From Nocardia sp. BMG111209 (GTDB lineage Bacteria > Actinomycetota > Actinomycetes > Mycobacteriales > Mycobacteriaceae), in the NCBI RefSeq assembly GCF_000381925.1, contig NZ_KB907308.1, forward strand, positions 1,426,001 through 1,490,000: a DNA stretch of 64,000 nt. The letters run 5' to 3'. Each line of letters begins with the position of its first letter. Position 1 is the first letter of the stretch. A program made the translations under genes and the position numbers. Under the pieces are notes generated by a model. That model had not been told where the DNA came from, did not search any database, and saw nothing but the letters and a program-made list of their open reading frames with translations. Below, piece after piece: positions 1 through 64,000 of the stretch.

Positions 1-31
1 CGAACCAGAGGAAGGTGGTGACGATGGTCAT
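1..31 (-). CDS. Partial CDS (N-terminus only), unknown membrane-type protein
   Basis: Only the first ten codons are in the window, beginning with ATG on the minus strand at 31 and reading MTIVTTFLWF. A good ribosome-binding site (GAGGAG) lies a few bases upstream, so this is probably a real start. The hydrophobic residues suggest the first membrane segment of an integral membrane protein, but too little is visible to name a family. It follows the XRE regulator on the same strand with a gap of about 60 bases, so the two may be co-transcribed. Confidence 0.55.
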   Translation of the reverse strand, partial: MTIVTTFLWF

Positions 32-93
32 ACGGATACTCCTCGAGGTGATGGAAGTCGGTCGTCACTACCGACGGCACCGGCCGTCCTGAT

Positions 94-936
94 TCATCGG
101 CCCGCGCCGCCGCACAGCTGATGCAGGGCCGCCCGGCTCACGGGGTCGGCGGCCCGATAGATGACAACGTAGTGGTCCGGATGCTGTACCGGCACGAGCG
201 CCTCGAAATCGACGGTGAACCGCCCGACCTCGGGATGCAGGATGGTCTTCGCCCCACTGCCGTGCACCCGCACGTCACGATCGGCCCACATCGCCGCGAA
301 TTCCGCACTGCCGGAGACGAATTCGTCGATCCGCTCGGCCAGCTCCTCGTCGTCCGGATGTGCGGCCCAGGTGGCGCGGAGATCGGCGATGCACTCCCGC
401 AACCGCTCGTCGCGATCCGCATAGCGCTCACGCACCTCCGGATGGAACAGGAACAACCAGATCCCGTTGCGCTGCCGCACCGGCACCTCGCCGTAGTCCA
501 CGATCACCCGGGCCATCTCCGGATTCCAGGCCAGAATGTCGTTGCGGTGGTTGCGAACCATCGCCGGCAACGGCGACAGATCGGCGAGCAACCGAACCAG
601 CTCCGGCGGCGCCACGGCAACCGGCCGGCTGCCATGAGCCGGCCGCTGCTGAGCGAGATCGAACAGATAAGCCCGCTCGTCCGGAGCCAGCCGCAACGCC
701 CGCGACAACGCCTCCAGCACCTCGACCGAGGGCCGCAACCCCCGCGCCTGCTCCAGCCGCACCACGTATTCGGTGCTCACCCCGGCAAGCTCGGCAACCT
801 CTTCCCGCCGCAACCCCGGCGTCCGCCGCGCCCGCCGCCGCGCAGGCAGCCCGAAATCGTCCGGATCCAGACGCTCACGCCGGGCCCGCAGAAACGCCGC
901 CAGCTCCCGGGTCGTATCCACCGCACCGGTCGTCAT
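94..936 (-). CDS. XRE-family regulator with MmyB-like ligand-binding domain
   Basis: This 280-residue protein has a lambda-repressor-type helix-turn-helix in about residues 10-90 (it includes GLRREEVAELAGVS and YVVRLEQ). A C-terminal domain of the MmyB/PAS-like type follows and contains the typical NDILAWNP segment. Such proteins are usually one-component repressors of a divergently transcribed oxidoreductase, and here the neighbour is an aldo/keto reductase starting 119 bases away on the other strand. The ATG at 936 has no Shine-Dalgarno sequence. A TAGGAT box ends six bases before it, so the transcript is probably leaderless. The ligand is unknown. Confidence 0.9.
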   Translation of the reverse strand: MTTGAVDTTRELAAFLRARRERLDPDDFGLPARRRARRTPGLRREEVAELAGVSTEYVVRLEQARGLRPSVEVLEALSRALRLAPDERAYLFDLAQQRPAHGSRPVAVAPPELVRLLADLSPLPAMVRNHRNDILAWNPEMARVIVDYGEVPVRQRNGIWLFLFHPEVRERYADRDERLRECIADLRATWAAHPDDEELAERIDEFVSGSAEFAAMWADRDVRVHGSGAKTILHPEVGRFTVDFEALVPVQHPDHYVVIYRAADPVSRAALHQLCGGAGR

Positions 937-942
937 CCCTCG

Positions 943-948
943 ATCCTA
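943..948 (-). promoter_or_regulatory. -10 box of leaderless XRE regulator transcript
   Basis: TAGGAT on the minus strand is followed by six bases and then the ATG of the XRE regulator. This spacing puts the transcription start at or next to the start codon. It belongs to a set of similar TAnnnT boxes in this window. Confidence 0.55.
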
Positions 949-1054
949 CGGCGCACGGGTGGTACCGGCCTTACCAGGAAAAGCTCTCCCTTATCGAATA
1001 TCCCGGCGGTTCGCAGACTGGATCTCGAATCACGTAATCGAACAAGGAGACTCG

Positions 1055-2119
1055 ATGTCCCTCACGCTCGACACCTACCGGCTGCTCGGCCGTTCCGGCC
1101 TGCGGGTCTCACCGTTGGCGCTGGGCGCCATGACCTTCGGGGCGGACTGGGGCTGGGGCGCCGATACCGATGACGCGCGCAAACTCTTCGACACCTATGT
1201 CGGGCGCGGTGGCAATTTCATCGATACCGCCAGCATGTACACCGACGGCACCTCGGAGCGGCTGCTCGGGGAGTTCACTCGGGACAATCGCGAAAGTCTG
1301 GTGCTGGCAACGAAATACACGATGTTGCGGCGGCCCGGTGATCCGAATTCGGGTGGGAATCAGCGCAAGAGCATGTTCGCCTCGGTGGAGAACAGTCTGC
1401 GGCAACTGAACACCGATTACCTCGATCTGTTGTACCTGCATGCCTGGGACGCACTGACCCCGGTCGAGGAGATCCTGCGGGGGATGGATGATCTGGTGCG
1501 GCAGGGCAAGGTGTTGTACGTGGCGATCTCGGACGCGCCGGCCTGGCAGGTGGCGCGGATGCAGACGATCGCGGATCTGCGCGGCTGGTCGCCGCTGGTG
1601 GGGTTGCAGATCGAGTACAGCCTGCTCGAGCGGACCGTGGAGCGCGAGCTCATTCCGATGGCCCGCGAATTGGGGCTGGGTGTGATCCCCTGGTCGCCGT
1701 TGGCCAGTGGCGTGCTGACCGGGAAGTACGGTCGTGACGATCTCGGTGGCGAAGCGGTTGCCGCGCCGGAGGGCACTCGGAAGAATCTCGCGAAAGCCCA
1801 AGGGTCACTGACGGAACGGGGACTCGCCATCGCGGATGTGGTGCGGGAGGTGGCCGCCGAGCTGGGCCACAGCCCGGCTCAGGTGGCGCTGGCCTGGACG
1901 CTGCGCAATCCGGCGGTGACGGCGCCGATCATCGGGGCTCGCACGGCTGCGCAGCTCGAGGACAACCTCGGTGCGCTGGAGGTCGAATTCGAGGCCGATC
2001 ATCTGGCCCGATTGGACGCCGCCAGTGCGATCGAACTCGGCTTCCCGCACGAATTCCTGGACCGCGCGATGACCCGGGCGGTCACCTTCGGCGATCTGAA
2101 GATCGAGGCGCGGCGCTGA
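1055..2119 (+). CDS. Aldo/keto reductase
   Basis: This 354-residue NADPH-dependent oxidoreductase has the TIM-barrel signature of the aldo/keto reductase superfamily. The catalytic tetrad is visible: Asp in NFIDTASMY, the Tyr of that segment, Lys in LATKYTM and His in LLYLHAWD. The C-terminal SPAQVALAW and IIGARTAAQLEDN segments match the cofactor-binding loops. The start is the ATG at 1055, which has AAGGAG six bases upstream; the open frame continues further upstream but without conserved sequence. The physiological carbonyl substrate cannot be read from the sequence. It is divergent from the XRE/MmyB regulator, which probably controls it. Confidence 0.93.
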   Translation: MSLTLDTYRLLGRSGLRVSPLALGAMTFGADWGWGADTDDARKLFDTYVGRGGNFIDTASMYTDGTSERLLGEFTRDNRESLVLATKYTMLRRPGDPNSGGNQRKSMFASVENSLRQLNTDYLDLLYLHAWDALTPVEEILRGMDDLVRQGKVLYVAISDAPAWQVARMQTIADLRGWSPLVGLQIEYSLLERTVERELIPMARELGLGVIPWSPLASGVLTGKYGRDDLGGEAVAAPEGTRKNLAKAQGSLTERGLAIADVVREVAAELGHSPAQVALAWTLRNPAVTAPIIGARTAAQLEDNLGALEVEFEADHLARLDAASAIELGFPHEFLDRAMTRAVTFGDLKIEARR

Positions 2120-2171
2120 GGATCGCGCCGAGTCCGTGGCAACTCGCCGATGGGCCGCCCCGGCCGCAGCG

Positions 2172-2897
2172 TCAGGCGACCGCGTCGAGGAGGGTGTCCG
2201 CGGCGGTGCGGTAGCGGTCCGCGAGCAGGCGGACGACCGACGGGTGTACGCCGATGGGTTCGGCCACACCGTCGGCGCCGACGGTGTGCAGGCGCTGCTG
2301 GAAGAGTCCCTCGGCGAGCAGATACGAGCTGACGAAGACTCGTTTCGCACCCGATGCACGCAGTGCGGCAACCACTTCGGGGACACGCGGGGCACCGGTC
2401 GCGATGGTTGCGACCCGCACCGTGGCGTGCAGGAGGTCGCCCAGCAGGGCTCCCGCGCGCCGGACGTCGTGGCGCGCACGGGCATCCGAGGAGCCGGCGG
2501 CGGCGAGGACCACCGCGTCACCGGGTTGCCAACCGGCCGTGCGCAATCGGGCCCGGAGTACCCGGGCCAGGGCAGGGTCGGGGCCCATGGCCGGGGTGAC
2601 CGTCACGGCCGGGTGGCCGCTCTCGGTCACCTCGCGGGGTACGTCCCGGTACACGTGGTAGCCGGAGGCGAGGAAGGCCGGGACCACCACGGCCGGAATC
2701 GGATTCAGGTCGCGCAGGACCTCCGCCGGGGTCGGGCCGAGGACGTCGACGAATGCGGTTCGCACCATGGGTGCATCGGAATGTGATGCGCCGCAGCTCA
2801 ATTCGTGGCCGACTGCGGCTGCCAGGTCGCTCACCATCTGTACGCCCCGGGCGCTGCGGGTGCCGTGGGCGACCAGCAGCAGGGCGGGTGTGTTCAC
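2172..2897 (-). CDS. CbiX/SirB-like sirohydrochlorin chelatase family protein
   Basis: This protein of about 241 residues has two CbiX-like halves: an N-terminal LLVAHGTRS segment with a later ASGYHVYRDVP, and a second half starting near VLAAAGSSD. The family inserts metal into sirohydrochlorin. As the last gene of a nitrite-reductase operon, the likely job is ferrochelation for the siroheme of NirB. The GTG at 2897 is chosen because it overlaps the preceding stop codon as GTGA, giving translational coupling with the HemD-like gene. The frame could extend to 2981 but that would overlap conserved upstream coding sequence. The same pair lies beside the narK3 gene of M. tuberculosis (Rv0259c-Rv0260c, from memory). 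Confidence 0.85.
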   Translation of the reverse strand: MNTPALLLVAHGTRSARGVQMVSDLAAAVGHELSCGASHSDAPMVRTAFVDVLGPTPAEVLRDLNPIPAVVVPAFLASGYHVYRDVPREVTESGHPAVTVTPAMGPDPALARVLRARLRTAGWQPGDAVVLAAAGSSDARARHDVRRAGALLGDLLHATVRVATIATGAPRVPEVVAALRASGAKRVFVSSYLLAEGLFQQRLHTVGADGVAEPIGVHPSVVRLLADRYRTAADTLLDAVA

Positions 2898-4099
2898 CAA
2901 TCTCCCGTCACGGGGGCGAGCCGGCGCGGGCGCAGCGACGGAGCGTAGCCCACCGGCGGGCGTGGGTTGTTGTCGATGCACTCGGCCGGATCCAGGGCCA
3001 GCCGGTAGCCCCGTTTCACCACGGTCTGAATGGCTTTCGGGGAGCCGAGACCGGCGCGCAGGCGGGCGATGCCGGTCTCCACCGCATGCGTGTCGTCACC
3101 GCCGCCGGGCAGGGCGGCGAGCAGATCCTCGCGGGACACCACTCGGCCGGGTTGCCGGGCCAGTGCGCGCATCAGGGCCATCGGGGCGGGGGCGAGCTGC
3201 CGGACGGTGCCGTCCACCACGACGCAGCCGCCGCGCACGCTCAGGATGTGGCCGCCGGCGTGGATCTTGTTGGCGCGCCGGGGAAGTTCCTCGGCGACGT
3301 GGCGGGCCAGCGCGCCCAGGCGGGCACGGCCGGGCGAGGTGGTGGCCACGCCGAGTTCCTCCAGCGGGGCCGCGGTGATCGGGCCGACGCAGGCGGGCAG
3401 GACGCGGGTGCGGAAGGCGTGCACGACGGCGTCGAGCAGGCCGGTTTCCTTGGCGCGCATCAGCAGTGAGGCCACCGCGGGGGCGCTGGTGAAGGTCACG
3501 CAGTCCAGGCCGAAGGTGACGATCGCCTCGATCAGGCGGTCCATCGGCTGCCGATCCTCCGGCGGTATCCAGCGATACACCGGCACCGGTACGACATCCG
3601 CTCCGGCGCAACGCAATACCTCGCAGAAGTCCGGTACCGGCTCCCATTCGGTGGTGGCGCCGTGCAATTGGACCGCGATGCGGACGCCTTCGACGCCCTC
3701 GCCGAGCAGGTGGTCGAGCACCTCGGCCGAGGATTCCGAGGCCGGGGACCATTCCTCGCGCAGCTCCGCGGCGCGGATGGCGCCCTTGGCCTTCGGGCCG
3801 CGGGCGAGCAAGCGGGTGCCGGCCAGTGTGGTGCGCAGATCCTCGGCCAAGCCCCAGCCCTCCGCGGCCTCCATCCAGCCGCGGAAGCCGATCCCGGTGG
3901 TGGCGACCGCCACCTGCGGCGGGTCGGTGACCAACTGCCGGGTGACCCGCTCCAGTTCGGTGTCGTCGGCCAGGGGGATGATCCGGATCGCCGGGGCGGC
4001 GACCACGATCGCGCCCCGGCGGGACAGCAGCGTGCCGAGTTCGTCGGCGCGCCGCGCGGCGGTCACACCGACGGTGAAACCGTCCAGCTCTCCCGTCAC
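2894..4099 (-). CDS. Uroporphyrinogen-III synthase fused to a winged-helix DNA-binding domain
   Basis: This 401-residue protein joins a HemD-type domain (residues about 1-270) to a C-terminal OmpR/PhoB-type winged helix (about 290-385; it includes LARQPGRVVSREDLLAALPGG and VETGIARLRAGLG). HemD cyclises hydroxymethylbilane to uroporphyrinogen III, the precursor of siroheme. The winged helix suggests a regulatory role as well, and similar fusions (Rv0260c type) are annotated as regulators. The gene overlaps nirD upstream and cbiX downstream by GTGA junctions, so the proteins are translationally coupled. Whether the HemD half is still catalytic is not decidable here. Confidence 0.85.
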   Translation of the reverse strand: MTGELDGFTVGVTAARRADELGTLLSRRGAIVVAAPAIRIIPLADDTELERVTRQLVTDPPQVAVATTGIGFRGWMEAAEGWGLAEDLRTTLAGTRLLARGPKAKGAIRAAELREEWSPASESSAEVLDHLLGEGVEGVRIAVQLHGATTEWEPVPDFCEVLRCAGADVVPVPVYRWIPPEDRQPMDRLIEAIVTFGLDCVTFTSAPAVASLLMRAKETGLLDAVVHAFRTRVLPACVGPITAAPLEELGVATTSPGRARLGALARHVAEELPRRANKIHAGGHILSVRGGCVVVDGTVRQLAPAPMALMRALARQPGRVVSREDLLAALPGGGDDTHAVETGIARLRAGLGSPKAIQTVVKRGYRLALDPAECIDNNPRPPVGYAPSLRPRRLAPVTGDW

Positions 4100-4497
4100 G
4101 GTAGCTCCGCCGGTTCGCCCGGCGCGACCGGCTCGTTCGAGACGGAGACGACCCCGTCCGACAATCGGACGGCGTACACCGGAAGCGTGACGGCCCCGTC
4201 GTCCAGGCAGCGGCCGTCCAGCAGCGAGAAGGCCTGCTTCAGCAGCGGCGACGCCACGATCGGCACGCCGCCGCGGTCGCCGACGATACCGCGCGACATC
4301 ACCGCGGCCCGGCCGAACGGATCGATATTGCCGACGGCGTACAGCGAACCGTCCGGCAACAGGAACAGCGCGGCCTGCCGGCCACCTTTCAGCAACACCG
4401 CCACGCCGCGGCCGGAGATCAGATAGTCGAGCCGGCAGGCCTGGGTCCAGCCGGTGGTGGTGACCTGCGTGGGCACGGTCGTATCGATAACGGTCAT
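4096..4497 (-). CDS. nirD: Nitrite reductase (NADH) small subunit
   Basis: This 133-residue Rieske-like NirD subunit partners NirB in assimilatory reduction of nitrite to ammonium. Recognisable segments are VAVLLKGGRQAALF, YAVGNIDPFGRAAVMSRG and VPIVASPLLKQAFSL. As is usual for NirD, the Rieske cysteines are absent. The ATG at 4497 has GGAGGAG directly upstream; a longer frame to 4578 lacks support. The stop overlaps the HemD-like start by GTGA. The 112-base gap to nirB contains a short perfect stem (ACCGGCC/GGCCGGT, 4582-4596) that could modulate the NirB:NirD ratio, but this is speculative. Confidence 0.92.
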   Translation of the reverse strand: MTVIDTTVPTQVTTTGWTQACRLDYLISGRGVAVLLKGGRQAALFLLPDGSLYAVGNIDPFGRAAVMSRGIVGDRGGVPIVASPLLKQAFSLLDGRCLDDGAVTLPVYAVRLSDGVVSVSNEPVAPGEPAELP

Positions 4498-4609
4498 CGG
4501 TAGCTCTCCTCCGAACGCCTTACCTAGTTGGTACCGGCACGCTGTTTCCGGGCGATTACGCGCCCATTTCTCCCGCATGGCACCGGCCGGGCCGGTTGTG
4601 ACCCGAATC

Positions 4610-7150
4610 TCACCGGGCCGCGGGGCCTTCCGCGAAACCGGGCATACCGAGCAGAACGGGCGTCTTGCGCTCGCCGCTGTCGTCGAACGTGATCGTCGGA
4701 TCGGGCTCGTCGGGCGCGTTCACGAAGGAGACGAAGCGCGACAGTTTCGCCGGATCGTCGAGCACCGCGGCCCACTCGTCGCGGTAGCCGGCAACATGCT
4801 GCGCCATCGCCGCCTCCAACTCGGCCGCGATACCCAGCGCATCGTCGCATACGACCGACTTCAGATAGTCGAGGCCGCCCTCGAGCGCCTCCTGCCACGG
4901 CGCGGTGCGCTGCAGCCGGTCCGCGGTGCGGATGTAGAACATCAGGTAGCGGTCGATGTACCTGATCAGCGTCTCGTCGTCGAGATCGCCGGCCAGCAGC
5001 ACCGCGTGCTTCGGGCTGAGACCGCCGTTGCCGCCGACGTACAGGTTCCAGCCGTGCTCGGTGGCGATGACGCCGACATCCTTGCCGCGCGCCTCCGCGC
5101 ATTCGCGGGCACAGCCGGACACCGCCAGCTTCAGCTTGTGCGGCGAGCGCAGGCCGCGGTACCGCTTCTCCAGCAGTACGGCCATGCCGACCGAATCCTG
5201 CTGGCCGTAGCGGCACCAGGTCGAGCCGACGCAGCTCTTCACCGTGCGCAGCGACTTGCCGTAGGCGTGCCCGGACTCCATGCCGGCGTCGACCAGCCGC
5301 TGCCAGATCTTCGGCAGCTGCTCCACCCGCGCGCCGAACAGGTCGATGCGCTGGCCGCCGGTCACCTTCACGTAGAGGCCGAAATCCTTTGCGATGCTGC
5401 CGATCTCGATGAGCTGATCGGCGGTCACCTCGCCGCCGGGCATCCGCGGCACCACCGAATAGGTGCCGTTCTTCTGCATGTTCGCCAGGAAGTGGTCGTT
5501 GGTGTCCTGCAGCGCCGCCTGCTCGCCGTCGAGGATGTGATCGCTCGAGGTGGAGGCCAGGATCGACGCCACCGTGGGCTTGCAGATGTCGCAGCCCATA
5601 CCGCGGCCGTGCCGGCCGATCAGCTGGGAGAACGTCCGGATGCCGGTGGTCTGCACGATGTGGAACAGCTCCTGCCGGGACTGGTCGAAGTGCTCGCACA
5701 GCGCCTTCGACATCGCCACACCGGACTGCTCCAGCAGCTTCTTCAGCATGGGAACGCAACCGCCGCACGAGGTTCCGGCCTTGGTGCAGCTCTTGATCGC
5801 CGGTACGTCGCAGGCGCCCTCGTGGATCGCGCCGACGATGGCGCCCTTGCTCACGTTGTTGCAGGAGCAGATCTGGGCCTCGTCGGGCAGCGCGTCGGCG
5901 CCGAGTTCGGCGCCGGCCGGGGAGATCAGCGCCGCCGGTTCGGCGGGCAGTTCGCTGCCCACCAGCGGCCGCAGCGCCGCGTACGCCGAGGCGTCGCCGA
6001 CCAGGATGCCGCCGAGCAGGGTCTTCGCGTCGTCGGAGACCACCAGCTTGGCGTAGGTGCCGCGCGCCGCGTCGTGCAGCACCACCGACAGCGCACCCTC
6101 GGTGACGCCGTGCGCGTCGCCGAAGCTGGCCACGTCGACGCCGAGCAGTTTCAGCTTGGTGGACATGTCGGCGCCCGGGAATTCGCCACTGCCGCCGAGC
6201 AATCGGTCGACGGCGACCTCCGCGGTCGTGTAGCCCGGGGCCACCAGGCCGTAGCAGCTACCCTCGACCGCCGCGACCTCGCCGACGGCCAGGATGTGCG
6301 GATCGGAGGTCCGCATCCCGAGGTCGGTGATCACGCCGCCGCGCGGGCCGACCTCGAGGCCGGCGTCGCGGGCGAGCTGGTCGCGCGGCCGGACACCGGC
6401 GGAGAAGACCACCAGCGCGGCGTCGATCACCGATTCGTCCGACAGCGTGATCCGAAGTCCCGCACCGTCTTCCGCGGGTTCGATGGCCGAGGTGCCGACG
6501 CCGGTGTGCACCTGCAGGCCCAGATCGGTGACCAGGCGCTCGAGGATCGCGCCGCCGCCCTCGTCGACCTGGGCCGGCATCAGCCGGGTGTTGTACTCGA
6601 CGACGTGCGGGGTCATGCCCAGCAGCCGCAGCGCGTTGGCGGCCTCCAGGCCCAGCAGACCGCCACCGACGACCACACCGACCGCGCCGGGACCGGCCGC
6701 CTGCGCGGTGGCCCGGATGCCGTCGAGATCCTCGAGCGTCCGGTAGACGAAGCAGGCCGGCAGGTCGTGCCCGGGGACCGGGGGCACGAACGGGTACGAG
6801 CCGGTGGCCAGCACCAGCGCGTCGTAGCCGACGACGTCACCGGTCGAGGTGGTGACCTTGCGGGCGGCGCGGTCGATCGTGTCGGCGCGCGCGCCGAGCC
6901 GCAGGTCCACCAGATCGTCGCCGGCGTACTCGTTACCGGGCAGCGCCAGCTGCGCGGCATCCCAGCTGCCGACATAGGACGACAATCCGACCCGATCGTA
7001 GGCGGGCAGCGACTCCTCACCGAGGATCACGACCTGCCAGCGGCCGTCGAGGTCCCGGGCCCGCAGCGCCTCCACGAAGCGGTGGCCGACCATCCCGTGT
7101 CCGGCCACGACCACGGTCTTGCGGTCACCGGGTTCCAGTGCGGCGTTCAT
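4610..7150 (-). CDS. nirB: Nitrite reductase (NADH) large subunit
   Basis: This 846-residue NirB transfers electrons from NADH through FAD, [2Fe-2S] and [4Fe-4S]-siroheme to nitrite, giving ammonium in the cytoplasm. The domains in order are a FAD/NAD pyridine-nucleotide oxidoreductase (VVVAGHGMVGHRFVEAL near the N-terminus), a BFD-type [2Fe-2S] domain (ICSCNNVSKG and CTKAGTSCGGC), and a ferredoxin-like/siroheme module with CVGSTWCRYG and VSGCARECAEARG carrying the four cluster cysteines. The ATG at 7150 follows an AAAGGA ribosome-binding site. The frame stays open to 7507 but conservation begins at MNAALEPGDR. It sits in the narK-nirB-nirD-hemD-cbiX operon. Confidence 0.96.
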   Translation of the reverse strand: MNAALEPGDRKTVVVAGHGMVGHRFVEALRARDLDGRWQVVILGEESLPAYDRVGLSSYVGSWDAAQLALPGNEYAGDDLVDLRLGARADTIDRAARKVTTSTGDVVGYDALVLATGSYPFVPPVPGHDLPACFVYRTLEDLDGIRATAQAAGPGAVGVVVGGGLLGLEAANALRLLGMTPHVVEYNTRLMPAQVDEGGGAILERLVTDLGLQVHTGVGTSAIEPAEDGAGLRITLSDESVIDAALVVFSAGVRPRDQLARDAGLEVGPRGGVITDLGMRTSDPHILAVGEVAAVEGSCYGLVAPGYTTAEVAVDRLLGGSGEFPGADMSTKLKLLGVDVASFGDAHGVTEGALSVVLHDAARGTYAKLVVSDDAKTLLGGILVGDASAYAALRPLVGSELPAEPAALISPAGAELGADALPDEAQICSCNNVSKGAIVGAIHEGACDVPAIKSCTKAGTSCGGCVPMLKKLLEQSGVAMSKALCEHFDQSRQELFHIVQTTGIRTFSQLIGRHGRGMGCDICKPTVASILASTSSDHILDGEQAALQDTNDHFLANMQKNGTYSVVPRMPGGEVTADQLIEIGSIAKDFGLYVKVTGGQRIDLFGARVEQLPKIWQRLVDAGMESGHAYGKSLRTVKSCVGSTWCRYGQQDSVGMAVLLEKRYRGLRSPHKLKLAVSGCARECAEARGKDVGVIATEHGWNLYVGGNGGLSPKHAVLLAGDLDDETLIRYIDRYLMFYIRTADRLQRTAPWQEALEGGLDYLKSVVCDDALGIAAELEAAMAQHVAGYRDEWAAVLDDPAKLSRFVSFVNAPDEPDPTITFDDSGERKTPVLLGMPGFAEGPAAR

Positions 7151-7185
7151 GCTCTGTCCTTTGCGGTATCGGGTCGGATGTCGGT

Positions 7186-8676
7186 TCAGCGGGCGGTGTC
7201 GCGCACGACGGCGCCACCGTCGTGCGATTCGGCTTCCAGGACCAGCGCCTCGGCCTCGGTCACCACCGCGGCCGCGGTGGGCGCCTCCTCCGGGCGGGTC
7301 ACGCCGCGGCCGCTCGGGCGCCGCAGGAACACCGCCCAGCAGACCAGCGCGCAGACCAGGTAGAAGACCGTGAACACCCAGAACGCCGTGGTGGCCGACT
7401 TGGTGGCGGAGTACGAGGAGCGCAGCACCAGGTTGATACCCACGCCGCCGAGGGCGCCGATCGCGCCGACGACACCGATCAGAGCGCCGGAGGTGTTCTG
7501 CGACCACGCCGCACGAGCGGCCGGATCCAGTTGCAGGCTACGGGATTTCGCGTCGAACACGGACGGGATGATCTTGGTGACCGCGCCGTTGCCGATGCCC
7601 GACACCAGGAACAGGATGATGAATCCGATCACCAGCGCGACCATCACGCCGCCCTTGGGGGCGTGCTTGTGCCCGTCGGCGACGTGGCTGGCCAAGGCCA
7701 CCACGATCGCGCCGGCCGTCATCGCGAGGAAGGTGTACAGCGTCACCTTGCTGCCGCCGATCTTGTCGGCCCACTTGCCACCGTACGGCCGCGACAGCGA
7801 GCCCAGCAGCGGTCCGATGAAGGCGATCTGCGCGGCGTGCAGGGCGGCCGCGGCGACCTTCGCGCCACCGGCGATGAAACCGATCTGCAGCACCTGGCCG
7901 AAGGCGAAGCCGTAACCGATGAACGAACCGAAGGTGCCGATGTACAGGAACGCGATGGCCCAGGACTGCGGCACCTTCAGCGCGGTCAGCATGTAGCCGT
8001 AATCCGCCTTCTGATTGCGGACGTTGTTCATGTTCAGCGCCGCGCCGACCGCCGCGAGCACGATCAGCACCAGGTACACCAGGCAGACCACCGAGGCGTG
8101 CCCGTAGGCGCTGCCCAGCGTCGCGATGACGGCCAGGCCGATCAGCTGGATCGCCGGTACGCCGATATTGCCGCCACCGGCGTTCATGCCCAGCGCCCAG
8201 CCCTTGCGCCGCTGCGGGTAGAACACGTTGATATTCGCCATCGACGACGCGAAATTGCCGCCGCCCAGACCGGCGAATGCCGCGATGATCAGAAATGTCG
8301 TGTACGAGGTGCCCGGGTGATTGATGAAATACAGCGTCAGCAACGTCGGGACCAACAGTGCGAGTGCGCTGAAGATGGTCCAGTTGCGACCGCCGAACTT
8401 CGCGGTGGCCACGGTGTAGGGAACGCGCAGTATGCCGCCGACCAGCGTCGGGATCGCGCCGAGGAAGAATTTTCCGGCCGGGTCGATGTGGAACACATCG
8501 GTCGGCATGAACAGCACCATCACCGACCAGATCGACCACACCGAGAAGCCGACGTGCTCGGCGAACACCGACCAGATCAGGTTGCGGCGCGCGATACCCT
8601 CACCGCCGGCCTCCCAGGCCTCGACGTCCTCGGCATCCCAATGGTCGATGTCGTGATTGCGTGGCAACGTGGTCAA
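7186..8676 (-). CDS. narK: Nitrate/nitrite transporter, NarK/NasA type MFS
   Basis: This integral membrane protein of about 496 residues has 12 predicted helices and belongs to the NNP branch of the major facilitator superfamily. The family signature near GLGGGNFASSMANINVFYP, with GMNAGGGNIGVPAIQL following, is characteristic of nitrate/nitrite carriers. It imports nitrate (or exports nitrite) for the adjacent NirBD. The start is a TTG at 8676, because a consensus AGGAGG lies six bases upstream; a TTG at 8706 would have no ribosome-binding site. It is the first gene of the nitrite operon, and a GlnR-type box lies about 130 bases upstream. Confidence 0.94.
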   Translation of the reverse strand: MTTLPRNHDIDHWDAEDVEAWEAGGEGIARRNLIWSVFAEHVGFSVWSIWSVMVLFMPTDVFHIDPAGKFFLGAIPTLVGGILRVPYTVATAKFGGRNWTIFSALALLVPTLLTLYFINHPGTSYTTFLIIAAFAGLGGGNFASSMANINVFYPQRRKGWALGMNAGGGNIGVPAIQLIGLAVIATLGSAYGHASVVCLVYLVLIVLAAVGAALNMNNVRNQKADYGYMLTALKVPQSWAIAFLYIGTFGSFIGYGFAFGQVLQIGFIAGGAKVAAAALHAAQIAFIGPLLGSLSRPYGGKWADKIGGSKVTLYTFLAMTAGAIVVALASHVADGHKHAPKGGVMVALVIGFIILFLVSGIGNGAVTKIIPSVFDAKSRSLQLDPAARAAWSQNTSGALIGVVGAIGALGGVGINLVLRSSYSATKSATTAFWVFTVFYLVCALVCWAVFLRRPSGRGVTRPEEAPTAAAVVTEAEALVLEAESHDGGAVVRDTAR

Positions 8677-8804
8677 CTCGGGCCTCCTGAAATCTGGGTG
8701 GCCCAACCGTAGGAAACGGGTATTGCGGCGATGCTGCGCGAAATCACCGGTGCATCAACGGTTGCTCACGTGGTTTCGGGGGCTCCGGTGAGAAGGAAGC
8801 CATT

Positions 8805-8820
8805 GTTTCGTGCGTGTGAC
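8805..8820 (-). promoter_or_regulatory. GlnR-type box upstream of narK-nirBD
   Basis: On the minus strand the sequence is GTCAC-N6-GAAAC, an exact match to the published actinobacterial GlnR half-site pair gTnAC-n6-GaAAC. It lies about 130 bases upstream of the narK start, a usual place for activation of nitrate assimilation genes under nitrogen limitation. Binding by GlnR is inferred. The rest of 8677-8929 holds no gene. Confidence 0.6.
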
Positions 8821-8929
8821 ACCAGCGTTGCCGTGGGTCAAGAAGCGCCGACAATCGCACGTCGGAGCATTGAGAGCGTGTGTTCTCGCCCACAAACGAT
8901 TGCCCCCGAGGGACATGATGCTCCGGCCC

Positions 8930-10264
8930 TCACCGCCCGGCAAGCCGGGCGATGAGGGTGTCCTCCAGCAACCGCGGCTTGCACGCCTGCCACCCGGCGA
9001 TCAGCAGGACGACCTGGACGGCCGCCAGCAGCGCGAACGGCACGGCCCAGCCGCCCGAAACACCGTGCAGCACACCGAACAACAGCGGCCCGACGCACGC
9101 GACGGTGTACCCCACGCCCTGGGTGAACCCGGACAGCGCCGCCGAACCGGCCTGGGTGCGGCTGCGCAGGTTGATCAGGGTCAGCGCCATCGGGAACGTG
9201 CTCGGGCCCAGGCCCAGCAGCAGCACCCACAGCAACGGCGCGGCCATCGGCGCCAGCAGGAGACCCGCGAATGCGGCGAGATAGCAAGCGACACAACCGA
9301 TCACGACCACGAACGGATTGCGCATGCGCGCGGCCAGCGGCGGCGCGGTCAGCGCGGACACCAGTCCGATCAGCGCGAAGACGCCGACCATACTGCCGCC
9401 GAACGCCGCACTCGCGCCGGCATCGGTGAAGATCTTCGGCAACCAGGTGAACATGGCGTAGGTGGTCAGCGAGGTCATGCCGAACATGCCCGCCATGCCC
9501 CACGCCACCGGCGAGCGCCACACCGGGCCGACGCCGCCGGCCCGCGCCGCGGCGGAACCGTCCACCGGCCGGACCGCCGCCGGGCCGGTCACGAGACGTT
9601 CAGCCGATTCGTGGCCCGGCACCGCGTCCAGCGCCGTGTGGTCGGCGAGATCCCGGCCGCGGCGACTCCGGAGCACACCGGCCCACGGCAGCACCGCCAC
9701 GAATGCGAGCAGCGCCCACATCCCGAGCGAGATCCGCCAGCCGTGCGCCTGCGCCACCGGCACGGCGACCAGCGCCGGCACCACCGTGCCGAGCTGAACC
9801 ATGGTGATGTAGACCGAGCTCAGCACGGCCAGCCGATCGGCGAAGTAGCGCTTGACCAGCGGCGGGATCACCACATTGCCGATGCCCATCCCGCTCAGCG
9901 CCAGCGCCGAGCACACCAGCAGCTCCCAGGTCTGCGGGACGACGGCCCGCACGACCTGCCCGACCCCGGCGGCCAGCATCGCGACCAGCACGGTGCGCTC
10001 CAGCCCCAGCCGCCGCACCAGCACCGGGGTGAGCAGCCCGGCCAGCGCGAACATCGCGGTCGGGATCATGCCGAACACGCCCACGACGGCCGTCGAATAG
10101 CCGACGTCGTGCCCGATCCGCTCGGCCAGCGGGGTGAATGCGGTGACCGCGGTCCGCAGGTTGAGCGCCGACAATACGATCGCCGCCAGCACGAGCAACC
10201 GCCCCTCGCGAAGGGAGGGGCGGGACGGGGCGGCGATGGTCCGGCGATCGGCGGTTACAGTCAC
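8930..10264 (-). CDS. MFS transporter, CynX/NimT-like
   Basis: This integral membrane transporter of about 444 residues has 12 hydrophobic segments. NLRTAVTAFTPLAERIG near the N-terminus is the hallmark of the CynX/NimT subfamily, which includes cyanate and 2-nitroimidazole transporters; the substrate here is unknown. I place the start at GTG 10264. A TATGAT box ends six bases before it and TTGCCT lies 18 bases further upstream, so the transcript is probably leaderless. A TTG at 10300 is also in frame but would sit on the -35 box. The gene is divergent from a GntR/FadR-type regulator. Confidence 0.88.
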   Translation of the reverse strand: MTVTADRRTIAAPSRPSLREGRLLVLAAIVLSALNLRTAVTAFTPLAERIGHDVGYSTAVVGVFGMIPTAMFALAGLLTPVLVRRLGLERTVLVAMLAAGVGQVVRAVVPQTWELLVCSALALSGMGIGNVVIPPLVKRYFADRLAVLSSVYITMVQLGTVVPALVAVPVAQAHGWRISLGMWALLAFVAVLPWAGVLRSRRGRDLADHTALDAVPGHESAERLVTGPAAVRPVDGSAAARAGGVGPVWRSPVAWGMAGMFGMTSLTTYAMFTWLPKIFTDAGASAAFGGSMVGVFALIGLVSALTAPPLAARMRNPFVVVIGCVACYLAAFAGLLLAPMAAPLLWVLLLGLGPSTFPMALTLINLRSRTQAGSAALSGFTQGVGYTVACVGPLLFGVLHGVSGGWAVPFALLAAVQVVLLIAGWQACKPRLLEDTLIARLAGR

Positions 10265-10270
10265 GTAAAA

Positions 10271-10300
10271 ATCATAGGATGATTGGACGATACGAGGCAA
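10271..10300 (-). promoter_or_regulatory. Promoter of the CynX-like transporter with overlapping operator
   Basis: On the minus strand TTGCCT (10295-10300), an 18-base spacer and TATGAT (10271-10276) form a good housekeeping promoter that ends six bases before GTG 10264. The palindrome TCAT-AGG-ATGA (10272-10282) overlaps the -10 box and is a candidate operator for the divergent GntR regulator. Confidence 0.6.
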
Positions 10301-10316
10301 CGGAATACCCGCGCGG

Positions 10317-10322
10317 TAGGCT
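10317..10322 (+). promoter_or_regulatory. -10 box of leaderless gntR transcript
   Basis: TAGGCT followed by seven bases and the GTG of the GntR gene. No Shine-Dalgarno sequence precedes the start, consistent with a leaderless mRNA. Confidence 0.5.
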
Positions 10323-10329
10323 GTGACGC

Positions 10330-10998
10330 GTGCAACCCGTCCGCCGCACCAGCCTCATCGCGCAGGTCACCGAACAGCTGCGTGCCGAGATCCGTTCCGG
10401 CAGCTGGCCGGTCGGCTCCCGTATCCCGACCGAACCGGAGCTGACCGAGCTCACCGGCACCGGCCGCAACACCGTCCGCGAGGCCGTACAGGCCCTCGTG
10501 CACGCCGGCATGCTGGAGCGCCGGCAGGGCTCGGGCACCTACGTCATCGCGACCTCCGACCTGGGCGGCACGCTGACCAAATACTTCGCCGACGCGCAGG
10601 CCCGGGATGTGCTGGAGCTACGGCAGGCCCTCGACACCACCGCCGCGCGACTGGCCGCGCAGCGCCGCGACGACGCCGACATCGCCTCGTTGCAGCGGTT
10701 GCTGGAGGAACGCAAGCGGGCCTGGGACGAGACCGGCGCCGAGGCCCTCGAAACCGACGTGCAGTTGCACCGCGCGATCGTGGTGGCCAGCCACAACGCG
10801 GTGTACCTGGAGTTCTACGATTCGCTGCTGCCGGTGATCGAACAGGGCATCCGGGTCAACATCGCGCGGGCCCTCGGCCCCTACCACCAGGAGCACACCG
10901 AACTGGTGCAGGCCGTCGTCGACGGCGACCCTGATCGCGCGGCCCGCGTCGCCAACTGCTTCCTCGGCCTGCTCATCTCCGAATATTCGGATCGCTGA
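10330..10998 (+). CDS. GntR family regulator, FadR subfamily
   Basis: This 222-residue regulator has an N-terminal winged helix (residues about 5-75; it includes IPTEPELTELTGTGRNTVREA and GMLERRQGSGTYV). An all-helical FCD ligand-binding domain follows. It is transcribed divergently from the CynX-like exporter; the 65-base region between the start codons contains both promoters and a TCAT-N3-ATGA palindrome, so it probably represses the transporter and perhaps itself. The effector is unknown. The GTG at 10330 is preceded by a leaderless-type -10 box. Confidence 0.92.
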   Translation: MQPVRRTSLIAQVTEQLRAEIRSGSWPVGSRIPTEPELTELTGTGRNTVREAVQALVHAGMLERRQGSGTYVIATSDLGGTLTKYFADAQARDVLELRQALDTTAARLAAQRRDDADIASLQRLLEERKRAWDETGAEALETDVQLHRAIVVASHNAVYLEFYDSLLPVIEQGIRVNIARALGPYHQEHTELVQAVVDGDPDRAARVANCFLGLLISEYSDR

Positions 10999-11005
10999 AC
11001 GACTT

Positions 11006-11857
11006 TCACACCATCAGGCGGACCATATCGGCGGTGCGGGCCAGTCCCGCGAAGGCCTCCGGGGTGGACCTCGGATGCAGCGCGTGCACCGCGAGCCGGA
11101 ACATGACCGCGCGCAACAACATCTGCGGCCATTCCGGCAGATCGGTCCAGCGCCGCAGCAATCCGTCGTCGGCGCCGCCCCAGGACAGCGCGTCGACGAC
11201 GATCACACCCGCGGCCCAGGCGGCGGGCCGCCAGTACGGGGTGATGTCGGTGAGGCCCGGTCCGCCCTCGGCGGCGAACAGCACGGTCCCGAACAGGTCG
11301 CCGTGCACCAGTTGCGGTGCGGTGCGGACCTGTTTGCGCAGCGTGGACAGCTGGGTGAGCATCTGCAGGCTGCGCTGGCCGTCCGGGGAGGTGGCCGGCT
11401 GCATTCCGCCGAGTTTCAGGGCGCGCAGCGGTACCGGCTCCCATGCCGCCCGGTCGGCGGCGGCGAACACGTCCACATCCCCGTAGGGTGCGACCGGCTG
11501 CTGCGACAGGAACCGGGGACGCTCCAGCGCGCCGGTGGACCGGTGCAGCCGCAGCGAGACCGAGACGACCTCGTCGTGCCGGGCGTCGGGGGTGCCTTCG
11601 AGGTACGTGTCGGCCCGCCAGCCCGACACCACGTAGCGGCCGTCGGTCGCTCGCACCGGGCGGGCCAGTCGCAGCCCGTCGACCTTGAGGTTCTCGCGAA
11701 CCTTTGCCGACCACGCCGCGCGGGCGTGATCGGCCACCGGGCTGAGCACCACGTCACCGCAGCGCCATCCGCCCTCCCAGTCGCCGAGCGCGACCGGCGT
11801 CACCTCGCGAAGCCCGAACGTGCCGCGCACGTGCTCGGGAGGTTCCACAGAAGTCAC
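11006..11857 (-). CDS. TIGR02569 family protein (kinase-like fold)
   Basis: This 283-residue protein belongs to a conserved mycobacterial family found next to moeZ (Rv3205c position). It contains LVHGDLFGTVLF, which resembles the HGDL motif of aminoglycoside phosphotransferase-like kinases, with DITPYWRP in the place of the metal-binding segment; the usual catalytic Asn after HGD is not obvious. Function is unknown. The GTG start at 11857 has no ribosome-binding site but a TACGGT box ends seven bases upstream, suggesting a leaderless transcript. It converges on the gntR gene with only seven bases between the stops. Confidence 0.85.
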   Translation of the reverse strand: MTSVEPPEHVRGTFGLREVTPVALGDWEGGWRCGDVVLSPVADHARAAWSAKVRENLKVDGLRLARPVRATDGRYVVSGWRADTYLEGTPDARHDEVVSVSLRLHRSTGALERPRFLSQQPVAPYGDVDVFAAADRAAWEPVPLRALKLGGMQPATSPDGQRSLQMLTQLSTLRKQVRTAPQLVHGDLFGTVLFAAEGGPGLTDITPYWRPAAWAAGVIVVDALSWGGADDGLLRRWTDLPEWPQMLLRAVMFRLAVHALHPRSTPEAFAGLARTADMVRLMV

Positions 11858-11911
11858 GGACCGTACCGTATCCCGGACCGGTCGGCATCGACAGGCGCCG
11901 CGCCGGAACCC

Positions 11912-13093
11912 TCAGTACACCGGCAGGGACGGGTCGATCTGGTTGGCCCAGGCGAGGATTCCGCCCTGCAGGTGGGTGGCGTCGGAGAAGCCTGCCTGTT
12001 TGAGGGCGGCCAGGGCCTCGGCCGAGCGGACACCGGACTTGCAGTGCAGCACGATCGGGCGGTTCTGCGGCAGTTCGGCCAGCGCCTCACCGGACAGGAT
12101 GCGGTCCTTGGGGATCAGCGTGGCGCCCTCGATGCGGACGATGTCCCATTCGACGGGCTCGCGCACGTCGATGATCGCCACATCCTTGCCCGCGTCGAGC
12201 ATGTCCTTCAGCTCGCGCGCGGTGATCGTGGAACCGATCGCGGCGGCCTGACCCTCCTCGGACACCACACCGCAGAAGGCGTCGTAGTCGATCAGTTCGG
12301 TGATCGGCTCGCGGGCCGGGTCGCGGCGCAGCTTGATGGTCCGGTAGTTCATGTCCAGTGCGTCGTAGACCATCAACCGGCCGAGCAGCGAATCGCCGAT
12401 ACCGGTGATCAGCTTGATCGCCTCGGTGACCATGACCGAGCCGATCGACGCGCACAGCACGCCGAGCACGCCGCCCTCGGCGCAGGACGGGACCATGCCC
12501 GGCGGCGGCGCCTCCGGGTACAGATCGCGGTAGTTGATGCCGCGGCCGTCCGGGGCGTCCTCCCAGAACACCGAGACCTGGCCCTCGAACCGGTAGATCG
12601 AACCCCACACGTACGGTTTGCCGGCCAGCACCGCGGCGTCGTTCACCAGATAGCGGGTCGCGAAATTGTCGGTGCCGTCGACGATCAGGTCGTACTGCCG
12701 GAACAGGTCGACCGCATTGTCCGGTTCCAGCCGGATCTTGTGCAGCTGCACGGTCACATGGGAATTGATCTCCACGATGGAATCGCGCGCGCTGTCGGCC
12801 TTGCTGCGGCCGATATCGGATTCACCGTGAATGATCTGCCGTTGCAGATTCGACGAGTCGACCTCGTCGAATTCCACGATGCCGAGGGTACCGACGCCGG
12901 CCGCGGCCAGATACAACAGGGCCGGCGAGCCGAGCCCACCCGCGCCGATCACCAGAACCTTGGCGTTCTTCAGGCGCTTCTGCCCGTCGACGCCGACGTC
13001 GGGAATGATCAGATGCCGGCTGTAGCGGGCGACCTCGTCCTTGGTCAGCTCCGCGGCAGGCTCCACCAGAGGCGGCAGGGTGGCTGGTGACAC
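11912..13093 (-). CDS. moeZ: Adenylyltransferase/sulfurtransferase MoeZ
   Basis: This 393-residue fusion has an N-terminal ThiF/MoeB/HesA adenylyltransferase domain (VIGAGGLGSPALLYLAAAGV, then DGTDNFATRYLVNDA) and a C-terminal rhodanese domain with the active-site loop LHCKSGVRSAEA. It activates sulfur-carrier proteins and transfers sulfur for thiocarboxylate formation in molybdopterin, CysO-dependent cysteine and thio-metabolite pathways. The GTG at 13093 gives an N-terminus aligned with mycobacterial MoeB1/MoeZ (LPPLVEPA) and has GAGGAG ten bases upstream. A longer frame to 13315 lacks conserved sequence. Position and strand match the Rv3206c neighbourhood. Confidence 0.94.
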   Translation of the reverse strand: MSPATLPPLVEPAAELTKDEVARYSRHLIIPDVGVDGQKRLKNAKVLVIGAGGLGSPALLYLAAAGVGTLGIVEFDEVDSSNLQRQIIHGESDIGRSKADSARDSIVEINSHVTVQLHKIRLEPDNAVDLFRQYDLIVDGTDNFATRYLVNDAAVLAGKPYVWGSIYRFEGQVSVFWEDAPDGRGINYRDLYPEAPPPGMVPSCAEGGVLGVLCASIGSVMVTEAIKLITGIGDSLLGRLMVYDALDMNYRTIKLRRDPAREPITELIDYDAFCGVVSEEGQAAAIGSTITARELKDMLDAGKDVAIIDVREPVEWDIVRIEGATLIPKDRILSGEALAELPQNRPIVLHCKSGVRSAEALAALKQAGFSDATHLQGGILAWANQIDPSLPVY

Positions 13094-13253
13094 GTTTCTC
13101 GGACTCCTCGAATCGACTTCGCTCGGCGCACGTGGCTGTGAACGCCACACGTGCAACGCCACGAATCGGATCGTTCTTCCCCACCATGGTGCCGCACCCC
13201 CGGCCCGGCGCGGCGGCCGACCCGGCTCACCCGAGGCGCACCGGCCCCGCGTT

Positions 13254-14225
13254 TCAGAGGCGCGGATACGGCCAGGGGTTGAACCGGCACTTCTTCCCGT
13301 CCATCGGCACCACACCCTGCGGATCGAGGGCCGCGATGTCGTCGTTGGCGGTACCGAAGGTCTGCTGCATCATCACCGGGGCCAGCCCGCCGTCGGTGCC
13401 GCAGGGCTGGTGCTCGCGGTAGCCGATCGCGTGTCCGACCTCGTGGTTGATCTGGTACTGGCGATACGAGCCGATATCGCCGTCGAACGCGACCGCGCCG
13501 CGCACCCAGCGCACCTCGGACAGCACCACGCGGCCCTCGTCGGAGTCGTAACAGGACGAGTCGATCGGAATCTCGAAGCCGCAGAGCGTCCGGGTGGTCT
13601 GGCGCGAGGCGAGCGCGATCCGGAAGTCCGGGGTGCCGGTCGCGATGCGCTGGAAGCCGAAGCGGGTGTCGTGGATCCAGCTCTTCGGATTGGCCAGCGT
13701 GGCCTCGACCATGGCCGCGATCGCCTCGTCACCGCCGAGTTCGGCGGTGTTCACGCCGTTCTCCACCTCGACGGTGTAGGTGAACAGGTGCTGCTCGGCG
13801 GTACCCACCCGCGGCGAGCCGCCGGGCACCTGGTGCCAGGCTCCGGCGCCGACCTCGGCGTACTGGCCGCCGTCGGGCAGCGAACCGGCCAACCGGCCGA
13901 CGAAACTGCCGTCCCCCTTCGGCGGGGCGCCGATCACACCGGCCTTGTCGGAGTGCCGGCTCAGATTGCCCACCACCGGCGCGGGGCTCAGCACGGGCGC
14001 ACCGACCCCGCGGACCGCGTCGACGGCGACCAGCACCGTGATGACGGTGAGGATCGGCAGCGCGTAGGCCCGCCAGCCGTAGGTGGTGACGAAGCGGCGT
14101 AGCCGGCCCGGCTTCGCGATCACGGGTTCCGGCGCGTCCTCCGGCACCGGGTCCCATTGCGCCCGCAGCGGCTCTCCGGGCGGGGAGTACCCGGCCGGTC
14201 TGGCCCGTTGGTCGGTCACCACCAC
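13254..14225 (-). CDS. DUF3152 membrane-anchored matrixin-like metalloprotease
   Basis: This 323-residue protein has one N-terminal membrane segment (YALPILTVITVLVAVDAV) and an extracytoplasmic domain. That domain carries the full HExxHxxGxxxH zinc signature as HEVGHAIGYREH. The family is DUF3152 (Rv3207c position); substrates are not known. Conserved cysteines around LCGFEIPIDSSCYD may form a disulfide outside the membrane. The start is one of three consecutive GTG codons (14225, 14222, 14219); the first is used here. The gene is divergent from the TetR gene across a 299-base region. Confidence 0.88.
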   Translation of the reverse strand: MVVTDQRARPAGYSPPGEPLRAQWDPVPEDAPEPVIAKPGRLRRFVTTYGWRAYALPILTVITVLVAVDAVRGVGAPVLSPAPVVGNLSRHSDKAGVIGAPPKGDGSFVGRLAGSLPDGGQYAEVGAGAWHQVPGGSPRVGTAEQHLFTYTVEVENGVNTAELGGDEAIAAMVEATLANPKSWIHDTRFGFQRIATGTPDFRIALASRQTTRTLCGFEIPIDSSCYDSDEGRVVLSEVRWVRGAVAFDGDIGSYRQYQINHEVGHAIGYREHQPCGTDGGLAPVMMQQTFGTANDDIAALDPQGVVPMDGKKCRFNPWPYPRL

Positions 14226-14297
14226 AGAGTCTCACAACCAGCGGCGTCGCATTCCGGCACCCGGTACTCGATGCGTTACGGTTGCGGGTTTCCTCGC

Positions 14298-14314
14298 GGA
14301 AATGCGACATTTCC
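14298..14314. promoter_or_regulatory. Palindromic operator candidate between DUF3152 and tetR
   Basis: GGAAATG-CGA-CATTTCC is a perfect inverted repeat with 7-base arms in the divergent promoter region. Its size suits a TetR dimer, so autoregulation by the adjacent TetR protein is a reasonable inference. A shorter repeat ATTGC-N5-GCAAT lies at 14337-14351. No gene is visible in 14226-14524. Confidence 0.45.
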
Positions 14315-14398
14315 CACTGCATCCAATTACTGACCGATTGCCAACAGCAATTACGGGTGCCGCCACAACCGCCAGCGGTGGTTGCCTGGATGCCGTAA

Positions 14399-15423
<1,025 letters not shown>

Positions 15424-15544
15424 GGCCGAACCTCCTACTTGTCCAGTGACTGGTTGGTCCAAGGCTAGTGCAGCGGCGGGCCACGCCGTTATCGGTGCAG
15501 GTGCGCTGTCAGCGAACGGATCCCGCGCCGGGCGGACGGCGTGA

Positions 15545-16243
15545 TCAGGCCAGTCCCAGGATCCGCATGCGCTCGGTGTGCCGGGTCTGCATGTGGTCGA
15601 ACAGCGCGCCGATGCCGTTCAGGTCGCCGGTGGCGCCGAGGACCAGTTCGGTCAGCTCGTCGCGCTGGGCCATCACGAACTGGGCCTGGGTGATCGCCTC
15701 GCCGAGCAGCCGGCGGCCCCACAGGGTGAGGCGGTCGCGCTCGGAACGGCTCACCGCGACCGCGCTGCGCACCTCCTCGACCACGAATTCGGAGTGCCCG
15801 GTCTCGGCCAGCACGTCGCGCACGACACTCGAGACCTCGGGGGCCAGCGAGACGGCGAGCACGGTGTAGAAGTCGGCGGCGATGCCGTCGCCGACGTAGA
15901 ACTTGACCATCGACTCCAGCCAGGTCGACGGGTCGGTGGACACGTGATAGTCGTCGAGGGCGGCCACGAAGGGCGCCATCGCGTCGAACGCGTCGACGCC
16001 GCGCTCGGCCAGCGCCTGCTCGAGCGTGCGGAAGTGGCCCATCTCGGCGGCGGCCATCTTCGCCGCCGCCACCTTCCCGCGCAGGGTGGGCGACAGCTCG
16101 GCCTCCTCGGCCAGCCGGTAGAACGCCGAGATCTCGCCGTAGGCGAGGACGGCGAACAGGTCGGTGACGCCGGGATGGTCGGCGGGGATACGGACCTCGA
16201 GATCGTCGGACTGGGGCGGCGCGGCCGGCGGGTTCACTCCCAT
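15545..16243 (-). CDS. Ferritin-like (MiaE-like) domain protein
   Basis: This 232-residue all-helical protein occupies the Rv3210c position and resembles the ferritin-like/tRNA hydroxylase-like family. It has the repeated helix pattern expected of a four-helix di-iron or di-iron-like bundle (FAVLAYGEISAFYRLAEEA; KMAAAEMGHFRTLEQAL; AETGHSEFVVEEV). Glu and His residues on these helices could bind metal, but the ligand set was not verified. The ATG at 16243 has a TAGGGT box ending seven bases upstream and no ribosome-binding site, hence a probable leaderless mRNA. Function is unproven. Confidence 0.82.
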   Translation of the reverse strand: MGVNPPAAPPQSDDLEVRIPADHPGVTDLFAVLAYGEISAFYRLAEEAELSPTLRGKVAAAKMAAAEMGHFRTLEQALAERGVDAFDAMAPFVAALDDYHVSTDPSTWLESMVKFYVGDGIAADFYTVLAVSLAPEVSSVVRDVLAETGHSEFVVEEVRSAVAVSRSERDRLTLWGRRLLGEAITQAQFVMAQRDELTELVLGATGDLNGIGALFDHMQTRHTERMRILGLA

Positions 16244-16846
16244 ACCGTCCACCCTAGCCGCCGGTCCGGCGCCCCGGCACCTCGACGGGGCCGCCGGAAA
16301 TGCCGAAATGCAGCGAATTCCCGTGCGCCACAGCACGAATACCGATCGCATCCCGGACCCGCGCCGCGGCGGTTCGGAAATCCGGCCCACATTTTCGGGT
16401 GGCGGAAATCGGGCGCAGAAAGCTATCACGCTACAATCTCCTTGGGCAACGAAAATTTCGGCTCACAGACGCCGGCTCACAATCGAGCCGGAGCAGCCGA
16501 GCAGGGGTTGATCGTCGCCCGTGAAAATGTGCGCGCACCAGATCCGCGACACCGCCGCGCCGGGTAGCTGCCCGTCCCCTCGGGCCCGTTGCGCCGGATG
16601 CGGCGCCCGCCGGCCCGCCGCGGTTGCTTCAGCCGACGCATCGGTCGCAGCGAGCGCCGGCAGCGGTCGCAGCGCCGGAAACGGCACGGGCGGGAGGAAA
16701 CCGCCGGATCCGTGGTCCGCCCTGGTGGCAAGCCGTCCGCATCGGACCGGCCGCCGTCGGTGCTTCCCACACCTCGTGCGCGCGAGATGCGATAACACGA
16801 GGAAGGCACGAACCTGAGCAAGATCACCATCGAACCGGAGCCCGGT
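16244..16846. other. 603-base intergenic region upstream of rhlE
   Basis: I see no supported gene here. The region carries the leaderless promoter of the ferritin-like gene (TAGGGT on the minus strand, 16251-16256) and, on the plus strand, TACAAT at 16432-16437, the best -10-like hexamer in the stretch. If that is the rhlE promoter, the leader would be about 400 bases, long enough for RNA-level control. Short open frames with clustered cysteines near 16521-16817 look like composition artefacts. Confidence 0.4.
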
Positions 16847-18514
<1,668 letters not shown>

Positions 18515-18525
18515 TCCACGCGCAT

Positions 18526-18555
18526 ACTGCCCCGGACCTTCACGTCCGGGGCAGT
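18526..18555 (+). terminator. Hairpin terminator after rhlE
   Basis: A perfect 12-base stem (ACTGCCCCGGAC/GTCCGGGGCAGT) with a 6-base loop starts 11 bases after the rhlE stop. There is no long T tract, as is common in actinobacteria. Confidence 0.7.
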
Positions 18556-18677
18556 GTCGTCCGATCGCTCGGTTCGGTCCCGATACGCCGGAAGCGGGCA
18601 TCGCGGCTCGGGTCGGTGCCGCGGTCGCGGGGGTGGGGGTGGAAATGTCGCCGTTCGAAGACCGGACCGGGATCGGA

Positions 18678-18683
18678 TAGGCT
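18678..18683 (+). promoter_or_regulatory. -10 box of leaderless Rv3212-like transcript
   Basis: TAGGCT followed by seven bases and GTG 18691, with no Shine-Dalgarno sequence. The spacing matches the other leaderless boxes in this window. Confidence 0.5.
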
Positions 18684-18690
18684 CGCCGAC

Positions 18691-19914
18691 GTGCTCGTAC
18701 CCGAACGGCGGACGCGCGCCGACCTCGTTGCCGCAGCCGTGATCGCCGTCGTGGTGGTGATCCTGGTGGTCGTCGTGTGGGCGAAGAGCGATGCGCGCGG
18801 GACGATCTCCGAGCCGGCGGGACATGCCGCCGCGCCGGCCGCACCGATCGAGCGGTTGCCGCAGTCGTTGCACGAGCTGTGGCACGCTCCCGACGGCGCG
18901 ACCGACCGGGCACTGGCGGTCAGTGGGGTCGCGATCACGGCCGACGACGGCACGGTCACCGGCCACGATCCGGTGACCGGAAAGCAGCTGTGGAAGTACC
19001 AGCGGAACATGCCGTTGTGCGGCGCGGAGAGTCAGTACGGCGCGGTCATCGCCACCTACCGGGACCGCCGCGGCTGCAGCCAGACCACGCTGCTGGGCGC
19101 CGATACGGGAGCCCGGCGCACCGCGCGCAGCAGCTACATGGACCAGCAGGTGACCTTCGGGATGGACGGCACCTACACCGTCGCGCAGGGGCCCGACCGG
19201 CTGGAGGTGTGGCGCTCGGATCTGGTGCGCACCCTGGAGTACGGGAAGGTCGACGCGCCGGTGAACCCGCGGACCCAGCCGCGCAAGGGTTGCCGGTTGC
19301 TCTCCGCCGCTTCGAGTTCCACCCGGCTGGCGGTGCTCGAGCGGTGTCCCGACGATCCGACCGACCGGCTGACCGTGCAGAATCCGGCCCCCAAGGACAG
19401 CACGGTCCCCGAGGAGTACGGCTCGCACGTGCTGACCGAGGCGGGGGCCGCCGCGGAGGGCGCGCGGGTGATCGCGGTGTCCGACAACCGGGTCGCGCTC
19501 TACCTGCCCGGAATCGGCAGTACCGCACCGGAATTCGCGGTCTACGACGCATCCGCCAATCTGGTCGTCACCCATCGGCTGACCGCCCCGCTGTCGGATC
19601 GCACCACCGTGGCCCGGGTCGGCTCCGCCTTCGCAGTATTCACCGGCAACAGTGTGATCGCCTTGAACACCACGACTTTCGATCCGATGTGGACGGCGGC
19701 CGACGCGCTCGGCACCCCCGCCCAGCTGGCGGGGCAACTGTTGCTGCCGGTGCCCGACGGCATCGCGGTGCTCGATCCGGCCACCGGCGCCGCTACCTCA
19801 CGAATCCCGTTGCAGCGCACGGACTATCACGGCGAGCTGATCACGCTGGCGGGTACCGGGTCGACCGTTCTGGAGCGCCGGGGCACCGAGCTGTACGGCG
19901 TCGGGCAGTCCTGA
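18691..19914 (+). CDS. Membrane-anchored PQQ-like beta-propeller protein (Rv3212-like)
   Basis: This 407-residue protein has a single N-terminal membrane anchor (about residues 11-32, a Val/Ile-rich stretch before WAKSDARG). Its extracytoplasmic domain has repeated GxVTGHDPVTGKQLWKYQ-like strands typical of a PQQ/WD-type beta-propeller. Length and position match Rv3212, a conserved protein downstream of rhlE; function is not established. The GTG start at 18691 is supported by the TAGGCT box seven bases upstream. A longer frame to 18616 would add a non-conserved basic stretch. Confidence 0.85.
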   Translation: MLVPERRTRADLVAAAVIAVVVVILVVVVWAKSDARGTISEPAGHAAAPAAPIERLPQSLHELWHAPDGATDRALAVSGVAITADDGTVTGHDPVTGKQLWKYQRNMPLCGAESQYGAVIATYRDRRGCSQTTLLGADTGARRTARSSYMDQQVTFGMDGTYTVAQGPDRLEVWRSDLVRTLEYGKVDAPVNPRTQPRKGCRLLSAASSSTRLAVLERCPDDPTDRLTVQNPAPKDSTVPEEYGSHVLTEAGAAAEGARVIAVSDNRVALYLPGIGSTAPEFAVYDASANLVVTHRLTAPLSDRTTVARVGSAFAVFTGNSVIALNTTTFDPMWTAADALGTPAQLAGQLLLPVPDGIAVLDPATGAATSRIPLQRTDYHGELITLAGTGSTVLERRGTELYGVGQS

Positions 19915-19919
19915 TCCGG

Positions 19920-21299
19920 TCAGCGGCGGGTCAGCGGCGGGCGCAGGCCCAGATGTTCGCGCAGGGTGGTCCCGGCGTAGGCGGTGCGGTACGAACCCCG
20001 TTCCTGTAGTTCGGGAATCAGCCAGTCGACGATCTCGTCGAGCCCGGTGGGCACCAGATACGGGGAGATGTTGAAACCGTCGGTGGCGCCGTGGCGGACC
20101 CAGCGGGTCAGTTCGTCGGCGACCTGACCGGGCGTGCCCTGGAAACCCGAGCGGAAGGAGGTGGCGACGGCCACCTGCCGGAGGCTGAGCTTCTGCTCCG
20201 CGGCGAGCGCGCGCCACCGTTGCGCGATCTCGAGCCGGTTCTGCCCGTCGCGTTGCGCGCCGCGGGTCACGCCGATCGCGGAATCGTCCGGATCCTCCTG
20301 CGGCAGTGGGCCGTCGGGGTCGTAGCCGGACAGATCGCGGCCCCAGACCTGACCGACCAGCGACAGCGCGGTGGCGCCGGTGATCTGGTTCTCCCGCACC
20401 CAGCGGGCCTTCTCCTCCACCTCGGACTGCTTCTCCGCCAGCACGATCTGGGTGCCGGGCAGGATCCGGATGTCGTCGGCGGGCCGGCCGGCGGCGACCA
20501 GGCGGCGGCGGATGTCGCGGGCGAAGGCGAGGGCGTCGTCGAAATGCGTACCGTGCGGCGAGAAGATGACCTCGGCGTGCGCGGCGGCGAAATCGCGGCC
20601 CGCCGGGGAGACCCCGGCCTGGAAGATCACCGGATGCCCCTGCGGGCTGCGCGGCAGCGTCGGGGTGATCGATACCCGGAAGTGCTCGTTGTCGCGCTCG
20701 ACCCGGCGCACGTCGCCGCGCAGCCAGGTGGCGCTGTGCCGGGAGGGCGCGATCGCGTCGTCCGGCCAGGAATCCCAGATCTCGCGGGCCACCCGCAGGA
20801 ATTCGGCGGCGCGCTCGTAGCGCTGGGCATGATCGAGATAGCCGCCGCGGCGGAAATTGGCGCCGGTCCAGGCGTTGTCGGTGGTGACGGCGTTCCAGCC
20901 GGCGCGACCGCCGGAGAGCACGTCGAGCCCGGCCAGGCGGCGGGCCAGATCCGCGGGCTCGTTGTAGGTGGTGTTCTGGGTGGCGACCAGGCCGATCCGC
21001 TCGGTGATCCCGGCCAGCGCCGCCAGTTCGGTGACGGCGTCGGGGCGACCGGCGATATCGGTGTCGAGCAGTTTGCCGTCCTGCTCGCGCAGCCGCAGGC
21101 CCTCACCGAGGAAGAACGCGTCGAACAGTCCGCGCTCGGCGGTGGTGGCGACGCGGCGGAAGGTCTCGAAGTCGATCTGCGAGCCGCTGGTGAGGTCCGA
21201 CCAGATCGTGGTGTGGTTGACGCCCTGGAAGAAGACCCCGAAATGCACGTGGGCATCCGGGAACGGCACCTCGCCGGCCGCGGCGCGGTCGTCGGTCAT
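19920..21299 (-). CDS. LLM-class flavin-dependent monooxygenase, NtaA/SnaA/DszA type
   Basis: This 459-residue member of the bacterial luciferase-like superfamily is of the large NtaA/DszA type, which uses reduced flavin and oxygen to oxidise small organic compounds, often in release of sulfur or nitrogen. Characteristic segments are GVFFQGVNHTTIWSD at the N-terminus, GLVATQNTTYNEPADLARR, SGGRAGWNAVTTDN and QGHPVIFQAGVSPAGRDFAA. The ATG at 21299 overlaps the stop of the preceding monooxygenase as ATGA, showing translational coupling. The frame upstream of this ATG is a shadow of that gene. Substrate unknown. It lies in an accessory operon that interrupts the core block. Confidence 0.92.
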   Translation of the reverse strand: MTDDRAAAGEVPFPDAHVHFGVFFQGVNHTTIWSDLTSGSQIDFETFRRVATTAERGLFDAFFLGEGLRLREQDGKLLDTDIAGRPDAVTELAALAGITERIGLVATQNTTYNEPADLARRLAGLDVLSGGRAGWNAVTTDNAWTGANFRRGGYLDHAQRYERAAEFLRVAREIWDSWPDDAIAPSRHSATWLRGDVRRVERDNEHFRVSITPTLPRSPQGHPVIFQAGVSPAGRDFAAAHAEVIFSPHGTHFDDALAFARDIRRRLVAAGRPADDIRILPGTQIVLAEKQSEVEEKARWVRENQITGATALSLVGQVWGRDLSGYDPDGPLPQEDPDDSAIGVTRGAQRDGQNRLEIAQRWRALAAEQKLSLRQVAVATSFRSGFQGTPGQVADELTRWVRHGATDGFNISPYLVPTGLDEIVDWLIPELQERGSYRTAYAGTTLREHLGLRPPLTRR

Positions 21300-22405
21300 C
21301 GGCTGAGCTCCTTCGCGTAACGGTTGGCGGGCCGGGACAGGCCGAGATTCGCGCGCAGCGTCGACCCCGGGACGGGCCGCCGGATCAGCCCCGAGCGCAG
21401 CAGAGGGGGCAGGACCAGCCGGAACAGCTCGGGCAGATCCTCGTCGACGACCGCCGGATGCAGCCGCACCCCGTCGACCCGGCCGGACAGCTCGGTGAGC
21501 AACGTGACCAGTTCCGCGCCGGTGCCGGCGAACGCCGAACGTCCGGTCGCCGTGGTGTTCTCGTGCCGATCGAGGTCCGCGAGCCGATCCGCGGCGGTGG
21601 CCGACGGCGTGTCGAGTGCCACCTCGAGATCGGCGAAAATCAGTGTGGCGCCGGCATTCCGGGCCTCGTCGGCGGCCGCGACGGTGGCCGCGGTGGTCGC
21701 GCCGCGCACGACCACGACGTCCACGCCGCCGGGCTCGTATCCGAACACCACGACCTGTCCCTGCGGCGGCCGCGGCACGATGGCGGGCCCCTTCACCGCG
21801 AAGGATTCGCCCTCGAAGTCGATGTAGTGCAACCGATCCCGGTCCAGGAACCGGCTGGTGGCGTAGTCGCGGACCACCGCGTCGTCGTCCCACGAATCCC
21901 ACAGCCGCCGGGCGACCTCGACGGAATCCGTTCGCTCGCGGCGGATCTCGGCCTCGGCCGGCCGCGGTGCGGCACCCCAGGCGACCGCCGCCGCGACGGG
22001 CTCGTCGGCGACCAGCCAGCCCGCCCGGCCGCGCGACGCGTAGTCCAGCGTGGCCAGTTGCGAGGACAGGTGGAACGGTTCGGCGTAGGTGGCCGCGGCC
22101 ACCGGCACCAGGCCGAGGGTGCTGGTGGTGGCCGCGACGAAGGTCGCCCGGGTGAGCGCGTCGATCCGCCCGGCCGGTCCGGTGCTCGGCGGCAGGATCG
22201 AATCCTCGAAGGTCGCGAACGTGAATCCGGCGTTCTCGGCGGCCGTCACCCGATCCCGCAACGTCCGCCCGGTGAGCAGTCCGTCCGGCTCGTGCGCGGC
22301 CCGCCGCCACGCGGCAGGGTGATACCCCTCCCCGTCAAGCTCGATACCGACCACGAACGGATATGTCCGCGCACCGCTGTCGCTCGCCATGGGTTCGATT
22401 GTCAT
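21296..22405 (-). CDS. LLM-class flavin-dependent oxidoreductase, second copy
   Basis: This 369-residue luciferase-like monooxygenase has recognisable PVAAATYAEPFHLSSQLATLDYASRGRAGWLVAD and a C-terminus ending in a TLRANLGL segment like its neighbour. It is shorter and more divergent than the downstream copy, and the two may act on related substrates. The ATG at 22405 has GGGGGAG seven bases upstream. It follows the alpha/beta hydrolase by 30 bases and overlaps the next monooxygenase by four, so the three genes form one operon. Confidence 0.88.
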   Translation of the reverse strand: MTIEPMASDSGARTYPFVVGIELDGEGYHPAAWRRAAHEPDGLLTGRTLRDRVTAAENAGFTFATFEDSILPPSTGPAGRIDALTRATFVAATTSTLGLVPVAAATYAEPFHLSSQLATLDYASRGRAGWLVADEPVAAAVAWGAAPRPAEAEIRRERTDSVEVARRLWDSWDDDAVVRDYATSRFLDRDRLHYIDFEGESFAVKGPAIVPRPPQGQVVVFGYEPGGVDVVVVRGATTAATVAAADEARNAGATLIFADLEVALDTPSATAADRLADLDRHENTTATGRSAFAGTGAELVTLLTELSGRVDGVRLHPAVVDEDLPELFRLVLPPLLRSGLIRRPVPGSTLRANLGLSRPANRYAKELSR

Positions 22406-22435
22406 CGAACCACTCCCCCGGCACCACGCTTTCCC

Positions 22436-23737
22436 TCACCGTGATCCGAAACCCTTACCCCACCCGGACCATTTCCCGCCCCGGGTGCGCGGGGTGGGGC
22501 CGATCCAGTCGGCGATATCGGTGATCACGGATTCGTCCACGTGCTGGGGACGCTGATAGTCGGCAGGGGTGGAGGGACCGGTTCCGGGGAAGAGCATGTG
22601 GTCGATCGATGCGTGGAGGCGGAACGTGGTGTGCGGGTGGTGTTCCAGTCCGGCCTGCCATCGCGGCAGGTCCTCGGCGGCCGTCACCTGGTAGTCGCGA
22701 CCGCCCTGGACGATCAGGATCGGCCGGTCCAGCGCGGCGGCGGTGGCCACCTGGTCGTAGCCGCGCAGGTCCAGCCAGTAGGAGGCGGGCCAGCCGAACA
22801 GCAGGCCGGTGGCGGGGGTATCCGGTGCGAGGTCCGGACTTTCGGTCGCGGCGGCCTGCGCCGACAGCGATTCGACTGTGGCCGTGGCATTTTCGCCGGG
22901 ATCGAGGTCCGCCAGGTAGCGGGCCACCCGGATCACCGCGCGGGGCAACGGGATCGTATCGCCGGACAGGATCGCCACGCCGGCGATCGAGGGTTCCGCC
23001 GCCGCGACGCGCGGGGCCGCCTTGCCGCCGCCGCTGTGCCCGGCGACGAATACCCGCGCCGGGTCGACGCGGGGGTGCCGCTGCAGCTGCCGAACCGCCG
23101 AAATGGCGTGTGGCAGATACTCTTCGGCCATCGTGAAGCCGGAATCGGCGGCCGCCTCGCCGTGCACCAGGGTGAGCTTGTCGAAGCGCAGGACGGCGAT
23201 GCCGCGGGTGGCCAGGCCGTGGGCGAGATCCTTGAACGGTTTGTTGGGGCCGGTGGTCGCGTCGCGGTCGGTGGGGCCGGAGGCGAGCAGCACCACGGCC
23301 GGGTGCGGGCCGCGACCGCCGGGCAGGGTGAGGGTGCCGGGGACCGCGCGCGGGGCCTCACCCACGGTCACCTCGTGCTCGGTGTGCCGGCCCCGGGCGT
23401 ACGGCGGGGGTGTCCAGTCGCCGCCGGCGGCGGCCAGGCGGAAGCCGTGGAGCGCGCCCGCGGCATCGACGGCGAATACGACCGTCAGGCCGCCGCGGGC
23501 ACAGATCACCGGGATCCGCACGCGCACAAGACCTTCCGGTCCCGGCTCGCCGAGGCCGGCCCCCGTCTCGCCGACCGCGCCGACCCTGGCGAGCTCGGTG
23601 GTCCAGGCGACGGCGACGGTCTGCGCGGAGACCGCCGCTCGCAGGCGGGGTGCGAACATCGCCTCGAGCTCGTCGAATCGCTGCGCTCGCAGCAACGCCA
23701 TCGCGGATTCGGCCGCCGCCACCGGATCTGTCGCCAT
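22436..23737 (-). CDS. Alpha/beta hydrolase with N-terminal NTF2/DUF3887-like domain
   Basis: This 433-residue protein has an N-terminal domain of about 110 residues resembling DUF3887 (FDELEAMFAPRLRAAVS), followed by an alpha/beta hydrolase. The nucleophile elbow is VAGHSGGGKAAPR; an acid site is expected near GGRDYQVTAAED and the catalytic His in LHASIDHMLFPG. No signal peptide is seen. It is the first gene of the hydrolase-monooxygenase operon and may hydrolyse an ester or lactone linked to the flavin monooxygenases. The ATG at 23737 (or the adjoining GTG at 23740) has AAAGG upstream, inside one arm of the large palindrome. Confidence 0.85.
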   Translation of the reverse strand: MATDPVAAAESAMALLRAQRFDELEAMFAPRLRAAVSAQTVAVAWTTELARVGAVGETGAGLGEPGPEGLVRVRIPVICARGGLTVVFAVDAAGALHGFRLAAAGGDWTPPPYARGRHTEHEVTVGEAPRAVPGTLTLPGGRGPHPAVVLLASGPTDRDATTGPNKPFKDLAHGLATRGIAVLRFDKLTLVHGEAAADSGFTMAEEYLPHAISAVRQLQRHPRVDPARVFVAGHSGGGKAAPRVAAAEPSIAGVAILSGDTIPLPRAVIRVARYLADLDPGENATATVESLSAQAAATESPDLAPDTPATGLLFGWPASYWLDLRGYDQVATAAALDRPILIVQGGRDYQVTAAEDLPRWQAGLEHHPHTTFRLHASIDHMLFPGTGPSTPADYQRPQHVDESVITDIADWIGPTPRTRGGKWSGWGKGFGSR

Positions 23738-23740
23738 CAC

Positions 23741-23770
23741 GCTACCTTTCTCATTTTTGAGAAAGGTAGC
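23741..23770. promoter_or_regulatory. Perfect 13-bp-arm palindrome between hydrolase and regulator
   Basis: GCTACCTTTCTCA and its exact reverse complement are separated by TTTT. The palindrome lies in the 54-base gap between the divergent hydrolase and the winged-helix regulator. One arm contains the hydrolase ribosome-binding site, so it could be an operator for the regulator, an RNA hairpin sequestering the site, or both. Confidence 0.65.
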
Positions 23771-23791
23771 ACGATATGAGAACGTTCAACA

Positions 23792-24325
23792 GTGGACGTC
23801 TTCGAACTGCTGGCGCATCCGGCGCGGCTGCGCATCGTGCACGCACTCGGCGGTGACCGGACGCTGACCACGTCCGAGCTGTGCGCCCGGCTGCCGGACA
23901 TCTCGAAGGCGACGGTGTACCGGCACGTCGATCTGCTCGCCGGCGCCGGCGTACTCGAGGTCGCCGAGGAGCGCCGGGTGCGCGGGGCGGTGGAACGCCA
24001 CTATCGGCTGCGGCGCGAGCGGGCCGCCGTCGACGCCGAAACCGCCGCGGCCCTTTCCCGCGACGACCATCGCCAGGTTTTCGCCACCGCGCTGGGTGTG
24101 CTGCTCGCGGAGTTCAACGCCTATCTGGACCACGAGAATGCCGATCCCGCAACCGATCTCGTCGGCTATCGGCAGCACGCGATCTGGCTCGACCGGGCCG
24201 AGCTGGCACAGCTGATCACCGGAATGCGAGCGGCGATCGTCCCCCATCTGTCGCATCCGCCGGCCGGGCGGGGCCGATATCTGCTCAGCCCCATCCTGTT
24301 CCCCGTCGAGCTACCGGAGGCGTGA
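23792..24325 (+). CDS. ArsR-like winged-helix regulator
   Basis: This 177-residue protein has an N-terminal winged helix (DVFELLAHPARLRIVHALG, then DISKATVYRHVDLLAGAGVLEV). A C-terminal helical domain of unknown ligand specificity follows. It resembles HTH_20/ArsR-type regulators that control adjacent hydrolase or monooxygenase genes. It is divergent from the hydrolase operon, and the perfect palindrome between them is the natural operator candidate. The start used is GTG 23792; no clear ribosome-binding site is seen. Confidence 0.85.
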   Translation: MDVFELLAHPARLRIVHALGGDRTLTTSELCARLPDISKATVYRHVDLLAGAGVLEVAEERRVRGAVERHYRLRRERAAVDAETAAALSRDDHRQVFATALGVLLAEFNAYLDHENADPATDLVGYRQHAIWLDRAELAQLITGMRAAIVPHLSHPPAGRGRYLLSPILFPVELPEA

Positions 24326-24364
24326 TCGGCCGCGGCGGCCCGCCCGTGCGGCATGATCGGAGTC

Positions 24365-24970
24365 ATGGCCGAGACCGAGTACCGACTGGTGTTGCTGCGG
24401 CACGGGGAAACGGCGTGGTCGGCAGCGCACAAACACACCGGCCGCACGGATGTGCCGCTCACCGAACTCGGGGAGCGGCAGGCGCGCGCGGCCCGGCCGC
24501 TGCTGGACGGGCTGCGCCTGCGCGACCCGCTCACCCTGACCAGCCCGCGGCACCGGGCGCTCCGGACCGCCGAACTGGCCGGCCTGGCCGGGGCGCGGCC
24601 GGACGACGACCTGGTCGAATGGGATTACGGCGAGTACGAGGGCCTGACCACGCCGGAGATCCAGCGCACGGCGCCCGGGTGGACCGTCTTCACCGGCGAG
24701 GTACCCGGCGGCGAGACGCTCGCCGAGGTGTCGGCCCGCGCCGATCGGGTACTGGATTCGGTGATACCCGCGCTGGCCGAGCGCGATGTGATCCTGGTGG
24801 GGCACGGGCACTTCTCCCGGGTGCTGATCGCCCGCTGGAACGAGTTCGACGCACGGGAGGGTCGCCGGTTCTTCCTGTCCACCGCGGGCGTTTCGGTGCT
24901 GGGGCACGATCACCATGCCCGGAGCACGCTGGCGCACAACCTCGTTCCGACCCTGGAGGAAGTTCGATGA
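24365..24970 (+). CDS. gpm2: Histidine phosphatase (Gpm2-like acid phosphatase)
   Basis: This 201-residue member of the histidine phosphatase superfamily has the catalytic LLRHGETAW near the N-terminus and a second His in ILVGHGHFSR. It corresponds to Rv3214 (Gpm2), which I recall is a broad-specificity acid phosphatase rather than a glycolytic mutase. The ATG at 24365 gives the same N-terminal length as the mycobacterial protein; an ATG at 24353 is an alternative. Its stop overlaps the GNAT start as ATGA. The isochorismate synthase gene found beside it in M. tuberculosis is absent here. Confidence 0.88.
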   Translation: MAETEYRLVLLRHGETAWSAAHKHTGRTDVPLTELGERQARAARPLLDGLRLRDPLTLTSPRHRALRTAELAGLAGARPDDDLVEWDYGEYEGLTTPEIQRTAPGWTVFTGEVPGGETLAEVSARADRVLDSVIPALAERDVILVGHGHFSRVLIARWNEFDAREGRRFFLSTAGVSVLGHDHHARSTLAHNLVPTLEEVR

Positions 24971-25443
24971 TCCGCCCGGCCACCGCCGCCGACGTCCCCG
25001 CGATGGTGCGACTGGTGTACGACCTCGCCGACTACGAGAAGGCCCGCGACCAGTGCACGCTGACCGAGGAGCGGTTGCACACCGCGCTGTTCGGTCCCGC
25101 CCCGGCGCTGTTCGCCCATGTGGCCGTGGATGATTCGAGCGGTACGGTGCTCGGCTGCGCCATCTGGTTCCTGAACTTCTCCACCTGGGACGGGGTGCAC
25201 GGCATCTATCTGGAGGACCTGTACGTCATGCCGGAGGCGCGCGGGCGCGGGCTGGGCAAGGCGCTGCTGGCCGAACTGGCCCGGGTGGCGGTCGAGCGCG
25301 GCTACAGCCGGGTCGCCTGGTCGGTGCTGGACTGGAACGCCCCCTCGATCGACTTCTACCGGGCGATCGGGGCGCAGCCGCAGGAGGAATGGCTCGGCTA
25401 CCGGTTGTCCGGCACTGCGCTGAGCCGGCTCGCCGGGGCCTGA
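24967..25443 (+). CDS. GNAT family N-acetyltransferase
   Basis: This 158-residue acetyltransferase resembles diamine acetyltransferase-like GNAT proteins. The acetyl-CoA-binding motif A is LYVMPEARGRGLGKALLAEL. Upstream is the typical GIYLED strand, and downstream WNAPSIDFYRAIGA. It corresponds to Rv3216. The acceptor is unknown. The start overlaps the phosphatase stop by four bases, so the two genes are coupled. Confidence 0.92.
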   Translation: MIRPATAADVPAMVRLVYDLADYEKARDQCTLTEERLHTALFGPAPALFAHVAVDDSSGTVLGCAIWFLNFSTWDGVHGIYLEDLYVMPEARGRGLGKALLAELARVAVERGYSRVAWSVLDWNAPSIDFYRAIGAQPQEEWLGYRLSGTALSRLAGA

Positions 25444-25540
25444 TCAGGCGCGCACGCGCGGGTGTGCCGCCGCATGGCAAGCCCGAGGAAGGCTGGGCAA
25501 ACTCCGGGGCCATCGCGGCGGTATCGTACTTCTCGAGCGA

Positions 25541-25580
25541 CGCCCGGTCCCGCCGACATTCGGCGGTGGGCCGGGCGTTT
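25541..25580 (+). terminator. Hairpin terminator after gpm2-GNAT
   Basis: Two stacked 7-base stems (CGCCCGG/CCGGGCG outside, CCGCCGA/TCGGCGG inside) with a 3-base loop end in TTT. It lies about 100 bases after the GNAT stop and just before the glycosyltransferase gene. Confidence 0.6.
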
Positions 25581-25603
25581 CGGTGATTTCGGGGAGGAAA
25601 TCG

Positions 25604-27169
25604 ATGTCGATCGCCCATACCTTGTCCCGGCTCGGCCCGGTCGAGCCGCGCACGGATCCGCCGCCGTTCGCCTGGCGGGGCGTACTCGCCGTCGCGGCCG
25701 GATTCGCGGTGTTGCTGGGTGTGGCCGCGGCGAAGTACGAATTCTTCGGGGACGAGCTGTATTTCCTGGCGGCCGGGCGGCGGCCCGCGCTCGCCTATCC
25801 CGATCAGGGGCCGCTGGCCCCGCTGATCGCGCATCTGTGCGATGTGCTGGATCCCGGATCGCCCCTGGCGATCCGGATCCCGTCACTGCTCATGATGGCG
25901 GCCGCCGCGGTCCTGGCCGCCGCCACCGCACGGGAGTTCGGGGTCCGGCCGTGGGGCCAGATCCTCGCCGCCGCAGCCTATTCCACCTCGCCGCTGGCCT
26001 TCAACCACGGCCAGCTGGCGACGCTCACCTTCGACATCCCGTTGCAGGCGGCGATCGTCTGGCTGCTGATCCGCTGGGTGCGCACCCGGCAGGATCCGCT
26101 GCTGCTGTGCGCGGGAGTGGCTGCGGCACTGGACTTTCAGGTGAAATGGATGATTCCGGCGGTATGGGCGTTCCTGGGTATCGGGGTGCTGGCGCTCGGG
26201 CCACGCGCGATGCTGCGCCGCCCGGCGCTGTGGGTGGCCTCGCTGATCCTGCCGGCCGCCATGGCGCCCGGCCTGCTGTGGCAGTCGCGGCACGGCTGGG
26301 TGGAATCGCGGATGACCGCGGTGATCGCCGCGGAACAATATGCCGCGCATACCGGTCCGGCGCAGTGCGCACTGGAGATCGCCCTGCAGGGCGGGCTGCT
26401 CGGCGGCGTGCTGAGCCTGCTCGGGCTCTGGGGCCTGGTGCGGTCGGAAGCGTTGCGCCCGTACCGTTTCGCACTCGTCGCCGGATTGCTGCTGCTCGTG
26501 ACGGTGCTCGTCGAGAACGGACGGTCCTACTACATCGCGGGTTTCGTCCCGGCGCTGCTGGGCGCCGGTGCGTACGTACTCGGCCGGATCGACGCACGCC
26601 GTTGGGTGCGTGGGCTTTTCGCCGGATTCGCGGTGGTGTCCGCGGCGGCGCCGGCGGTGGCGGTGATCGTACTTCCGTTGCCGCAGAGCCGGATCGCGAC
26701 ACCGGTCACGAATCAGTGGGAGTACGGGCAGCGGGTGTCGCTGTACGGGCAGGGCGCCGGATTCGAGCGCAGTACCGTCGCGGTCCGCGACGCGCTGGCG
26801 GCGCTGTCGCCGGCGGAGCGCCGCGACGCGGTGGTGGCGGCGGGTTCCTATGTGGAGGCGAGCGCGCTGGAGGAGTACGGCCGCGCCTACGGCCTGCCCG
26901 CGGTGTACAGCCCCGACCGCGGCTACGGCTATTTCGGGCCGCCGCCGGATTCGGCGCGGACGATCGTCTACGTGGCCGTGGACGGGGTCGGCGACCGGGC
27001 CTTCCTGGACCGTTTCGCCACCAGCACGCCGGTGGCCCGGCTGGACGCCCCGCTGGGTCTCCCCGGCCTGGAGCGGCTGGTGACCGTGTGGGTCTGCCGT
27101 AACCCGTTGCAGCCCTGGGACCGGACCTGGCCGGACCTGATGACGCTCACCTTCCCCACCGGAATCTGA
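25604..27169 (+). CDS. Membrane glycosyltransferase, GT39/ArnT-like
   Basis: This 521-residue integral membrane protein has about ten hydrophobic segments and the GT-C fold hallmark FFGDELYFLAAGR after the first helix, with an acidic DE pair in the first outer loop. It resembles PMT_2/ArnT-type transferases that use polyprenyl-phosphate sugars outside the membrane. The soluble C-terminal part ends in PWDRTWPDLMTLTFP. The ATG at 25604 has GGGAGG upstream. It is an insertion relative to the mycobacterial order. Donor and acceptor are unknown. Confidence 0.87.
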   Translation: MSIAHTLSRLGPVEPRTDPPPFAWRGVLAVAAGFAVLLGVAAAKYEFFGDELYFLAAGRRPALAYPDQGPLAPLIAHLCDVLDPGSPLAIRIPSLLMMAAAAVLAAATAREFGVRPWGQILAAAAYSTSPLAFNHGQLATLTFDIPLQAAIVWLLIRWVRTRQDPLLLCAGVAAALDFQVKWMIPAVWAFLGIGVLALGPRAMLRRPALWVASLILPAAMAPGLLWQSRHGWVESRMTAVIAAEQYAAHTGPAQCALEIALQGGLLGGVLSLLGLWGLVRSEALRPYRFALVAGLLLLVTVLVENGRSYYIAGFVPALLGAGAYVLGRIDARRWVRGLFAGFAVVSAAAPAVAVIVLPLPQSRIATPVTNQWEYGQRVSLYGQGAGFERSTVAVRDALAALSPAERRDAVVAAGSYVEASALEEYGRAYGLPAVYSPDRGYGYFGPPPDSARTIVYVAVDGVGDRAFLDRFATSTPVARLDAPLGLPGLERLVTVWVCRNPLQPWDRTWPDLMTLTFPTGI

Positions 27170-27199
27170 TCGTCGCTGCGGATCGCTGCGGATTCGCGG

Positions 27200-27222
27200 C
27201 CGCCGGTGGTCAGGACCGGCGG
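27200..27222. terminator. Hairpin between convergent genes
   Basis: CCGCCGGT and ACCGGCGG form an 8-base stem with a 7-base loop, 31 bases after the glycosyltransferase stop and in the 199-base gap before the convergent membrane protein gene. No T tract follows. Confidence 0.35.
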
Positions 27223-27368
27223 TCGTGCCGATATCGGCGATACGGCCCGTGACAGCCGCGCAGCGCGCTCGACCGGACGCTGCCGATACTTTGCTGGGCA
27301 GCTGACCGAAATCGCGCGCACAGGGCGTACAGAGCGCTTTACACGGCCTTCGGCGGCCGCGGGGACCC

Positions 27369-27788
27369 TCAGGCGGTGGCGTCGTACCCGCGGGCCATCC
27401 ACTGCGTGGAGGCCGGGGCGAACAGCAGGCCGAGGGTGATCAGTGCGCCGAGGCCGACCGGGACGCCCAGGTCGTAGCGGTGCGAACTGAGCATGTACCA
27501 GGCGACGGGCAGCAGCAGAATCTGCGCGATGACCGCGATGGCCCGGCCCCAGCGGCGACCGCGGTACAGGCCGATGCCGGCCGCGAGTACCGCACCGGCC
27601 AGGATCACGAACCAGGCGGCGGTGCCGTAGACCTGTCCGGGCGAGTGACCCCCGCCGGAACCCTGGACCACCAGCACGATCGCGATGATCACACCGATCA
27701 GGCCCTCCAGCGCGGCCAGTGCCCCGGCCGCCCGCACGGTGCCCGGCGTCTGCTCCGGAACCTGCTCGTCCGCCTTCTGCTCGCCCAC
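27369..27788 (-). CDS. Small integral membrane protein (Rv3217c-like)
   Basis: This 139-residue protein has an acidic N-terminal tail of about 20 residues and four hydrophobic segments. It sits at the Rv3217c position of the core block; function is unknown. The start is GTG 27788, with TAGGCT ending six bases upstream and no ribosome-binding site, so it is probably translated from a leaderless mRNA. It is divergent from the DAG kinase-like gene, whose start is 96 bases away. Confidence 0.82.
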   Translation of the reverse strand: MGEQKADEQVPEQTPGTVRAAGALAALEGLIGVIIAIVLVVQGSGGGHSPGQVYGTAAWFVILAGAVLAAGIGLYRGRRWGRAIAVIAQILLLPVAWYMLSSHRYDLGVPVGLGALITLGLLFAPASTQWMARGYDATA

Positions 27789-27794
27789 CCCGTC

Positions 27795-27877
27795 AGCCTA
27801 CGGGTCGGGATGTCCGCCCGGTCGACGGTGTGCGCGGGTGTACGCGCGAAACCGGAATCCGGGTCTCCCATTACGCT
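27795..27877. promoter_or_regulatory. Divergent leaderless promoters (Rv3217c-like and DAG kinase genes)
   Basis: On the minus strand TAGGCT (27795-27800) ends six bases before GTG 27788. On the plus strand TACGCT (27872-27877) ends seven bases before GTG 27885. Both fit the TAnnnT leaderless pattern. Confidence 0.5.
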
Positions 27878-27884
27878 GTCCGGC

Positions 27885-28895
27885 GTGCGGACGCTCCTGA
27901 TCGTCAACCCGAATGCCACCTCGACCACGCCGGCGACCCGCGATCTACTCGCCCACGCGCTGGAGAGCCGCACCCAGTTGACGGTCGCGCACACGCAACA
28001 CCGCGGCCACGCCGCGGAACTGGCACAGTGGGCGGCCACCCAGGAGATGGATCTCATCGTGGTGCACGGCGGCGACGGCACGGTCAACGAGACGATCAAC
28101 GGTTTCCTGCCACTGCCACAGGTCGACGACGGACAGGCGTGGACGCCGCGGCTGGGCGTGATTCCGGGCGGGTCGGCGAACGTGTTCGCCCGTGGCCTGG
28201 GCATCCAGGCCGATCCGGTGGCCGCCACCAACCAGCTGATCGACCTGCTGTCACTGGACACGCGCGGCGACTCGGACACCTCGGACAGCGGCGACCCGGC
28301 GACCGACACGCGCGACCGCCGCATCGGACTGGCCCTCACGGACGATCGCTGGTGCCTCTTCGCCGCCGGCGTCGGACTCGACGCGGACGTGTGCGCGGCG
28401 ATCGATCGCAGTCGTGCCAAAGGTCACACCGCCACGCCCGCCCGTTATGTGCGAACCACGGTGCGGCAGTTCTTCCGGGCGAAACGCACACCGCCGACTG
28501 TGACGTTGCACATTCCCGATCGCGAACCGGTCACGGATGTGCATTACGCATTCGTGACGAACACCAACCCCTGGACATATCTGGACGGAAGGCCCGTACG
28601 CACCAACCCCGGCACCACGTTCGAAACCGATCTCGGCGTGTTCGCCATGCGCAGCATGTCGGTGGTGTCGACGCTGGTCGTGACTCGGCAACTGCTCTCG
28701 ACCAGCGCGGATCCGAAGTCTCGCAATCTGTTTCGCCTGGACGATGTACCGTCCGTCCGAATCGAGGCAAGTGAGCCGATCGGGCTGCAAATTGACGGTG
28801 ACTTCATCGGGCGTCGCAACGTGGTGGATTTCACTTCCGTGCCGAAGCGGCTCTCCGTGATCGCGCCGCAGCCTCGGGTACCCCGACACAGATGA
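27885..28895 (+). CDS. Diacylglycerol/sphingosine kinase family lipid kinase
   Basis: This 336-residue protein has the DAGK catalytic domain: LLIVNPNATSTTPATRDLL at the N-terminus, the nucleotide-binding VVHGGDGTVNETINGF, and LGVIPGGSANVFARGLG. A C-terminal beta-sandwich ends with IGLQIDGDFIGRR. It corresponds to Rv3218. The family phosphorylates lipid hydroxyls; the lipid here is unknown. The GTG at 27885 is chosen because conservation begins there and a -10 box ends seven bases before it; the long upstream extension is antisense to the neighbouring gene. Confidence 0.9.
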   Translation: MRTLLIVNPNATSTTPATRDLLAHALESRTQLTVAHTQHRGHAAELAQWAATQEMDLIVVHGGDGTVNETINGFLPLPQVDDGQAWTPRLGVIPGGSANVFARGLGIQADPVAATNQLIDLLSLDTRGDSDTSDSGDPATDTRDRRIGLALTDDRWCLFAAGVGLDADVCAAIDRSRAKGHTATPARYVRTTVRQFFRAKRTPPTVTLHIPDREPVTDVHYAFVTNTNPWTYLDGRPVRTNPGTTFETDLGVFAMRSMSVVSTLVVTRQLLSTSADPKSRNLFRLDDVPSVRIEASEPIGLQIDGDFIGRRNVVDFTSVPKRLSVIAPQPRVPRHR

Positions 28896-28951
28896 GAAAC
28901 ATCGTCGTTGCGCTGCAAAAACCATCGGCAGGGGGTACAAAGGACAGCGGT

Positions 28952-28971
28952 AGACCCCCATGTAGGGGTCT
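28952..28971 (+). terminator. Hairpin between DAG kinase and whiB1
   Basis: AGACCCC and GGGGTCT form a 7-base stem with a 6-base loop, 57 bases after the kinase stop. It could be a weak terminator or part of the whiB1 control region. Confidence 0.35.
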
Positions 28972-28976
28972 TACAG

Positions 28977-28992
28977 CGTGAGCTTCCCCACG
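28977..28992 (+). promoter_or_regulatory. CRP (Cmr)-type site 1 upstream of whiB1
   Basis: CGTGAGCTTCCCCACG resembles, as I recall it, the M. tuberculosis whiB1 CRP site (GTGAG-N5-CCACG core). It lies 16 bases upstream of a perfect TTGACA, a place suited to an activator. Confidence 0.5.
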
Positions 28993-29008
28993 GTGCACCG
29001 CAAAGCTA

Positions 29009-29014
29009 TTGACA
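29009..29014 (+). promoter_or_regulatory. whiB1 -35 box
   Basis: A perfect TTGACA lies 118 bases upstream of the whiB1 ATG. No strong -10 hexamer follows at 17 bases (AGCATT); the expected -10 region is covered by the second CRP-type site. Confidence 0.45.
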
Positions 29015-29025
29015 TCTACGGTGTT

Positions 29026-29041
29026 CGTGAAAGCATTCACA
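29026..29041 (+). promoter_or_regulatory. CRP (Cmr)-type site 2 upstream of whiB1
   Basis: CGTGA-AAGCAT-TCACA matches TGTGA-N6-TCACA with one mismatch. It overlaps the expected -10 region downstream of TTGACA, so it could repress or tune whiB1. Confidence 0.55.
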
Positions 29042-29131
29042 AGCAACCGTGCGGAAACATTCGAGTCGCACAAGTGAACGGACCACAAACCGGTGGCGCC
29101 TTGCGGCGCCCAGCAAAGGAGCAGAGGAACA

Positions 29132-29386
29132 ATGGACTGGCGCCACAAGGCCATCTGTCGCGACGAGGACCCTGAACTGTTCTTCCCTGTGGGTAACAGC
29201 GGTCCCGCACTCGCGCAGATTGCCGATGCCAAGCTGGTCTGCGCTCGCTGCCCCGTCACCGCCGAATGCCTCTCCTGGGCCCTGAAGTCCGGGCAGGATG
29301 CCGGCGTGTGGGGCGGAATGAGCGAGGACGAGCGTCGGGCGCTGAAGCGTCGCAACGCGCGCACCCGAACCCGCAGTGCCGTGTAG
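29132..29386 (+). CDS. whiB1: Iron-sulfur transcriptional regulator WhiB1
   Basis: This 84-residue WhiB protein has the four cluster-binding cysteines at 9, 37, 40 and 46 (CRDEDPELFF, then LVCARCPVTAEC) and the GVWGG turn. A basic C-terminal tail (RRALKRRNARTRTRS) follows for DNA binding. In mycobacteria WhiB1 binds a [4Fe-4S] cluster, contacts SigA and responds to nitric oxide; it is essential there. The ATG at 29132 has GAGG upstream. A long leader with two CRP-type sites suggests cAMP-dependent control. It is followed by a strong hairpin. Confidence 0.97.
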   Translation: MDWRHKAICRDEDPELFFPVGNSGPALAQIADAKLVCARCPVTAECLSWALKSGQDAGVWGGMSEDERRALKRRNARTRTRSAV

Positions 29387-29447
29387 CCACGGCACCCACG
29401 CGTTACCGCCACCGCTACAACTGCACGATCCGGCGGAACGTTTTTCG

Positions 29448-29470
29448 GCCCGGCACCTCAGGTGCCGGGC
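29448..29470. terminator. Bidirectional terminator between whiB1 and pdtaS
   Basis: A perfect stem of at least 9 bases (GCCCGGCAC/GTGCCGGGC) is followed on the plus strand by a T-rich run ending in GTTTT and preceded by AAAGT-like sequence on the other strand. It serves the convergent whiB1 and pdtaS genes. Confidence 0.8.
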
Positions 29471-29509
29471 TTCATTGTTTTCGTGGAAATCGTTCCGCTT
29501 TATCCGGTT

Positions 29510-31024
29510 TCACCGACCGGCTCGGCGGCCCAGCGGAACCCGCAGCACCGCATCGGTACCGACATCGGTACCGGGGTGCAGGCCGATCGAACCGCCGAGC
29601 TCGGCGGTGACCAGTGTGCGAACGATCTGCAGCCCCAACCGATCCGAGCCGTCCAGGCTGAATCCCTCGGGCAGGCCGCGGCCGTCGTCACTGATGATGA
29701 CATCGAGCCAGCGCGCCGACCGCTCCGAACGGATTGTGACCGTACCGTTCTCACCCGCGTCGAAGGCGTGCTCGATCGCGTTCTGTACCAATTCGGTCAA
29801 GACCATGACCAGCGGCGTGGCCCGCTCCGCGGAGAACACGCCGAGCGATCCGGCGCGGCGTACCTTGATCCGCGCGGTGTGCACGGTCGCGACGTCGGCC
29901 ATGATCGGCAGCAGCCGATCCACCACCTCGTCGAGATCGACCTCCTCGTCCACCGACATCGACAACATCTCGTGCACCGAGGCGATCGAGGTGACCCGGC
30001 GCACCGATTCGGTCAAGGCGGTCAACGCTTCCGGATTCTCGGTGCGGCGCGCCTGTAGTCGCAGCAGCGCGGCGACGGTCTGCAGATTGTTCTTCACCCG
30101 GTGGTGGATCTCGCGGATGGTGGCGTCCTTGGACAGCAGCGCGCGATCACGGCGTTTCACTTCCGTGACATCGCGCACCAGCACCGCCGCACCGGCCAGT
30201 TCGCCGTGCGGGCGCAGTACCAGGGTACGCAGCAGGACGGTCGCGCCGCGGGCCTCGACCTCCATCCGGCGGCCCGATTTACCGGCCAGCGCGGCCTGGA
30301 TGTCGCTGACCACTTCCTGAGCGTCGAAGGGATCGGTGATCAGCGAGCGGGTCGTCAGCGCCAGATCCTGACCGGCCAGTTCGCTCTGCAATCCCATCCG
30401 GTGATAGGCCGAGACCGCGTTCGGACTGGCGTAGACGACGCTGCCGCCGGTGTCGAGCCGGATGAATCCGTCGCCGGCGCGCGGGCTGGAATGCGAACCG
30501 GTGCGGTCCTCCAGGACGGGGAAGGTGCCGTCGGCGATCATCTGACACAGATCGTCCGCGCAGGACATGTACGCCTGCTCCAGATCGCTGCGGATCTTGG
30601 AGCGCTGGATGTCGGTGTCGCGGCCGAGAACCGCGATCACATCCGTGCCGACCCGGACCGGAATCGCTTCTCGCACCGCATGAACCGGACGCGGGTGGTA
30701 CACGCCGGTCGACTCGGCCTCGGTGTCGACGCGCACGACCACACCGGTGGTCAGCGCCTCGAACACCTGCGGGTGGTCGGCCTGGGAGGCGGTCGAGCCG
30801 ACCAGATCCTCCGAGTGCACGGTGGTGGCGGTGGTCGGCCGGCACTGCGCCACGCAGACCACGTCCGCGCCGTCGGTCACCGGGCCCGCACCCACCCACA
30901 ACTGCAGGTCGGCGAACGACAGGTCCGACAGCAACTGCCAGTCGCCGACCACCCGTTGCAGGTGGTCGACCGCGGCACCCGGCAGATCGGTGTGCTCGGC
31001 CAGCAGGTCACTGAGTGTCGACAT
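29510..31024 (-). CDS. pdtaS: Sensor histidine kinase PdtaS
   Basis: This 504-residue soluble kinase has an N-terminal GAF domain, a central PAS domain (DGFIRLDTGGSVVYASPN) and a HisKA_2/HATPase pair with the phosphoacceptor in REIHHRVKNNLQTVAALLR and the N-box in ELVQNAIEHAF. It corresponds to Rv3220c, which phosphorylates the antiterminator-type response regulator PdtaR; PdtaR is not in the window. In mycobacteria the system responds to nitric oxide and copper. The ATG at 31024 has GGAAGGA upstream. It lies 74 bases downstream of the biotinylated-protein gene on the same strand. Confidence 0.95.
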   Translation of the reverse strand: MSTLSDLLAEHTDLPGAAVDHLQRVVGDWQLLSDLSFADLQLWVGAGPVTDGADVVCVAQCRPTTATTVHSEDLVGSTASQADHPQVFEALTTGVVVRVDTEAESTGVYHPRPVHAVREAIPVRVGTDVIAVLGRDTDIQRSKIRSDLEQAYMSCADDLCQMIADGTFPVLEDRTGSHSSPRAGDGFIRLDTGGSVVYASPNAVSAYHRMGLQSELAGQDLALTTRSLITDPFDAQEVVSDIQAALAGKSGRRMEVEARGATVLLRTLVLRPHGELAGAAVLVRDVTEVKRRDRALLSKDATIREIHHRVKNNLQTVAALLRLQARRTENPEALTALTESVRRVTSIASVHEMLSMSVDEEVDLDEVVDRLLPIMADVATVHTARIKVRRAGSLGVFSAERATPLVMVLTELVQNAIEHAFDAGENGTVTIRSERSARWLDVIISDDGRGLPEGFSLDGSDRLGLQIVRTLVTAELGGSIGLHPGTDVGTDAVLRVPLGRRAGR

Positions 31025-31098
31025 CTACGTTCCTTCCGCCCGGCGGCCCGGGGTGCCGGGGCCGCGCCCCGAGTTCGTCACCCCTGAGCATCCCGGCG

Positions 31099-31314
31099 TC
31101 AGGAGATTACTGCGATCAGATCGCCCTTCTTCAGCACGTCACCGGGCTTGACATTGATCGAGGCCACGGTGCCGGCGATCTCGGCGACGACCGGGATCTC
31201 CATCTTCATCGATTCCAGCAGCACGAGCGTGTCGCCCTCGGCGATCGCGGCGCCCTCGGTGGCGACGATCTGGAACACCGTCGAAACCATCTCCGCGTGC
31301 ACTTCCTCAGCCAT
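31099..31314 (-). CDS. Biotinylated protein TB7.3 (biotin/lipoyl attachment protein)
   Basis: This 71-residue single-domain protein is essentially a biotin carboxyl carrier domain, with the biotinyl-lysine in ESMKMEIPV and the paired GDLIAVIS strand at the C-terminus. It corresponds to Rv3221c (TB7.3). Which carboxylase it serves is unknown; no carboxylase gene is nearby. The ATG at 31314 has GAAGGG six bases upstream. The frame to 31368 is non-conserved. Confidence 0.93.
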   Translation of the reverse strand: MAEEVHAEMVSTVFQIVATEGAAIAEGDTLVLLESMKMEIPVVAEIAGTVASINVKPGDVLKKGDLIAVIS

Positions 31315-31504
31315 GACACCCTTCCCGGTCGAACAGCCACTCTCCGCTGACGGTACAGAGGTAATCACACCAGAAACAACGATGTCGGATCGGCAGTAGG
31401 ATACCGGCCCGTAACCCCCACGGCCGCATGACCCACCTCCCCACCGCGACCGGAGTGGCCCCTCGATCGGGCCCCGGCACGCTGGTTGTAGCGTGTATCG
31501 CTAT

Positions 31505-31527
31505 GAACCCGCTCCAGCGGCGGGTTC
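31505..31527 (+). promoter_or_regulatory. Leader hairpin upstream of bL37
   Basis: GAACCCGC and GCGGGTTC form a perfect 8-base stem with a 7-base loop about 33 bases before the bL37 start. It may lie in the 5' untranslated leader and could be a control element or a structural spacer. Confidence 0.35.
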
Positions 31528-31559
31528 ACCACAGGTTTGCGGTCAGAAGGGAGAGATCT

Positions 31560-31634
31560 ATGGGTAAGCGTGGCCGGAAGAAGCGCAGTCGCCGGAAGAA
31601 CGGCGCCAACCACGGCAAGCGTCCCAACGCCTGA
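31560..31634 (+). CDS. 50S ribosomal protein bL37 (24 aa)
   Basis: This 24-residue, strongly basic peptide starts MGKRGRKKRSRRKNGANH and ends GKRPNA. From memory it closely matches bL37, the short extra large-subunit protein seen in mycobacterial ribosome structures. A GGGAG ribosome-binding site lies six bases upstream of ATG 31560, and a perfect 16-base-stem hairpin follows the stop, so it is a compact transcription unit. It is easily missed by gene callers because of its size. Confidence 0.88.
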   Translation: MGKRGRKKRSRRKNGANHGKRPNA

Positions 31635-31649
31635 GCCGGGTCGGAACGC

Positions 31650-31684
31650 GAACGGCACGTCATCGTTTCGATGACGTGCCGTTC
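31650..31684. terminator. 16-base-stem terminator between bL37 and rshA
   Basis: GAACGGCACGTCATCG and its exact reverse complement flank a TTT loop. It lies 15 bases after the bL37 stop and 13 bases after the convergent rshA stop, so it can end transcription from both sides. Confidence 0.75.
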
Positions 31685-31697
31685 GGCGTTGCGGGCC

Positions 31698-32060
31698 TCA
31701 GGACTCGCTGCGGGTCTCGATGATCGTGACCCGGCGGTACTCCAGCTTCAGGCGTTGCCGCAGGGATTCGGGGGCGCGCTCGCCGCCGCACTTGCGGCTG
31801 AGCAGCCGCTTCAGCTTCTCCTCCAGGCCGTACGCCTCGATACACGGCGAGCAGTTCTCGATGTGATGCTGCAACCGGGCCCGGGTCGATTCGTCGCATT
31901 CGCCGTCGAGCATCATCCAGACGTCGGCGAGCACGGCCGAACAGTCCAGTTGCAGATCCAGCTCGTTGCCCTCCGGGGCGGCGCCGGTGTCGGCGGGCTG
32001 CTGCGACTCGCCCGCATCGCCGCGCTCCGGCGCGCCGGTCGCGTACTCGTGCTCGGTCAC
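31698..32060 (-). CDS. rshA: Anti-sigma factor RshA (zinc-associated, redox-sensing)
   Basis: This 120-residue anti-sigma factor has the ZAS motif HxxxCxxC as HIENCSPC plus the upstream conserved Cys in [17 protein letters not shown]. Under reducing conditions it binds SigH; disulfide stress releases the sigma factor. A 35-residue acidic N-terminal tail precedes the fold. The GTG start at 32060 overlaps the sigH stop as GTGA, so the pair is translationally coupled, as in mycobacteria and in the RsrA system of Streptomyces. Confidence 0.95.
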
Positions 32061-32896
32061 TGGGTTACCTCCTGACGCGCGCCGTTGCCCGTGCGGTTCC
32101 GGTCGAACCCCCGCTCGTGTGCCACGTCGGCCAGCAGCCCCTTCAACTGCTTGCGGCCGCGGTGCAGCCGGGACATCACGGTACCGATCGGAGTACCCAT
32201 GATGTCGGCGATTTCCTTGTACGGGAACCCCTCCACGTCGGCGTAGTAGACCGCCATGCGGAATTCCTCGGGCAACGATTGCAGCGCGGCCTTGATGTCG
32301 TCGTCCGGCAGCGCCTCCAGCGCCTCCATCTCCGCCGAACGCAGACCCGTCGAGGTGTGCTCGGCCGTGGAGGCCAGCTGCCAGTCGGTGATCTCGTCGG
32401 TCGGGTACTGGGCGGGCTGCCGCTGCTTCTTCCGATAGGAGTTGATGTAGGTGTTGGTCAGGATCCGGTAGAGCCAGGCCCGCAGGTTGGTGCCCTCCCG
32501 GAACGACCGGAAGCCCTGGAACGCCTTGGCGTAGGTCTCCTGCACCAGATCCTCGGCGTCGGCCGGGTTGCGGGTCATCCGCAGGGCGGCGCCGTACAGC
32601 TGATCCAGCAGCGGGAGCGCGTCGCGCTCGAATCGCTGCCCCAGATCCAGATCGTCGGCGGGCGCCACGGCCGCGTCGCCGTCCGCGAGGCCGGCCGGAT
32701 CACCGAGGTCTCCCTCGTCGCCGTACCGGCGGTCGGCCGCTGGTTCCTCGTCGCTCGTCACGCCCATCCCTTCGGTCGCCGTAGCTACCGAATCTACCGT
32801 GAGCATGTGAAGTGACGGGAACCCGGTGACCACCGTCCCCGGGCCGGGCCTCGGCCGTCCGGCTCGGGCCGGACGATCCTGGACGAGAACGGTCAC
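32057..32896 (-). CDS. sigH: ECF sigma factor SigH (SigR type), two possible starts
   Basis: This group IV sigma factor for thiol-oxidative stress has sigma-2 ([20 protein letters not shown] and [20 protein letters not shown]) and sigma-4 ([20 protein letters not shown] and [20 protein letters not shown]). The core is nearly identical to mycobacterial SigH. Two starts look usable: GTG 32896, with AAGGAG seven bases upstream and directly below a SigH-type promoter, gives 279 residues; GTG 32761, with GAAGGG six bases upstream, gives 234 residues, nearer the mycobacterial length. This resembles the two SigR forms of Streptomyces coelicolor. The coordinates given use the longer form. Confidence 0.92.
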
Positions 32897-32941
32897 CGGC
32901 TATCTCCTTCGGTGCTACTGGGTGGGAGGCGTACCGCGTGC

Positions 32942-32968
32942 AACAGGGCGGGCGGCCGGTGTGTTCCC
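32942..32968 (-). promoter_or_regulatory. SigH-type autoregulatory promoter
   Basis: On the minus strand GGGAAC (32963-32968) is followed by 18 bases and GTT (32942-32944). This fits the SigR/SigH consensus GGAA(T/C)-N18-GTT. A start near 32935 would give a short leader for the longer SigH form at 32896. Confidence 0.6.
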
Positions 32969-33039
32969 GGGATGCCGCGGGGTATCCGAACGCGCGGGCC
33001 GCGGCCGTAATCGGTTGGCCCGCCGACTGCCCGGCCCTC

Positions 33040-33045
33040 TAGGGT
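33040..33045 (+). promoter_or_regulatory. -10 box of leaderless ybaK transcript
   Basis: TAGGGT followed by seven bases and ATG 33053, with no ribosome-binding site. Confidence 0.5.
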
Positions 33046-33052
33046 GTCCGGC

Positions 33053-33562
33053 ATGGCAGGTGCTCCGACCCCGGCGATCCGCGCGCTGACCCAGGCGGGG
33101 GTGGCGCATCGCGTCCATTCCTACGCACACGATCCGCGCAGCGACTCGTTCGGGGCCGAGGCGGTGGCCGCGCTCGCCGAACAGTTGCGGCTGGCGGCGG
33201 GGCAGATCTTCAAGACGCTGGTGATCGAGCTGTCCGGCGGTACGAGACGGGCCGGGCAGCTGGCCGTGGCGGTGGTGCCGGTGCCGTGTTCGCTGTCGCT
33301 GAAGGCGGCCGCGGCGGCCCTCGGCGCGGCGAAGGCCGCGATGGCGGACCGGGCGGCGGCCGAGCGCAGCACCGGATACGTCCTCGGCGGCATCTCCCCG
33401 CTGGGACAGAAACGCGCGCTGCCGACGGTCGTGGATGTCTCGGCGCTGCAATGGGATCGGGTGCTGTGCAGCGCCGGCCGGCGCGGGCTGGAGATCGAGC
33501 TCGCACCCGCGGATCTGGTCCGGCTGGCCGCCGCGGTGACCGCGCCGGTCGCCACCGACTGA
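33053..33562 (+). CDS. ybaK: Cys-tRNA(Pro)/Cys-tRNA(Cys) deacylase YbaK
   Basis: This 169-residue protein of the YbaK/EbsC family clears mischarged Cys-tRNA(Pro). Family hallmarks are AAGQIFKTLVIELSGG with the conserved Lys, VVPVPCSLSLKAAAAALGAAKA, and GYVLGGISPLGQKRALPTVVD. It is in the cytoplasm. The ATG at 33053 is supported by the TAGGGT box; an ATG-less extension to 33044 has no merit. It is divergent from sigH. Confidence 0.92.
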   Translation: MAGAPTPAIRALTQAGVAHRVHSYAHDPRSDSFGAEAVAALAEQLRLAAGQIFKTLVIELSGGTRRAGQLAVAVVPVPCSLSLKAAAAALGAAKAAMADRAAAERSTGYVLGGISPLGQKRALPTVVDVSALQWDRVLCSAGRRGLEIELAPADLVRLAAAVTAPVATD

Positions 33563-33608
33563 GCCCGGACGGCCCCGACCAGGCCGGATGTGTCGGGAAT
33601 AACAGCGC

Positions 33609-33676
33609 GCACATATGTGCTCAATACAACTAGTTGGTGTACACAATTGATTGACCGACGCTAACAAGTTGATCAA
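33609..33676. promoter_or_regulatory. Cluster of short palindromes upstream of marR
   Basis: Four perfect palindromes occur within 68 bases: GCACATATGTGC (33609-33620), CAACTAGTTG (33627-33636), GTGTACAC (33637-33644) and TTGATCAA (33669-33676). This AT-rich stretch stands out from its surroundings and is the likely promoter/operator of the marR-exporter operon. Confidence 0.5.
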
Positions 33677-33697
33677 TGCAAGGAGGTGACGGTCCCC

Positions 33698-34213
33698 ATG
33701 GACGGCAGCGACGCGATCGACGTCATCGCCCAGCAGCTCATCCGGCTGGGCCGCATCCGCGACCACACCAGCTCACAGATCGCCGCGGCCTCGCACGGTG
33801 AGATCGAGACCTCGGCCTACGGCATCCTGTTCCGGCTGCTGCACGAGGGTCCGATGCGCTCCGGCGCACTGGCCGACGCACTGCACTCGGATGCCTCCAC
33901 GATCAGCCGCCAGGTCGCCGGCCTGGTCAAGAAGGGCCTGATCGAACGGCGGGCCGATCCCGCCGACGGCCGGGTCAGCGTCCTGGCCGTGACCGCCGCC
34001 GGTCGGGAGAAGGCCGGCCGGATCCGCGCCCTGCGCAACGAGGCGATCGACCGGATCCTCGGCACCTGGACCGGGGACGACCGCGAACAGCTCGCCCGCC
34101 TGCTGCGTCGTTTCGTCGACGACTTCGAGGCCGCCCGGACCGACCTGCTCGCTCTCAAATTCGCTCCGCAGAATCCCGACTCGAAAACGACCGCACCGGA
34201 GAAGGTTTCGTGA
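33698..34213 (+). CDS. MarR family regulator
   Basis: This 171-residue winged-helix regulator has DNA-binding segments GALADALHSDASTISRQVAGL and the wing RRADPADGRVSVLAVT. MarR proteins usually repress an adjacent exporter and are released by phenolic or drug ligands. The ATG at 33698 has AAGGAGG 11 bases upstream; GTG 33686 is an alternative start lying on the ribosome-binding site. The stop overlaps the exporter start as GTGA. Confidence 0.92.
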   Translation: MDGSDAIDVIAQQLIRLGRIRDHTSSQIAAASHGEIETSAYGILFRLLHEGPMRSGALADALHSDASTISRQVAGLVKKGLIERRADPADGRVSVLAVTAAGREKAGRIRALRNEAIDRILGTWTGDDREQLARLLRRFVDDFEAARTDLLALKFAPQNPDSKTTAPEKVS

Positions 34214-35898
34214 CTACGGCAACCACCGTCAACGAACCCGGCGTCAACAGCGCCGGTTTCACCCACAGACAGGTGCTCATGATCATGAGCGGCCTGATCC
34301 TCGGCATGCTGCTGGCCGCCCTCGACCAGACCATCGTGTCCACCTCGATCCGCACCATCGCCGACGACCTGCACGGGTATTCGGCGCAGGCGTGGGTCAC
34401 CACCGCCTACCTCATCACCTCGACGCTGAGCACCCCGCTGTACGGCAAGTTGTCGGACATGTTCGGGCGCAAACCGTTCTTCCTCGCGGCGATCACGATC
34501 TTCGTGGCCGGATCGGTGTTGTGCACGGTCTCCACCTCGATGTACGAGCTGGCCGCGTTCCGCGCGTTCCAGGGCCTCGGCGCCGGTGGCCTGTTCTCGT
34601 TGGCGCTGACCATCATGGGCGATATCGTGAGCGCGCGGGAACGCGCCCGCTACCAGGGCTACTTCCTCGCCGTGTTCGGTACCTCGAGCGTCATCGGGCC
34701 GGTGCTCGGCGGCCTGTTCTCCGGACAGGCCGAGATCCTCGGGATCTCCGGCTGGCGCTGGGTGTTCCTGGTCAACGTGCCGCTGGGCCTGATCGCGTTC
34801 GCCGTGGTCACCCGGGTGCTGCACCTGCCGAAGCGGTCGAAGCCGGGCGTGCGCATCGACTGGTGGGGCACGCTGATCCTGATCGTCGGCATCGTCCCGC
34901 TGCTCGTCGTGGCCGAACAGGGCCGCGAATGGGGTTGGGGCAGTGCGAGTTCCATCGCCTGCTACGTGATCGGCGTGATCGGTGTGGCGGCCTTCGTGTG
35001 GGTGGAGTCGCGGCTCGGTGACGCCGCGCTGATCCCGCTGCGGATGTTCCAGAACAAGACCTTCGCGCTCGGCGTGGTCATCTCCTTCGTCGTCGGCGCG
35101 GGCATGTTCGGCGGCATCAGCCTGCTGCCGCAGTACCTGCAGGTGGTGCGCGGGGCCAGCCCGACCATGGCGGGCCTGGAGATGCTGCCGATGGTGCTCG
35201 GCATGATGTCGGCCTCGATCGTCGCCGGTCAGACCATCGCCCGGACCGGCCGGTACATGATCTTCCCGCGTATCGGCGCGGTGCTGATCACCGTCGGCCT
35301 GTTCCTCATGCACTACATCGACGCCGACAGCCACCTGTGGCTGGTGATGATCTTCATGGCGATCACCGGCTTCGGCCTCGGCAACCTGATGCAGCCGCTG
35401 GTGATGGCGCTGCAGAACGCGCTGCCGCCGAAGGATATGGGTGTGTCGACCGCCTCGGCCACCTTCTTCCGGCAGATCGGCGGCACCCTGGGCGTCGCGG
35501 TGTTCCTGTCCATCCTGTTCGCCCAGCTGTCGCCGAACATCGGTGACGAGCTGCGCGCCTCGGCGGCCCAGCCCGCCTATCAGCAGGCCATCGCCGCGGG
35601 GCTGCACTCGGACAATCCGGCGGATGCCGCGCTGTCGAAGGGCCTGGCCTCGCACGACACCTCGGCCGCGGCCGGCGTGCTCAGCGACAGTTCGGTGATC
35701 CAGCAACTGAATCCGACGCTGGCCCGGCCGTTCAAGGTGGGCTTCGCGGAATCGCTGTCGCCGGTGTTCCTGTCGGTGTCGGGGATGGGGCTGATCGCCC
35801 TGGTCCTGGTGCTGTTCTGGAAGGAGGTCCCGCTGCGGACCTCGGGCGGGATCCAGGCCAGCGCGGAGACGAAGCCCGAGCCGGTCGCCACGGCCTGA
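34210..35898 (+). CDS. MDR exporter, MFS DHA2 (14-TMS) family
   Basis: This 562-residue integral membrane protein has 14 hydrophobic segments of the DHA2 drug:H+ antiporter family. Motif C/D1-type sequences are visible: LAALDQTIVSTSIRTIADDL in helix 1, the loop GKLSDMFGRKP and GPVLGGLFSG. It is translationally coupled to MarR (GTGA), which probably represses it in the absence of substrate. The extended loop before the last helix (about residues 440-510) is typical. The drug range is unknown. Confidence 0.93.
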   Translation: MTTATTVNEPGVNSAGFTHRQVLMIMSGLILGMLLAALDQTIVSTSIRTIADDLHGYSAQAWVTTAYLITSTLSTPLYGKLSDMFGRKPFFLAAITIFVAGSVLCTVSTSMYELAAFRAFQGLGAGGLFSLALTIMGDIVSARERARYQGYFLAVFGTSSVIGPVLGGLFSGQAEILGISGWRWVFLVNVPLGLIAFAVVTRVLHLPKRSKPGVRIDWWGTLILIVGIVPLLVVAEQGREWGWGSASSIACYVIGVIGVAAFVWVESRLGDAALIPLRMFQNKTFALGVVISFVVGAGMFGGISLLPQYLQVVRGASPTMAGLEMLPMVLGMMSASIVAGQTIARTGRYMIFPRIGAVLITVGLFLMHYIDADSHLWLVMIFMAITGFGLGNLMQPLVMALQNALPPKDMGVSTASATFFRQIGGTLGVAVFLSILFAQLSPNIGDELRASAAQPAYQQAIAAGLHSDNPADAALSKGLASHDTSAAAGVLSDSSVIQQLNPTLARPFKVGFAESLSPVFLSVSGMGLIALVLVLFWKEVPLRTSGGIQASAETKPEPVATA

Positions 35899-35912
35899 GC
35901 CCTCGTACCGCC

Positions 35913-35943
35913 GCGCCCCGCCGTTCCCGCAACGGCGGGGCGC
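35913..35943 (+). terminator. Hairpin terminator after the MDR exporter
   Basis: A perfect 13-base stem (GCGCCCCGCCGTT and its reverse complement) with a 5-base loop starts 14 bases after the exporter stop. No T tract follows. Confidence 0.65.
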
Positions 35944-36057
35944 TGCCGTGCGTACCTCGGACACGCCGGGTACACAGGCAAATCACCGCGAACGCACAGC
36001 CGGGGTGCGTTACTTGGCGGGCCAGATTCGTCTCGAATGTGAGGATGTGATGCGAGA

Positions 36058-36351
36058 ATGTCCGGCCGACCGCGTTTCCGCACCATGGTCGTCGCCGTTG
36101 CCGGCGGTGTGATCCTCGCGCTGGGATCCGGCGCCGCCCTGGCCGACAATCAGTTCCCGCTCGGCGACGGCCAGGCCCCGCCCGGCCAGCCGCAACAACA
36201 GCAGCCGCCGCAGGACAAGCGGCTCGAGAAGGCGCCGGAGAAGGCCGAGAAGCTCGGCAACAACGCGCTCAGCAAGACGATGGATCTGGGCGCGAGCCTG
36301 TTCAAGTGCGCCCTCAACATCGTGACGCCGAGTATGAAATGCGAATTGTGA
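36058..36351 (+). CDS. Small secreted protein, unknown function
   Basis: This 97-residue protein has a clear signal peptide (basic SGRPRFR, then a hydrophobic core ending GSGAALA, with cleavage before DNQFP). The mature part is Gln/Pro-rich (GQAPPGQPQQQQPPQ), then charged, and ends with two cysteines in FKCALNIVTPSMKCEL that could form a disulfide. No family recognised. The ATG at 36058 is used; the ribosome-binding site is weak. A strong hairpin follows the stop. Confidence 0.7.
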   Translation: MSGRPRFRTMVVAVAGGVILALGSGAALADNQFPLGDGQAPPGQPQQQQPPQDKRLEKAPEKAEKLGNNALSKTMDLGASLFKCALNIVTPSMKCEL

Positions 36352-36388
36352 ACGGCTGAACCACGATCGGCCGCACACCCGATCCGGC

Positions 36389-36417
36389 GATGCCCGGCGC
36401 GTATCGCGCCGGGCATC
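36389..36417. terminator. Bidirectional hairpin between the secreted protein and SRAP genes
   Basis: GATGCCCGGCGCG and its reverse complement flank a TAT loop (13-base stem). It sits between two convergent genes. Confidence 0.65.
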
Positions 36418-36439
36418 CGTGTTCGTGGCGCCGGCGGAT

Positions 36440-37231
36440 CTAGAGGATACTGAGCTGCTCGCTCGCCGGACCACCGCCGGCCGGCGGGGTCAGCAGTTCC
36501 GGGCCGTTGTTGCGGACGCTGTTCACCAACGGCGATACCGGACGGGCGAGGATATCCGAAACCGCTTGTGGCGCAGGGGTTTCCAGCAGTTCGTGCGGGG
36601 CCGGGTGATCCGGGTCCAGCCAGGCCGACCAGTGCTCGCGCGGCATCGGCAGCGGCATGCGGTCGTGGATGTGGGTCAGCTCGCCGACCGCGTCGGTGGT
36701 CAGGATCGTGCAGGACATGATCGGCGCGAGATCCGGATGGTCGCGATCGCGCCAGACCGACCACAGACCGGCCATGAACAGCGGGGAGCCGTCGGCGTGG
36801 GCCATGTAGTAAGGCTGCTTGACGGCCTTGCCCTTGGCGTCGGAATCGCCCTCGACCACCCATTCGTACCAGCCGTCCATCGGCACGAGACAGCGCCGCT
36901 TCTTCACCGCGTCCCGGAAGGACGCGGTCGTCGCGGCGGTATCGGCGCGCGCGTTGAACAACGGCTTCCCCTTGGCGGGCACGCCCGGCTCCCCCGCCTT
37001 GGCCCAGACCGGGATCAGGCCCCAGCGCATCCGCCGGACGCGCAGCCGCGGATCGTCGTCGGCGTGGTCACGATCGTGGCGTTCGACCACGGTGAGCACC
37101 TGATTGGTGGGCGCCACGTTGTAATTGGGACCCGCGTATTTCGAGTCGGGCCGGTCGCCGGTCTCGTCCAGGGCGTCGAGTTCGGCGGCCAGCCGGGCCG
37201 GGTTGGTGGTGGTCGCGTATCTGCCGCACAT
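36440..37231 (-). CDS. SRAP domain protein (HMCES/YedK), abasic-site DNA-protein crosslinker
   Basis: This 263-residue SRAP protein forms a stable crosslink with abasic sites in single-stranded DNA through the N-terminal cysteine. The start is fixed by function: MCGRYAT must begin at ATG 37231 so that Cys2 becomes the N-terminus; the earlier start at 37240 would block it. Other active-site segments are NARADTA, CLVPMDGWYEW and HDRMPLPM. It corresponds to Rv3226c, next to aroA as here. Confidence 0.93.
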   Translation of the reverse strand: MCGRYATTTNPARLAAELDALDETGDRPDSKYAGPNYNVAPTNQVLTVVERHDRDHADDDPRLRVRRMRWGLIPVWAKAGEPGVPAKGKPLFNARADTAATTASFRDAVKKRRCLVPMDGWYEWVVEGDSDAKGKAVKQPYYMAHADGSPLFMAGLWSVWRDRDHPDLAPIMSCTILTTDAVGELTHIHDRMPLPMPREHWSAWLDPDHPAPHELLETPAPQAVSDILARPVSPLVNSVRNNGPELLTPPAGGGPASEQLSIL

Positions 37232-37410
37232 GAGTTCCATGCTGCCACCGGATGCCGGACGAGTCGGCCGACCGCATCCGCGCGGTGCCGGAAAGCGGTC
37301 CGCGAGAATGGCCGGAAATGCATCTGCGGGCGGTTGACATCACTTCTATGGTGTGGGAGTTTCGAGCCAACATCGTCGTAGCCGACGTCGTCGCAAAAAG
37401 GGGATGCCGC

Positions 37411-38919
37411 ATGTCCACCACCGAATCTGTCACCGCGCCGGATACCTCGATTCTGACGTCGGTGGATCCGGCCACCGGTGACACCGTCGCCACCCATCCC
37501 GTCGCCGACGAACAGGCGGTCCACGCGGCCGTGGCCAAGGCCCGCGCCGCCGCGGCCACCTGGGGCGAACTGAGCTTCGACCAGCGCAAGAAATATCTGC
37601 TGCGCTGGGCGAGCCGGATCACGGCGCGGGCCGAGGAATTCTCCGATCTGATCCACCGGGAGAACGGCAAGCCGCGCGACGACGCCTTCCTGGAGTTGAT
37701 GCTGGCGCTCGAGCACATCTCGTGGGCGGCCAAGAACGCCGAACAGGTGCTGAAGTCGAAGCGGGTCCCGACCGGCCCGCTGATGTCCAATTTCGCGGCC
37801 CATCTGGACTATCGCCCGCTGGGTGTCGTCGGAATCATCGGCCCGTGGAACTATCCGGTCTACACCCCGAACGGTTCGATCGCGTACGCGCTCGCCGCGG
37901 GCAATACCGTGGTGTTCAAGCCGAGCGAATATTCCACCACCATCGGAAACTTTCTGGCCGCGCTGTTCGCCGAGGCCAATCCGGAACTGCCCGACGGCGT
38001 CTTCGTCACGATCAACGGGTACGGCGCGACCGGCGCCGCGCTGGTGCACGCCGGGGTCGACAAGATCGCCTTCACCGGTTCCACCGCCACCGGTAAGAAG
38101 ATCATGGCCGCCGCGGCCGCCGATCTGACCCCGGTACTGCTCGAATGCGGCGGGAAGGACGCGGTCATCGTCGCGGCCGACGCCGACATCACCGCGGCCG
38201 CCGATTCGGTCGCGTACGGCGCCACCATGAACAGCGGCCAGACCTGCGCCGGTGTCGAGCGCGTCTACGTCGACCGGTCGATCAGCGACACATTCGTCGC
38301 GGAGGTCACGCGCATCCTGTCGAATGTGCGGCCCGGTTCGGACGCGGGGGCCTCGTACGGCCCGATGACGATGCCCAGCCAGATCGACATCGTCCGCAAG
38401 CACATCGAGGACGCGCTGAAGGACGGCGGCAAGGCCGTCCTCGGCGGCCCCGAATCGGTACATCCCCCCTATATCGACCCGGTCGTACTGGTCGACGTCG
38501 ACGAGAATTCCGCCGCGGTCGCCGAGGAGACCTTCGGCCCGACCGTGACCATCCGCACGGTCAGCGGCGTCGACGAGGCCGTACAACTGGCCAACAGCTC
38601 GAATTACGGCCTGGGCTCGGCGGTCTGGTCCCGTAAGCACGGGTTGGAGATCGCCCGCCGCCTGCGGGTCGGCGCGACCTCGGTGAATTCGGTGCTCGGC
38701 TTCGCCGCCATCTCCGCGCTGCCCTTCGGTGGGGTCGGCGACTCGGGCATCGGCCGCATCCACGGCGCGCCGGGCCTGCTGGAATTCAGCCGCGCGCACT
38801 CGATCGCGGTGCAGCGGTTCACGATTCCGGGTATGGCCCTGATGAGCTACACCCGGACCGCGTCGACCATGAAGCTGCTGCGCCGGGTGATCCCGCTGAT
38901 CCACGGACGGCACAAGTGA
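37411..38919 (+). CDS. Aldehyde dehydrogenase family protein
   Basis: This 502-residue NAD(P)-dependent aldehyde dehydrogenase has the catalytic Glu in LLECGGKDAVIV and the catalytic Cys in NSGQTCAGVERVYV. The cofactor-binding FTGSTATGKKIM and GIIGPWNYPVYTP are also present. The C-terminal end (MALMSYTRTASTMKLLRRVIP) is mildly hydrophobic and basic, as in class 3-like enzymes that associate with membranes. The ATG at 37411 has AAGGGG seven bases upstream. The substrate is unknown. It is divergent from the SRAP gene. Confidence 0.93.
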   Translation: MSTTESVTAPDTSILTSVDPATGDTVATHPVADEQAVHAAVAKARAAAATWGELSFDQRKKYLLRWASRITARAEEFSDLIHRENGKPRDDAFLELMLALEHISWAAKNAEQVLKSKRVPTGPLMSNFAAHLDYRPLGVVGIIGPWNYPVYTPNGSIAYALAAGNTVVFKPSEYSTTIGNFLAALFAEANPELPDGVFVTINGYGATGAALVHAGVDKIAFTGSTATGKKIMAAAAADLTPVLLECGGKDAVIVAADADITAAADSVAYGATMNSGQTCAGVERVYVDRSISDTFVAEVTRILSNVRPGSDAGASYGPMTMPSQIDIVRKHIEDALKDGGKAVLGGPESVHPPYIDPVVLVDVDENSAAVAEETFGPTVTIRTVSGVDEAVQLANSSNYGLGSAVWSRKHGLEIARRLRVGATSVNSVLGFAAISALPFGGVGDSGIGRIHGAPGLLEFSRAHSIAVQRFTIPGMALMSYTRTASTMKLLRRVIPLIHGRHK

Positions 38920-38976
38920 CGCGCTGGTTCGGGACCGTATGGGTTGGATGACCGGTTGATGGGTAAAGATGGTGGG

Positions 38977-40251
38977 GTGAGTTTCTGGCCCGCCCCCCAT
39001 GCCGGCAGTCCCGTTCGTGCGACCGTCACCCTGCCCGGGTCGAAGTCGATCACCAATCGGGCGCTGATCCTGGCCGCACTTGCCGATCGCCCCTCGACCA
39101 TCCGCGGCGCCCTGCGCAGTCGCGACACCAACCTCATGCTCGCCGCGCTGCGATCCATGGGAGCCGGGATCGAGGGCGAGGGTGACGAACTCACCGTGAC
39201 CCCGGCGACGCTCGGCAGCGCCACCGTCGACTGCGGGCTGGCGGGTACCGTGATGCGCTTCGTGCCGCCGGTGGCGGCGCTGGCGCACGGGGATGTGGCG
39301 TTCTTCGGCGACGAACAGGCCAAGCTGCGCCCGCTCGGCACCATCCTGCAGGCGCTGCGCGGGCTCGGGGTCGACATCGACGGGGATTCGCTGCCGTTCG
39401 TGGTGCACGGGACGGGCGCGGTGACCGGCGGGCAGGTGCAGATCGACGCGTCCGGATCGTCGCAGTTCGTCTCGGGCCTGCTGCTGTCGGCGGCGCGGTT
39501 CGAGCAGGGCCTGACCATCCATCACCAGGGCGCGCCGCTGCCCTCGATGCCGCATATCGAGATGACCGTGCAGATGCTGCGCCAGGCCGATGTGCGGGTC
39601 GAGGCGCCGACCGACCCGCGCGAATCGCAGATCTGGACGGTGACGCCGGGCCCGATCCACGGCGTCGACTGGGAGGTCGAGCCGGATCTGTCGAATGCGA
39701 CGCCGTTCCTGGCGGCGGCCGCGGTGACCGGCGGCGAGGTCACCGTGCCGCACTGGCCGCAGCTGACCACCCAGCCCGGCGACGTGATCCGGGAGATCCT
39801 GGTGCGGATGGGTGCGGAGGCGCGCCGCGGCGACGGCAAGCTGGTGGTGCGCGGCCCGGAACGGCTGGCGGGCATCGACATCGACCTGCACGACGTGGGC
39901 GAGCTGACGCCGACGGTGGCGGCCCTTGCGGCCCTGGCGGATTCGCCGTCGCGGCTGCGCGGTATCGCGCACCTGCGCGGGCACGAGACCGATCGGCTGG
40001 CCGCGCTGGCCACCGAGATCAACCGGCTCGGCGGCAAGGTCGACGAGACCGACGACGGGCTCTACATCGAGCCGAAGGCGCTGTCCGGCGGTGACTGGCA
40101 CTCCTACGCCGATCACCGGATGGCCACCGCCGGAGCGATTCTCGGGCTGGTGGTGCCGAACGTGCGGATCGAGGACATCGGTACCACGGGCAAGACGCTG
40201 CCGAATTTCGTGGAGCTCTGGGAGGGCATGCTGACGGGATCCACCTCCTGA
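38977..40251 (+). CDS. aroA: 3-phosphoshikimate 1-carboxyvinyltransferase (EPSP synthase)
   Basis: This 424-residue shikimate-pathway enzyme transfers enolpyruvate from PEP to shikimate 3-phosphate. Hallmarks are [44 protein letters not shown] and [12 protein letters not shown]. The GTG at 38977 gives [10 protein letters not shown], which aligns with the mycobacterial N-terminus; in-frame ATG codons at 38944 and 38959 are alternatives. The stop overlaps a probable CTG start of rsgA. The gene order SRAP-aroA-rsgA is conserved in mycobacteria. Confidence 0.96.
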
Positions 40252-41411
40252 AGCGGCGCGAGTACGACGAGTCCGACGCCCGGGTCCGCCCGGGCCGAGG
40301 CTCGCGGCCCCGCACCAAGACCCGGCCCGAACACCGGGACGCGGTGCCGGGCATGGTCGTCGCCGTCGACCGGGGGCGGTGGAGCTGTGTGCTCACGGAC
40401 TCGCTCGGCGGCACCTCGGACATCGCCGATGAGCCTGTGGCCGAGGCCGACTCGGCACACGCGGGCGACACCGACCCGGCAGATGCGCCCGGCGCCGAGA
40501 CGTCGGCTCACACGCTCGCGGCCGACGATGCGGATTCGGCGACCGTCTCGATTCCGGGCGTACCCGACGGCTATCGGCGGGTGGTGGCGATGCGCGCACG
40601 GGAGTTGGGGCGCACGCCGATCGTGGTCGGTGACCAGGTGGATCTGGTGGGCGACCTGTCGGGCAAGCCGGATGCCCTGGCCCGGATCGTGCGGGTGGCC
40701 GAGCGGCGAACGGTGTTGCGCCGCACCGCCGATGACACCGATCCGTTCGAGCGGGTGGTGGTCGGCAATGCCGAGCAGCTGTTCATCGTGGTGGCGCTGG
40801 CGGATCCGCCGCCACGCACCGGATTCGTGGAGCGCGCCATGGCGGCCGCGTATGCCGGTGGGCTGCAACCGATTCTGTGCCTGACCAAACACGATCTGGC
40901 GGGCGAATCCGAATTCGCCGCGGAATTCACCGATCTCGACCTCACCATCGTGCACGGCGGACGCGAGGATCCGCTGCAGCCGATCCGGGAGTTGTTGCAC
41001 GACAAGCTCACCGCGCTGCTCGGCCATTCCGGGGTGGGTAAGTCGACGCTGGTGAATCGCCTGGTGCCGGACGCGGAACGAGCGGTCGGCGAGGTGTCCG
41101 GGGTGGGCAAGGGGCGGCACACCTCGACGCAGTCGGTGGCGCTGCCGCTGCCCGGGGGCGGCTGGGTGATCGACACGCCGGGGATCCGGTCCTTCGGCCT
41201 GGCGCACATCACCGCCGACGATGTCATCCACGCCTTCGCGGATCTGTCCGACGCCATCGAGGACTGCCCGCGCGGCTGTACCCATCTGGGCCCGCCGGCC
41301 GATCCGGAATGCGCGCTGGACGAATTGCCCGGGAAACAACGGCGAGTCGCGGCAGTCCGGCTGCTGCTGGCCGCGTTGAAGTCCAACGACCCCTGGATGA
41401 CCGGGGGCTGA
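40248..41411 (+). CDS. rsgA: Ribosome small subunit-dependent GTPase RsgA, probable CTG start
   Basis: This circularly permuted GTPase acts in late 30S assembly. G motifs are in permuted order: LTKHDL (G4), [12 protein letters not shown] (G1), DTPGIRSF (G3), followed by the zinc-binding [16 protein letters not shown]. The first ATG, GTG or TTG in frame is GTG 40344. But the codons before it read [18 protein letters not shown] and KTRPEH, the conserved N-terminus of actinobacterial RsgA, so translation must begin upstream. CTG 40248 overlapping the aroA stop (CTGA) is the best candidate. An acidic insertion of about 50 residues lies in the OB domain before VAMRARELG. Confidence 0.88.
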
Positions 41412-41418
41412 GCAACCC

Positions 41419-43068
41419 TCAGTCGGACGCGGTGGCAGCGCGCTGCTCCGCCACGGAGGTGAGCAGGCGGTGCAGCGCGCGGGCCGCCGGATGGGCCTGC
41501 CGCGGCTCGCCGAGTTCGACCTCCGCGAAGGCATTCACCAGGGCGGCCGCGGGATCGAGTACGCCGTCGGCGAAGCAATGATCGCCGAGTTCGCTTCGCC
41601 AGCCACGGTATTCGGTGATCATGCGCTGCACCGAATCCCGCCGCGCTCCGCTGATCCGCAGGAATTCGAGCAACAGGGTTCGCTGTGCCGCGCGCCGCGC
41701 CGGTGGTCCGGCGATCAGGTCGAGCGCACGGCCGAATTCCCGGACCACCGTCACCCGGATCGGATCGGCCTCGTGCTTGTCGCTCAATTCGGCCACCACG
41801 GGGGCACCGTGCAGCAACCGCCGCGGGTCGGCCATGCCGTCGGGATCCAGAACCAGCCACAGCGCGGGACGGTTCCCGGGCCGGTCGGCCGAGTCGATCC
41901 TCGACCGCGCACCCGGCCGTTGCGCGATCGCGATGCCCCGCAGGATGTCCGGGAACCGGGGCACCATGTGATCGATCACGGCCACCAGGTTTTCGGCCGC
42001 GTCGATCCCGATCCACCACGACTCGAAGCCTTCGATCAGCAGTCGATGCCGGGCGGCCATCTCCCGGATCAGTTCCAGCACTTCGGGATCGGGTGCTTTC
42101 TGCTTCGCGGGCCCGGCGTCGACCGGCCGTTTCCGCCGGGTGTCCCGCTCCGGGGTGTCGGATTTCCCGGGCCGGGGCGGGCGATCCTTCCGGTTCGGTG
42201 GCGACACCCGTGGCGGCTGCTCGCCTTCGATCGGACCGCCACCCGCTTTCGACCACGGAGTGCCGGTGGAATTCCGGCCGGCCGGCCCGCCGGACGACTG
42301 CGCGCCGGGCTGCGCCGCCGAGTCTTTTCCCGGGGTGGAACCGGCCCCGGCGGTCGGCGTCGAGGAGGCCGTCGGCGCGGCCTTGGCGGCACTGGGAGTC
42401 CAAGGCGCGGAAGAGGATCCGGGCGTCCCGGGTTCGGCGCCCGGCGATGCTCCCGGGCCGCCGTCGGACGGTTGCCCGGATCCCGGTTGCCCGGATCCGG
42501 GTTGCCGCGCTCCCGGTTGTTCGGCATTCGGCTGCCGGGTGTCCGGCGACTGCGCGGCCGCCGGCTGTCCCCCGGCCGCCGCCGACGGTGACGCCGAGGC
42601 CGTTCCCGGTGCCGGCGTCGTGGATCCGTATCCCGGCGCGGTCGCCGGCGGCGCGGTCGTGCCGGCGGAGTTCGAGCCGCCGACCGCTCCCGGAACCGTG
42701 GACCCCGCGGCTCGAGCCGGGCTCGTTCCCGGCGAAATCGGCACGGCTCCCGGATAATTCACGCCGGCGATCGTCGGCGCCGACGAGACATCCTGCCGGG
42801 CAAGAGCTTCCATGGCCTGCTCCGCCTGGGAGCTCAGCGACCGTAGACCGGACATCAGATTCTGCATGTTCTCGATGCCCTTTTCGGCATCCGGCACATA
42901 GGTTTCCGCGAACTTCTTCCCGGTTTCGTCGTCACCCCAGGGGGCACCCTCGGTATCCAGCTGCTGCTGCAGCGCCGAGACCGTCCGGGAGCCGTCTTCG
43001 GCCACCTGCCGCAGGCGAGCGATCGCCGCCTGCATCTCGCCCTCGTCCATCCACAGCAGGTCCGCCAA
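41419..43068 (-). CDS. WXG100-like protein with Pro-rich linker and degenerate zincin-like C-terminus
   Basis: This 549-residue protein has three parts. Residues about 1-95 form a helical hairpin of the WXG100/EspC type with PWGDDETGKKFAETYVPDAE between the helices, suggesting type VII secretion. Residues about 100-330 are a Pro/Gly/Ala/Ser/Gln-rich linker with short repeats (QPGSGQPGSGQPSDGG). Residues about 335-549 are a folded domain containing TVVREFGRALD, which looks like a zincin helix (VxHExGHxxD) in which both zinc histidines are Arg. The start is TTG 43068, with GAGGAG upstream. It lies 86 bases downstream of the giant gene on the same strand. Function unknown. Confidence 0.75.
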   Translation of the reverse strand: MADLLWMDEGEMQAAIARLRQVAEDGSRTVSALQQQLDTEGAPWGDDETGKKFAETYVPDAEKGIENMQNLMSGLRSLSSQAEQAMEALARQDVSSAPTIAGVNYPGAVPISPGTSPARAAGSTVPGAVGGSNSAGTTAPPATAPGYGSTTPAPGTASASPSAAAGGQPAAAQSPDTRQPNAEQPGARQPGSGQPGSGQPSDGGPGASPGAEPGTPGSSSAPWTPSAAKAAPTASSTPTAGAGSTPGKDSAAQPGAQSSGGPAGRNSTGTPWSKAGGGPIEGEQPPRVSPPNRKDRPPRPGKSDTPERDTRRKRPVDAGPAKQKAPDPEVLELIREMAARHRLLIEGFESWWIGIDAAENLVAVIDHMVPRFPDILRGIAIAQRPGARSRIDSADRPGNRPALWLVLDPDGMADPRRLLHGAPVVAELSDKHEADPIRVTVVREFGRALDLIAGPPARRAAQRTLLLEFLRISGARRDSVQRMITEYRGWRSELGDHCFADGVLDPAAALVNAFAEVELGEPRQAHPAARALHRLLTSVAEQRAATASD

Positions 43069-43154
43069 CGTCGCACTCTCCTCGATCGGCTCGCTACCGT
43101 GCGGTCACCTGTGCCGATGGGAACGATTGTCCGGCATTCCCGCCGATGGGAGGC

Positions 43155-46100
43155 CTACGGTTCACCGACGGTGACGCGGTCGGATTCCGTTCCCGCAGGC
43201 GCTGCCCCGGGTGCATCGGCACTCGGGAGCCGGTGTCCGAACTGCCGCGTGAATGTGGCGCGGAGTTCGTTCAGCAATATCTGCATCTCCGCACCGGCGG
43301 CATGTCGCAGATAGCGGAAGACGACCCTGAGCAGATACTGCTCCGAGCGCCTGCAGGCCACTTTCTTCATCAGTATGTTCGCCAGGTAACGCGTGTAGAG
43401 GTATTCGGGCGACTGATCGGGGAGTGAACGACATCCCGGATAATGTCCCGCCGACCACAGCCCGTCGAAGACGTGTTCGGCCAGATACACCATCTCGTCG
43501 TCCGACAACACTGTCGCCATGTATGTGAAATGCTGATCGGGCAGTGGCCGGCCACCGTTGTGCGACATTTCGCCGTGCCAGATGGCCGGCAATTGCGGAA
43601 GTTCGTCGAGGGAAAACGCGCGAACGAGCCGTTGCACGAGAGTCAGTTCACTCGTATCGCGCGGACCTGTCGTCGCCACCGCTCCGACTCGATACGTCCG
43701 GAACTTCCGCATCATGAAGGAATCCCCGCCGGGACCTTTGCTTCGTTCCTGTTCGAACATCAGCGGTCCGCGGTTCTCGGGGTGGATCAGCATGTCGGCC
43801 TTCAGGGCCGCGACCGTCATCAGGGCAACGGTCGCGTGCAGCGGGGCACGCCGCACCAACCGGCCGAGTTCGAAGACATCCCGTTCGGTCAGCTCGCCAC
43901 GCCGGGCCATCCGGATCAGCCCGCGGACATGCTGCTCCCCGGCTTCGTGCCGCCGGGTCTCCAGCCATTCCTCGCCCTGCAATTCGCCGGGAACGGGCTC
44001 CGGCAGATCCGCGAAGTATTCGAAGCCGGGATATCGCACCAGCGCCGCCTTCAACTCCGCGACGGTCCATTCCTCCGGCGGCCTGCCGTCGTGATCCGGC
44101 ATGTCCCCGAAATCGCGGGCCTCGCCCGCCGGACGACCCGATCCACCACGAGTGCCGAACGTTCCGGAATCCGAACGCCCTTCGCCCGCAGCATGTCCCA
44201 GCGCCCACGGCGGCACATCCCGCGACGGCCGGGCCACCGCCGGATCTCGCACCGCAGACGGATCCGGAGATCCGGGCGGGTTCGGCCCATCGTGCTCGGC
44301 CGGGGCCGACCCCGCCGGGGCCGGTTTCGGGCCGGCCGGCGGTTGTGCCCCACCGGCGGGCGGCGCGGGCCGGTGGCGATTCGCCACCATCGCGCCCTTG
44401 CCGTGCCGGATCTCCACATACCCTTCGTCGGCGAGCTGCCGGTAGACGCGGCCGATCGAGGTGCCCGAGGACATCCCCAGCAACTTCGCAAGTTCCTGCG
44501 CCGGAGGCAACAGTCGGCTCTCGGTCACACCGCCGGTTTCGATCGCCCGGCACAATTCGGTGTACACCGTCTCTCGCCAGCCGTGTCGGGTAGCTCGCAG
44601 CGCCAACGCATCGCGCGACGACGCGCTTGCGAGAACTTCCAGCAACTGTTCCGCCGTGATCGGTCGGCCGACGTTCGAGACATCCGTTCGGTCCCATTGC
44701 TCTCGGTCGGTCACGGTCGTGCCGACTCCCCGCTTGCCGACGACGTACCCTTCCGTCGCCAACTGACGGTAGGCGCGCCCGATCTGCGACTCCTCCGAGA
44801 GATTCATGGCCTCCGCGAATTCCCGCGCCGACGGCAGTTCGGTGCCGGAAGCGAGGAGGCCGGAACGAATCGCTCGGCGTATCGCGTCCGTCACCGCCGC
44901 GAACCAGCCGATGCGCGCGGCATCCTCGACGAGGCCTTCGCTGACCAGTCGTCGAACAACCGGATTCGGCGACACGCGTCGCAGTATCTCCCGAATCCGT
45001 TCGATGAGGTCCGTGGACATATCGAGGGTGATCCTCAGCTCCTCGCTCACCTCTTCGGGTGTGTACCCCTCGATGAAGTGCAGCGCCATTACTCGTACGG
45101 CCAGGCGCGGGGACGGAAAATCCGCCAACGCCGTCCGCAGCGCATCCACCACGGCAGGATCGGTCAGATCCGATTCCTCGGGCGACATCTGCGGAGACTC
45201 GACCCGATTCTCGACCAGCTTCGAAAACTCGATTTCGCGAGACTCCATCAAACCCAGAATGTACTGTACCGTCGATACATCGATTCTCAGTGCGGCAGCG
45301 ATCTCGTCGTCGCCCGGCAGCTTTTCGCCGTTCTCCGTCGCTCTCCGCTGCAACCCGCGGATACGAATAATATGATTCAGCTCCTGCGGCTTCGCCAGCG
45401 GATATCTACTCTGGTAGTACGCACGGCTGACAGCCCAGCGGGCATGCGACCATGCCATCGGCCCGAAATGCCCCGGCGGGACGAAATGCTTGGTGGCAGC
45501 GAATATTTTCAGCGCAACGATCGAGGCGAGATCGTCATCCTCCAGACCACGAATTCTCCAGCCTCTCGTCGAGATTTCCGGCATCCACGCGTAGCGATCG
45601 TAGACGATGTTACGGATCCGCTTCTCCTCCGACGACCCGGGGCTCGTCGCGATCAATTTCCAGAACAACTCCTCCTCGTCGTGGTCTCGCACGCGGATGT
45701 CCGATCGCGAGTAGAAGCGGCGCAGCGCCGCAACCAAGACCTCGTTCGGCACATTCAACGCATCCCGGAATTTTCGCAGGTACTCGAGGCGCGGACGCAG
45801 ATGCCGTTCGGCCGAGCGGACCGTGGATACCCGCACTCCGATCCGCTTCGCAAACTCGCCGGGCTGGGATCCGTAATGGTGGCGTACCGCCTCCAGCCAC
45901 AGATTCATCGAGTCGTACCGTGCCGGATCGGGTACGCCGTTCCGGTCACCCGACTGCCCGCCGGTCGGGTACGCCGTGTGCTCGTTGTCGGTAACGGCTA
46001 CGAGATCGCGATCGTCGTCGATCTGCGGCACGACGACCGCGGTGAGGATCCGATCCGCGGTCACGGCGACCCGGCCGGACATCTCGAGCAACGCCGGATC

Positions 46101-49100
46101 GATATTCGCGTCGTCGTCGACATCGATGTACGCGCGGAACGTCCACTCCTCCGGCGCGAAGACCAGCCGGATGTCCGACCAGACGATCCGGTGCGCGGTC
46201 TGCGTGAACCATGCCTTGTAGACAGCCTCTTTCGCGGAGAACAGCACGCGATCCCAATGAACACCGCCGTGCCGGCCGAACTCGGTGAGCCACCGGCGCT
46301 CCTCGGCGACCGCCACCGTGTCGAGCACTCCGTCCGGCAGCGGTGCGTGGTCCTCGGCATCGATACCGACCGACCGCACCGACCGCGAATCCGCAACCGC
46401 CGCAGCATAATAGCCATCTTTGTGCGTGATACTGCCCACGACACCGTCCGGCCACAGCGGAACCCCCTTGTGCCCGCGCAACACCGCGAAAGCTCCGTGA
46501 CCTAGTCCGGCCAGCGCGCGCCGCGCGGCCGCGCGGCCGTTGATCAACTCCACCAGTCGCTTGTTCGCCTCGCGGCCGGTGACCAGGGCTTCCGCCTCTT
46601 CCGGCAGCAATTCACCGGCCGCCTCGCGCCCGACGATCTCGGCCGTGTGCAGTTCCGGCAGCAGCCGCGCCATCATCGGGACATCGGCCGCCGCCGCACC
46701 CGCACCGCCGAAAGTTCCGGAGTCCGAGCGTCCTTCGCTCGCGGCGTGCCCCAGTGCCCACGGCGGTACGTCCCGCGACGGCCGGGCCACTGCCGGATCT
46801 CTCGATTCGCGCGCCTTCGCCGGAGGCAGATCCAGATCGATGTCCGGAGTGGATGCCGGGGCCGGGGCGGTCAGGGCCGGGACGGCCGGCCGCTCGAGTG
46901 CTGCTGCCGCTTGCCTCGTCGCCACGATCACATCGGATTTCGCGGACAGTGCGCGGACGATCGTGGCCATTGCGGCGGGGCTCATGAAGTCGGCCACGGT
47001 GTCGCGCAGGTCGGTCAATTCGACCAGCAGCCGGGCGATTTCGCGGTGGGCGTCGCGGAAGGTCCGCTCCTGCGGGTAGCGGGTCGTGGCGGCGGCCAGG
47101 AGGTCGGCGGCGCGCTTCAGCAGGCCGAGTCCGGTGGCGGTGTCGCGGGTGCGGGTGAGGTGGTACACGGCGGTATCGAGCAGGCGCGTGAGCTCGGCCG
47201 CCCGCAACGGCGGGTCGGCGGTGCTCGTTACCGCGGCGGCGCCGGGTGGGGTGGCGAACAGCTCGACGACGGCACGATCGACGCCGGATTCTCTGCGGGA
47301 CAGCAACATTCGGTCTATCTCGGTGACCGGGGCCGGAACCTCGCCGTGCGCGAACGGAGCCGCGATCACCATGGCGATGGCGCCGAAAATGCTGCGGTAC
47401 TGCTCCTCCGGCTCGTCCCCGGGTGACAGCAGACGCCGACTCGCCGAGGGGATCAGACGCAGATTGTGTTCCAGCTGAAATTCCAGGCGACCCAGGCCCT
47501 CGGCGATGAAACCGGTCTGTCGCAGCACCGCGGCCGTGTCGATACACGCCGCCACGCTGTCGAACAGCGTTTCGGCCGCCGCTCGCATATCGCGGACGAC
47601 CGGGATCCAGCCTTGCAGGTGGCCCACCGCGCCGAACAGGGTTTCGTAGTCCGGGACGTCGTCGGCAGGCGGAGTGTCTTCGCCGATTCGATATCGCAGT
47701 TCGAGCAACAGGATGTTGAGTGCGCGTGCGGCGCCGACGAATTCCGCGGCGGGAGGTGTCTCACCGCGACGCAGCATGTCGAGATGACCGGCCAGGGCCC
47801 AGTGCAGATGCCTGAGCGCGGTATGGGCGTCACTGTCGGTCAACTCCGCCATCCGATCGGAGAGTTCTTCGAAAGTGGCATTCGGGAGATCGGACATGTT
47901 CAATTCCGGCGGCGGCACGCTCGCGTCCGGAGCCATTGCCGACAGCGGCGCGGACTCCTGGGGTCCGTCGGCCACACTCGGGTTCCACGGCCGCCCCGAA
48001 GTCATCGAATAGCGGGTGTCGACGGGGAACGACCGCGCATAGCGCGGCAGCATGGGGAGCACCGGCGGGATCCCTGCCGCTGCGGGGGGTATCCGGGCAC
48101 CGATCGCGCTCAGAAGATTCGGCATGAGACCGTTGTCCAGTGCCGAGACCACACTCGCACCGGTATCCCGCGCCGAAGCCCACTCCAGGCTGGCCGTCGT
48201 CCAGGCGACGACGTACTCGTTGTGCACGAATCCGATCTGTTCCGGTGTCAGCAGCCCGTACGACGCGGCCCGAGTCAGCCGGATGGTGTCGTGGATGAGC
48301 CGCTCGATCGCCCCCAGGATGCCGTAGGGCGGCTTTGCCCGGCCGATACCGGTCAGCAGGTGCAGGCGTCCCGCGTCGTAGTCGCGCGGCGCTACCCGCC
48401 ACAGCTCCCAGTCCAGCACCACCACCTCGATCCGGCCGTCCACAGCGACGAGGAGCAGATTGCCGAAATGCGGGTCACCGTGGACGATCTGGCTGCGCAC
48501 CGGATCCATCAGCCAAGACCACCTCACCACCGGCGCGAAGGGGTCGTGCCGAGGGATACGGAGGGCCGCGAAATACGCGCCGAATTCGTCGTACGCAGCT
48601 CGATACCGCTCCGTCTGTTCGGCCGCCACCTGCCGGATGAATTCGCCCGTATCGATGTGTGGCACCGGCACGGCGGCGAGCTCCCGATAGAGCTCGTCGA
48701 GTTCGCTCACCAAGAGCTCCACCGGCGGCGAGTCCATATCGGCGACACGCTGGGCGTCCTCGACGAATCCGAGGATCTGGACGCCGTGCACCCGCCGGCC
48801 GTCCGGCAGTACGACGCGGTCGAGCAGCCCGAACAGCCGGAGACCCCGGCGGACGCGGTATTTGGCGAGTATCTCGTAGATTCGCCATTCGAGTTCGGGC
48901 CTGGCGTCCAGTCCGTCGCCACCCGACAGCCGGATACGTACCAGGAATCGACCGGTTTCCGGATCACCGACGGGGATGTTGAGATTGTAGTTTCCGGCCA
49001 TGGCCTGCGGCAGTTTTCGGAGTGCGGCTTCGACCAATCGCCGCGCGACGTCCTCGGGCATGGGCACACGGTGGTCCGCCGGGCCGGGAGACGCACCGCG

Positions 49101-52100
49101 GGGAAGGTATTCGGCGATCGTCAGCAACCCCGGGATCCGATCCGGCTCGGCCGGGCCCGCGTCGTGCCGCGCCGGGTCCGGGTGTTGCGGGCTCTCCGCC
49201 GCGAGCCGGGTCGCGAGGCGATACGCGACACGGTCCGCGATATCCGCGGCCGCTCGATCCGAGCGGCCGTGCCAGAACACTTCCAGAAAGGCGGCGAGCT
49301 GGTCGCTGTCGAATTCGGCGAGGTGCCGGTCCCATTGTTGCCGAGTCGCCAGGGCGATCGCTCGAATCAACGGGTTCGACGAATCGGCTTCCATACTCTT
49401 CGTCAATCGGATGAGTACCTGCTGCCGGTGCAGCGCGAAGCGCAATTGCCGGACCGCGAGGGTGTGGGCTGTCGAGGCGAGCGCGGCGCTGTCGTCGCCG
49501 ACCGCAGCGGTGGCCTCCGCGATGATGTTCTGGGTGACGATTTCGCTGCCCACGACGCGCAGAATCTCCTCGAACAGCGCATCCGGGGTCAGCGGTCGTC
49601 CGGGTGCCCTCGCGACCGGTTCGCCCGGCACCGGGATCGCCGAGAACACCGGTTCCACACTCCAGGGCAGGGTGGGCCGATCCGATCGGGCATCCCCGGG
49701 GGTCGCCTGTAGTTCTGCCAGCCCCTGTGCCAGTTCGTCCCGCAGCCGGCTACCGACGACGAAATATTCGTGCGCGATCTCCGCGATCCGCGGTGTGCTG
49801 ATGTGCACATGACGCTGTGTCCAGGCGGCGTTCTGCATTCGCGTGTGCAGGCGGTCGAGCGCCGCGGCTACGGCACGCAGGGACGGGTGGTCACCGAGTT
49901 GGTTCAGCTCGGTCAGGACATCGATGGCGCGCCGCAGGTTACGAAGTCCGGACACATGATCGGTGGTGTCGACCAGTTGATGCATCGCGATCGTCAGCAG
50001 ATCGCGCACGTAATCGGCGCCGGTCTCGGCGCGGCGATCTCCTCCGGCATCCTGCGCTTGCGCGAAAGCTGTTGCGCGATCGGGCAATCGAGCGAAGGCG
50101 GTGGCGAGCACCGGATCGGGTTGCCGACGGGATCGCGTGTCCAGGTAGCTGTCGGCGAGATCCACCCGAAACAGCGTCTCGCGGCCGTTGCCGTCGGACC
50201 GGATCGCCATCGCGGTCGCAATGAGTTGTGCCCGTACCTTTTCGACGGATGGCCCCCGCAGCGCCGTGGCGAGATCGGTCAGGTGGTCGTAGATCTCGGC
50301 GAAACCGATCGGCAAGTCGTGCAGCGGATTGGGCGCGTATTGCAGGGCCCGGACCGTTCCGAGGACATTCGTGACCGCCTCCGCACTGCGGTGCATGTCG
50401 AACTCGAGGTCCGCCCAGCCGGTGACGGCACGCGCCGTGTCGACCAGATCCTGTTCATCCGTCCAATCCGGATCTCCCGATGCGACGAGTGCGGCCATCG
50501 CGGCACCGGATCTGGCTCGCAGCTCGGCCAGCACGGCGTTCAACGCCCGTCCCGGATCGGTCAGGTACGTCATCGGCGGCGTCTCGCCGCGCTCGACCGC
50601 CGCCGATCGTTCGGCGACCCGATCGCGCAGATCCACCATGGCTCGCCACGCCGCCGCGGTGGTGAGACCGGCTGTCCAGTCCCGCAATTCATCGGCCGTC
50701 ACCGCGTCCCCGGCCGGGGCGGGAACCGGGTCGGCGGCCGGGCCGGCGGGGGCGCGGAGCTGGGGCACCTTCCGCTCGCGGCCGATCCGAGTCGTGGGTC
50801 CCGCGGATCGCGTCCAGTCGACGACGGTGTCCGGACCGATCGGGGACTCGGGAGTTCCGTTGCGGTGGAAGATGATCGCCGAGACGGTCGCGCCGCCCAC
50901 CTCGAGCTCCGCCAGTTGCGCGAGGCGGTCGCGTGCCTGCGGTCCGGTGAAGTTGTGCTGTGCCGGTTCGCCGTCCGGTCTCGGGATCGTCTCGTGCAGC
51001 TGTAACCCACCCGTGTCGTCGGTGGTGATGCTGAAAGCGTGAGCGTCGACATAGTCGGGCCGATCGTCCCGGTACTGGATCGTCAGTATCGCCAGATCGG
51101 CGAGGTCGCCGGAATCCTCGATCCGGGCCACGAATTCGGCGATCGACCCGCCGGTCCATCGACCGTGCGCATATTGGGCGAGTTCACGTGCATGGATACC
51201 GATCTGCCGCATGATCGCGCGAGAGTCCGTGTCGGGGAGCGTGATCGGACAGGTCTCGCCGTAGCGTCCGCGGGCGAACTCCAGTTCGCCGACACCGCAC
51301 AGTGCCTGCACCACAGAGCTGTTCGCAGGGCCGGCCGCACCACGCGCATCCGGGGGCACGGTCGTGAGGGGCTCGAGCATTTCGACGATCCGGTCCCGCA
51401 TCGCTTCGATATTGCGCAGCTGGACACGGGTGTGTTCGAACAACTTCCGATCGCCCGGGGCGGTACTTCCTTCGAAGTGCTCGAGCGTACGGCGGCCGTC
51501 CGTGAGCCGGGCTTCGACCATCGCGAGGTCTTCCTCGAGTCGTAGCCGTTCTCGTGCAACGGCTTCGGCGTCGTTACCGCGCACGAGGGCATGACTGTCG
51601 AGGACACGCCAGGGTACCCCCGCGCGATCGAGTGCGGCGCGCAGTTCCGGATCGGGTGCTTCGGGAAGGTTGATGTGGTCGATATCGGCGAGCGTGATCC
51701 CACCGTGGATCTGGCTTTCGACGAACTGATGCTGCCGGAAGGCTCCACCGAGGTAGTCCCGGTTCATTCCGGCCAGCGGGCGATCCTCCTCCGGGGTATT
51801 CGCGGACAATGTTCCGACACAGAACGATTCCGGCTGCGGGTCGAGCAGCGGCGAGGGTATGGTCCGGGCCGGTTTACCGCCGATCCTGGAACCGGAGTAG
51901 ACGAGTGAATCGCCGACACAGAAAGTGGCGCGCTCGCGGACATCCTGCTTCAGCACCAGCTCGATCCGGCCGTACATCGCCAGACTTTCCGTCTGCAATC
52001 CGACCCGGCCGCCGGGCGAACCGGCTGAGATGCCGGCGTCCGACAGCCCGGCCGGGTGTTCACCGGCGATGAGCACATACCCGTAGACCGGCCGAGAACG

Positions 52101-55100
52101 CGGATCCATGTCCTCGGGGTTGCCGAACCACCGGTCCTCCAGCCGCGCCACGTCCGCGCGGAAACCACCTCCCAGCGTCCCCTCGAACTGCGTGGTGAAG
52201 CGACCGGCGGCGAGCAGACCGAACAACGCCTCGGGTCTGATCCGGACCGCCAGCGGCTTGCCCTCGACCAGATCGCTGAGTTCGCGCGTCATCCGCGCCT
52301 CGACCTCGGCGACACTCAGACCGAGGTCAGCGGCCAGACGTCCGGCCTGCTGCATCACGGCGTGCCGCTGCACGAGTTGGCCTCGTACGGCGGGATCGCG
52401 TGCTTGTGGGTAGCGGGCGAAGAAATCCTCGTTGCGCCGCGCGACCTCGGGTGTGCGGTCCGGATCACCGAAAGCCGCCTGTCCGAATTCGTACAGCCGG
52501 ATGTAGTCGTCGAGCATCGCGCGGTCCAGGGCGCGGATGATCGGCCGCGGCCGGGCTCGCTCGGGCCCCACCGCGACGGGTGCCGCATCGGGGACCTGCG
52601 GTACCGCCGATTCGTCCGCGTCGGCGGCACCCGGCTCGAACAGGTCCAGCACTGCGGGCAGGTTCCTGGCCAGTGCCGAATGCACCTCACCGCGGCCGGC
52701 CATCGCGATCAGCTCGTCGCGGCTCACCCACCGGGCCTCCGCGACTTCCGTGTCGTCCACGATCGGATCGAACCGTTCCCTCGTCTCGGCGACGAGGACA
52801 TGGTATTTCCAACCGCGGGGTCCGTGGATCACGTGCGTCCCCGTATGCGCCAAACCGGCGAGGTACTCGGCGTTCGCGCCGAGCTCCTCGCTCATCTCCC
52901 GGGCCGCCCCCTGGGCCGGGGTCTCCGCCGAACACAGTGCGCCACCGGGGAGTTGCCAATTGTGCTGGGAATAACCGGAGTTCGACCGGCAGACCAAGAA
53001 CCGCTCCGCGCCGAACCGGTCCACGTGCCGCACCAGAACACCCGCCGCACCGTAATGACCCCAGTACCCGGGCTCGACTTCACGGTCGCCGGACATTCCG
53101 GGGTCGTCGACGATCCGGAACGGATATTCAGGTTCGTCCGGTGTCGCAACCCGATTCGGCCCCGAGATCGGTTCGCGGGCAGGCTCGGTGCGCTCGGTCG
53201 ATTCGCGGCCGATCCGGGTCCGGGGACCCGGGGATCGTGTCCAGTCGACGGCACTGTCCGGACCGATCGGAGATTCGGGAGTTCCGTTGCGGTGGAAGAC
53301 GATCGCCGAGACGGCCGCTCCGGCGGCCTCGAGTTCCGCCAGTCGGTCGAGGTAGCGGTAGGCCGGTAATCCGGTGAAGTTGTGGTGTTCCGGCTCGCCG
53401 TCCGTCCGCGGGGTCACGTGATGCACATGCAACGCGCCGGTGGCATCGGTTGTGAGGCTGAGGGTGTGGGCGTCGATGTCGTCGGGTCGGTCGTCCCGGT
53501 ATTGGATGGTCAGTAGTGCCAAGTCGGCCGGGTCGCCGACGTCCGCGATACGGCGGACGAATGCGCCGATCGATCCGCTCGTCCATCGACCGTGGGCGTA
53601 CTGGGCGAGTTCGCGTGGGTGAATCCCGATCTGCCGCATGATCGCACCGGCGGCCGGATCCGGGAGCGTGATCGGGCAGGTTTCGCCGTAGCGCTCGCGG
53701 GCGAAGCCCAGTTCCGCCACTCCACAGAGTGCCTGCACCACAGCGTGGTTCGCGGTATCCGGCTCGGTGTCGTCGAGTCCGTCGCGGTCACGCAGATGCT
53801 CCGCGACGGCGCGTGCCAGAACCCGAGCCGGAGTCGACCGGACCAGTTCCCGGTCCGCGTCTCCTCCGGGCCGGGCCTGGGCATCGTCGAGCAGCAGCGC
53901 CGAAAGCCGCGCGACCGCACGATAATAGGTTCGTCCGTGGTTCGGTCCGAGCGTTGCGGTCAGTTCCCCGGCCGGCAGATTCCGCAGCAGTCTTCCCTCG
54001 ATGGCGGCGCGCTGATTGTCCCCCAGTTGGGCGAGGCAGCGGTCGAATGCCTCGACATCGTTGTCGCGAGCATCCTGAACCACCGCCAACGGTTCTTTGC
54101 CTGCCCGCTCCTCCAGCAGGCGGGCGAGTCGCAGAAAAGCGGTGCGCTGTGCCGTCCGCACCGCACCCGCCGAGCGACCCAACAGCTCTGCGGTTCGCTG
54201 GACCGGCAGCTCGTGCGCGAACCGAAGTCCCAGCAGTCGTTGCGGCTCCGGCGCGAGTTGCTCGAGGCACTCGATCACAGCGTCCGCATCGTTGTCCATC
54301 GCGTCCCGCACCACCCGGGGTAGCCGCGCCACGATACTGCTGCGGCGCAGCGCTGCCACCAATTCCGCGGTCGGCACCTCGGGGTGCGATTCCGTGGGTA
54401 CGGCAGATTCGGCCGTGCCCGGCTCCCGGGTCGCGATTCCGGTCCGAGTGCGAGCCTCGGCCACGAGGTTCCGGACGTTGAGGACGACCCAGCCCTCGAG
54501 ATCCCGGGTACCGATCTGATCGATCCGCCGCACCGCGTTCGCGCACGCCGCATCGTAGATCTCCCGGGCCGTCCCCGGTGACCGCACATTGGCCCGGACC
54601 CACGGAAACACGTTGTGCGCGAAGTGTTGCCGGAGCAGGGCGACGGCTTCCTCCGCGTGCCCCCGCGCGAGGAGTTCGTCGAACCGCTGCCGGATCGAGT
54701 CTCCGGATCCGTCCTGGTTGCCGGGACGGCCACGGACCCAGCCACCGCCGTCGGCACGAGTTTCGCCGAGGCGGCGTACCTCTTCGCGGTCCGGCGCTCG
54801 CAGTCGGGGATCCTCGTCGACCGGCTGCTCGGCCGTCGCGGTATTCGCGACGGGGGCCGGGGACGCGTCGGCGATCCGGCTTGTCCGGGCGGCACCCGGT
54901 GCCCACGGCGAAGGCTTCGGCGATGTGTCCTGCGTCGGTGCGGGCCGGTCCCCGGCGGGGCGATCCGGCCGGAGCCCGGCCAGAACGGGATCGAGGGCGG
55001 ATCGCAGGGCGGCCGGAATCGGGTAACCGAGCCACTCGGCGGCCAGCAGGATGAGTTGCTCGGCATCGGAGTGGTCGGGCGCCGCCCGGCGGAGCGCCAC

Positions 55101-58100
55101 GCTGACCGTCGACTGCGGCACTCCCGCGAGGTGTGCGATGTGACGCTGTGTCGGTCTGCCGGTGAATCCGGTGGCCAGGAAATCGAGATAGCGCATGCGC
55201 AGCAGCGGGAACCCGGCGACGGACATGGCGGCATCGGGCAGGGATTCCGGTGCGCCACCCGCCGCGTGTTCGAAAGCTACTGCCGCGAAGTACTTTTCGA
55301 GCGCCTCGAGCAGGGGCGCGCAGGACGGTGCGCTGTGGGCCAGTCGCCGGAATTCCGCGAGCCGGTCGGCGGCCGGGGGGTGCCGGTGCGGTGCCTGATC
55401 GGACCGTCCGAGTATCCCGTCCAGTTCCCGCATCAACACTTCGTTGTGCTCGGCCGACCGCTTGCGGTGCGCTTCGAGCTTCGCCTGCTGCCCGACCGTG
55501 GCCGCGTCCTCGCCCGCGGCCGCCCGGGTGACGAGCTCGATCCGGTGGTGATGGGCGAGCCACCGACTCATCCACCCGGTGAGGTCCTCGAGCCGCACCT
55601 CCCGCAAGGCCCGCTCCGGCATCACCGACAGATGGCGTTGAATCATGTTGACCGCCAGTCGCATCGGCCCCGGAACGATATGTTCCGCCGGAGCCGGCAG
55701 GAGGGCGTTCGGAGCGGCGAGGTCCCGGGCCGTCCGGTCGGCGATCACCTGGTCCAGATTCGCTGCGGGGGCGACTCCGTCCAGCGCTGCGACCGCGTCG
55801 CGGTAGGCCTCGAGAATGTGCAGCGGTACGTCTTCCGGGGACAGTTTGCCGGCGAGCGAATACTCCAGCAGGCCCTTCAATTCCGACAGGATGGCGACGG
55901 AGATGTCGAACGGGGACCGCACCGGATCCAGGGCCGAGCGATGTCCGAAACGCAGATACGCGTCGAGGGCGAGGAATACCGCGCTGCCGTCCTCGGGATT
56001 ACCGTAGGACAGCAGGAAGATCTTTCCGTCCTGTTCGAGCTCCGGAATGCGTTCGGGGGTCAGCACCCAGGCGGAGTCGAAACGTAGATAGTCGTAGACC
56101 TGTTCGAGCGCGGCCATGAATCGGGCGGTGTCGACTCCCGCGTCCCGCAGGTCGTGGAGCCACGTGTCGAGCGGATCGTCCTCGGTGACCGCATCCGGGG
56201 AATTGCGCACCGACAATTCGCCCCAACGCCGGAATGCGAACTGATCGACCGGCTCCGTGGCGTCGGGCTTCCGCACCCACGGCGACGGTGCGGGGGCTGC
56301 ACCGGCTGCGGGGTCGTCCACCGCGGACCGCACCTCCGACGTCGGCCGACTGCCGGAAACCCCTCCGGCCTCGGTGAAGTCGCGCTCGACCTCGAGATAT
56401 TTCTCGGCCGATTCCAGGCCACGTCGCTGTTTCGAGGTGAGGGTTCCGGTGCGCTCGCGTGCCCGCAATCCGACGGCGAGTTCCTGCACCCGTTGCCGGA
56501 ACGGCTTCCCGGCGTCGTGGCGGGCCCAGCTGTCGCCGCCGAGTTCGATCAATTCGGCTCTGAGGCGCTGCAATTCGGCCCGCCGTCCGGCCAGGTATTG
56601 CGCGACCGTATTCGAGGCGCCGTCCGGGTCCCGCCGGTTGCCGGGGGCGAAGCCACCGCCGGTCGCGTAGGTCACGGCGAGTTGCTCCGGGCGACTCTTC
56701 CCTCGCTCGAACCGGCGGCCGTGATCGAGCGGATTGCCGTCGAGGCCGAGGGGGTCGTCGGCGTCGGGCACCCTCATCGAACCCCGCAGCGGGCGTGCGG
56801 ATCCGGAGCCGGTGCTCGGGGCACGAGTCTCGGCGCGTGTGGGAACACGGCCTGCCGCGGCGCTCCACGGGGTTCCCGCGGCGGCCGGTGGCTCGGCGGA
56901 ATTCGTTGCGGCAGTGGTCTTTTCGGTCGTGTCTGCGGGTCCGGCCAGCGCCGCCGCCGCGACGGTGACATCGTCGCGGCCGCCCGCCTCGATGGCGGCT
57001 CGCACGAGAGCGCGGGGGACGGCGCTGATATCGCCGTCGGACTCCGCGAGCGCCTCACGGAGAATGTCCGCGAGGGGCGTGGGGTCGTCCGGGCTGATCG
57101 GCTCCCACATTCCGTCCGAGGTCACCACGACGATGCCGGGGCCGGAGACGCCCTCGACCGTCGTCGCATGCGATTGCAGCCCGTCCAGGGAACGGCCGAG
57201 GCAATGGGTGAGGCCGCCGCCGAACGGCGAATGCTCGGCCTGCTCGCGGGAGAAACCCAATCCGTCCATGACCCTCTGGACGTTCGAGTCGTCGACGGTC
57301 AGCTGCTGCGCGGGTTGCCCGTCCAGCGGTATCCAGTACACCCGGCTGTCGCCGACCCAGTCGACGGTGAGCCGGCCGGATTCCAGCAACGCGACGGCGA
57401 TCGTGGTGGCGGGGGAACTGTCGGCGCCGGCTTCGGGGTCCAGGGCGAGCACTGCCTCCTGGGCGGCCGCCACCGCACCCCGGACCGTGGCGACGGGGTC
57501 GATCCGGCCGGTGCGGGCGGCCCGATCCAGCGCCGCGGCAACGTATTCGCGCGCGGCCTCCTGGCCGGCGGCGGAGGCGCGGTGACCGCCGCGCGGCCTG
57601 GACAGCCCGTCGAAGACGAGCATCGCCGTGACCTCCTCGCCGCCGACGGTCGCCGTCAGCAGCAGGAAGGCATCCTCGTTGTCCGGGTGGTCCGGACTTC
57701 GAACACTCGCTGCCGCAACCGAACCCAGGTCCTCCTGGCTGAGCTCGGCTTCGACGTACTCGCGCGGGGAAAGGCCCGAACCCAGGCGTTCATCGAGTTC
57801 GTGAGCGCGAGCCGTGGCGGCGCGCAGCCGCTGCGCGGCATCCTCTCTCGCTCGTTCCGAGGTGTCGGCCTCCTCGATGCTGCGCACCATGGCGCCCATC
57901 AGCCATGCGTCGAGTCGTTCCCGCAGGGGGCCGAGTCGCCGGATCGCCCTGTCGTATTGCTGCGCGATGTTGTCCGATGTGGTGTGCGGCAGCATCGAGA
58001 CGGTCTCGAGCCAACTGGTGAGGCCCTGCAGCGCATGGTAATCCGCCACCGAAGGATCCGACGCGCTCCCGTCGAGCGGGTCGTCGTCGTCGACGCGCTG

Positions 58101-61100
58101 CGCGGCGACGGTCGTGTCGGTGAAAATCAGGTCGTTGACGAGGTCCACCTGCGCGATGTCCGCGCTGCTCAGTTCGGCCAGCGCACCGACTGCCGCGGGT
58201 CGTGCGCCGGGATCTCGGTGGGCAGCGGCCAGTATCGCGGCGAGGCGACCGACCGTGAGAAGCGCGGCCTGGATGTCGGCCGCCCGCACGGCGTCGGCCG
58301 CGTGACGCGCGAGTTCCGCGGTAGCCGAGGATATTTCGTCGACGGTCGCGGCGAACTCGGTCAGACCTCGCAGGCGTTCCGCGGAGATCCGCTGGGCTCG
58401 GCCACGCCGGGCAGCTCGGAGTTCGGCCAGCCGGACCGTTGTCGAGCTCGGCCGGCCCGCCGGGCCGGTGCTCGAATCCTCCTGTGTGCGATACGGATTG
58501 CCGGAGACCACGGGCTTCGGCGGCGCCGCGGTGTAGGCCGGATGTGCGGGGTAGGTCGTCGCCGAACCGCCACTGCCCTGCTCCCGGCCGATCCTGGTGG
58601 TGGGGCCGGCGGTCCGGGTCCAGTCGACGACCTGATCGGGACCCAGCGGGATCTCGGGAATTCCGTTGCGGTGGAAGATGATCGCCGAGGCGGAGCCCCC
58701 GGCGGATTCGACGGCGGCGAGTTGCGCCAGCCGGCGGCGGGCCCGAACTCCGGTGTGGTTGTGGTGTTCCAGCTCGCCATCCGCACCCGCGATGGTTTCG
58801 TGCAGGTGCAGCCCGCCGTCGTCGCCGGTCGTGACGGTGAGGACGTGGCCGTCGATCTCGTCGGGCCGGGCATTCGGGTTCTGGATCGCCAGGATCGCCA
58901 GATCGGCCACGTCGTCGGGATCCTCGATGCGGGAGATGAAATGCGCGAGCGTTCCACTCGCCCACTGTGCGTGGGCGTACTGCGCGAGTTCACGCGGATG
59001 CAGGCCGGCCAGCCGGACGATCGCCAGGGTGTCGTCGTCGGGCAGCGTGATGGGACTGTTGTCGCCGTAGCGTTCGGCGGCGAATCTCAATTCGGCTGTG
59101 CCGCACAGGGCCGGCAGTGCGGCGACGGCGTCCGTCCGGGCCGCGGTACTGCCGGCCGCCACCACCGGCCCGCTGTCGGCGAGCGTGCGCGGTTCGTCGC
59201 GGAAACGGATCCGCGTCGTGAAGACTCCGCGCATTCCCGGCGGGTATTTGCTGGTGGCGTCCAGCGGCTCGGACTGCTTTTCCCCGGCCGCGACATTCTC
59301 GCCGGCGTGAGCGATCTCGAACCGTATCCCCTCGCTGTCGAGGAAGACCGCGAATTCCACCGAGCCGTCCGTTCGGGCCCGCACCTCGAGCAGCAACTCC
59401 TCGGCGGCGGACACCGCGGCGGCCCGGTCGGCGGCCGACCGGTCGAACAGGAGATCGCGGATCAGATCCCCGATCACCGACACCGCGGAGTCCGTGGCGA
59501 TATCGGCCGAGACGGGTATGTGCCACGCCTCCGCCGGCCGCTCGGGCCGGGCCGGCCGGCTCGCCATCTCCTCGTCCGAGTAATACGTGATGACCATGAC
59601 GCCGAGGCCGTGCTCGGCGTAGGAGATCGACTCCCCCGCACCGGGGAAATCGTGGGCTTCGAGCACCCGGACCGATTTCACCCGCGGGTCCGAACGGATG
59701 ATCTCCAGATACGGCACCCGCAGCCAGGCCGTGTTCGGGAACAACACATCGCCCGCGTAATAACCCTTGCCTCTGCCTTCCGGGCCCGCCTCGTCCTGGT
59801 CGTTCAGCATGAAAGCGATGACGCTGCATTCGCGCGCCGCCGCCATCGCGCGCGTGAATCCCGTCAATGCGTCCGAGAGTTCCCAGCTGAGCGAGTCGTG
59901 GACCCAGGTCATCTGGGACATCGCCCAGCGCCGCTCCGGCAGTGTGAAGATATTTCCCCGGGTGGGTGTGGCCTCGCTCAGGAGCTCCGATATCACGGCG
60001 TCGATTCGGTCGTTCGAACTGTCCGCGTCGATCCCCGAGTCGTGGTCCGGGTAGTACCGGGACATGATCTCGGCGATCGCCGGAACCCATTGCCGCCAGA
60101 TCCCGCGACTGTCGAATGTCCGGGGGATGCCGTGGACATCGATGTACCGCTGCCGCCCCGAACTGCGCGTGGCCTGCAACGCCTCCCATTCCTGCTTGTT
60201 CCCCTCGTAGAGAATCTGCTCGAAACCGCCTCGCACGAAGGCGGACGTGCCCAGCTCGTAGCCGAGCGCATTACCGCCGCCGATGTCCCCGGCGCTCTCG
60301 AACTGCCCCGGCGCGAAGCCCTCGGTTCGCAGGAACCGGATGATGGCGTCGTTGATCGTGAGGTCGTGGCTGTAGATCCGGTGCACGAACCGCGGCAGAT
60401 CGAACGCACCCGGCCGGTAATGGTCCGCGGGCACGAAGACCCCGTCGACCCACTCGCCGACGTAATTGCGCAGAATGTATTCCTCTGCGCCCCATTCCTG
60501 CTCGGCCTCGAAGGCATCCGATTCGCCGGCCGGTCCGGCGGCCGGATCGCCGGTGACGTCCGCCAATTCGTCGGTGGATTCGACGAGGCGGTCCGCCGCC
60601 TCGTGCCGGATCCGCCGATAGCGCATGACCAGGTGATACGGGTCCCAGGATTTCGCATACTGCCGCGAGACGAATTCCAGGAATCGGAAGGACCTGCCCT
60701 GGGCCTGCGGCCATTTCCGGACGATCAGTTCCTGCAACCGCGCGATCTCGCCGAGCATCACCGAGTACTCCAGGTGCCCGCGGCTCACGTAATAGGACGG
60801 GGAGGGCCGCGTTCCGAACCCGTAGAACCGCGCGATCCGGGCCGCGTCCAACAGCTTCCGGACCTCGTCCCGCGAGCTCTCCGGAGCGGAATCACCGCGA
60901 TGCCCGGCGATGGTCGTGTGCGCGAATTCGCGAATCAGATCCGGATCGACGGGCTCGTCCTCGGCGAGATCGTAGCGGGAGCGCACCAGACGTTCCACGT
61001 CCGCCAGTGCGGACAACGACATGCGAGCGGTATCGGCCGGCATACCGGTGAGACCCATGATCCGGTGCAACCCCGCGCTCCAGCCGGCGAATTCGCGCAG

Positions 61101-64000
61101 CTGATGGATATTCGGCGGGAACCGATCGAAATCGTCCTCGGCCCGATAACGCGCGATCGCCGCCAGGACCGTCCGCACGTTCATCTCCGCGGCCGGCCGT
61201 TCCGGCGGCCAGTCCAGGACCACTCGTAGCCGCTTACCGAACTCCTCGACATCGGGCACGAACAGTTCCGGGCTGCCGAACTCGTTGTCGAGCCACCGCA
61301 TCAGACCGTCCAATTCACCGGGCGAATCCACGCCGCCGAATTCACCGGACAAGGCCAGCAATGCCGCCCAGCGCGCGGGATCCTCGAGACCGGCGAGGTA
61401 TCGCTGCGCGGCGGTCCGGAAGCGCTCGACGCGCCACGACCGGTCCTCCCGCACCTGCGCCAGCACTGCCCGGACAGCGGCCGGACCACCCGAGCCGACG
61501 GTCGTACCCAGGCTGGTTGCCAGCTCGGCGACCCGGCGGCGCAGTCCGTCCAGGTCGATGACGGATTCGTACGGTTCATCCGGGTGCAGCCGGACTGTCC
61601 CTGTCGTGTAGCGGGCCCGATGCCATACCGCGATTCGCAGGCTCCGCCCGTCCGGCTCCAGCCGGATCTCCAGTCCCATCCCGCGACTCACCTTCGACCG
61701 CAGGGCATCGGCGCCGAACACCCGCACGGCGACGTCGCTCGCCGCCGCCGCGACCGGTTCGGTTCCGCCCAGCAGTTCGGTCACCAGAACGCGCACCGCG
61801 TCGTCGAGGTGATGCCGTTCGGTGGTGTCGTCGAGGTAGCGCCAGATCCGGATTCCGGTGCCGGACGGGGTCGCGATGATCGTCACCTCGTCGCGCTGGG
61901 ACCGGTTGACCACGGCGAGTTGCACCGACGACGTGCCCGATGCCCGGGCCTCGACCCCGACCTCCACCCAGGGCAGGCGAGTGGGGTCGAGGTCGTATCC
62001 GTTGTCCAGACTGCGTTGACCGAAGTACGCGACCGCGCGCCGGATCATCGCGCTCCGCGATTCGAGCGCGAGATCGATCACGCTGCCGACCGAGGTGTGC
62101 ACCTCGGCGAACGGTATTCCGCTCTGTTCCAGGCGGTTCACGAGCGGCGCCACCAGGTCGGCGGCCACCACCCCGCCGCCCCACCGCAGCCGGAACACCA
62201 TCGACCGGTCGATGTTCTCGCTCGCGACTTCGACCGACACGTCGTCGTCGCGTACCTCCAGGATCACCGACGCCGTCGTGGCGCGTGAACTCCCCGGGTA
62301 CTCGAACACCCGGCGCGCCAGATCGTGTACCGCCGCCGAGGTCGCCGCCACCCGTTCCTGCGGCCGACCGTGCATCGCGGTAGCCACGACGGCCTCGACG
62401 TGGCTGCGCGACACGTCGCTCGGCAGCATCATCGTCACGGGTCCGCCACCGTCCGGCGTCGCGGCGGGATCGAGTCCGGAAAGGCCGGCGTGACCGGGCT
62501 CGTCCGGGCCGAAGAACATCGCTTTCACCGGCCGCTCCGGCGGACCGAAATCGCCCTGCCCGGAACGGATCTCGATATCGCGCAGGTTCGCCCCGGACCA
62601 CCACAGCGCCACGACCCGGTCACCGGAACCGCGCAACAGCAGGTAGGCCCCCGGACCGTCCCCGGAGTCCGGATGATGACCGGCCACCACGGCCCATGTT
62701 CCTGCGGGGGTGGCGAGCAGCCGGCCGAGCAGTCGGTCCCGCGGGCTCACACCGGATTCGGTTGTGTCCGCGCCGAATTCGCCGAACGGCACGGGAGCGG
62801 TCGGTGCGTATCGGACGTCGGACACGGACAGGGTCGATCGGGGACGTCGTTTCACGATCTGTTCGAGATGGCCGAGCAGGATCAGCCGGCGGGCCGTCAC
62901 GGCCACCGGGCCCCGTTCCCGGGTGGCTCGTTCGACCATGTGCCGCAACGGTTTCCGGTCCAACTCGGCGGGTTCCAGGCCCAGCGCCGCCAGTTGCTCC
63001 CGATCCGGTGTCGCGCCGAGCGCTTCGGCCAGCAGCCATCCGGCCAGCCACACCTGGAAGCCGTCCAGTTCGCGCTGGGTGCCGGTGCCGCCGGTGAGGA
63101 CCGCGGCGATCGTGTCCACGAGCATGGGGATTTCGGCCGTGCCGGAAGCAGCAACGATGTCCCGCAGGACATCCAGTGGATCGACGTCGGCGACGAAGAT
63201 GCCGCCGGACGGGTCCGGCACCCCGAGCAGCGCCCGGAGTTCGTCGCTCAGTTCTTCCGCGCGGTCGGCCAGCCCGGCACGCAGCCGCTCGTCGACGCGA
63301 CCCGTTTCGATCGCCGTGGCAGTCGCGCGGTCGGCCTCCTCGAAGTATTCGATCTGCTCCTTCAGCCAGCGCAGCAGCCGGGCGATGTCCAGCTCGATCG
63401 GGCCCGGCGGCATCTCCGTACCGCGAACCGTCTGGGCGAGCATGGTCACGGCCTGGCGCAGCCGGGCGGGTTCCAGTAGGCGTGGGGAGATGTCCAGCAG
63501 TTCGGCGGCATCGGCCACGGCCGGGCGCGCACGCATGCGATCGATCTCGGCGCGAAGATCCGGCAACGCGGTGGATTCGTCGGCGGCCGAGTCGATTTCG
63601 TCGTCGTCGACCGCATTCGCTGCCGTCGGCGGGGCCGAGCCCGAGTACGCGGCGACCAGCTCGACGAGGTGCTGCCACACCACCTGTTCACCCTCGGTGA
63701 GCCGGTCACCGCGCAAGCGCGCCACCACGGTCTCGGCGTCGGCCTCGTCCGCGACGCACACACCGTTGATGTCGTAGCTGTAGCGGGAGAACTGCCGGGC
63801 GAGCCACTGTTCGAACGCGCCGGCGGCCGTACCGTAGGTGGCGGCGAAATAGTCGCGCAGCACGCCGAGGCTGTCCGACTTCGGCCGGGTGTACCGGATT
63901 TCGCCGAGCGCTTCCCAGAGCAGCTCGCGGAGGCGATGGGTCAGTTCGTGCACGGTGAGGGTGAAGTACGGCCGATCCGGATCCCCGCGCAGCGCGCCGG
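43155..64000 (-). CDS. Giant mosaic multi-enzyme protein, 5' end beyond the window
   Basis: One frame without a stop runs from the TAG at 43155 to the right edge, at least 6,947 codons. In protein order (falling coordinates) I see an HELTH segment (63936-63950), a long unassigned region, a SAM methyltransferase (about 59570-60490), 180-residue repeat A (58581-59120), a helical module, a PP2C phosphatase (about 56940-57740), a LacI-like HTH (about 54960-55240), sigma-factor-like domains (about 53870-54720), repeat B (53202-53741), a Nudix domain (about 52630-53090), a DUF3626-like region (about 51560-52560), repeat C (50775-51314), helical modules flanking an APH-type kinase (about 48130-49110), a phosphopantetheinyl transferase (about 46010-46680), sigma/HTH and two GntR-type winged helices (about 44380-45950) and a sugar-transferase domain (about 43270-43870). 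Recurrent Pro-Trp linkers join them. The WXG-like neighbour suggests a type VII-linked effector or toxin; this is inference. Confidence 0.85.
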   Translation of the reverse strand, partial: GALRGDPDRPYFTLTVHELTHRLRELLWEALGEIRYTRPKSDSLGVLRDYFAATYGTAAGAFEQWLARQFSRYSYDINGVCVADEADAETVVARLRGDRLTEGEQVVWQHLVELVAAYSGSAPPTAANAVDDDEIDSAADESTALPDLRAEIDRMRARPAVADAAELLDISPRLLEPARLRQAVTMLAQTVRGTEMPPGPIELDIARLLRWLKEQIEYFEEADRATATAIETGRVDERLRAGLADRAEELSDELRALLGVPDPSGGIFVADVDPLDVLRDIVAASGTAEIPMLVDTIAAVLTGGTGTQRELDGFQVWLAGWLLAEALGATPDREQLAALGLEPAELDRKPLRHMVERATRERGPVAVTARRLILLGHLEQIVKRRPRSTLSVSDVRYAPTAPVPFGEFGADTTESGVSPRDRLLGRLLATPAGTWAVVAGHHPDSGDGPGAYLLLRGSGDRVVALWWSGANLRDIEIRSGQGDFGPPERPVKAMFFGPDEPGHAGLSGLDPAATPDGGGPVTMMLPSDVSRSHVEAVVATAMHGRPQERVAATSAAVHDLARRVFEYPGSSRATTASVILEVRDDDVSVEVASENIDRSMVFRLRWGGGVVAADLVAPLVNRLEQSGIPFAEVHTSVGSVIDLALESRSAMIRRAVAYFGQRSLDNGYDLDPTRLPWVEVGVEARASGTSSVQLAVVNRSQRDEVTIIATPSGTGIRIWRYLDDTTERHHLDDAVRVLVTELLGGTEPVAAAASDVAVRVFGADALRSKVSRGMGLEIRLEPDGRSLRIAVWHRARYTTGTVRLHPDEPYESVIDLDGLRRRVAELATSLGTTVGSGGPAAVRAVLAQVREDRSWRVERFRTAAQRYLAGLEDPARWAALLALSGEFGGVDSPGELDGLMRWLDNEFGSPELFVPDVEEFGKRLRVVLDWPPERPAAEMNVRTVLAAIARYRAEDDFDRFPPNIHQLREFAGWSAGLHRIMGLTGMPADTARMSLSALADVERLVRSRYDLAEDEPVDPDLIREFAHTTIAGHRGDSAPESSRDEVRKLLDAARIARFYGFGTRPSPSYYVSRGHLEYSVMLGEIARLQELIVRKWPQAQGRSFRFLEFVSRQYAKSWDPYHLVMRYRRIRHEAADRLVESTDELADVTGDPAAGPAGESDAFEAEQEWGAEEYILRNYVGEWVDGVFVPADHYRPGAFDLPRFVHRIYSHDLTINDAIIRFLRTEGFAPGQFESAGDIGGGNALGYELGTSAFVRGGFEQILYEGNKQEWEALQATRSSGRQRYIDVHGIPRTFDSRGIWRQWVPAIAEIMSRYYPDHDSGIDADSSNDRIDAVISELLSEATPTRGNIFTLPERRWAMSQMTWVHDSLSWELSDALTGFTRAMAAARECSVIAFMLNDQDEAGPEGRGKGYYAGDVLFPNTAWLRVPYLEIIRSDPRVKSVRVLEAHDFPGAGESISYAEHGLGVMVITYYSDEEMASRPARPERPAEAWHIPVSADIATDSAVSVIGDLIRDLLFDRSAADRAAAVSAAEELLLEVRARTDGSVEFAVFLDSEGIRFEIAHAGENVAAGEKQSEPLDATSKYPPGMRGVFTTRIRFRDEPRTLADSGPVVAAGSTAARTDAVAALPALCGTAELRFAAERYGDNSPITLPDDDTLAIVRLAGLHPRELAQYAHAQWASGTLAHFISRIEDPDDVADLAILAIQNPNARPDEIDGHVLTVTTGDDGGLHLHETIAGADGELEHHNHTGVRARRRLAQLAAVESAGGSASAIIFHRNGIPEIPLGPDQVVDWTRTAGPTTRIGREQGSGGSATTYPAHPAYTAAPPKPVVSGNPYRTQEDSSTGPAGRPSSTTVRLAELRAARRGRAQRISAERLRGLTEFAATVDEISSATAELARHAADAVRAADIQAALLTVGRLAAILAAAHRDPGARPAAVGALAELSSADIAQVDLVNDLIFTDTTVAAQRVDDDDPLDGSASDPSVADYHALQGLTSWLETVSMLPHTTSDNIAQQYDRAIRRLGPLRERLDAWLMGAMVRSIEEADTSERAREDAAQRLRAATARAHELDERLGSGLSPREYVEAELSQEDLGSVAAASVRSPDHPDNEDAFLLLTATVGGEEVTAMLVFDGLSRPRGGHRASAAGQEAAREYVAAALDRAARTGRIDPVATVRGAVAAAQEAVLALDPEAGADSSPATTIAVALLESGRLTVDWVGDSRVYWIPLDGQPAQQLTVDDSNVQRVMDGLGFSREQAEHSPFGGGLTHCLGRSLDGLQSHATTVEGVSGPGIVVVTSDGMWEPISPDDPTPLADILREALAESDGDISAVPRALVRAAIEAGGRDDVTVAAAALAGPADTTEKTTAATNSAEPPAAAGTPWSAAAGRVPTRAETRAPSTGSGSARPLRGSMRVPDADDPLGLDGNPLDHGRRFERGKSRPEQLAVTYATGGGFAPGNRRDPDGASNTVAQYLAGRRAELQRLRAELIELGGDSWARHDAGKPFRQRVQELAVGLRARERTGTLTSKQRRGLESAEKYLEVERDFTEAGGVSGSRPTSEVRSAVDDPAAGAAPAPSPWVRKPDATEPVDQFAFRRWGELSVRNSPDAVTEDDPLDTWLHDLRDAGVDTARFMAALEQVYDYLRFDSAWVLTPERIPELEQDGKIFLLSYGNPEDGSAVFLALDAYLRFGHRSALDPVRSPFDISVAILSELKGLLEYSLAGKLSPEDVPLHILEAYRDAVAALDGVAPAANLDQVIADRTARDLAAPNALLPAPAEHIVPGPMRLAVNMIQRHLSVMPERALREVRLEDLTGWMSRWLAHHHRIELVTRAAAGEDAATVGQQAKLEAHRKRSAEHNEVLMRELDGILGRSDQAPHRHPPAADRLAEFRRLAHSAPSCAPLLEALEKYFAAVAFEHAAGGAPESLPDAAMSVAGFPLLRMRYLDFLATGFTGRPTQRHIAHLAGVPQSTVSVALRRAAPDHSDAEQLILLAAEWLGYPIPAALRSALDPVLAGLRPDRPAGDRPAPTQDTSPKPSPWAPGAARTSRIADASPAPVANTATAEQPVDEDPRLRAPDREEVRRLGETRADGGGWVRGRPGNQDGSGDSIRQRFDELLARGHAEEAVALLRQHFAHNVFPWVRANVRSPGTAREIYDAACANAVRRIDQIGTRDLEGWVVLNVRNLVAEARTRTGIATREPGTAESAVPTESHPEVPTAELVAALRRSSIVARLPRVVRDAMDNDADAVIECLEQLAPEPQRLLGLRFAHELPVQRTAELLGRSAGAVRTAQRTAFLRLARLLEERAGKEPLAVVQDARDNDVEAFDRCLAQLGDNQRAAIEGRLLRNLPAGELTATLGPNHGRTYYRAVARLSALLLDDAQARPGGDADRELVRSTPARVLARAVAEHLRDRDGLDDTEPDTANHAVVQALCGVAELGFARERYGETCPITLPDPAAGAIMRQIGIHPRELAQYAHGRWTSGSIGAFVRRIADVGDPADLALLTIQYRDDRPDDIDAHTLSLTTDATGALHVHHVTPRTDGEPEHHNFTGLPAYRYLDRLAELEAAGAAVSAIVFHRNGTPESPIGPDSAVDWTRSPGPRTRIGRESTERTEPAREPISGPNRVATPDEPEYPFRIVDDPGMSGDREVEPGYWGHYGAAGVLVRHVDRFGAERFLVCRSNSGYSQHNWQLPGGALCSAETPAQGAAREMSEELGANAEYLAGLAHTGTHVIHGPRGWKYHVLVAETRERFDPIVDDTEVAEARWVSRDELIAMAGRGEVHSALARNLPAVLDLFEPGAADADESAVPQVPDAAPVAVGPERARPRPIIRALDRAMLDDYIRLYEFGQAAFGDPDRTPEVARRNEDFFARYPQARDPAVRGQLVQRHAVMQQAGRLAADLGLSVAEVEARMTRELSDLVEGKPLAVRIRPEALFGLLAAGRFTTQFEGTLGGGFRADVARLEDRWFGNPEDMDPRSRPVYGYVLIAGEHPAGLSDAGISAGSPGGRVGLQTESLAMYGRIELVLKQDVRERATFCVGDSLVYSGSRIGGKPARTIPSPLLDPQPESFCVGTLSANTPEEDRPLAGMNRDYLGGAFRQHQFVESQIHGGITLADIDHINLPEAPDPELRAALDRAGVPWRVLDSHALVRGNDAEAVARERLRLEEDLAMVEARLTDGRRTLEHFEGSTAPGDRKLFEHTRVQLRNIEAMRDRIVEMLEPLTTVPPDARGAAGPANSSVVQALCGVGELEFARGRYGETCPITLPDTDSRAIMRQIGIHARELAQYAHGRWTGGSIAEFVARIEDSGDLADLAILTIQYRDDRPDYVDAHAFSITTDDTGGLQLHETIPRPDGEPAQHNFTGPQARDRLAQLAELEVGGATVSAIIFHRNGTPESPIGPDTVVDWTRSAGPTTRIGRERKVPQLRAPAGPAADPVPAPAGDAVTADELRDWTAGLTTAAAWRAMVDLRDRVAERSAAVERGETPPMTYLTDPGRALNAVLAELRARSGAAMAALVASGDPDWTDEQDLVDTARAVTGWADLEFDMHRSAEAVTNVLGTVRALQYAPNPLHDLPIGFAEIYDHLTDLATALRGPSVEKVRAQLIATAMAIRSDGNGRETLFRVDLADSYLDTRSRRQPDPVLATAFARLPDRATAFAQAQDAGGDRRAETGADYVRDLLTIAMHQLVDTTDHVSGLRNLRRAIDVLTELNQLGDHPSLRAVAAALDRLHTRMQNAAWTQRHVHISTPRIAEIAHEYFVVGSRLRDELAQGLAELQATPGDARSDRPTLPWSVEPVFSAIPVPGEPVARAPGRPLTPDALFEEILRVVGSEIVTQNIIAEATAAVGDDSAALASTAHTLAVRQLRFALHRQQVLIRLTKSMEADSSNPLIRAIALATRQQWDRHLAEFDSDQLAAFLEVFWHGRSDRAAADIADRVAYRLATRLAAESPQHPDPARHDAGPAEPDRIPGLLTIAEYLPRGASPGPADHRVPMPEDVARRLVEAALRKLPQAMAGNYNLNIPVGDPETGRFLVRIRLSGGDGLDARPELEWRIYEILAKYRVRRGLRLFGLLDRVVLPDGRRVHGVQILGFVEDAQRVADMDSPPVELLVSELDELYRELAAVPVPHIDTGEFIRQVAAEQTERYRAAYDEFGAYFAALRIPRHDPFAPVVRWSWLMDPVRSQIVHGDPHFGNLLLVAVDGRIEVVVLDWELWRVAPRDYDAGRLHLLTGIGRAKPPYGILGAIERLIHDTIRLTRAASYGLLTPEQIGFVHNEYVVAWTTASLEWASARDTGASVVSALDNGLMPNLLSAIGARIPPAAAGIPPVLPMLPRYARSFPVDTRYSMTSGRPWNPSVADGPQESAPLSAMAPDASVPPPELNMSDLPNATFEELSDRMAELTDSDAHTALRHLHWALAGHLDMLRRGETPPAAEFVGAARALNILLLELRYRIGEDTPPADDVPDYETLFGAVGHLQGWIPVVRDMRAAAETLFDSVAACIDTAAVLRQTGFIAEGLGRLEFQLEHNLRLIPSASRRLLSPGDEPEEQYRSIFGAIAMVIAAPFAHGEVPAPVTEIDRMLLSRRESGVDRAVVELFATPPGAAAVTSTADPPLRAAELTRLLDTAVYHLTRTRDTATGLGLLKRAADLLAAATTRYPQERTFRDAHREIARLLVELTDLRDTVADFMSPAAMATIVRALSAKSDVIVATRQAAAALERPAVPALTAPAPASTPDIDLDLPPAKARESRDPAVARPSRDVPPWALGHAASEGRSDSGTFGGAGAAAADVPMMARLLPELHTAEIVGREAAGELLPEEAEALVTGREANKRLVELINGRAAARRALAGLGHGAFAVLRGHKGVPLWPDGVVGSITHKDGYYAAAVADSRSVRSVGIDAEDHAPLPDGVLDTVAVAEERRWLTEFGRHGGVHWDRVLFSAKEAVYKAWFTQTAHRIVWSDIRLVFAPEEWTFRAYIDVDDDANIDPALLEMSGRVAVTADRILTAVVVPQIDDDRDLVAVTDNEHTAYPTGGQSGDRNGVPDPARYDSMNLWLEAVRHHYGSQPGEFAKRIGVRVSTVRSAERHLRPRLEYLRKFRDALNVPNEVLVAALRRFYSRSDIRVRDHDEEELFWKLIATSPGSSEEKRIRNIVYDRYAWMPEISTRGWRIRGLEDDDLASIVALKIFAATKHFVPPGHFGPMAWSHARWAVSRAYYQSRYPLAKPQELNHIIRIRGLQRRATENGEKLPGDDEIAAALRIDVSTVQYILGLMESREIEFSKLVENRVESPQMSPEESDLTDPAVVDALRTALADFPSPRLAVRVMALHFIEGYTPEEVSEELRITLDMSTDLIERIREILRRVSPNPVVRRLVSEGLVEDAARIGWFAAVTDAIRRAIRSGLLASGTELPSAREFAEAMNLSEESQIGRAYRQLATEGYVVGKRGVGTTVTDREQWDRTDVSNVGRPITAEQLLEVLASASSRDALALRATRHGWRETVYTELCRAIETGGVTESRLLPPAQELAKLLGMSSGTSIGRVYRQLADEGYVEIRHGKGAMVANRHRPAPPAGGAQPPAGPKPAPAGSAPAEHDGPNPPGSPDPSAVRDPAVARPSRDVPPWALGHAAGEGRSDSGTFGTRGGSGRPAGEARDFGDMPDHDGRPPEEWTVAELKAALVRYPGFEYFADLPEPVPGELQGEEWLETRRHEAGEQHVRGLIRMARRGELTERDVFELGRLVRRAPLHATVALMTVAALKADMLIHPENRGPLMFEQERSKGPGGDSFMMRKFRTYRVGAVATTGPRDTSELTLVQRLVRAFSLDELPQLPAIWHGEMSHNGGRPLPDQHFTYMATVLSDDEMVYLAEHVFDGLWSAGHYPGCRSLPDQSPEYLYTRYLANILMKKVACRRSEQYLLRVVFRYLRHAAGAEMQILLNELRATFTRQFGHRLPSADAPGAAPAGTESDRVTVGEP
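43270..43870 (-). other. Domain: bacterial sugar transferase (undecaprenyl-phosphate GT type) in the giant protein
   Basis: GPLMFEQERSKGPGG, FMMRKFRTYRV and FSLDELPQLPAIWHGEMS with a following GGRPLP match the conserved core of Pfam Bac_transf enzymes, including the DE pair. The membrane helix that normally precedes this core is not evident, so the domain may be soluble or inactive. Confidence 0.7.
44154..44249 (-). repeat. 32-residue linker repeat, copy 2
   Basis: This segment encodes a 32-residue linker beginning RDPAVARPSRDVPPWALG and ending GRSDSGTFG. It is identical to the copy at 46707-46802 in 31 of 32 residues. It separates the winged helices from the sugar-transferase domain. Confidence 0.9.
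44380..44920 (-). other. Domain: two GntR-type winged helices in tandem in the giant protein
   Basis: Two copies of the GntR DNA-binding fold follow each other. The first contains LPSAREFAEAMNLSE, IGRAYRQLATEGYV and KRGVGTTV; the second LPPAQELAKLLGMSS, IGRVYRQLADEGYV and RHGKGAMV. They are paralogous to each other. Confidence 0.75.
44950..45950 (-). other. Domain: HTH and sigma-70-like region in the giant protein
   Basis: An XRE-like segment (GEFAKRIGVRVSTVRSAERH) is followed by a helical region with sigma-type features: PGDDEIAAALRIDVSTVQYI resembles sigma-3, and FIEGYTPEEVSEELRI resembles a sigma-4 HTH. Assignment is by pattern only. Confidence 0.5.
46010..46680 (-). other. Domain: 4'-phosphopantetheinyl transferase (Sfp/EntD type) in the giant protein
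   Basis: The complete signature is present: VVGSITHKDGYYAAAV, SVGIDAEDHAPLPDGV and LFSAKEAVYKAWF, holding the Mg-binding acids and the KE-x3-K motif. The enzyme family transfers phosphopantetheine from CoA to carrier proteins. Confidence 0.85.
46707..46802 (-). repeat. 32-residue linker repeat, copy 1
   Basis: This linker lies just before the phosphopantetheinyl transferase domain and matches the copy at 44154-44249 in 31 of 32 residues. Confidence 0.9.
48130..49110 (-). other. Domain: APH-type kinase in the giant protein
   Basis: IVHGDPHFGNLLLV (48459-48488 region) and VVVLDWELWRVAPRDYD give the Brenner-type catalytic loop and metal-binding Asp of aminoglycoside/choline kinase-like enzymes. 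The N-lobe strands are less clear. Substrate unknown. Confidence 0.75.
50775..51314 (-). repeat. 180-residue repeat C (Cys/His domain) in the giant protein
   Basis: Exactly 540 bases, from VVQALCGVGELEF to RIGRE. Invariant Cys follows QAL and invariant His lies in YVDAHAFSIT. It is very similar to repeat B at protein and DNA level. Confidence 0.9.
51560..52560 (-). other. Domain: DUF3626-like region in the giant protein
   Basis: FTTQFEGTLGGGFRADV, SRPVYGYVLIAGEHP and ELVLKQDVRERATFCVGDS, ending with FVESQIHGGITLADI, resemble the DUF3626 family as I remember it. A coiled-coil-like stretch follows (about 51360-51560). Function unknown. Confidence 0.5.
52630..53090 (-). other. Domain: Nudix hydrolase in the giant protein
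   Basis: The Nudix box GX5EX7REUXEEXGU is intact (GGALCSAE and AREMSEELGA), preceded by HNWQLPGG. The family hydrolyses nucleoside diphosphate derivatives; no substrate-specific motif is visible. Confidence 0.85.
53202..53741 (-). repeat. 180-residue repeat B (Cys/His domain) in the giant protein
   Basis: Exactly 540 bases, from VVQALCGVAELGF to RIGRE, with the invariant Cys and with His in DIDAHTLSLT. It lies between the sigma-like domains and the Nudix domain. Confidence 0.9.
53870..54720 (-). other. Domain: ECF sigma-factor-like module in the giant protein
   Basis: A sigma-2-like helical region (IYDAACANAVRRIDQIG and DLEGWVVLNVRNLVAEARTR) is followed by two sigma-4-like HTH units: LPVQRTAELLGRSAGAVRTA, and a more diverged ELTATLGPNHGRTYYRA. 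Each is preceded by a CLxQLxxxxQR helix. Confidence 0.65.
54960..55240 (-). other. Domain: LacI-like helix-turn-helix in the giant protein
   Basis: PTQRHIAHLAGVPQSTVSVA has the spacing and residues of a LacI-family HTH. The hinge and sugar-binding domain of LacI do not follow. Confidence 0.65.
56940..57740 (-). other. Domain: PP2C-type protein phosphatase in the giant protein
   Basis: All PP2C motifs are present in order: HPDNEDAFLL, AMLVFDGLS, SPATTIAVALLE, VDWVGDSRVYWI, VVTSDGMWEP and GGRDDVTVAA. The metal-binding aspartates are intact, so activity is plausible. Confidence 0.88.
58581..59120 (-). repeat. 180-residue repeat A (Cys/His domain) in the giant protein
   Basis: Exactly 540 bases, aligned with repeats B and C without length change. 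The invariant Cys is in LPALCGTAEL and the invariant His in EIDGHVLTVT. It is the most diverged of the three. Confidence 0.88.
59570..60490 (-). other. Domain: SAM-dependent methyltransferase-like in the giant protein
   Basis: YSHDLTINDAIIRFLRTEGF, the glycine loop DIGGGNALGYELG (about 60250-60287), and the later GNIFTLPERRWAMSQMTWV and AEHGLGVMVITYY resemble NNMT/PNMT-like methyltransferases of actinobacteria. The acceptor is unknown. Confidence 0.6.
63936..63950 (-). other. HExxH-type segment at the visible N-terminal end of the giant protein
   Basis: HELTH within RPYFTLTVHELTHRLREL has the zinc-protease HExxH pattern. The third ligand cannot be assigned because the domain is cut by the window edge. 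Confidence 0.4.

Follow-up and report, generated by a model that had tools for sequence, protein, structure and literature searches.

Extent of the Giant Frame

The window analyzed here, a 64,000-nucleotide stretch of the Nocardia sp. BMG111209 genome, ends in a minus-strand frame (43155..63998, 6,947 codons open) that leaves its edge. What kind of protein would such a frame encode, and where would that protein act? The first-pass annotation of this DNA had described a single frame of at least 6,947 codons on the minus strand, running off the edge and not an antisense artefact, and both statements held. When followed rightward on the same contig (G000:C2), the frame reaches its first ATG uninterrupted at window coordinate 102,797 (G000:C2:1528797), with the first upstream stop at 102,827, so that the full protein has 19,880 aa, with 0 stops and 0 N, and about 2.2 MDa by length. 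This ATG fits the start of a homolog, P0002 (MNLPSDFPM here, MGLPSDFPM in P0002). The G+C content by codon position (0.75/0.53/0.82), an 18,559-aa ortholog at the syntenic place in Nocardia aurantia with conserved neighbors, and the dN/dS values given below rule out an antisense artefact or an assembly error. Open frames also occur antisense to the giant gene, at 56154-61229 (+) of the window (1,691 aa) and at L002:3070-9480 (+) (2,136 aa), and are ordinary for GC-rich coding DNA.

Domain Organization

From the N-terminus, the giant consists of a WXG100-type domain, a disordered tether, a SecA-type motor, about 9,000 residues of degenerate repeats and a tail of shuffled modules. Residues 1-300 were assigned to the WXG100-type domain through relatives, as they align along their full length with the N-domains of 12 relatives, and 9 of the 13 aligned members match PF25547 (WXG100_2, best E-value 8.5e-21). 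Taken alone, the giant's own N-domain gave a sub-cutoff match to PF06013 (E 0.033). A profile of the N-domain searched against the PDB best matched designed coiled coils, with EsxA chains at E 0.02. Substrates of type VII secretion systems (T7SS) carry YxxxD/E as an export signal; by eye, the strict form is absent from the giant's N-domain, where the sequence reads YEVAND. The following features come after this domain:

Residues 355-842, linker rich in Pro, Ala and acidic residues
Residues about 850-1400, SecA-type motor
Residues 1442-1725, linker of disordered composition
Residues 1777-1830, LuxR HTH (Pfam)
Residues about 2000-2230 and 2700-2960, papain-like modules (C, H and D visible; by eye, without Pfam match)
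Residues 2306-2586, MFS module (Pfam)
Residues about 2,930-12,000, degenerate multi-domain repeats (paired copies 22-46% alike in a tile comparison)
Residues about 12,000-19,880, module tail

The predicted structure of the repeat region had a pLDDT of 52.7. Residues 6240-6275 touch the Gln_amidase profile at 24.0 bits, just below its cutoff of 24.1; this match, the Tox-PL-like modules seen by eye and the toxin labels of homologs are the candidate signs of a toxin domain in the giant. A Pfam scan in slices covering all 19,880 aa found no NRPS or PKS domain (A, C, KS, AT or carrier), which excludes a polyketide or peptide synthetase, as had been concluded from the window alone.

The SecA-Type Motor

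The motor matches PF07517 (2.4e-15), and its sequence matches in the PDB are SecA and SecA2. Its AlphaFold model (pLDDT 81.8, pTM 0.80) ranked SecA first in Foldseek, the best match being the substrate-engaged SecA-SecY structure 6itc (E 4.3e-31, TMq 0.73, rmsd 4.4). In common with the SecA/SecA2 translocation ATPases, it has the NBD1, PPXD and NBD2 fold and the corresponding motifs (Walker A, Walker B, RGxDI), and across 14 aligned giants the Walker A glycines and lysine as well as the DExD residues do not vary. The architecture of SecA also includes a helical scaffold, a wing and a two-helix finger. None of these three was found in the motor, nor did the Pfam scan give a further SecA family there; the similarity stops near residue 1,400, and the linker at 1442-1725 comes next. 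Unlike SecA and SecA2, the motor is embedded in a chain of 19.9 kaa. Among the segments tested between the orthologs it is the most constrained, with 92% identity to Nocardia aurantia RB56 and a dN/dS of 0.146.

Modules of the Tail

The window holds the C-terminal third of the giant gene and its downstream partner, all on the minus strand:

41419..43068 (-), 549-aa partner with WXG100-like N-terminus (PF06013 3.7e-4, below its cutoff), Pro/Ala linker and C-domain
43155..64000 (-), C-terminal third of the giant gene (residues ~12,934-19,880), continuing to the ATG at 102,797
43530..43829 (-), sugar transferase (Bac_transf) module, PF02397 2.1e-14
44154..44249 (-), linker repeat copy 2
44358..45965 (-), XRE-type HTH, sigma-70-like and two GntR domains (GntR 5.1e-21); missing from the N. 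aurantia ortholog
46158..46571 (-), 4'-phosphopantetheinyl transferase (PPTase) module, profile 2.6e-18
46707..46802 (-), linker repeat copy 1 (RPSRDVPPWALGHAA.EGRSDSGTFG), 87% DNA identity to copy 2
48360..48998 (-), APH-type kinase module (HGDPHFGN, LDWE), profile 3.2e-8 when the segment was scanned alone, not detected in long-slice scans
50775..51326 (-), repeat module copy C (residues 17158-17341)
51618..52640 (-), module common to G010 (59% identity, one tile), weak sub-cutoff DUF3626 match
52704..53009 (-), Nudix module with intact Nudix box, profile 2.9e-14
53202..53753 (-), repeat module copy B (residues 16349-16532)
53898..54830 (-), sigma-factor-like module (sigma-70 region 4), PF04545 2.1e-8
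56928..57830 (-), PP2C phosphatase module, PF13672 2e-5, motifs intact
58578..59117 (-), repeat module copy A (residues 14561-14740), papain/Tox-PL-like by eye, without Pfam or NCBIfam match
59166..62480 (-), segment 13440-14544 with methyltransferase-like end, NCBIfam SCO2525 family, E 1.7e-4, sub-cutoff
63405..63998 (-), HExxH module (HELTH, residues 12950-12954), same segment as 4540-5259 of P0002 from Nocardia sp. alder85J

Most domains named in the first-pass annotation found profile support (PP2C, Nudix, PPTase, sigma-70 region 4, GntR, APH, sugar transferase), and the methyltransferase stayed below the cutoff. The HExxH module may be a metallopeptidase, to judge by a motif that occurs by chance about 0.7 times per shuffled sequence. 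Copies A, B and C of the repeat module share 72-79% DNA identity. We also considered the dipeptide PW of the linkers as a general processing site and rejected it, since PW is hardly enriched (27 seen vs 23.9 expected).

Judged by their diagnostic motifs, the Nudix, PPTase, PP2C, APH and sugar-transferase modules are intact in this giant. The N. aurantia ortholog has a broken Nudix box; of the two PPTase motifs, G019 keeps both, one is changed in G023, and in G029 they are degenerate; and the PP2C aspartates are retained in the five relatives aligned (5/5, by eye). Since motifs are intact in some giants and broken in others, the modules appear to drift between enzyme and pseudo-enzyme, and activity should not be assumed.

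Giant Genes in Nocardia

A search for homologous giant frames showed them to be common in Nocardia. Pooling the matches listed for the motor, PPTase, sugar-transferase and PF25547 queries, which yields a lower bound, at least 49 of the 59 Nocardia genomes carry frames of this kind with at least 5,000 aa. Among the matches listed for the motor, SecA-like matches in frames of at least 2,000 aa were present in at least 33 of these 59 and in none of 40 genomes from other genera of the order. PF25547 was present in all 59, with 41 of the 150 matches listed falling in frames of at least 5,000 aa. A protein-database search, restricted by length and to the best 807 word-sharing candidates, gave 32 relatives, the named ones from Nocardia, Amycolatopsis, Mycobacterium and Streptomyces. 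Their labels include toxin families, for example a YwqJ-related deaminase and a scabin-related ADP-ribosyltransferase. In the databases, giants of this kind are mislabeled, for instance as PPTase, MFS transporter, LuxR regulator or SecA.

The genome studied here has two further giants, one of 13,771 aa (ownC3, G000:C3:26979-68291, about 8 kb from an EccC gene) with a rearranged relative in N. aurantia, and one of 12,295 aa (ownC1, G000:C1:1351058-1387942, about 20 kb from EccC). The largest giant, of 40,807 aa, lies on a single contig of G051 with no N in the stretch. It is followed in tandem by giants of 10,828 and 15,942 aa, all on one strand over ~205 kb (G051:C1:1856633-2062110, L071-L081); the three start with WXG100_2-like sequences by eye, and none of them has a SecA match. 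A 27,381-aa frame in G005 (G005:C135:2-82144, L083-L087) is open to the contig end and so possibly longer, and an EccC gene starts 17 kb beyond it.

Selection and Module Shuffling

Between the giant and its N. aurantia ortholog, dN/dS is 0.49 over 17,936 aligned codons, a value that includes some pairings of repeat copies, possibly non-orthologous. It is below 1 in every tested segment except the poorly aligned LuxR region (1.01), and two long linkers gave 0.61 and 0.69. Domain order, whose comparison between strains the first-pass annotation had recommended, is rearranged relative to N. aurantia. Segments 12039-13035 and 18945-19564 occur only in the giant described here, and the Nudix block (16553-17157) is relocated. 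This block sits here between two repeat modules 79% identical in DNA, where N. aurantia has one such module instead, an arrangement that would be the footprint expected of recombination between flanking repeats. A relative of 6,439 aa in Nocardia sp. alder85J has a smaller, permuted set of modules. The earlier idea of a domain store used by recombination was therefore right about shuffling, but a frame under purifying selection is not merely a store.

Tiles of the giant compared with 12 giants other than the ortholog had mainly the SecA region in common at a fixed place, and the N-domain weakly by BLAST. The PP2C, MFS, sigma, GntR, PPTase, APH and sugar-transferase modules recur in these 12 giants at unrelated positions and in unrelated orders. 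Across the 12 giants and the rearranged orthologs, the N-terminal part thus stays constant, whereas the C-terminal modules vary and are exchangeable. When 8,955-10,000 aa of every one of five other giants were scanned with Pfam, the vocabulary of the tail turned up in three (G049, G023 and G029), which also hold amidase, M3 peptidase and alpha/beta hydrolase modules. The ownC3 scan gave calpain and the ownC1 scan SecA plus a sub-cutoff Gln_amidase; besides these there was one spurious-looking match.

Capture of ordinary local genes is disfavored, because the PPTase and sugar-transferase modules, the two tested, are closest to modules of other giants. All six best non-self matches of the PPTase module fall within frames of 2,824-17,205 aa. 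For the sugar-transferase module, the 28 best non-self rows comprise 27 in frames of 1,831-27,381 aa and one in a 357-aa frame. The best giant modules scored 245 bits (PPTase) and 166 bits (sugar transferase) vs 136 and 24 bits for the stand-alone copies of the same genome; the PPTase separation is modest, with stand-alone genes coming next at 146 bits.

Gene Neighborhood and ESX Linkage

The direct neighbors of the giant are the 549-aa WXG100-like gene, 86 bp downstream, and, 183 bp upstream, a gene whose 357-aa product contains a phage-lysozyme domain (PF18013, 1.9e-38); neither of the two gaps contains an immunity-like gene. Both neighbors, plus genes beyond, are kept in N. aurantia. Relatives of the N-part of the 549-aa protein adjoin 10 of 13 other giants, including that of N. 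aurantia; the exceptions are G041, ownC3 and the second giant of N. aurantia. Relatives of its C-domain occur next to other giants and within ownC1; this C-domain looks similar, by eye, to the giant's HExxH module, but has no HExxH. The N-terminal part of the lysozyme protein has a weak relative (30% identity) just past the ESX genes.

These ESX (type VII) genes form a locus upstream of the giant. The EccC gene (TIGR03924 match at C2:1561462) is 33 kb from the giant gene end and 36.5 kb from the motor. Between ~123 and 141 kb in window coordinates are genes that we take to resemble EccE, EspG, two Esx proteins, PPE, PE, EccB and EccA; EccD and mycosin were not identified among them. Among the matches listed, at least 10 of 17 SecA-type giants have EccC within 75 kb vs 0.97 expected under uniform placement, the limit having been set after inspection of the rows and the giant's own distance measured from its gene end; for the other seven (7/17), no EccC was listed within 75 kb.

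Hydropathy of the MFS Modules

A chain that leaves the cell must keep its membrane segments from inserting in the producer. The MFS modules of giants had a top-10 window hydropathy of 1.12-1.46 in 7 of 7 examined, a set that excludes a partial MFS match in the G005 giant. Stand-alone MFS controls from the same genome (n = 20) had a mean of 2.10 (sd 0.11, minimum 1.89), each being the most hydrophobic long ORF of its locus, a choice that favors high values; another three, taken from the window, had 2.04-2.08. The available part of a report on type III/IV effectors describes transmembrane segments just below the targeting threshold (PMC6110835). The weak hydrophobicity of the MFS modules supports exported membrane segments, without proving export, since lost function also lowers hydropathy.

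Interpretation

We consider it probable (about 0.68) that the giant is a multi-effector protein that takes the ESX (type VII) route, is of one kind with the giant polymorphic toxins and carries a SecA-type motor of its own. This reading starts from the observed frame, domains, SecA fold, conservation, synteny and shuffling; from these we infer export, motor direction, processing and targets. The WXG100-type N-domain and the adjacent WXG100-like partner would recruit the giant to the ESX machine, and the co-located lysozyme would open the peptidoglycan. The tethered motor (NBD1-PPXD-NBD2) may spend ATP to unfold or drive the long chain, with the repeats as backbone and the C-terminal modules as cargo. 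Some of this cargo could be released by the papain-like or HExxH modules, which are candidate autoprocessing proteases, and the cargo set would evolve through recombination between repeated modules and linkers. Of the explanations first put forward, a type VII-linked effector is thus favored by the N-domain (through relatives), the partner gene and the ESX neighborhood, and no finding spoke for a giant signaling scaffold. Several observations weigh against the effector reading: the sub-cutoff WXG100 match of the giant itself, the missing YxxxD/E and immunity-like gene, the partial SecA, the 7 of 17 SecA giants without a listed EccC nearby, the 40,807-aa giant without SecA, the few recognizable modules in ownC1 and ownC3 and the broken motifs in relatives. 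We know of no ESX machine that passes a chain of ~2 MDa.

Regulators of bacterial type stand out in this giant and in three of the five others scanned, and its catalytic motifs are intact, as would suit an ATP-driven regulatory or assembly scaffold that stays in the cytosol, its sigma, GntR, LuxR and PP2C modules acting on the producer. We regard this as unlikely in view of the WXG100-type N-domain of relatives, the WXG100-like and lysozyme partners, the ESX linkage, the toxin families in homologs and the attenuated MFS hydrophobicity. Slightly less likely still is an ESX-exported adhesin or contact device that stays on the mycolate envelope, its modules being mostly inert bulk or serving antigenic variation. 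About 9 kaa of degenerate repeats, module shuffling and the PPTase and Nudix motifs broken in some relatives would agree with it; the intact catalytic motifs of this giant, the PP2C aspartates in every aligned copy and the strongest constraint falling on the motor would not. Duplicated and permuted modules and lineage-specific insertions could even mark a recombinational graveyard, a long frame that gathers gene fragments and is functionless as a whole. That appears very improbable for a frame open at full size in two species, with only one tested segment (17,936 codons in all) whose dN/dS is not below 1 and two tested modules matching other giants better than local stand-alone genes. As a speculative extension of the effector reading, to which we give long odds, the giant might be a self-propelled delivery vehicle: the WXG100-type domain would dock at or cross the recipient membrane and the motor would ratchet the 2-MDa chain across. 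Regulators of the sigma, LuxR and GntR kinds, together with PPTase, kinase, phosphatase and transporter domains, would in this way enter neighboring bacteria, which would be reprogrammed rather than simply killed, and the cargo would be reshuffled by recombination.

Relation to Known Systems

MARTX-type toxins follow the same logic as the effector reading, with many effector modules per exported chain and possible self-processing, but differ in exporter, repeats and protease. CpnT of Mycobacterium has an N-terminal domain of the WXG100_2 kind, a single C-terminal toxin and a small size. It is ESX-linked (available parts of PMC7810871 and PMC8593097) like the Nocardia giant, which in contrast has a SecA-type motor and a module array. 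The huge proteins of Omnitrophota, as far as the accessible text describes them (PMC11573180), are very large bacterial proteins of an unrelated lineage.

The closest precedent lies within polymorphic toxin systems. The accessible sections of Zhang et al. (2012, PMC3482391) report giant multi-toxin proteins of actinobacteria, which like the Nocardia giant are very large and combine several domains, toxic ones in their case. The first-pass annotation had held that ordinary polymorphic toxins are unlike this protein, which is true of the small ones but not of these giants. The same sections describe N-termini of the WXG type combined with papain-like Tox-PL1 modules, which are either toxic or act in processing, and mention SecA-like helicase-related domains for Amoebophilus effectors only. 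The Nocardia giants go beyond these sections in their length (20-40 kaa), in the combination of a SecA-type motor with the WXG100_2 family, and in having bacterial regulators as well as PPTase, sugar transferase and MFS modules. Absent immunity genes are taken there, for Wolbachia proteins, as a sign of host-directed toxins; the bacterial-type cargo of the giant points away from such a target. The literature searched gave no description of an ESX-linked multi-module giant with a SecA-type motor, and on our best reading the giant is known in kind, as a giant actinobacterial multi-toxin protein, and new in its motor architecture.

If the effector reading is true, some of the largest proteins in a major actinobacterial genus are ESX-linked multi-module effectors carrying their own SecA-type motor. 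Three questions would follow: by what means an ESX system passes a chain of ~2-4 MDa, whether translocation can be powered by the secreted protein itself, and what is gained by exporting bacterial transcription factors and metabolic enzymes as cargo.

Two other giants (L036 and L044) are preceded, in an operon-like row, by a 565-aa WXG100-type gene and a 143-aa gene, the latter presumably YbaB-like.
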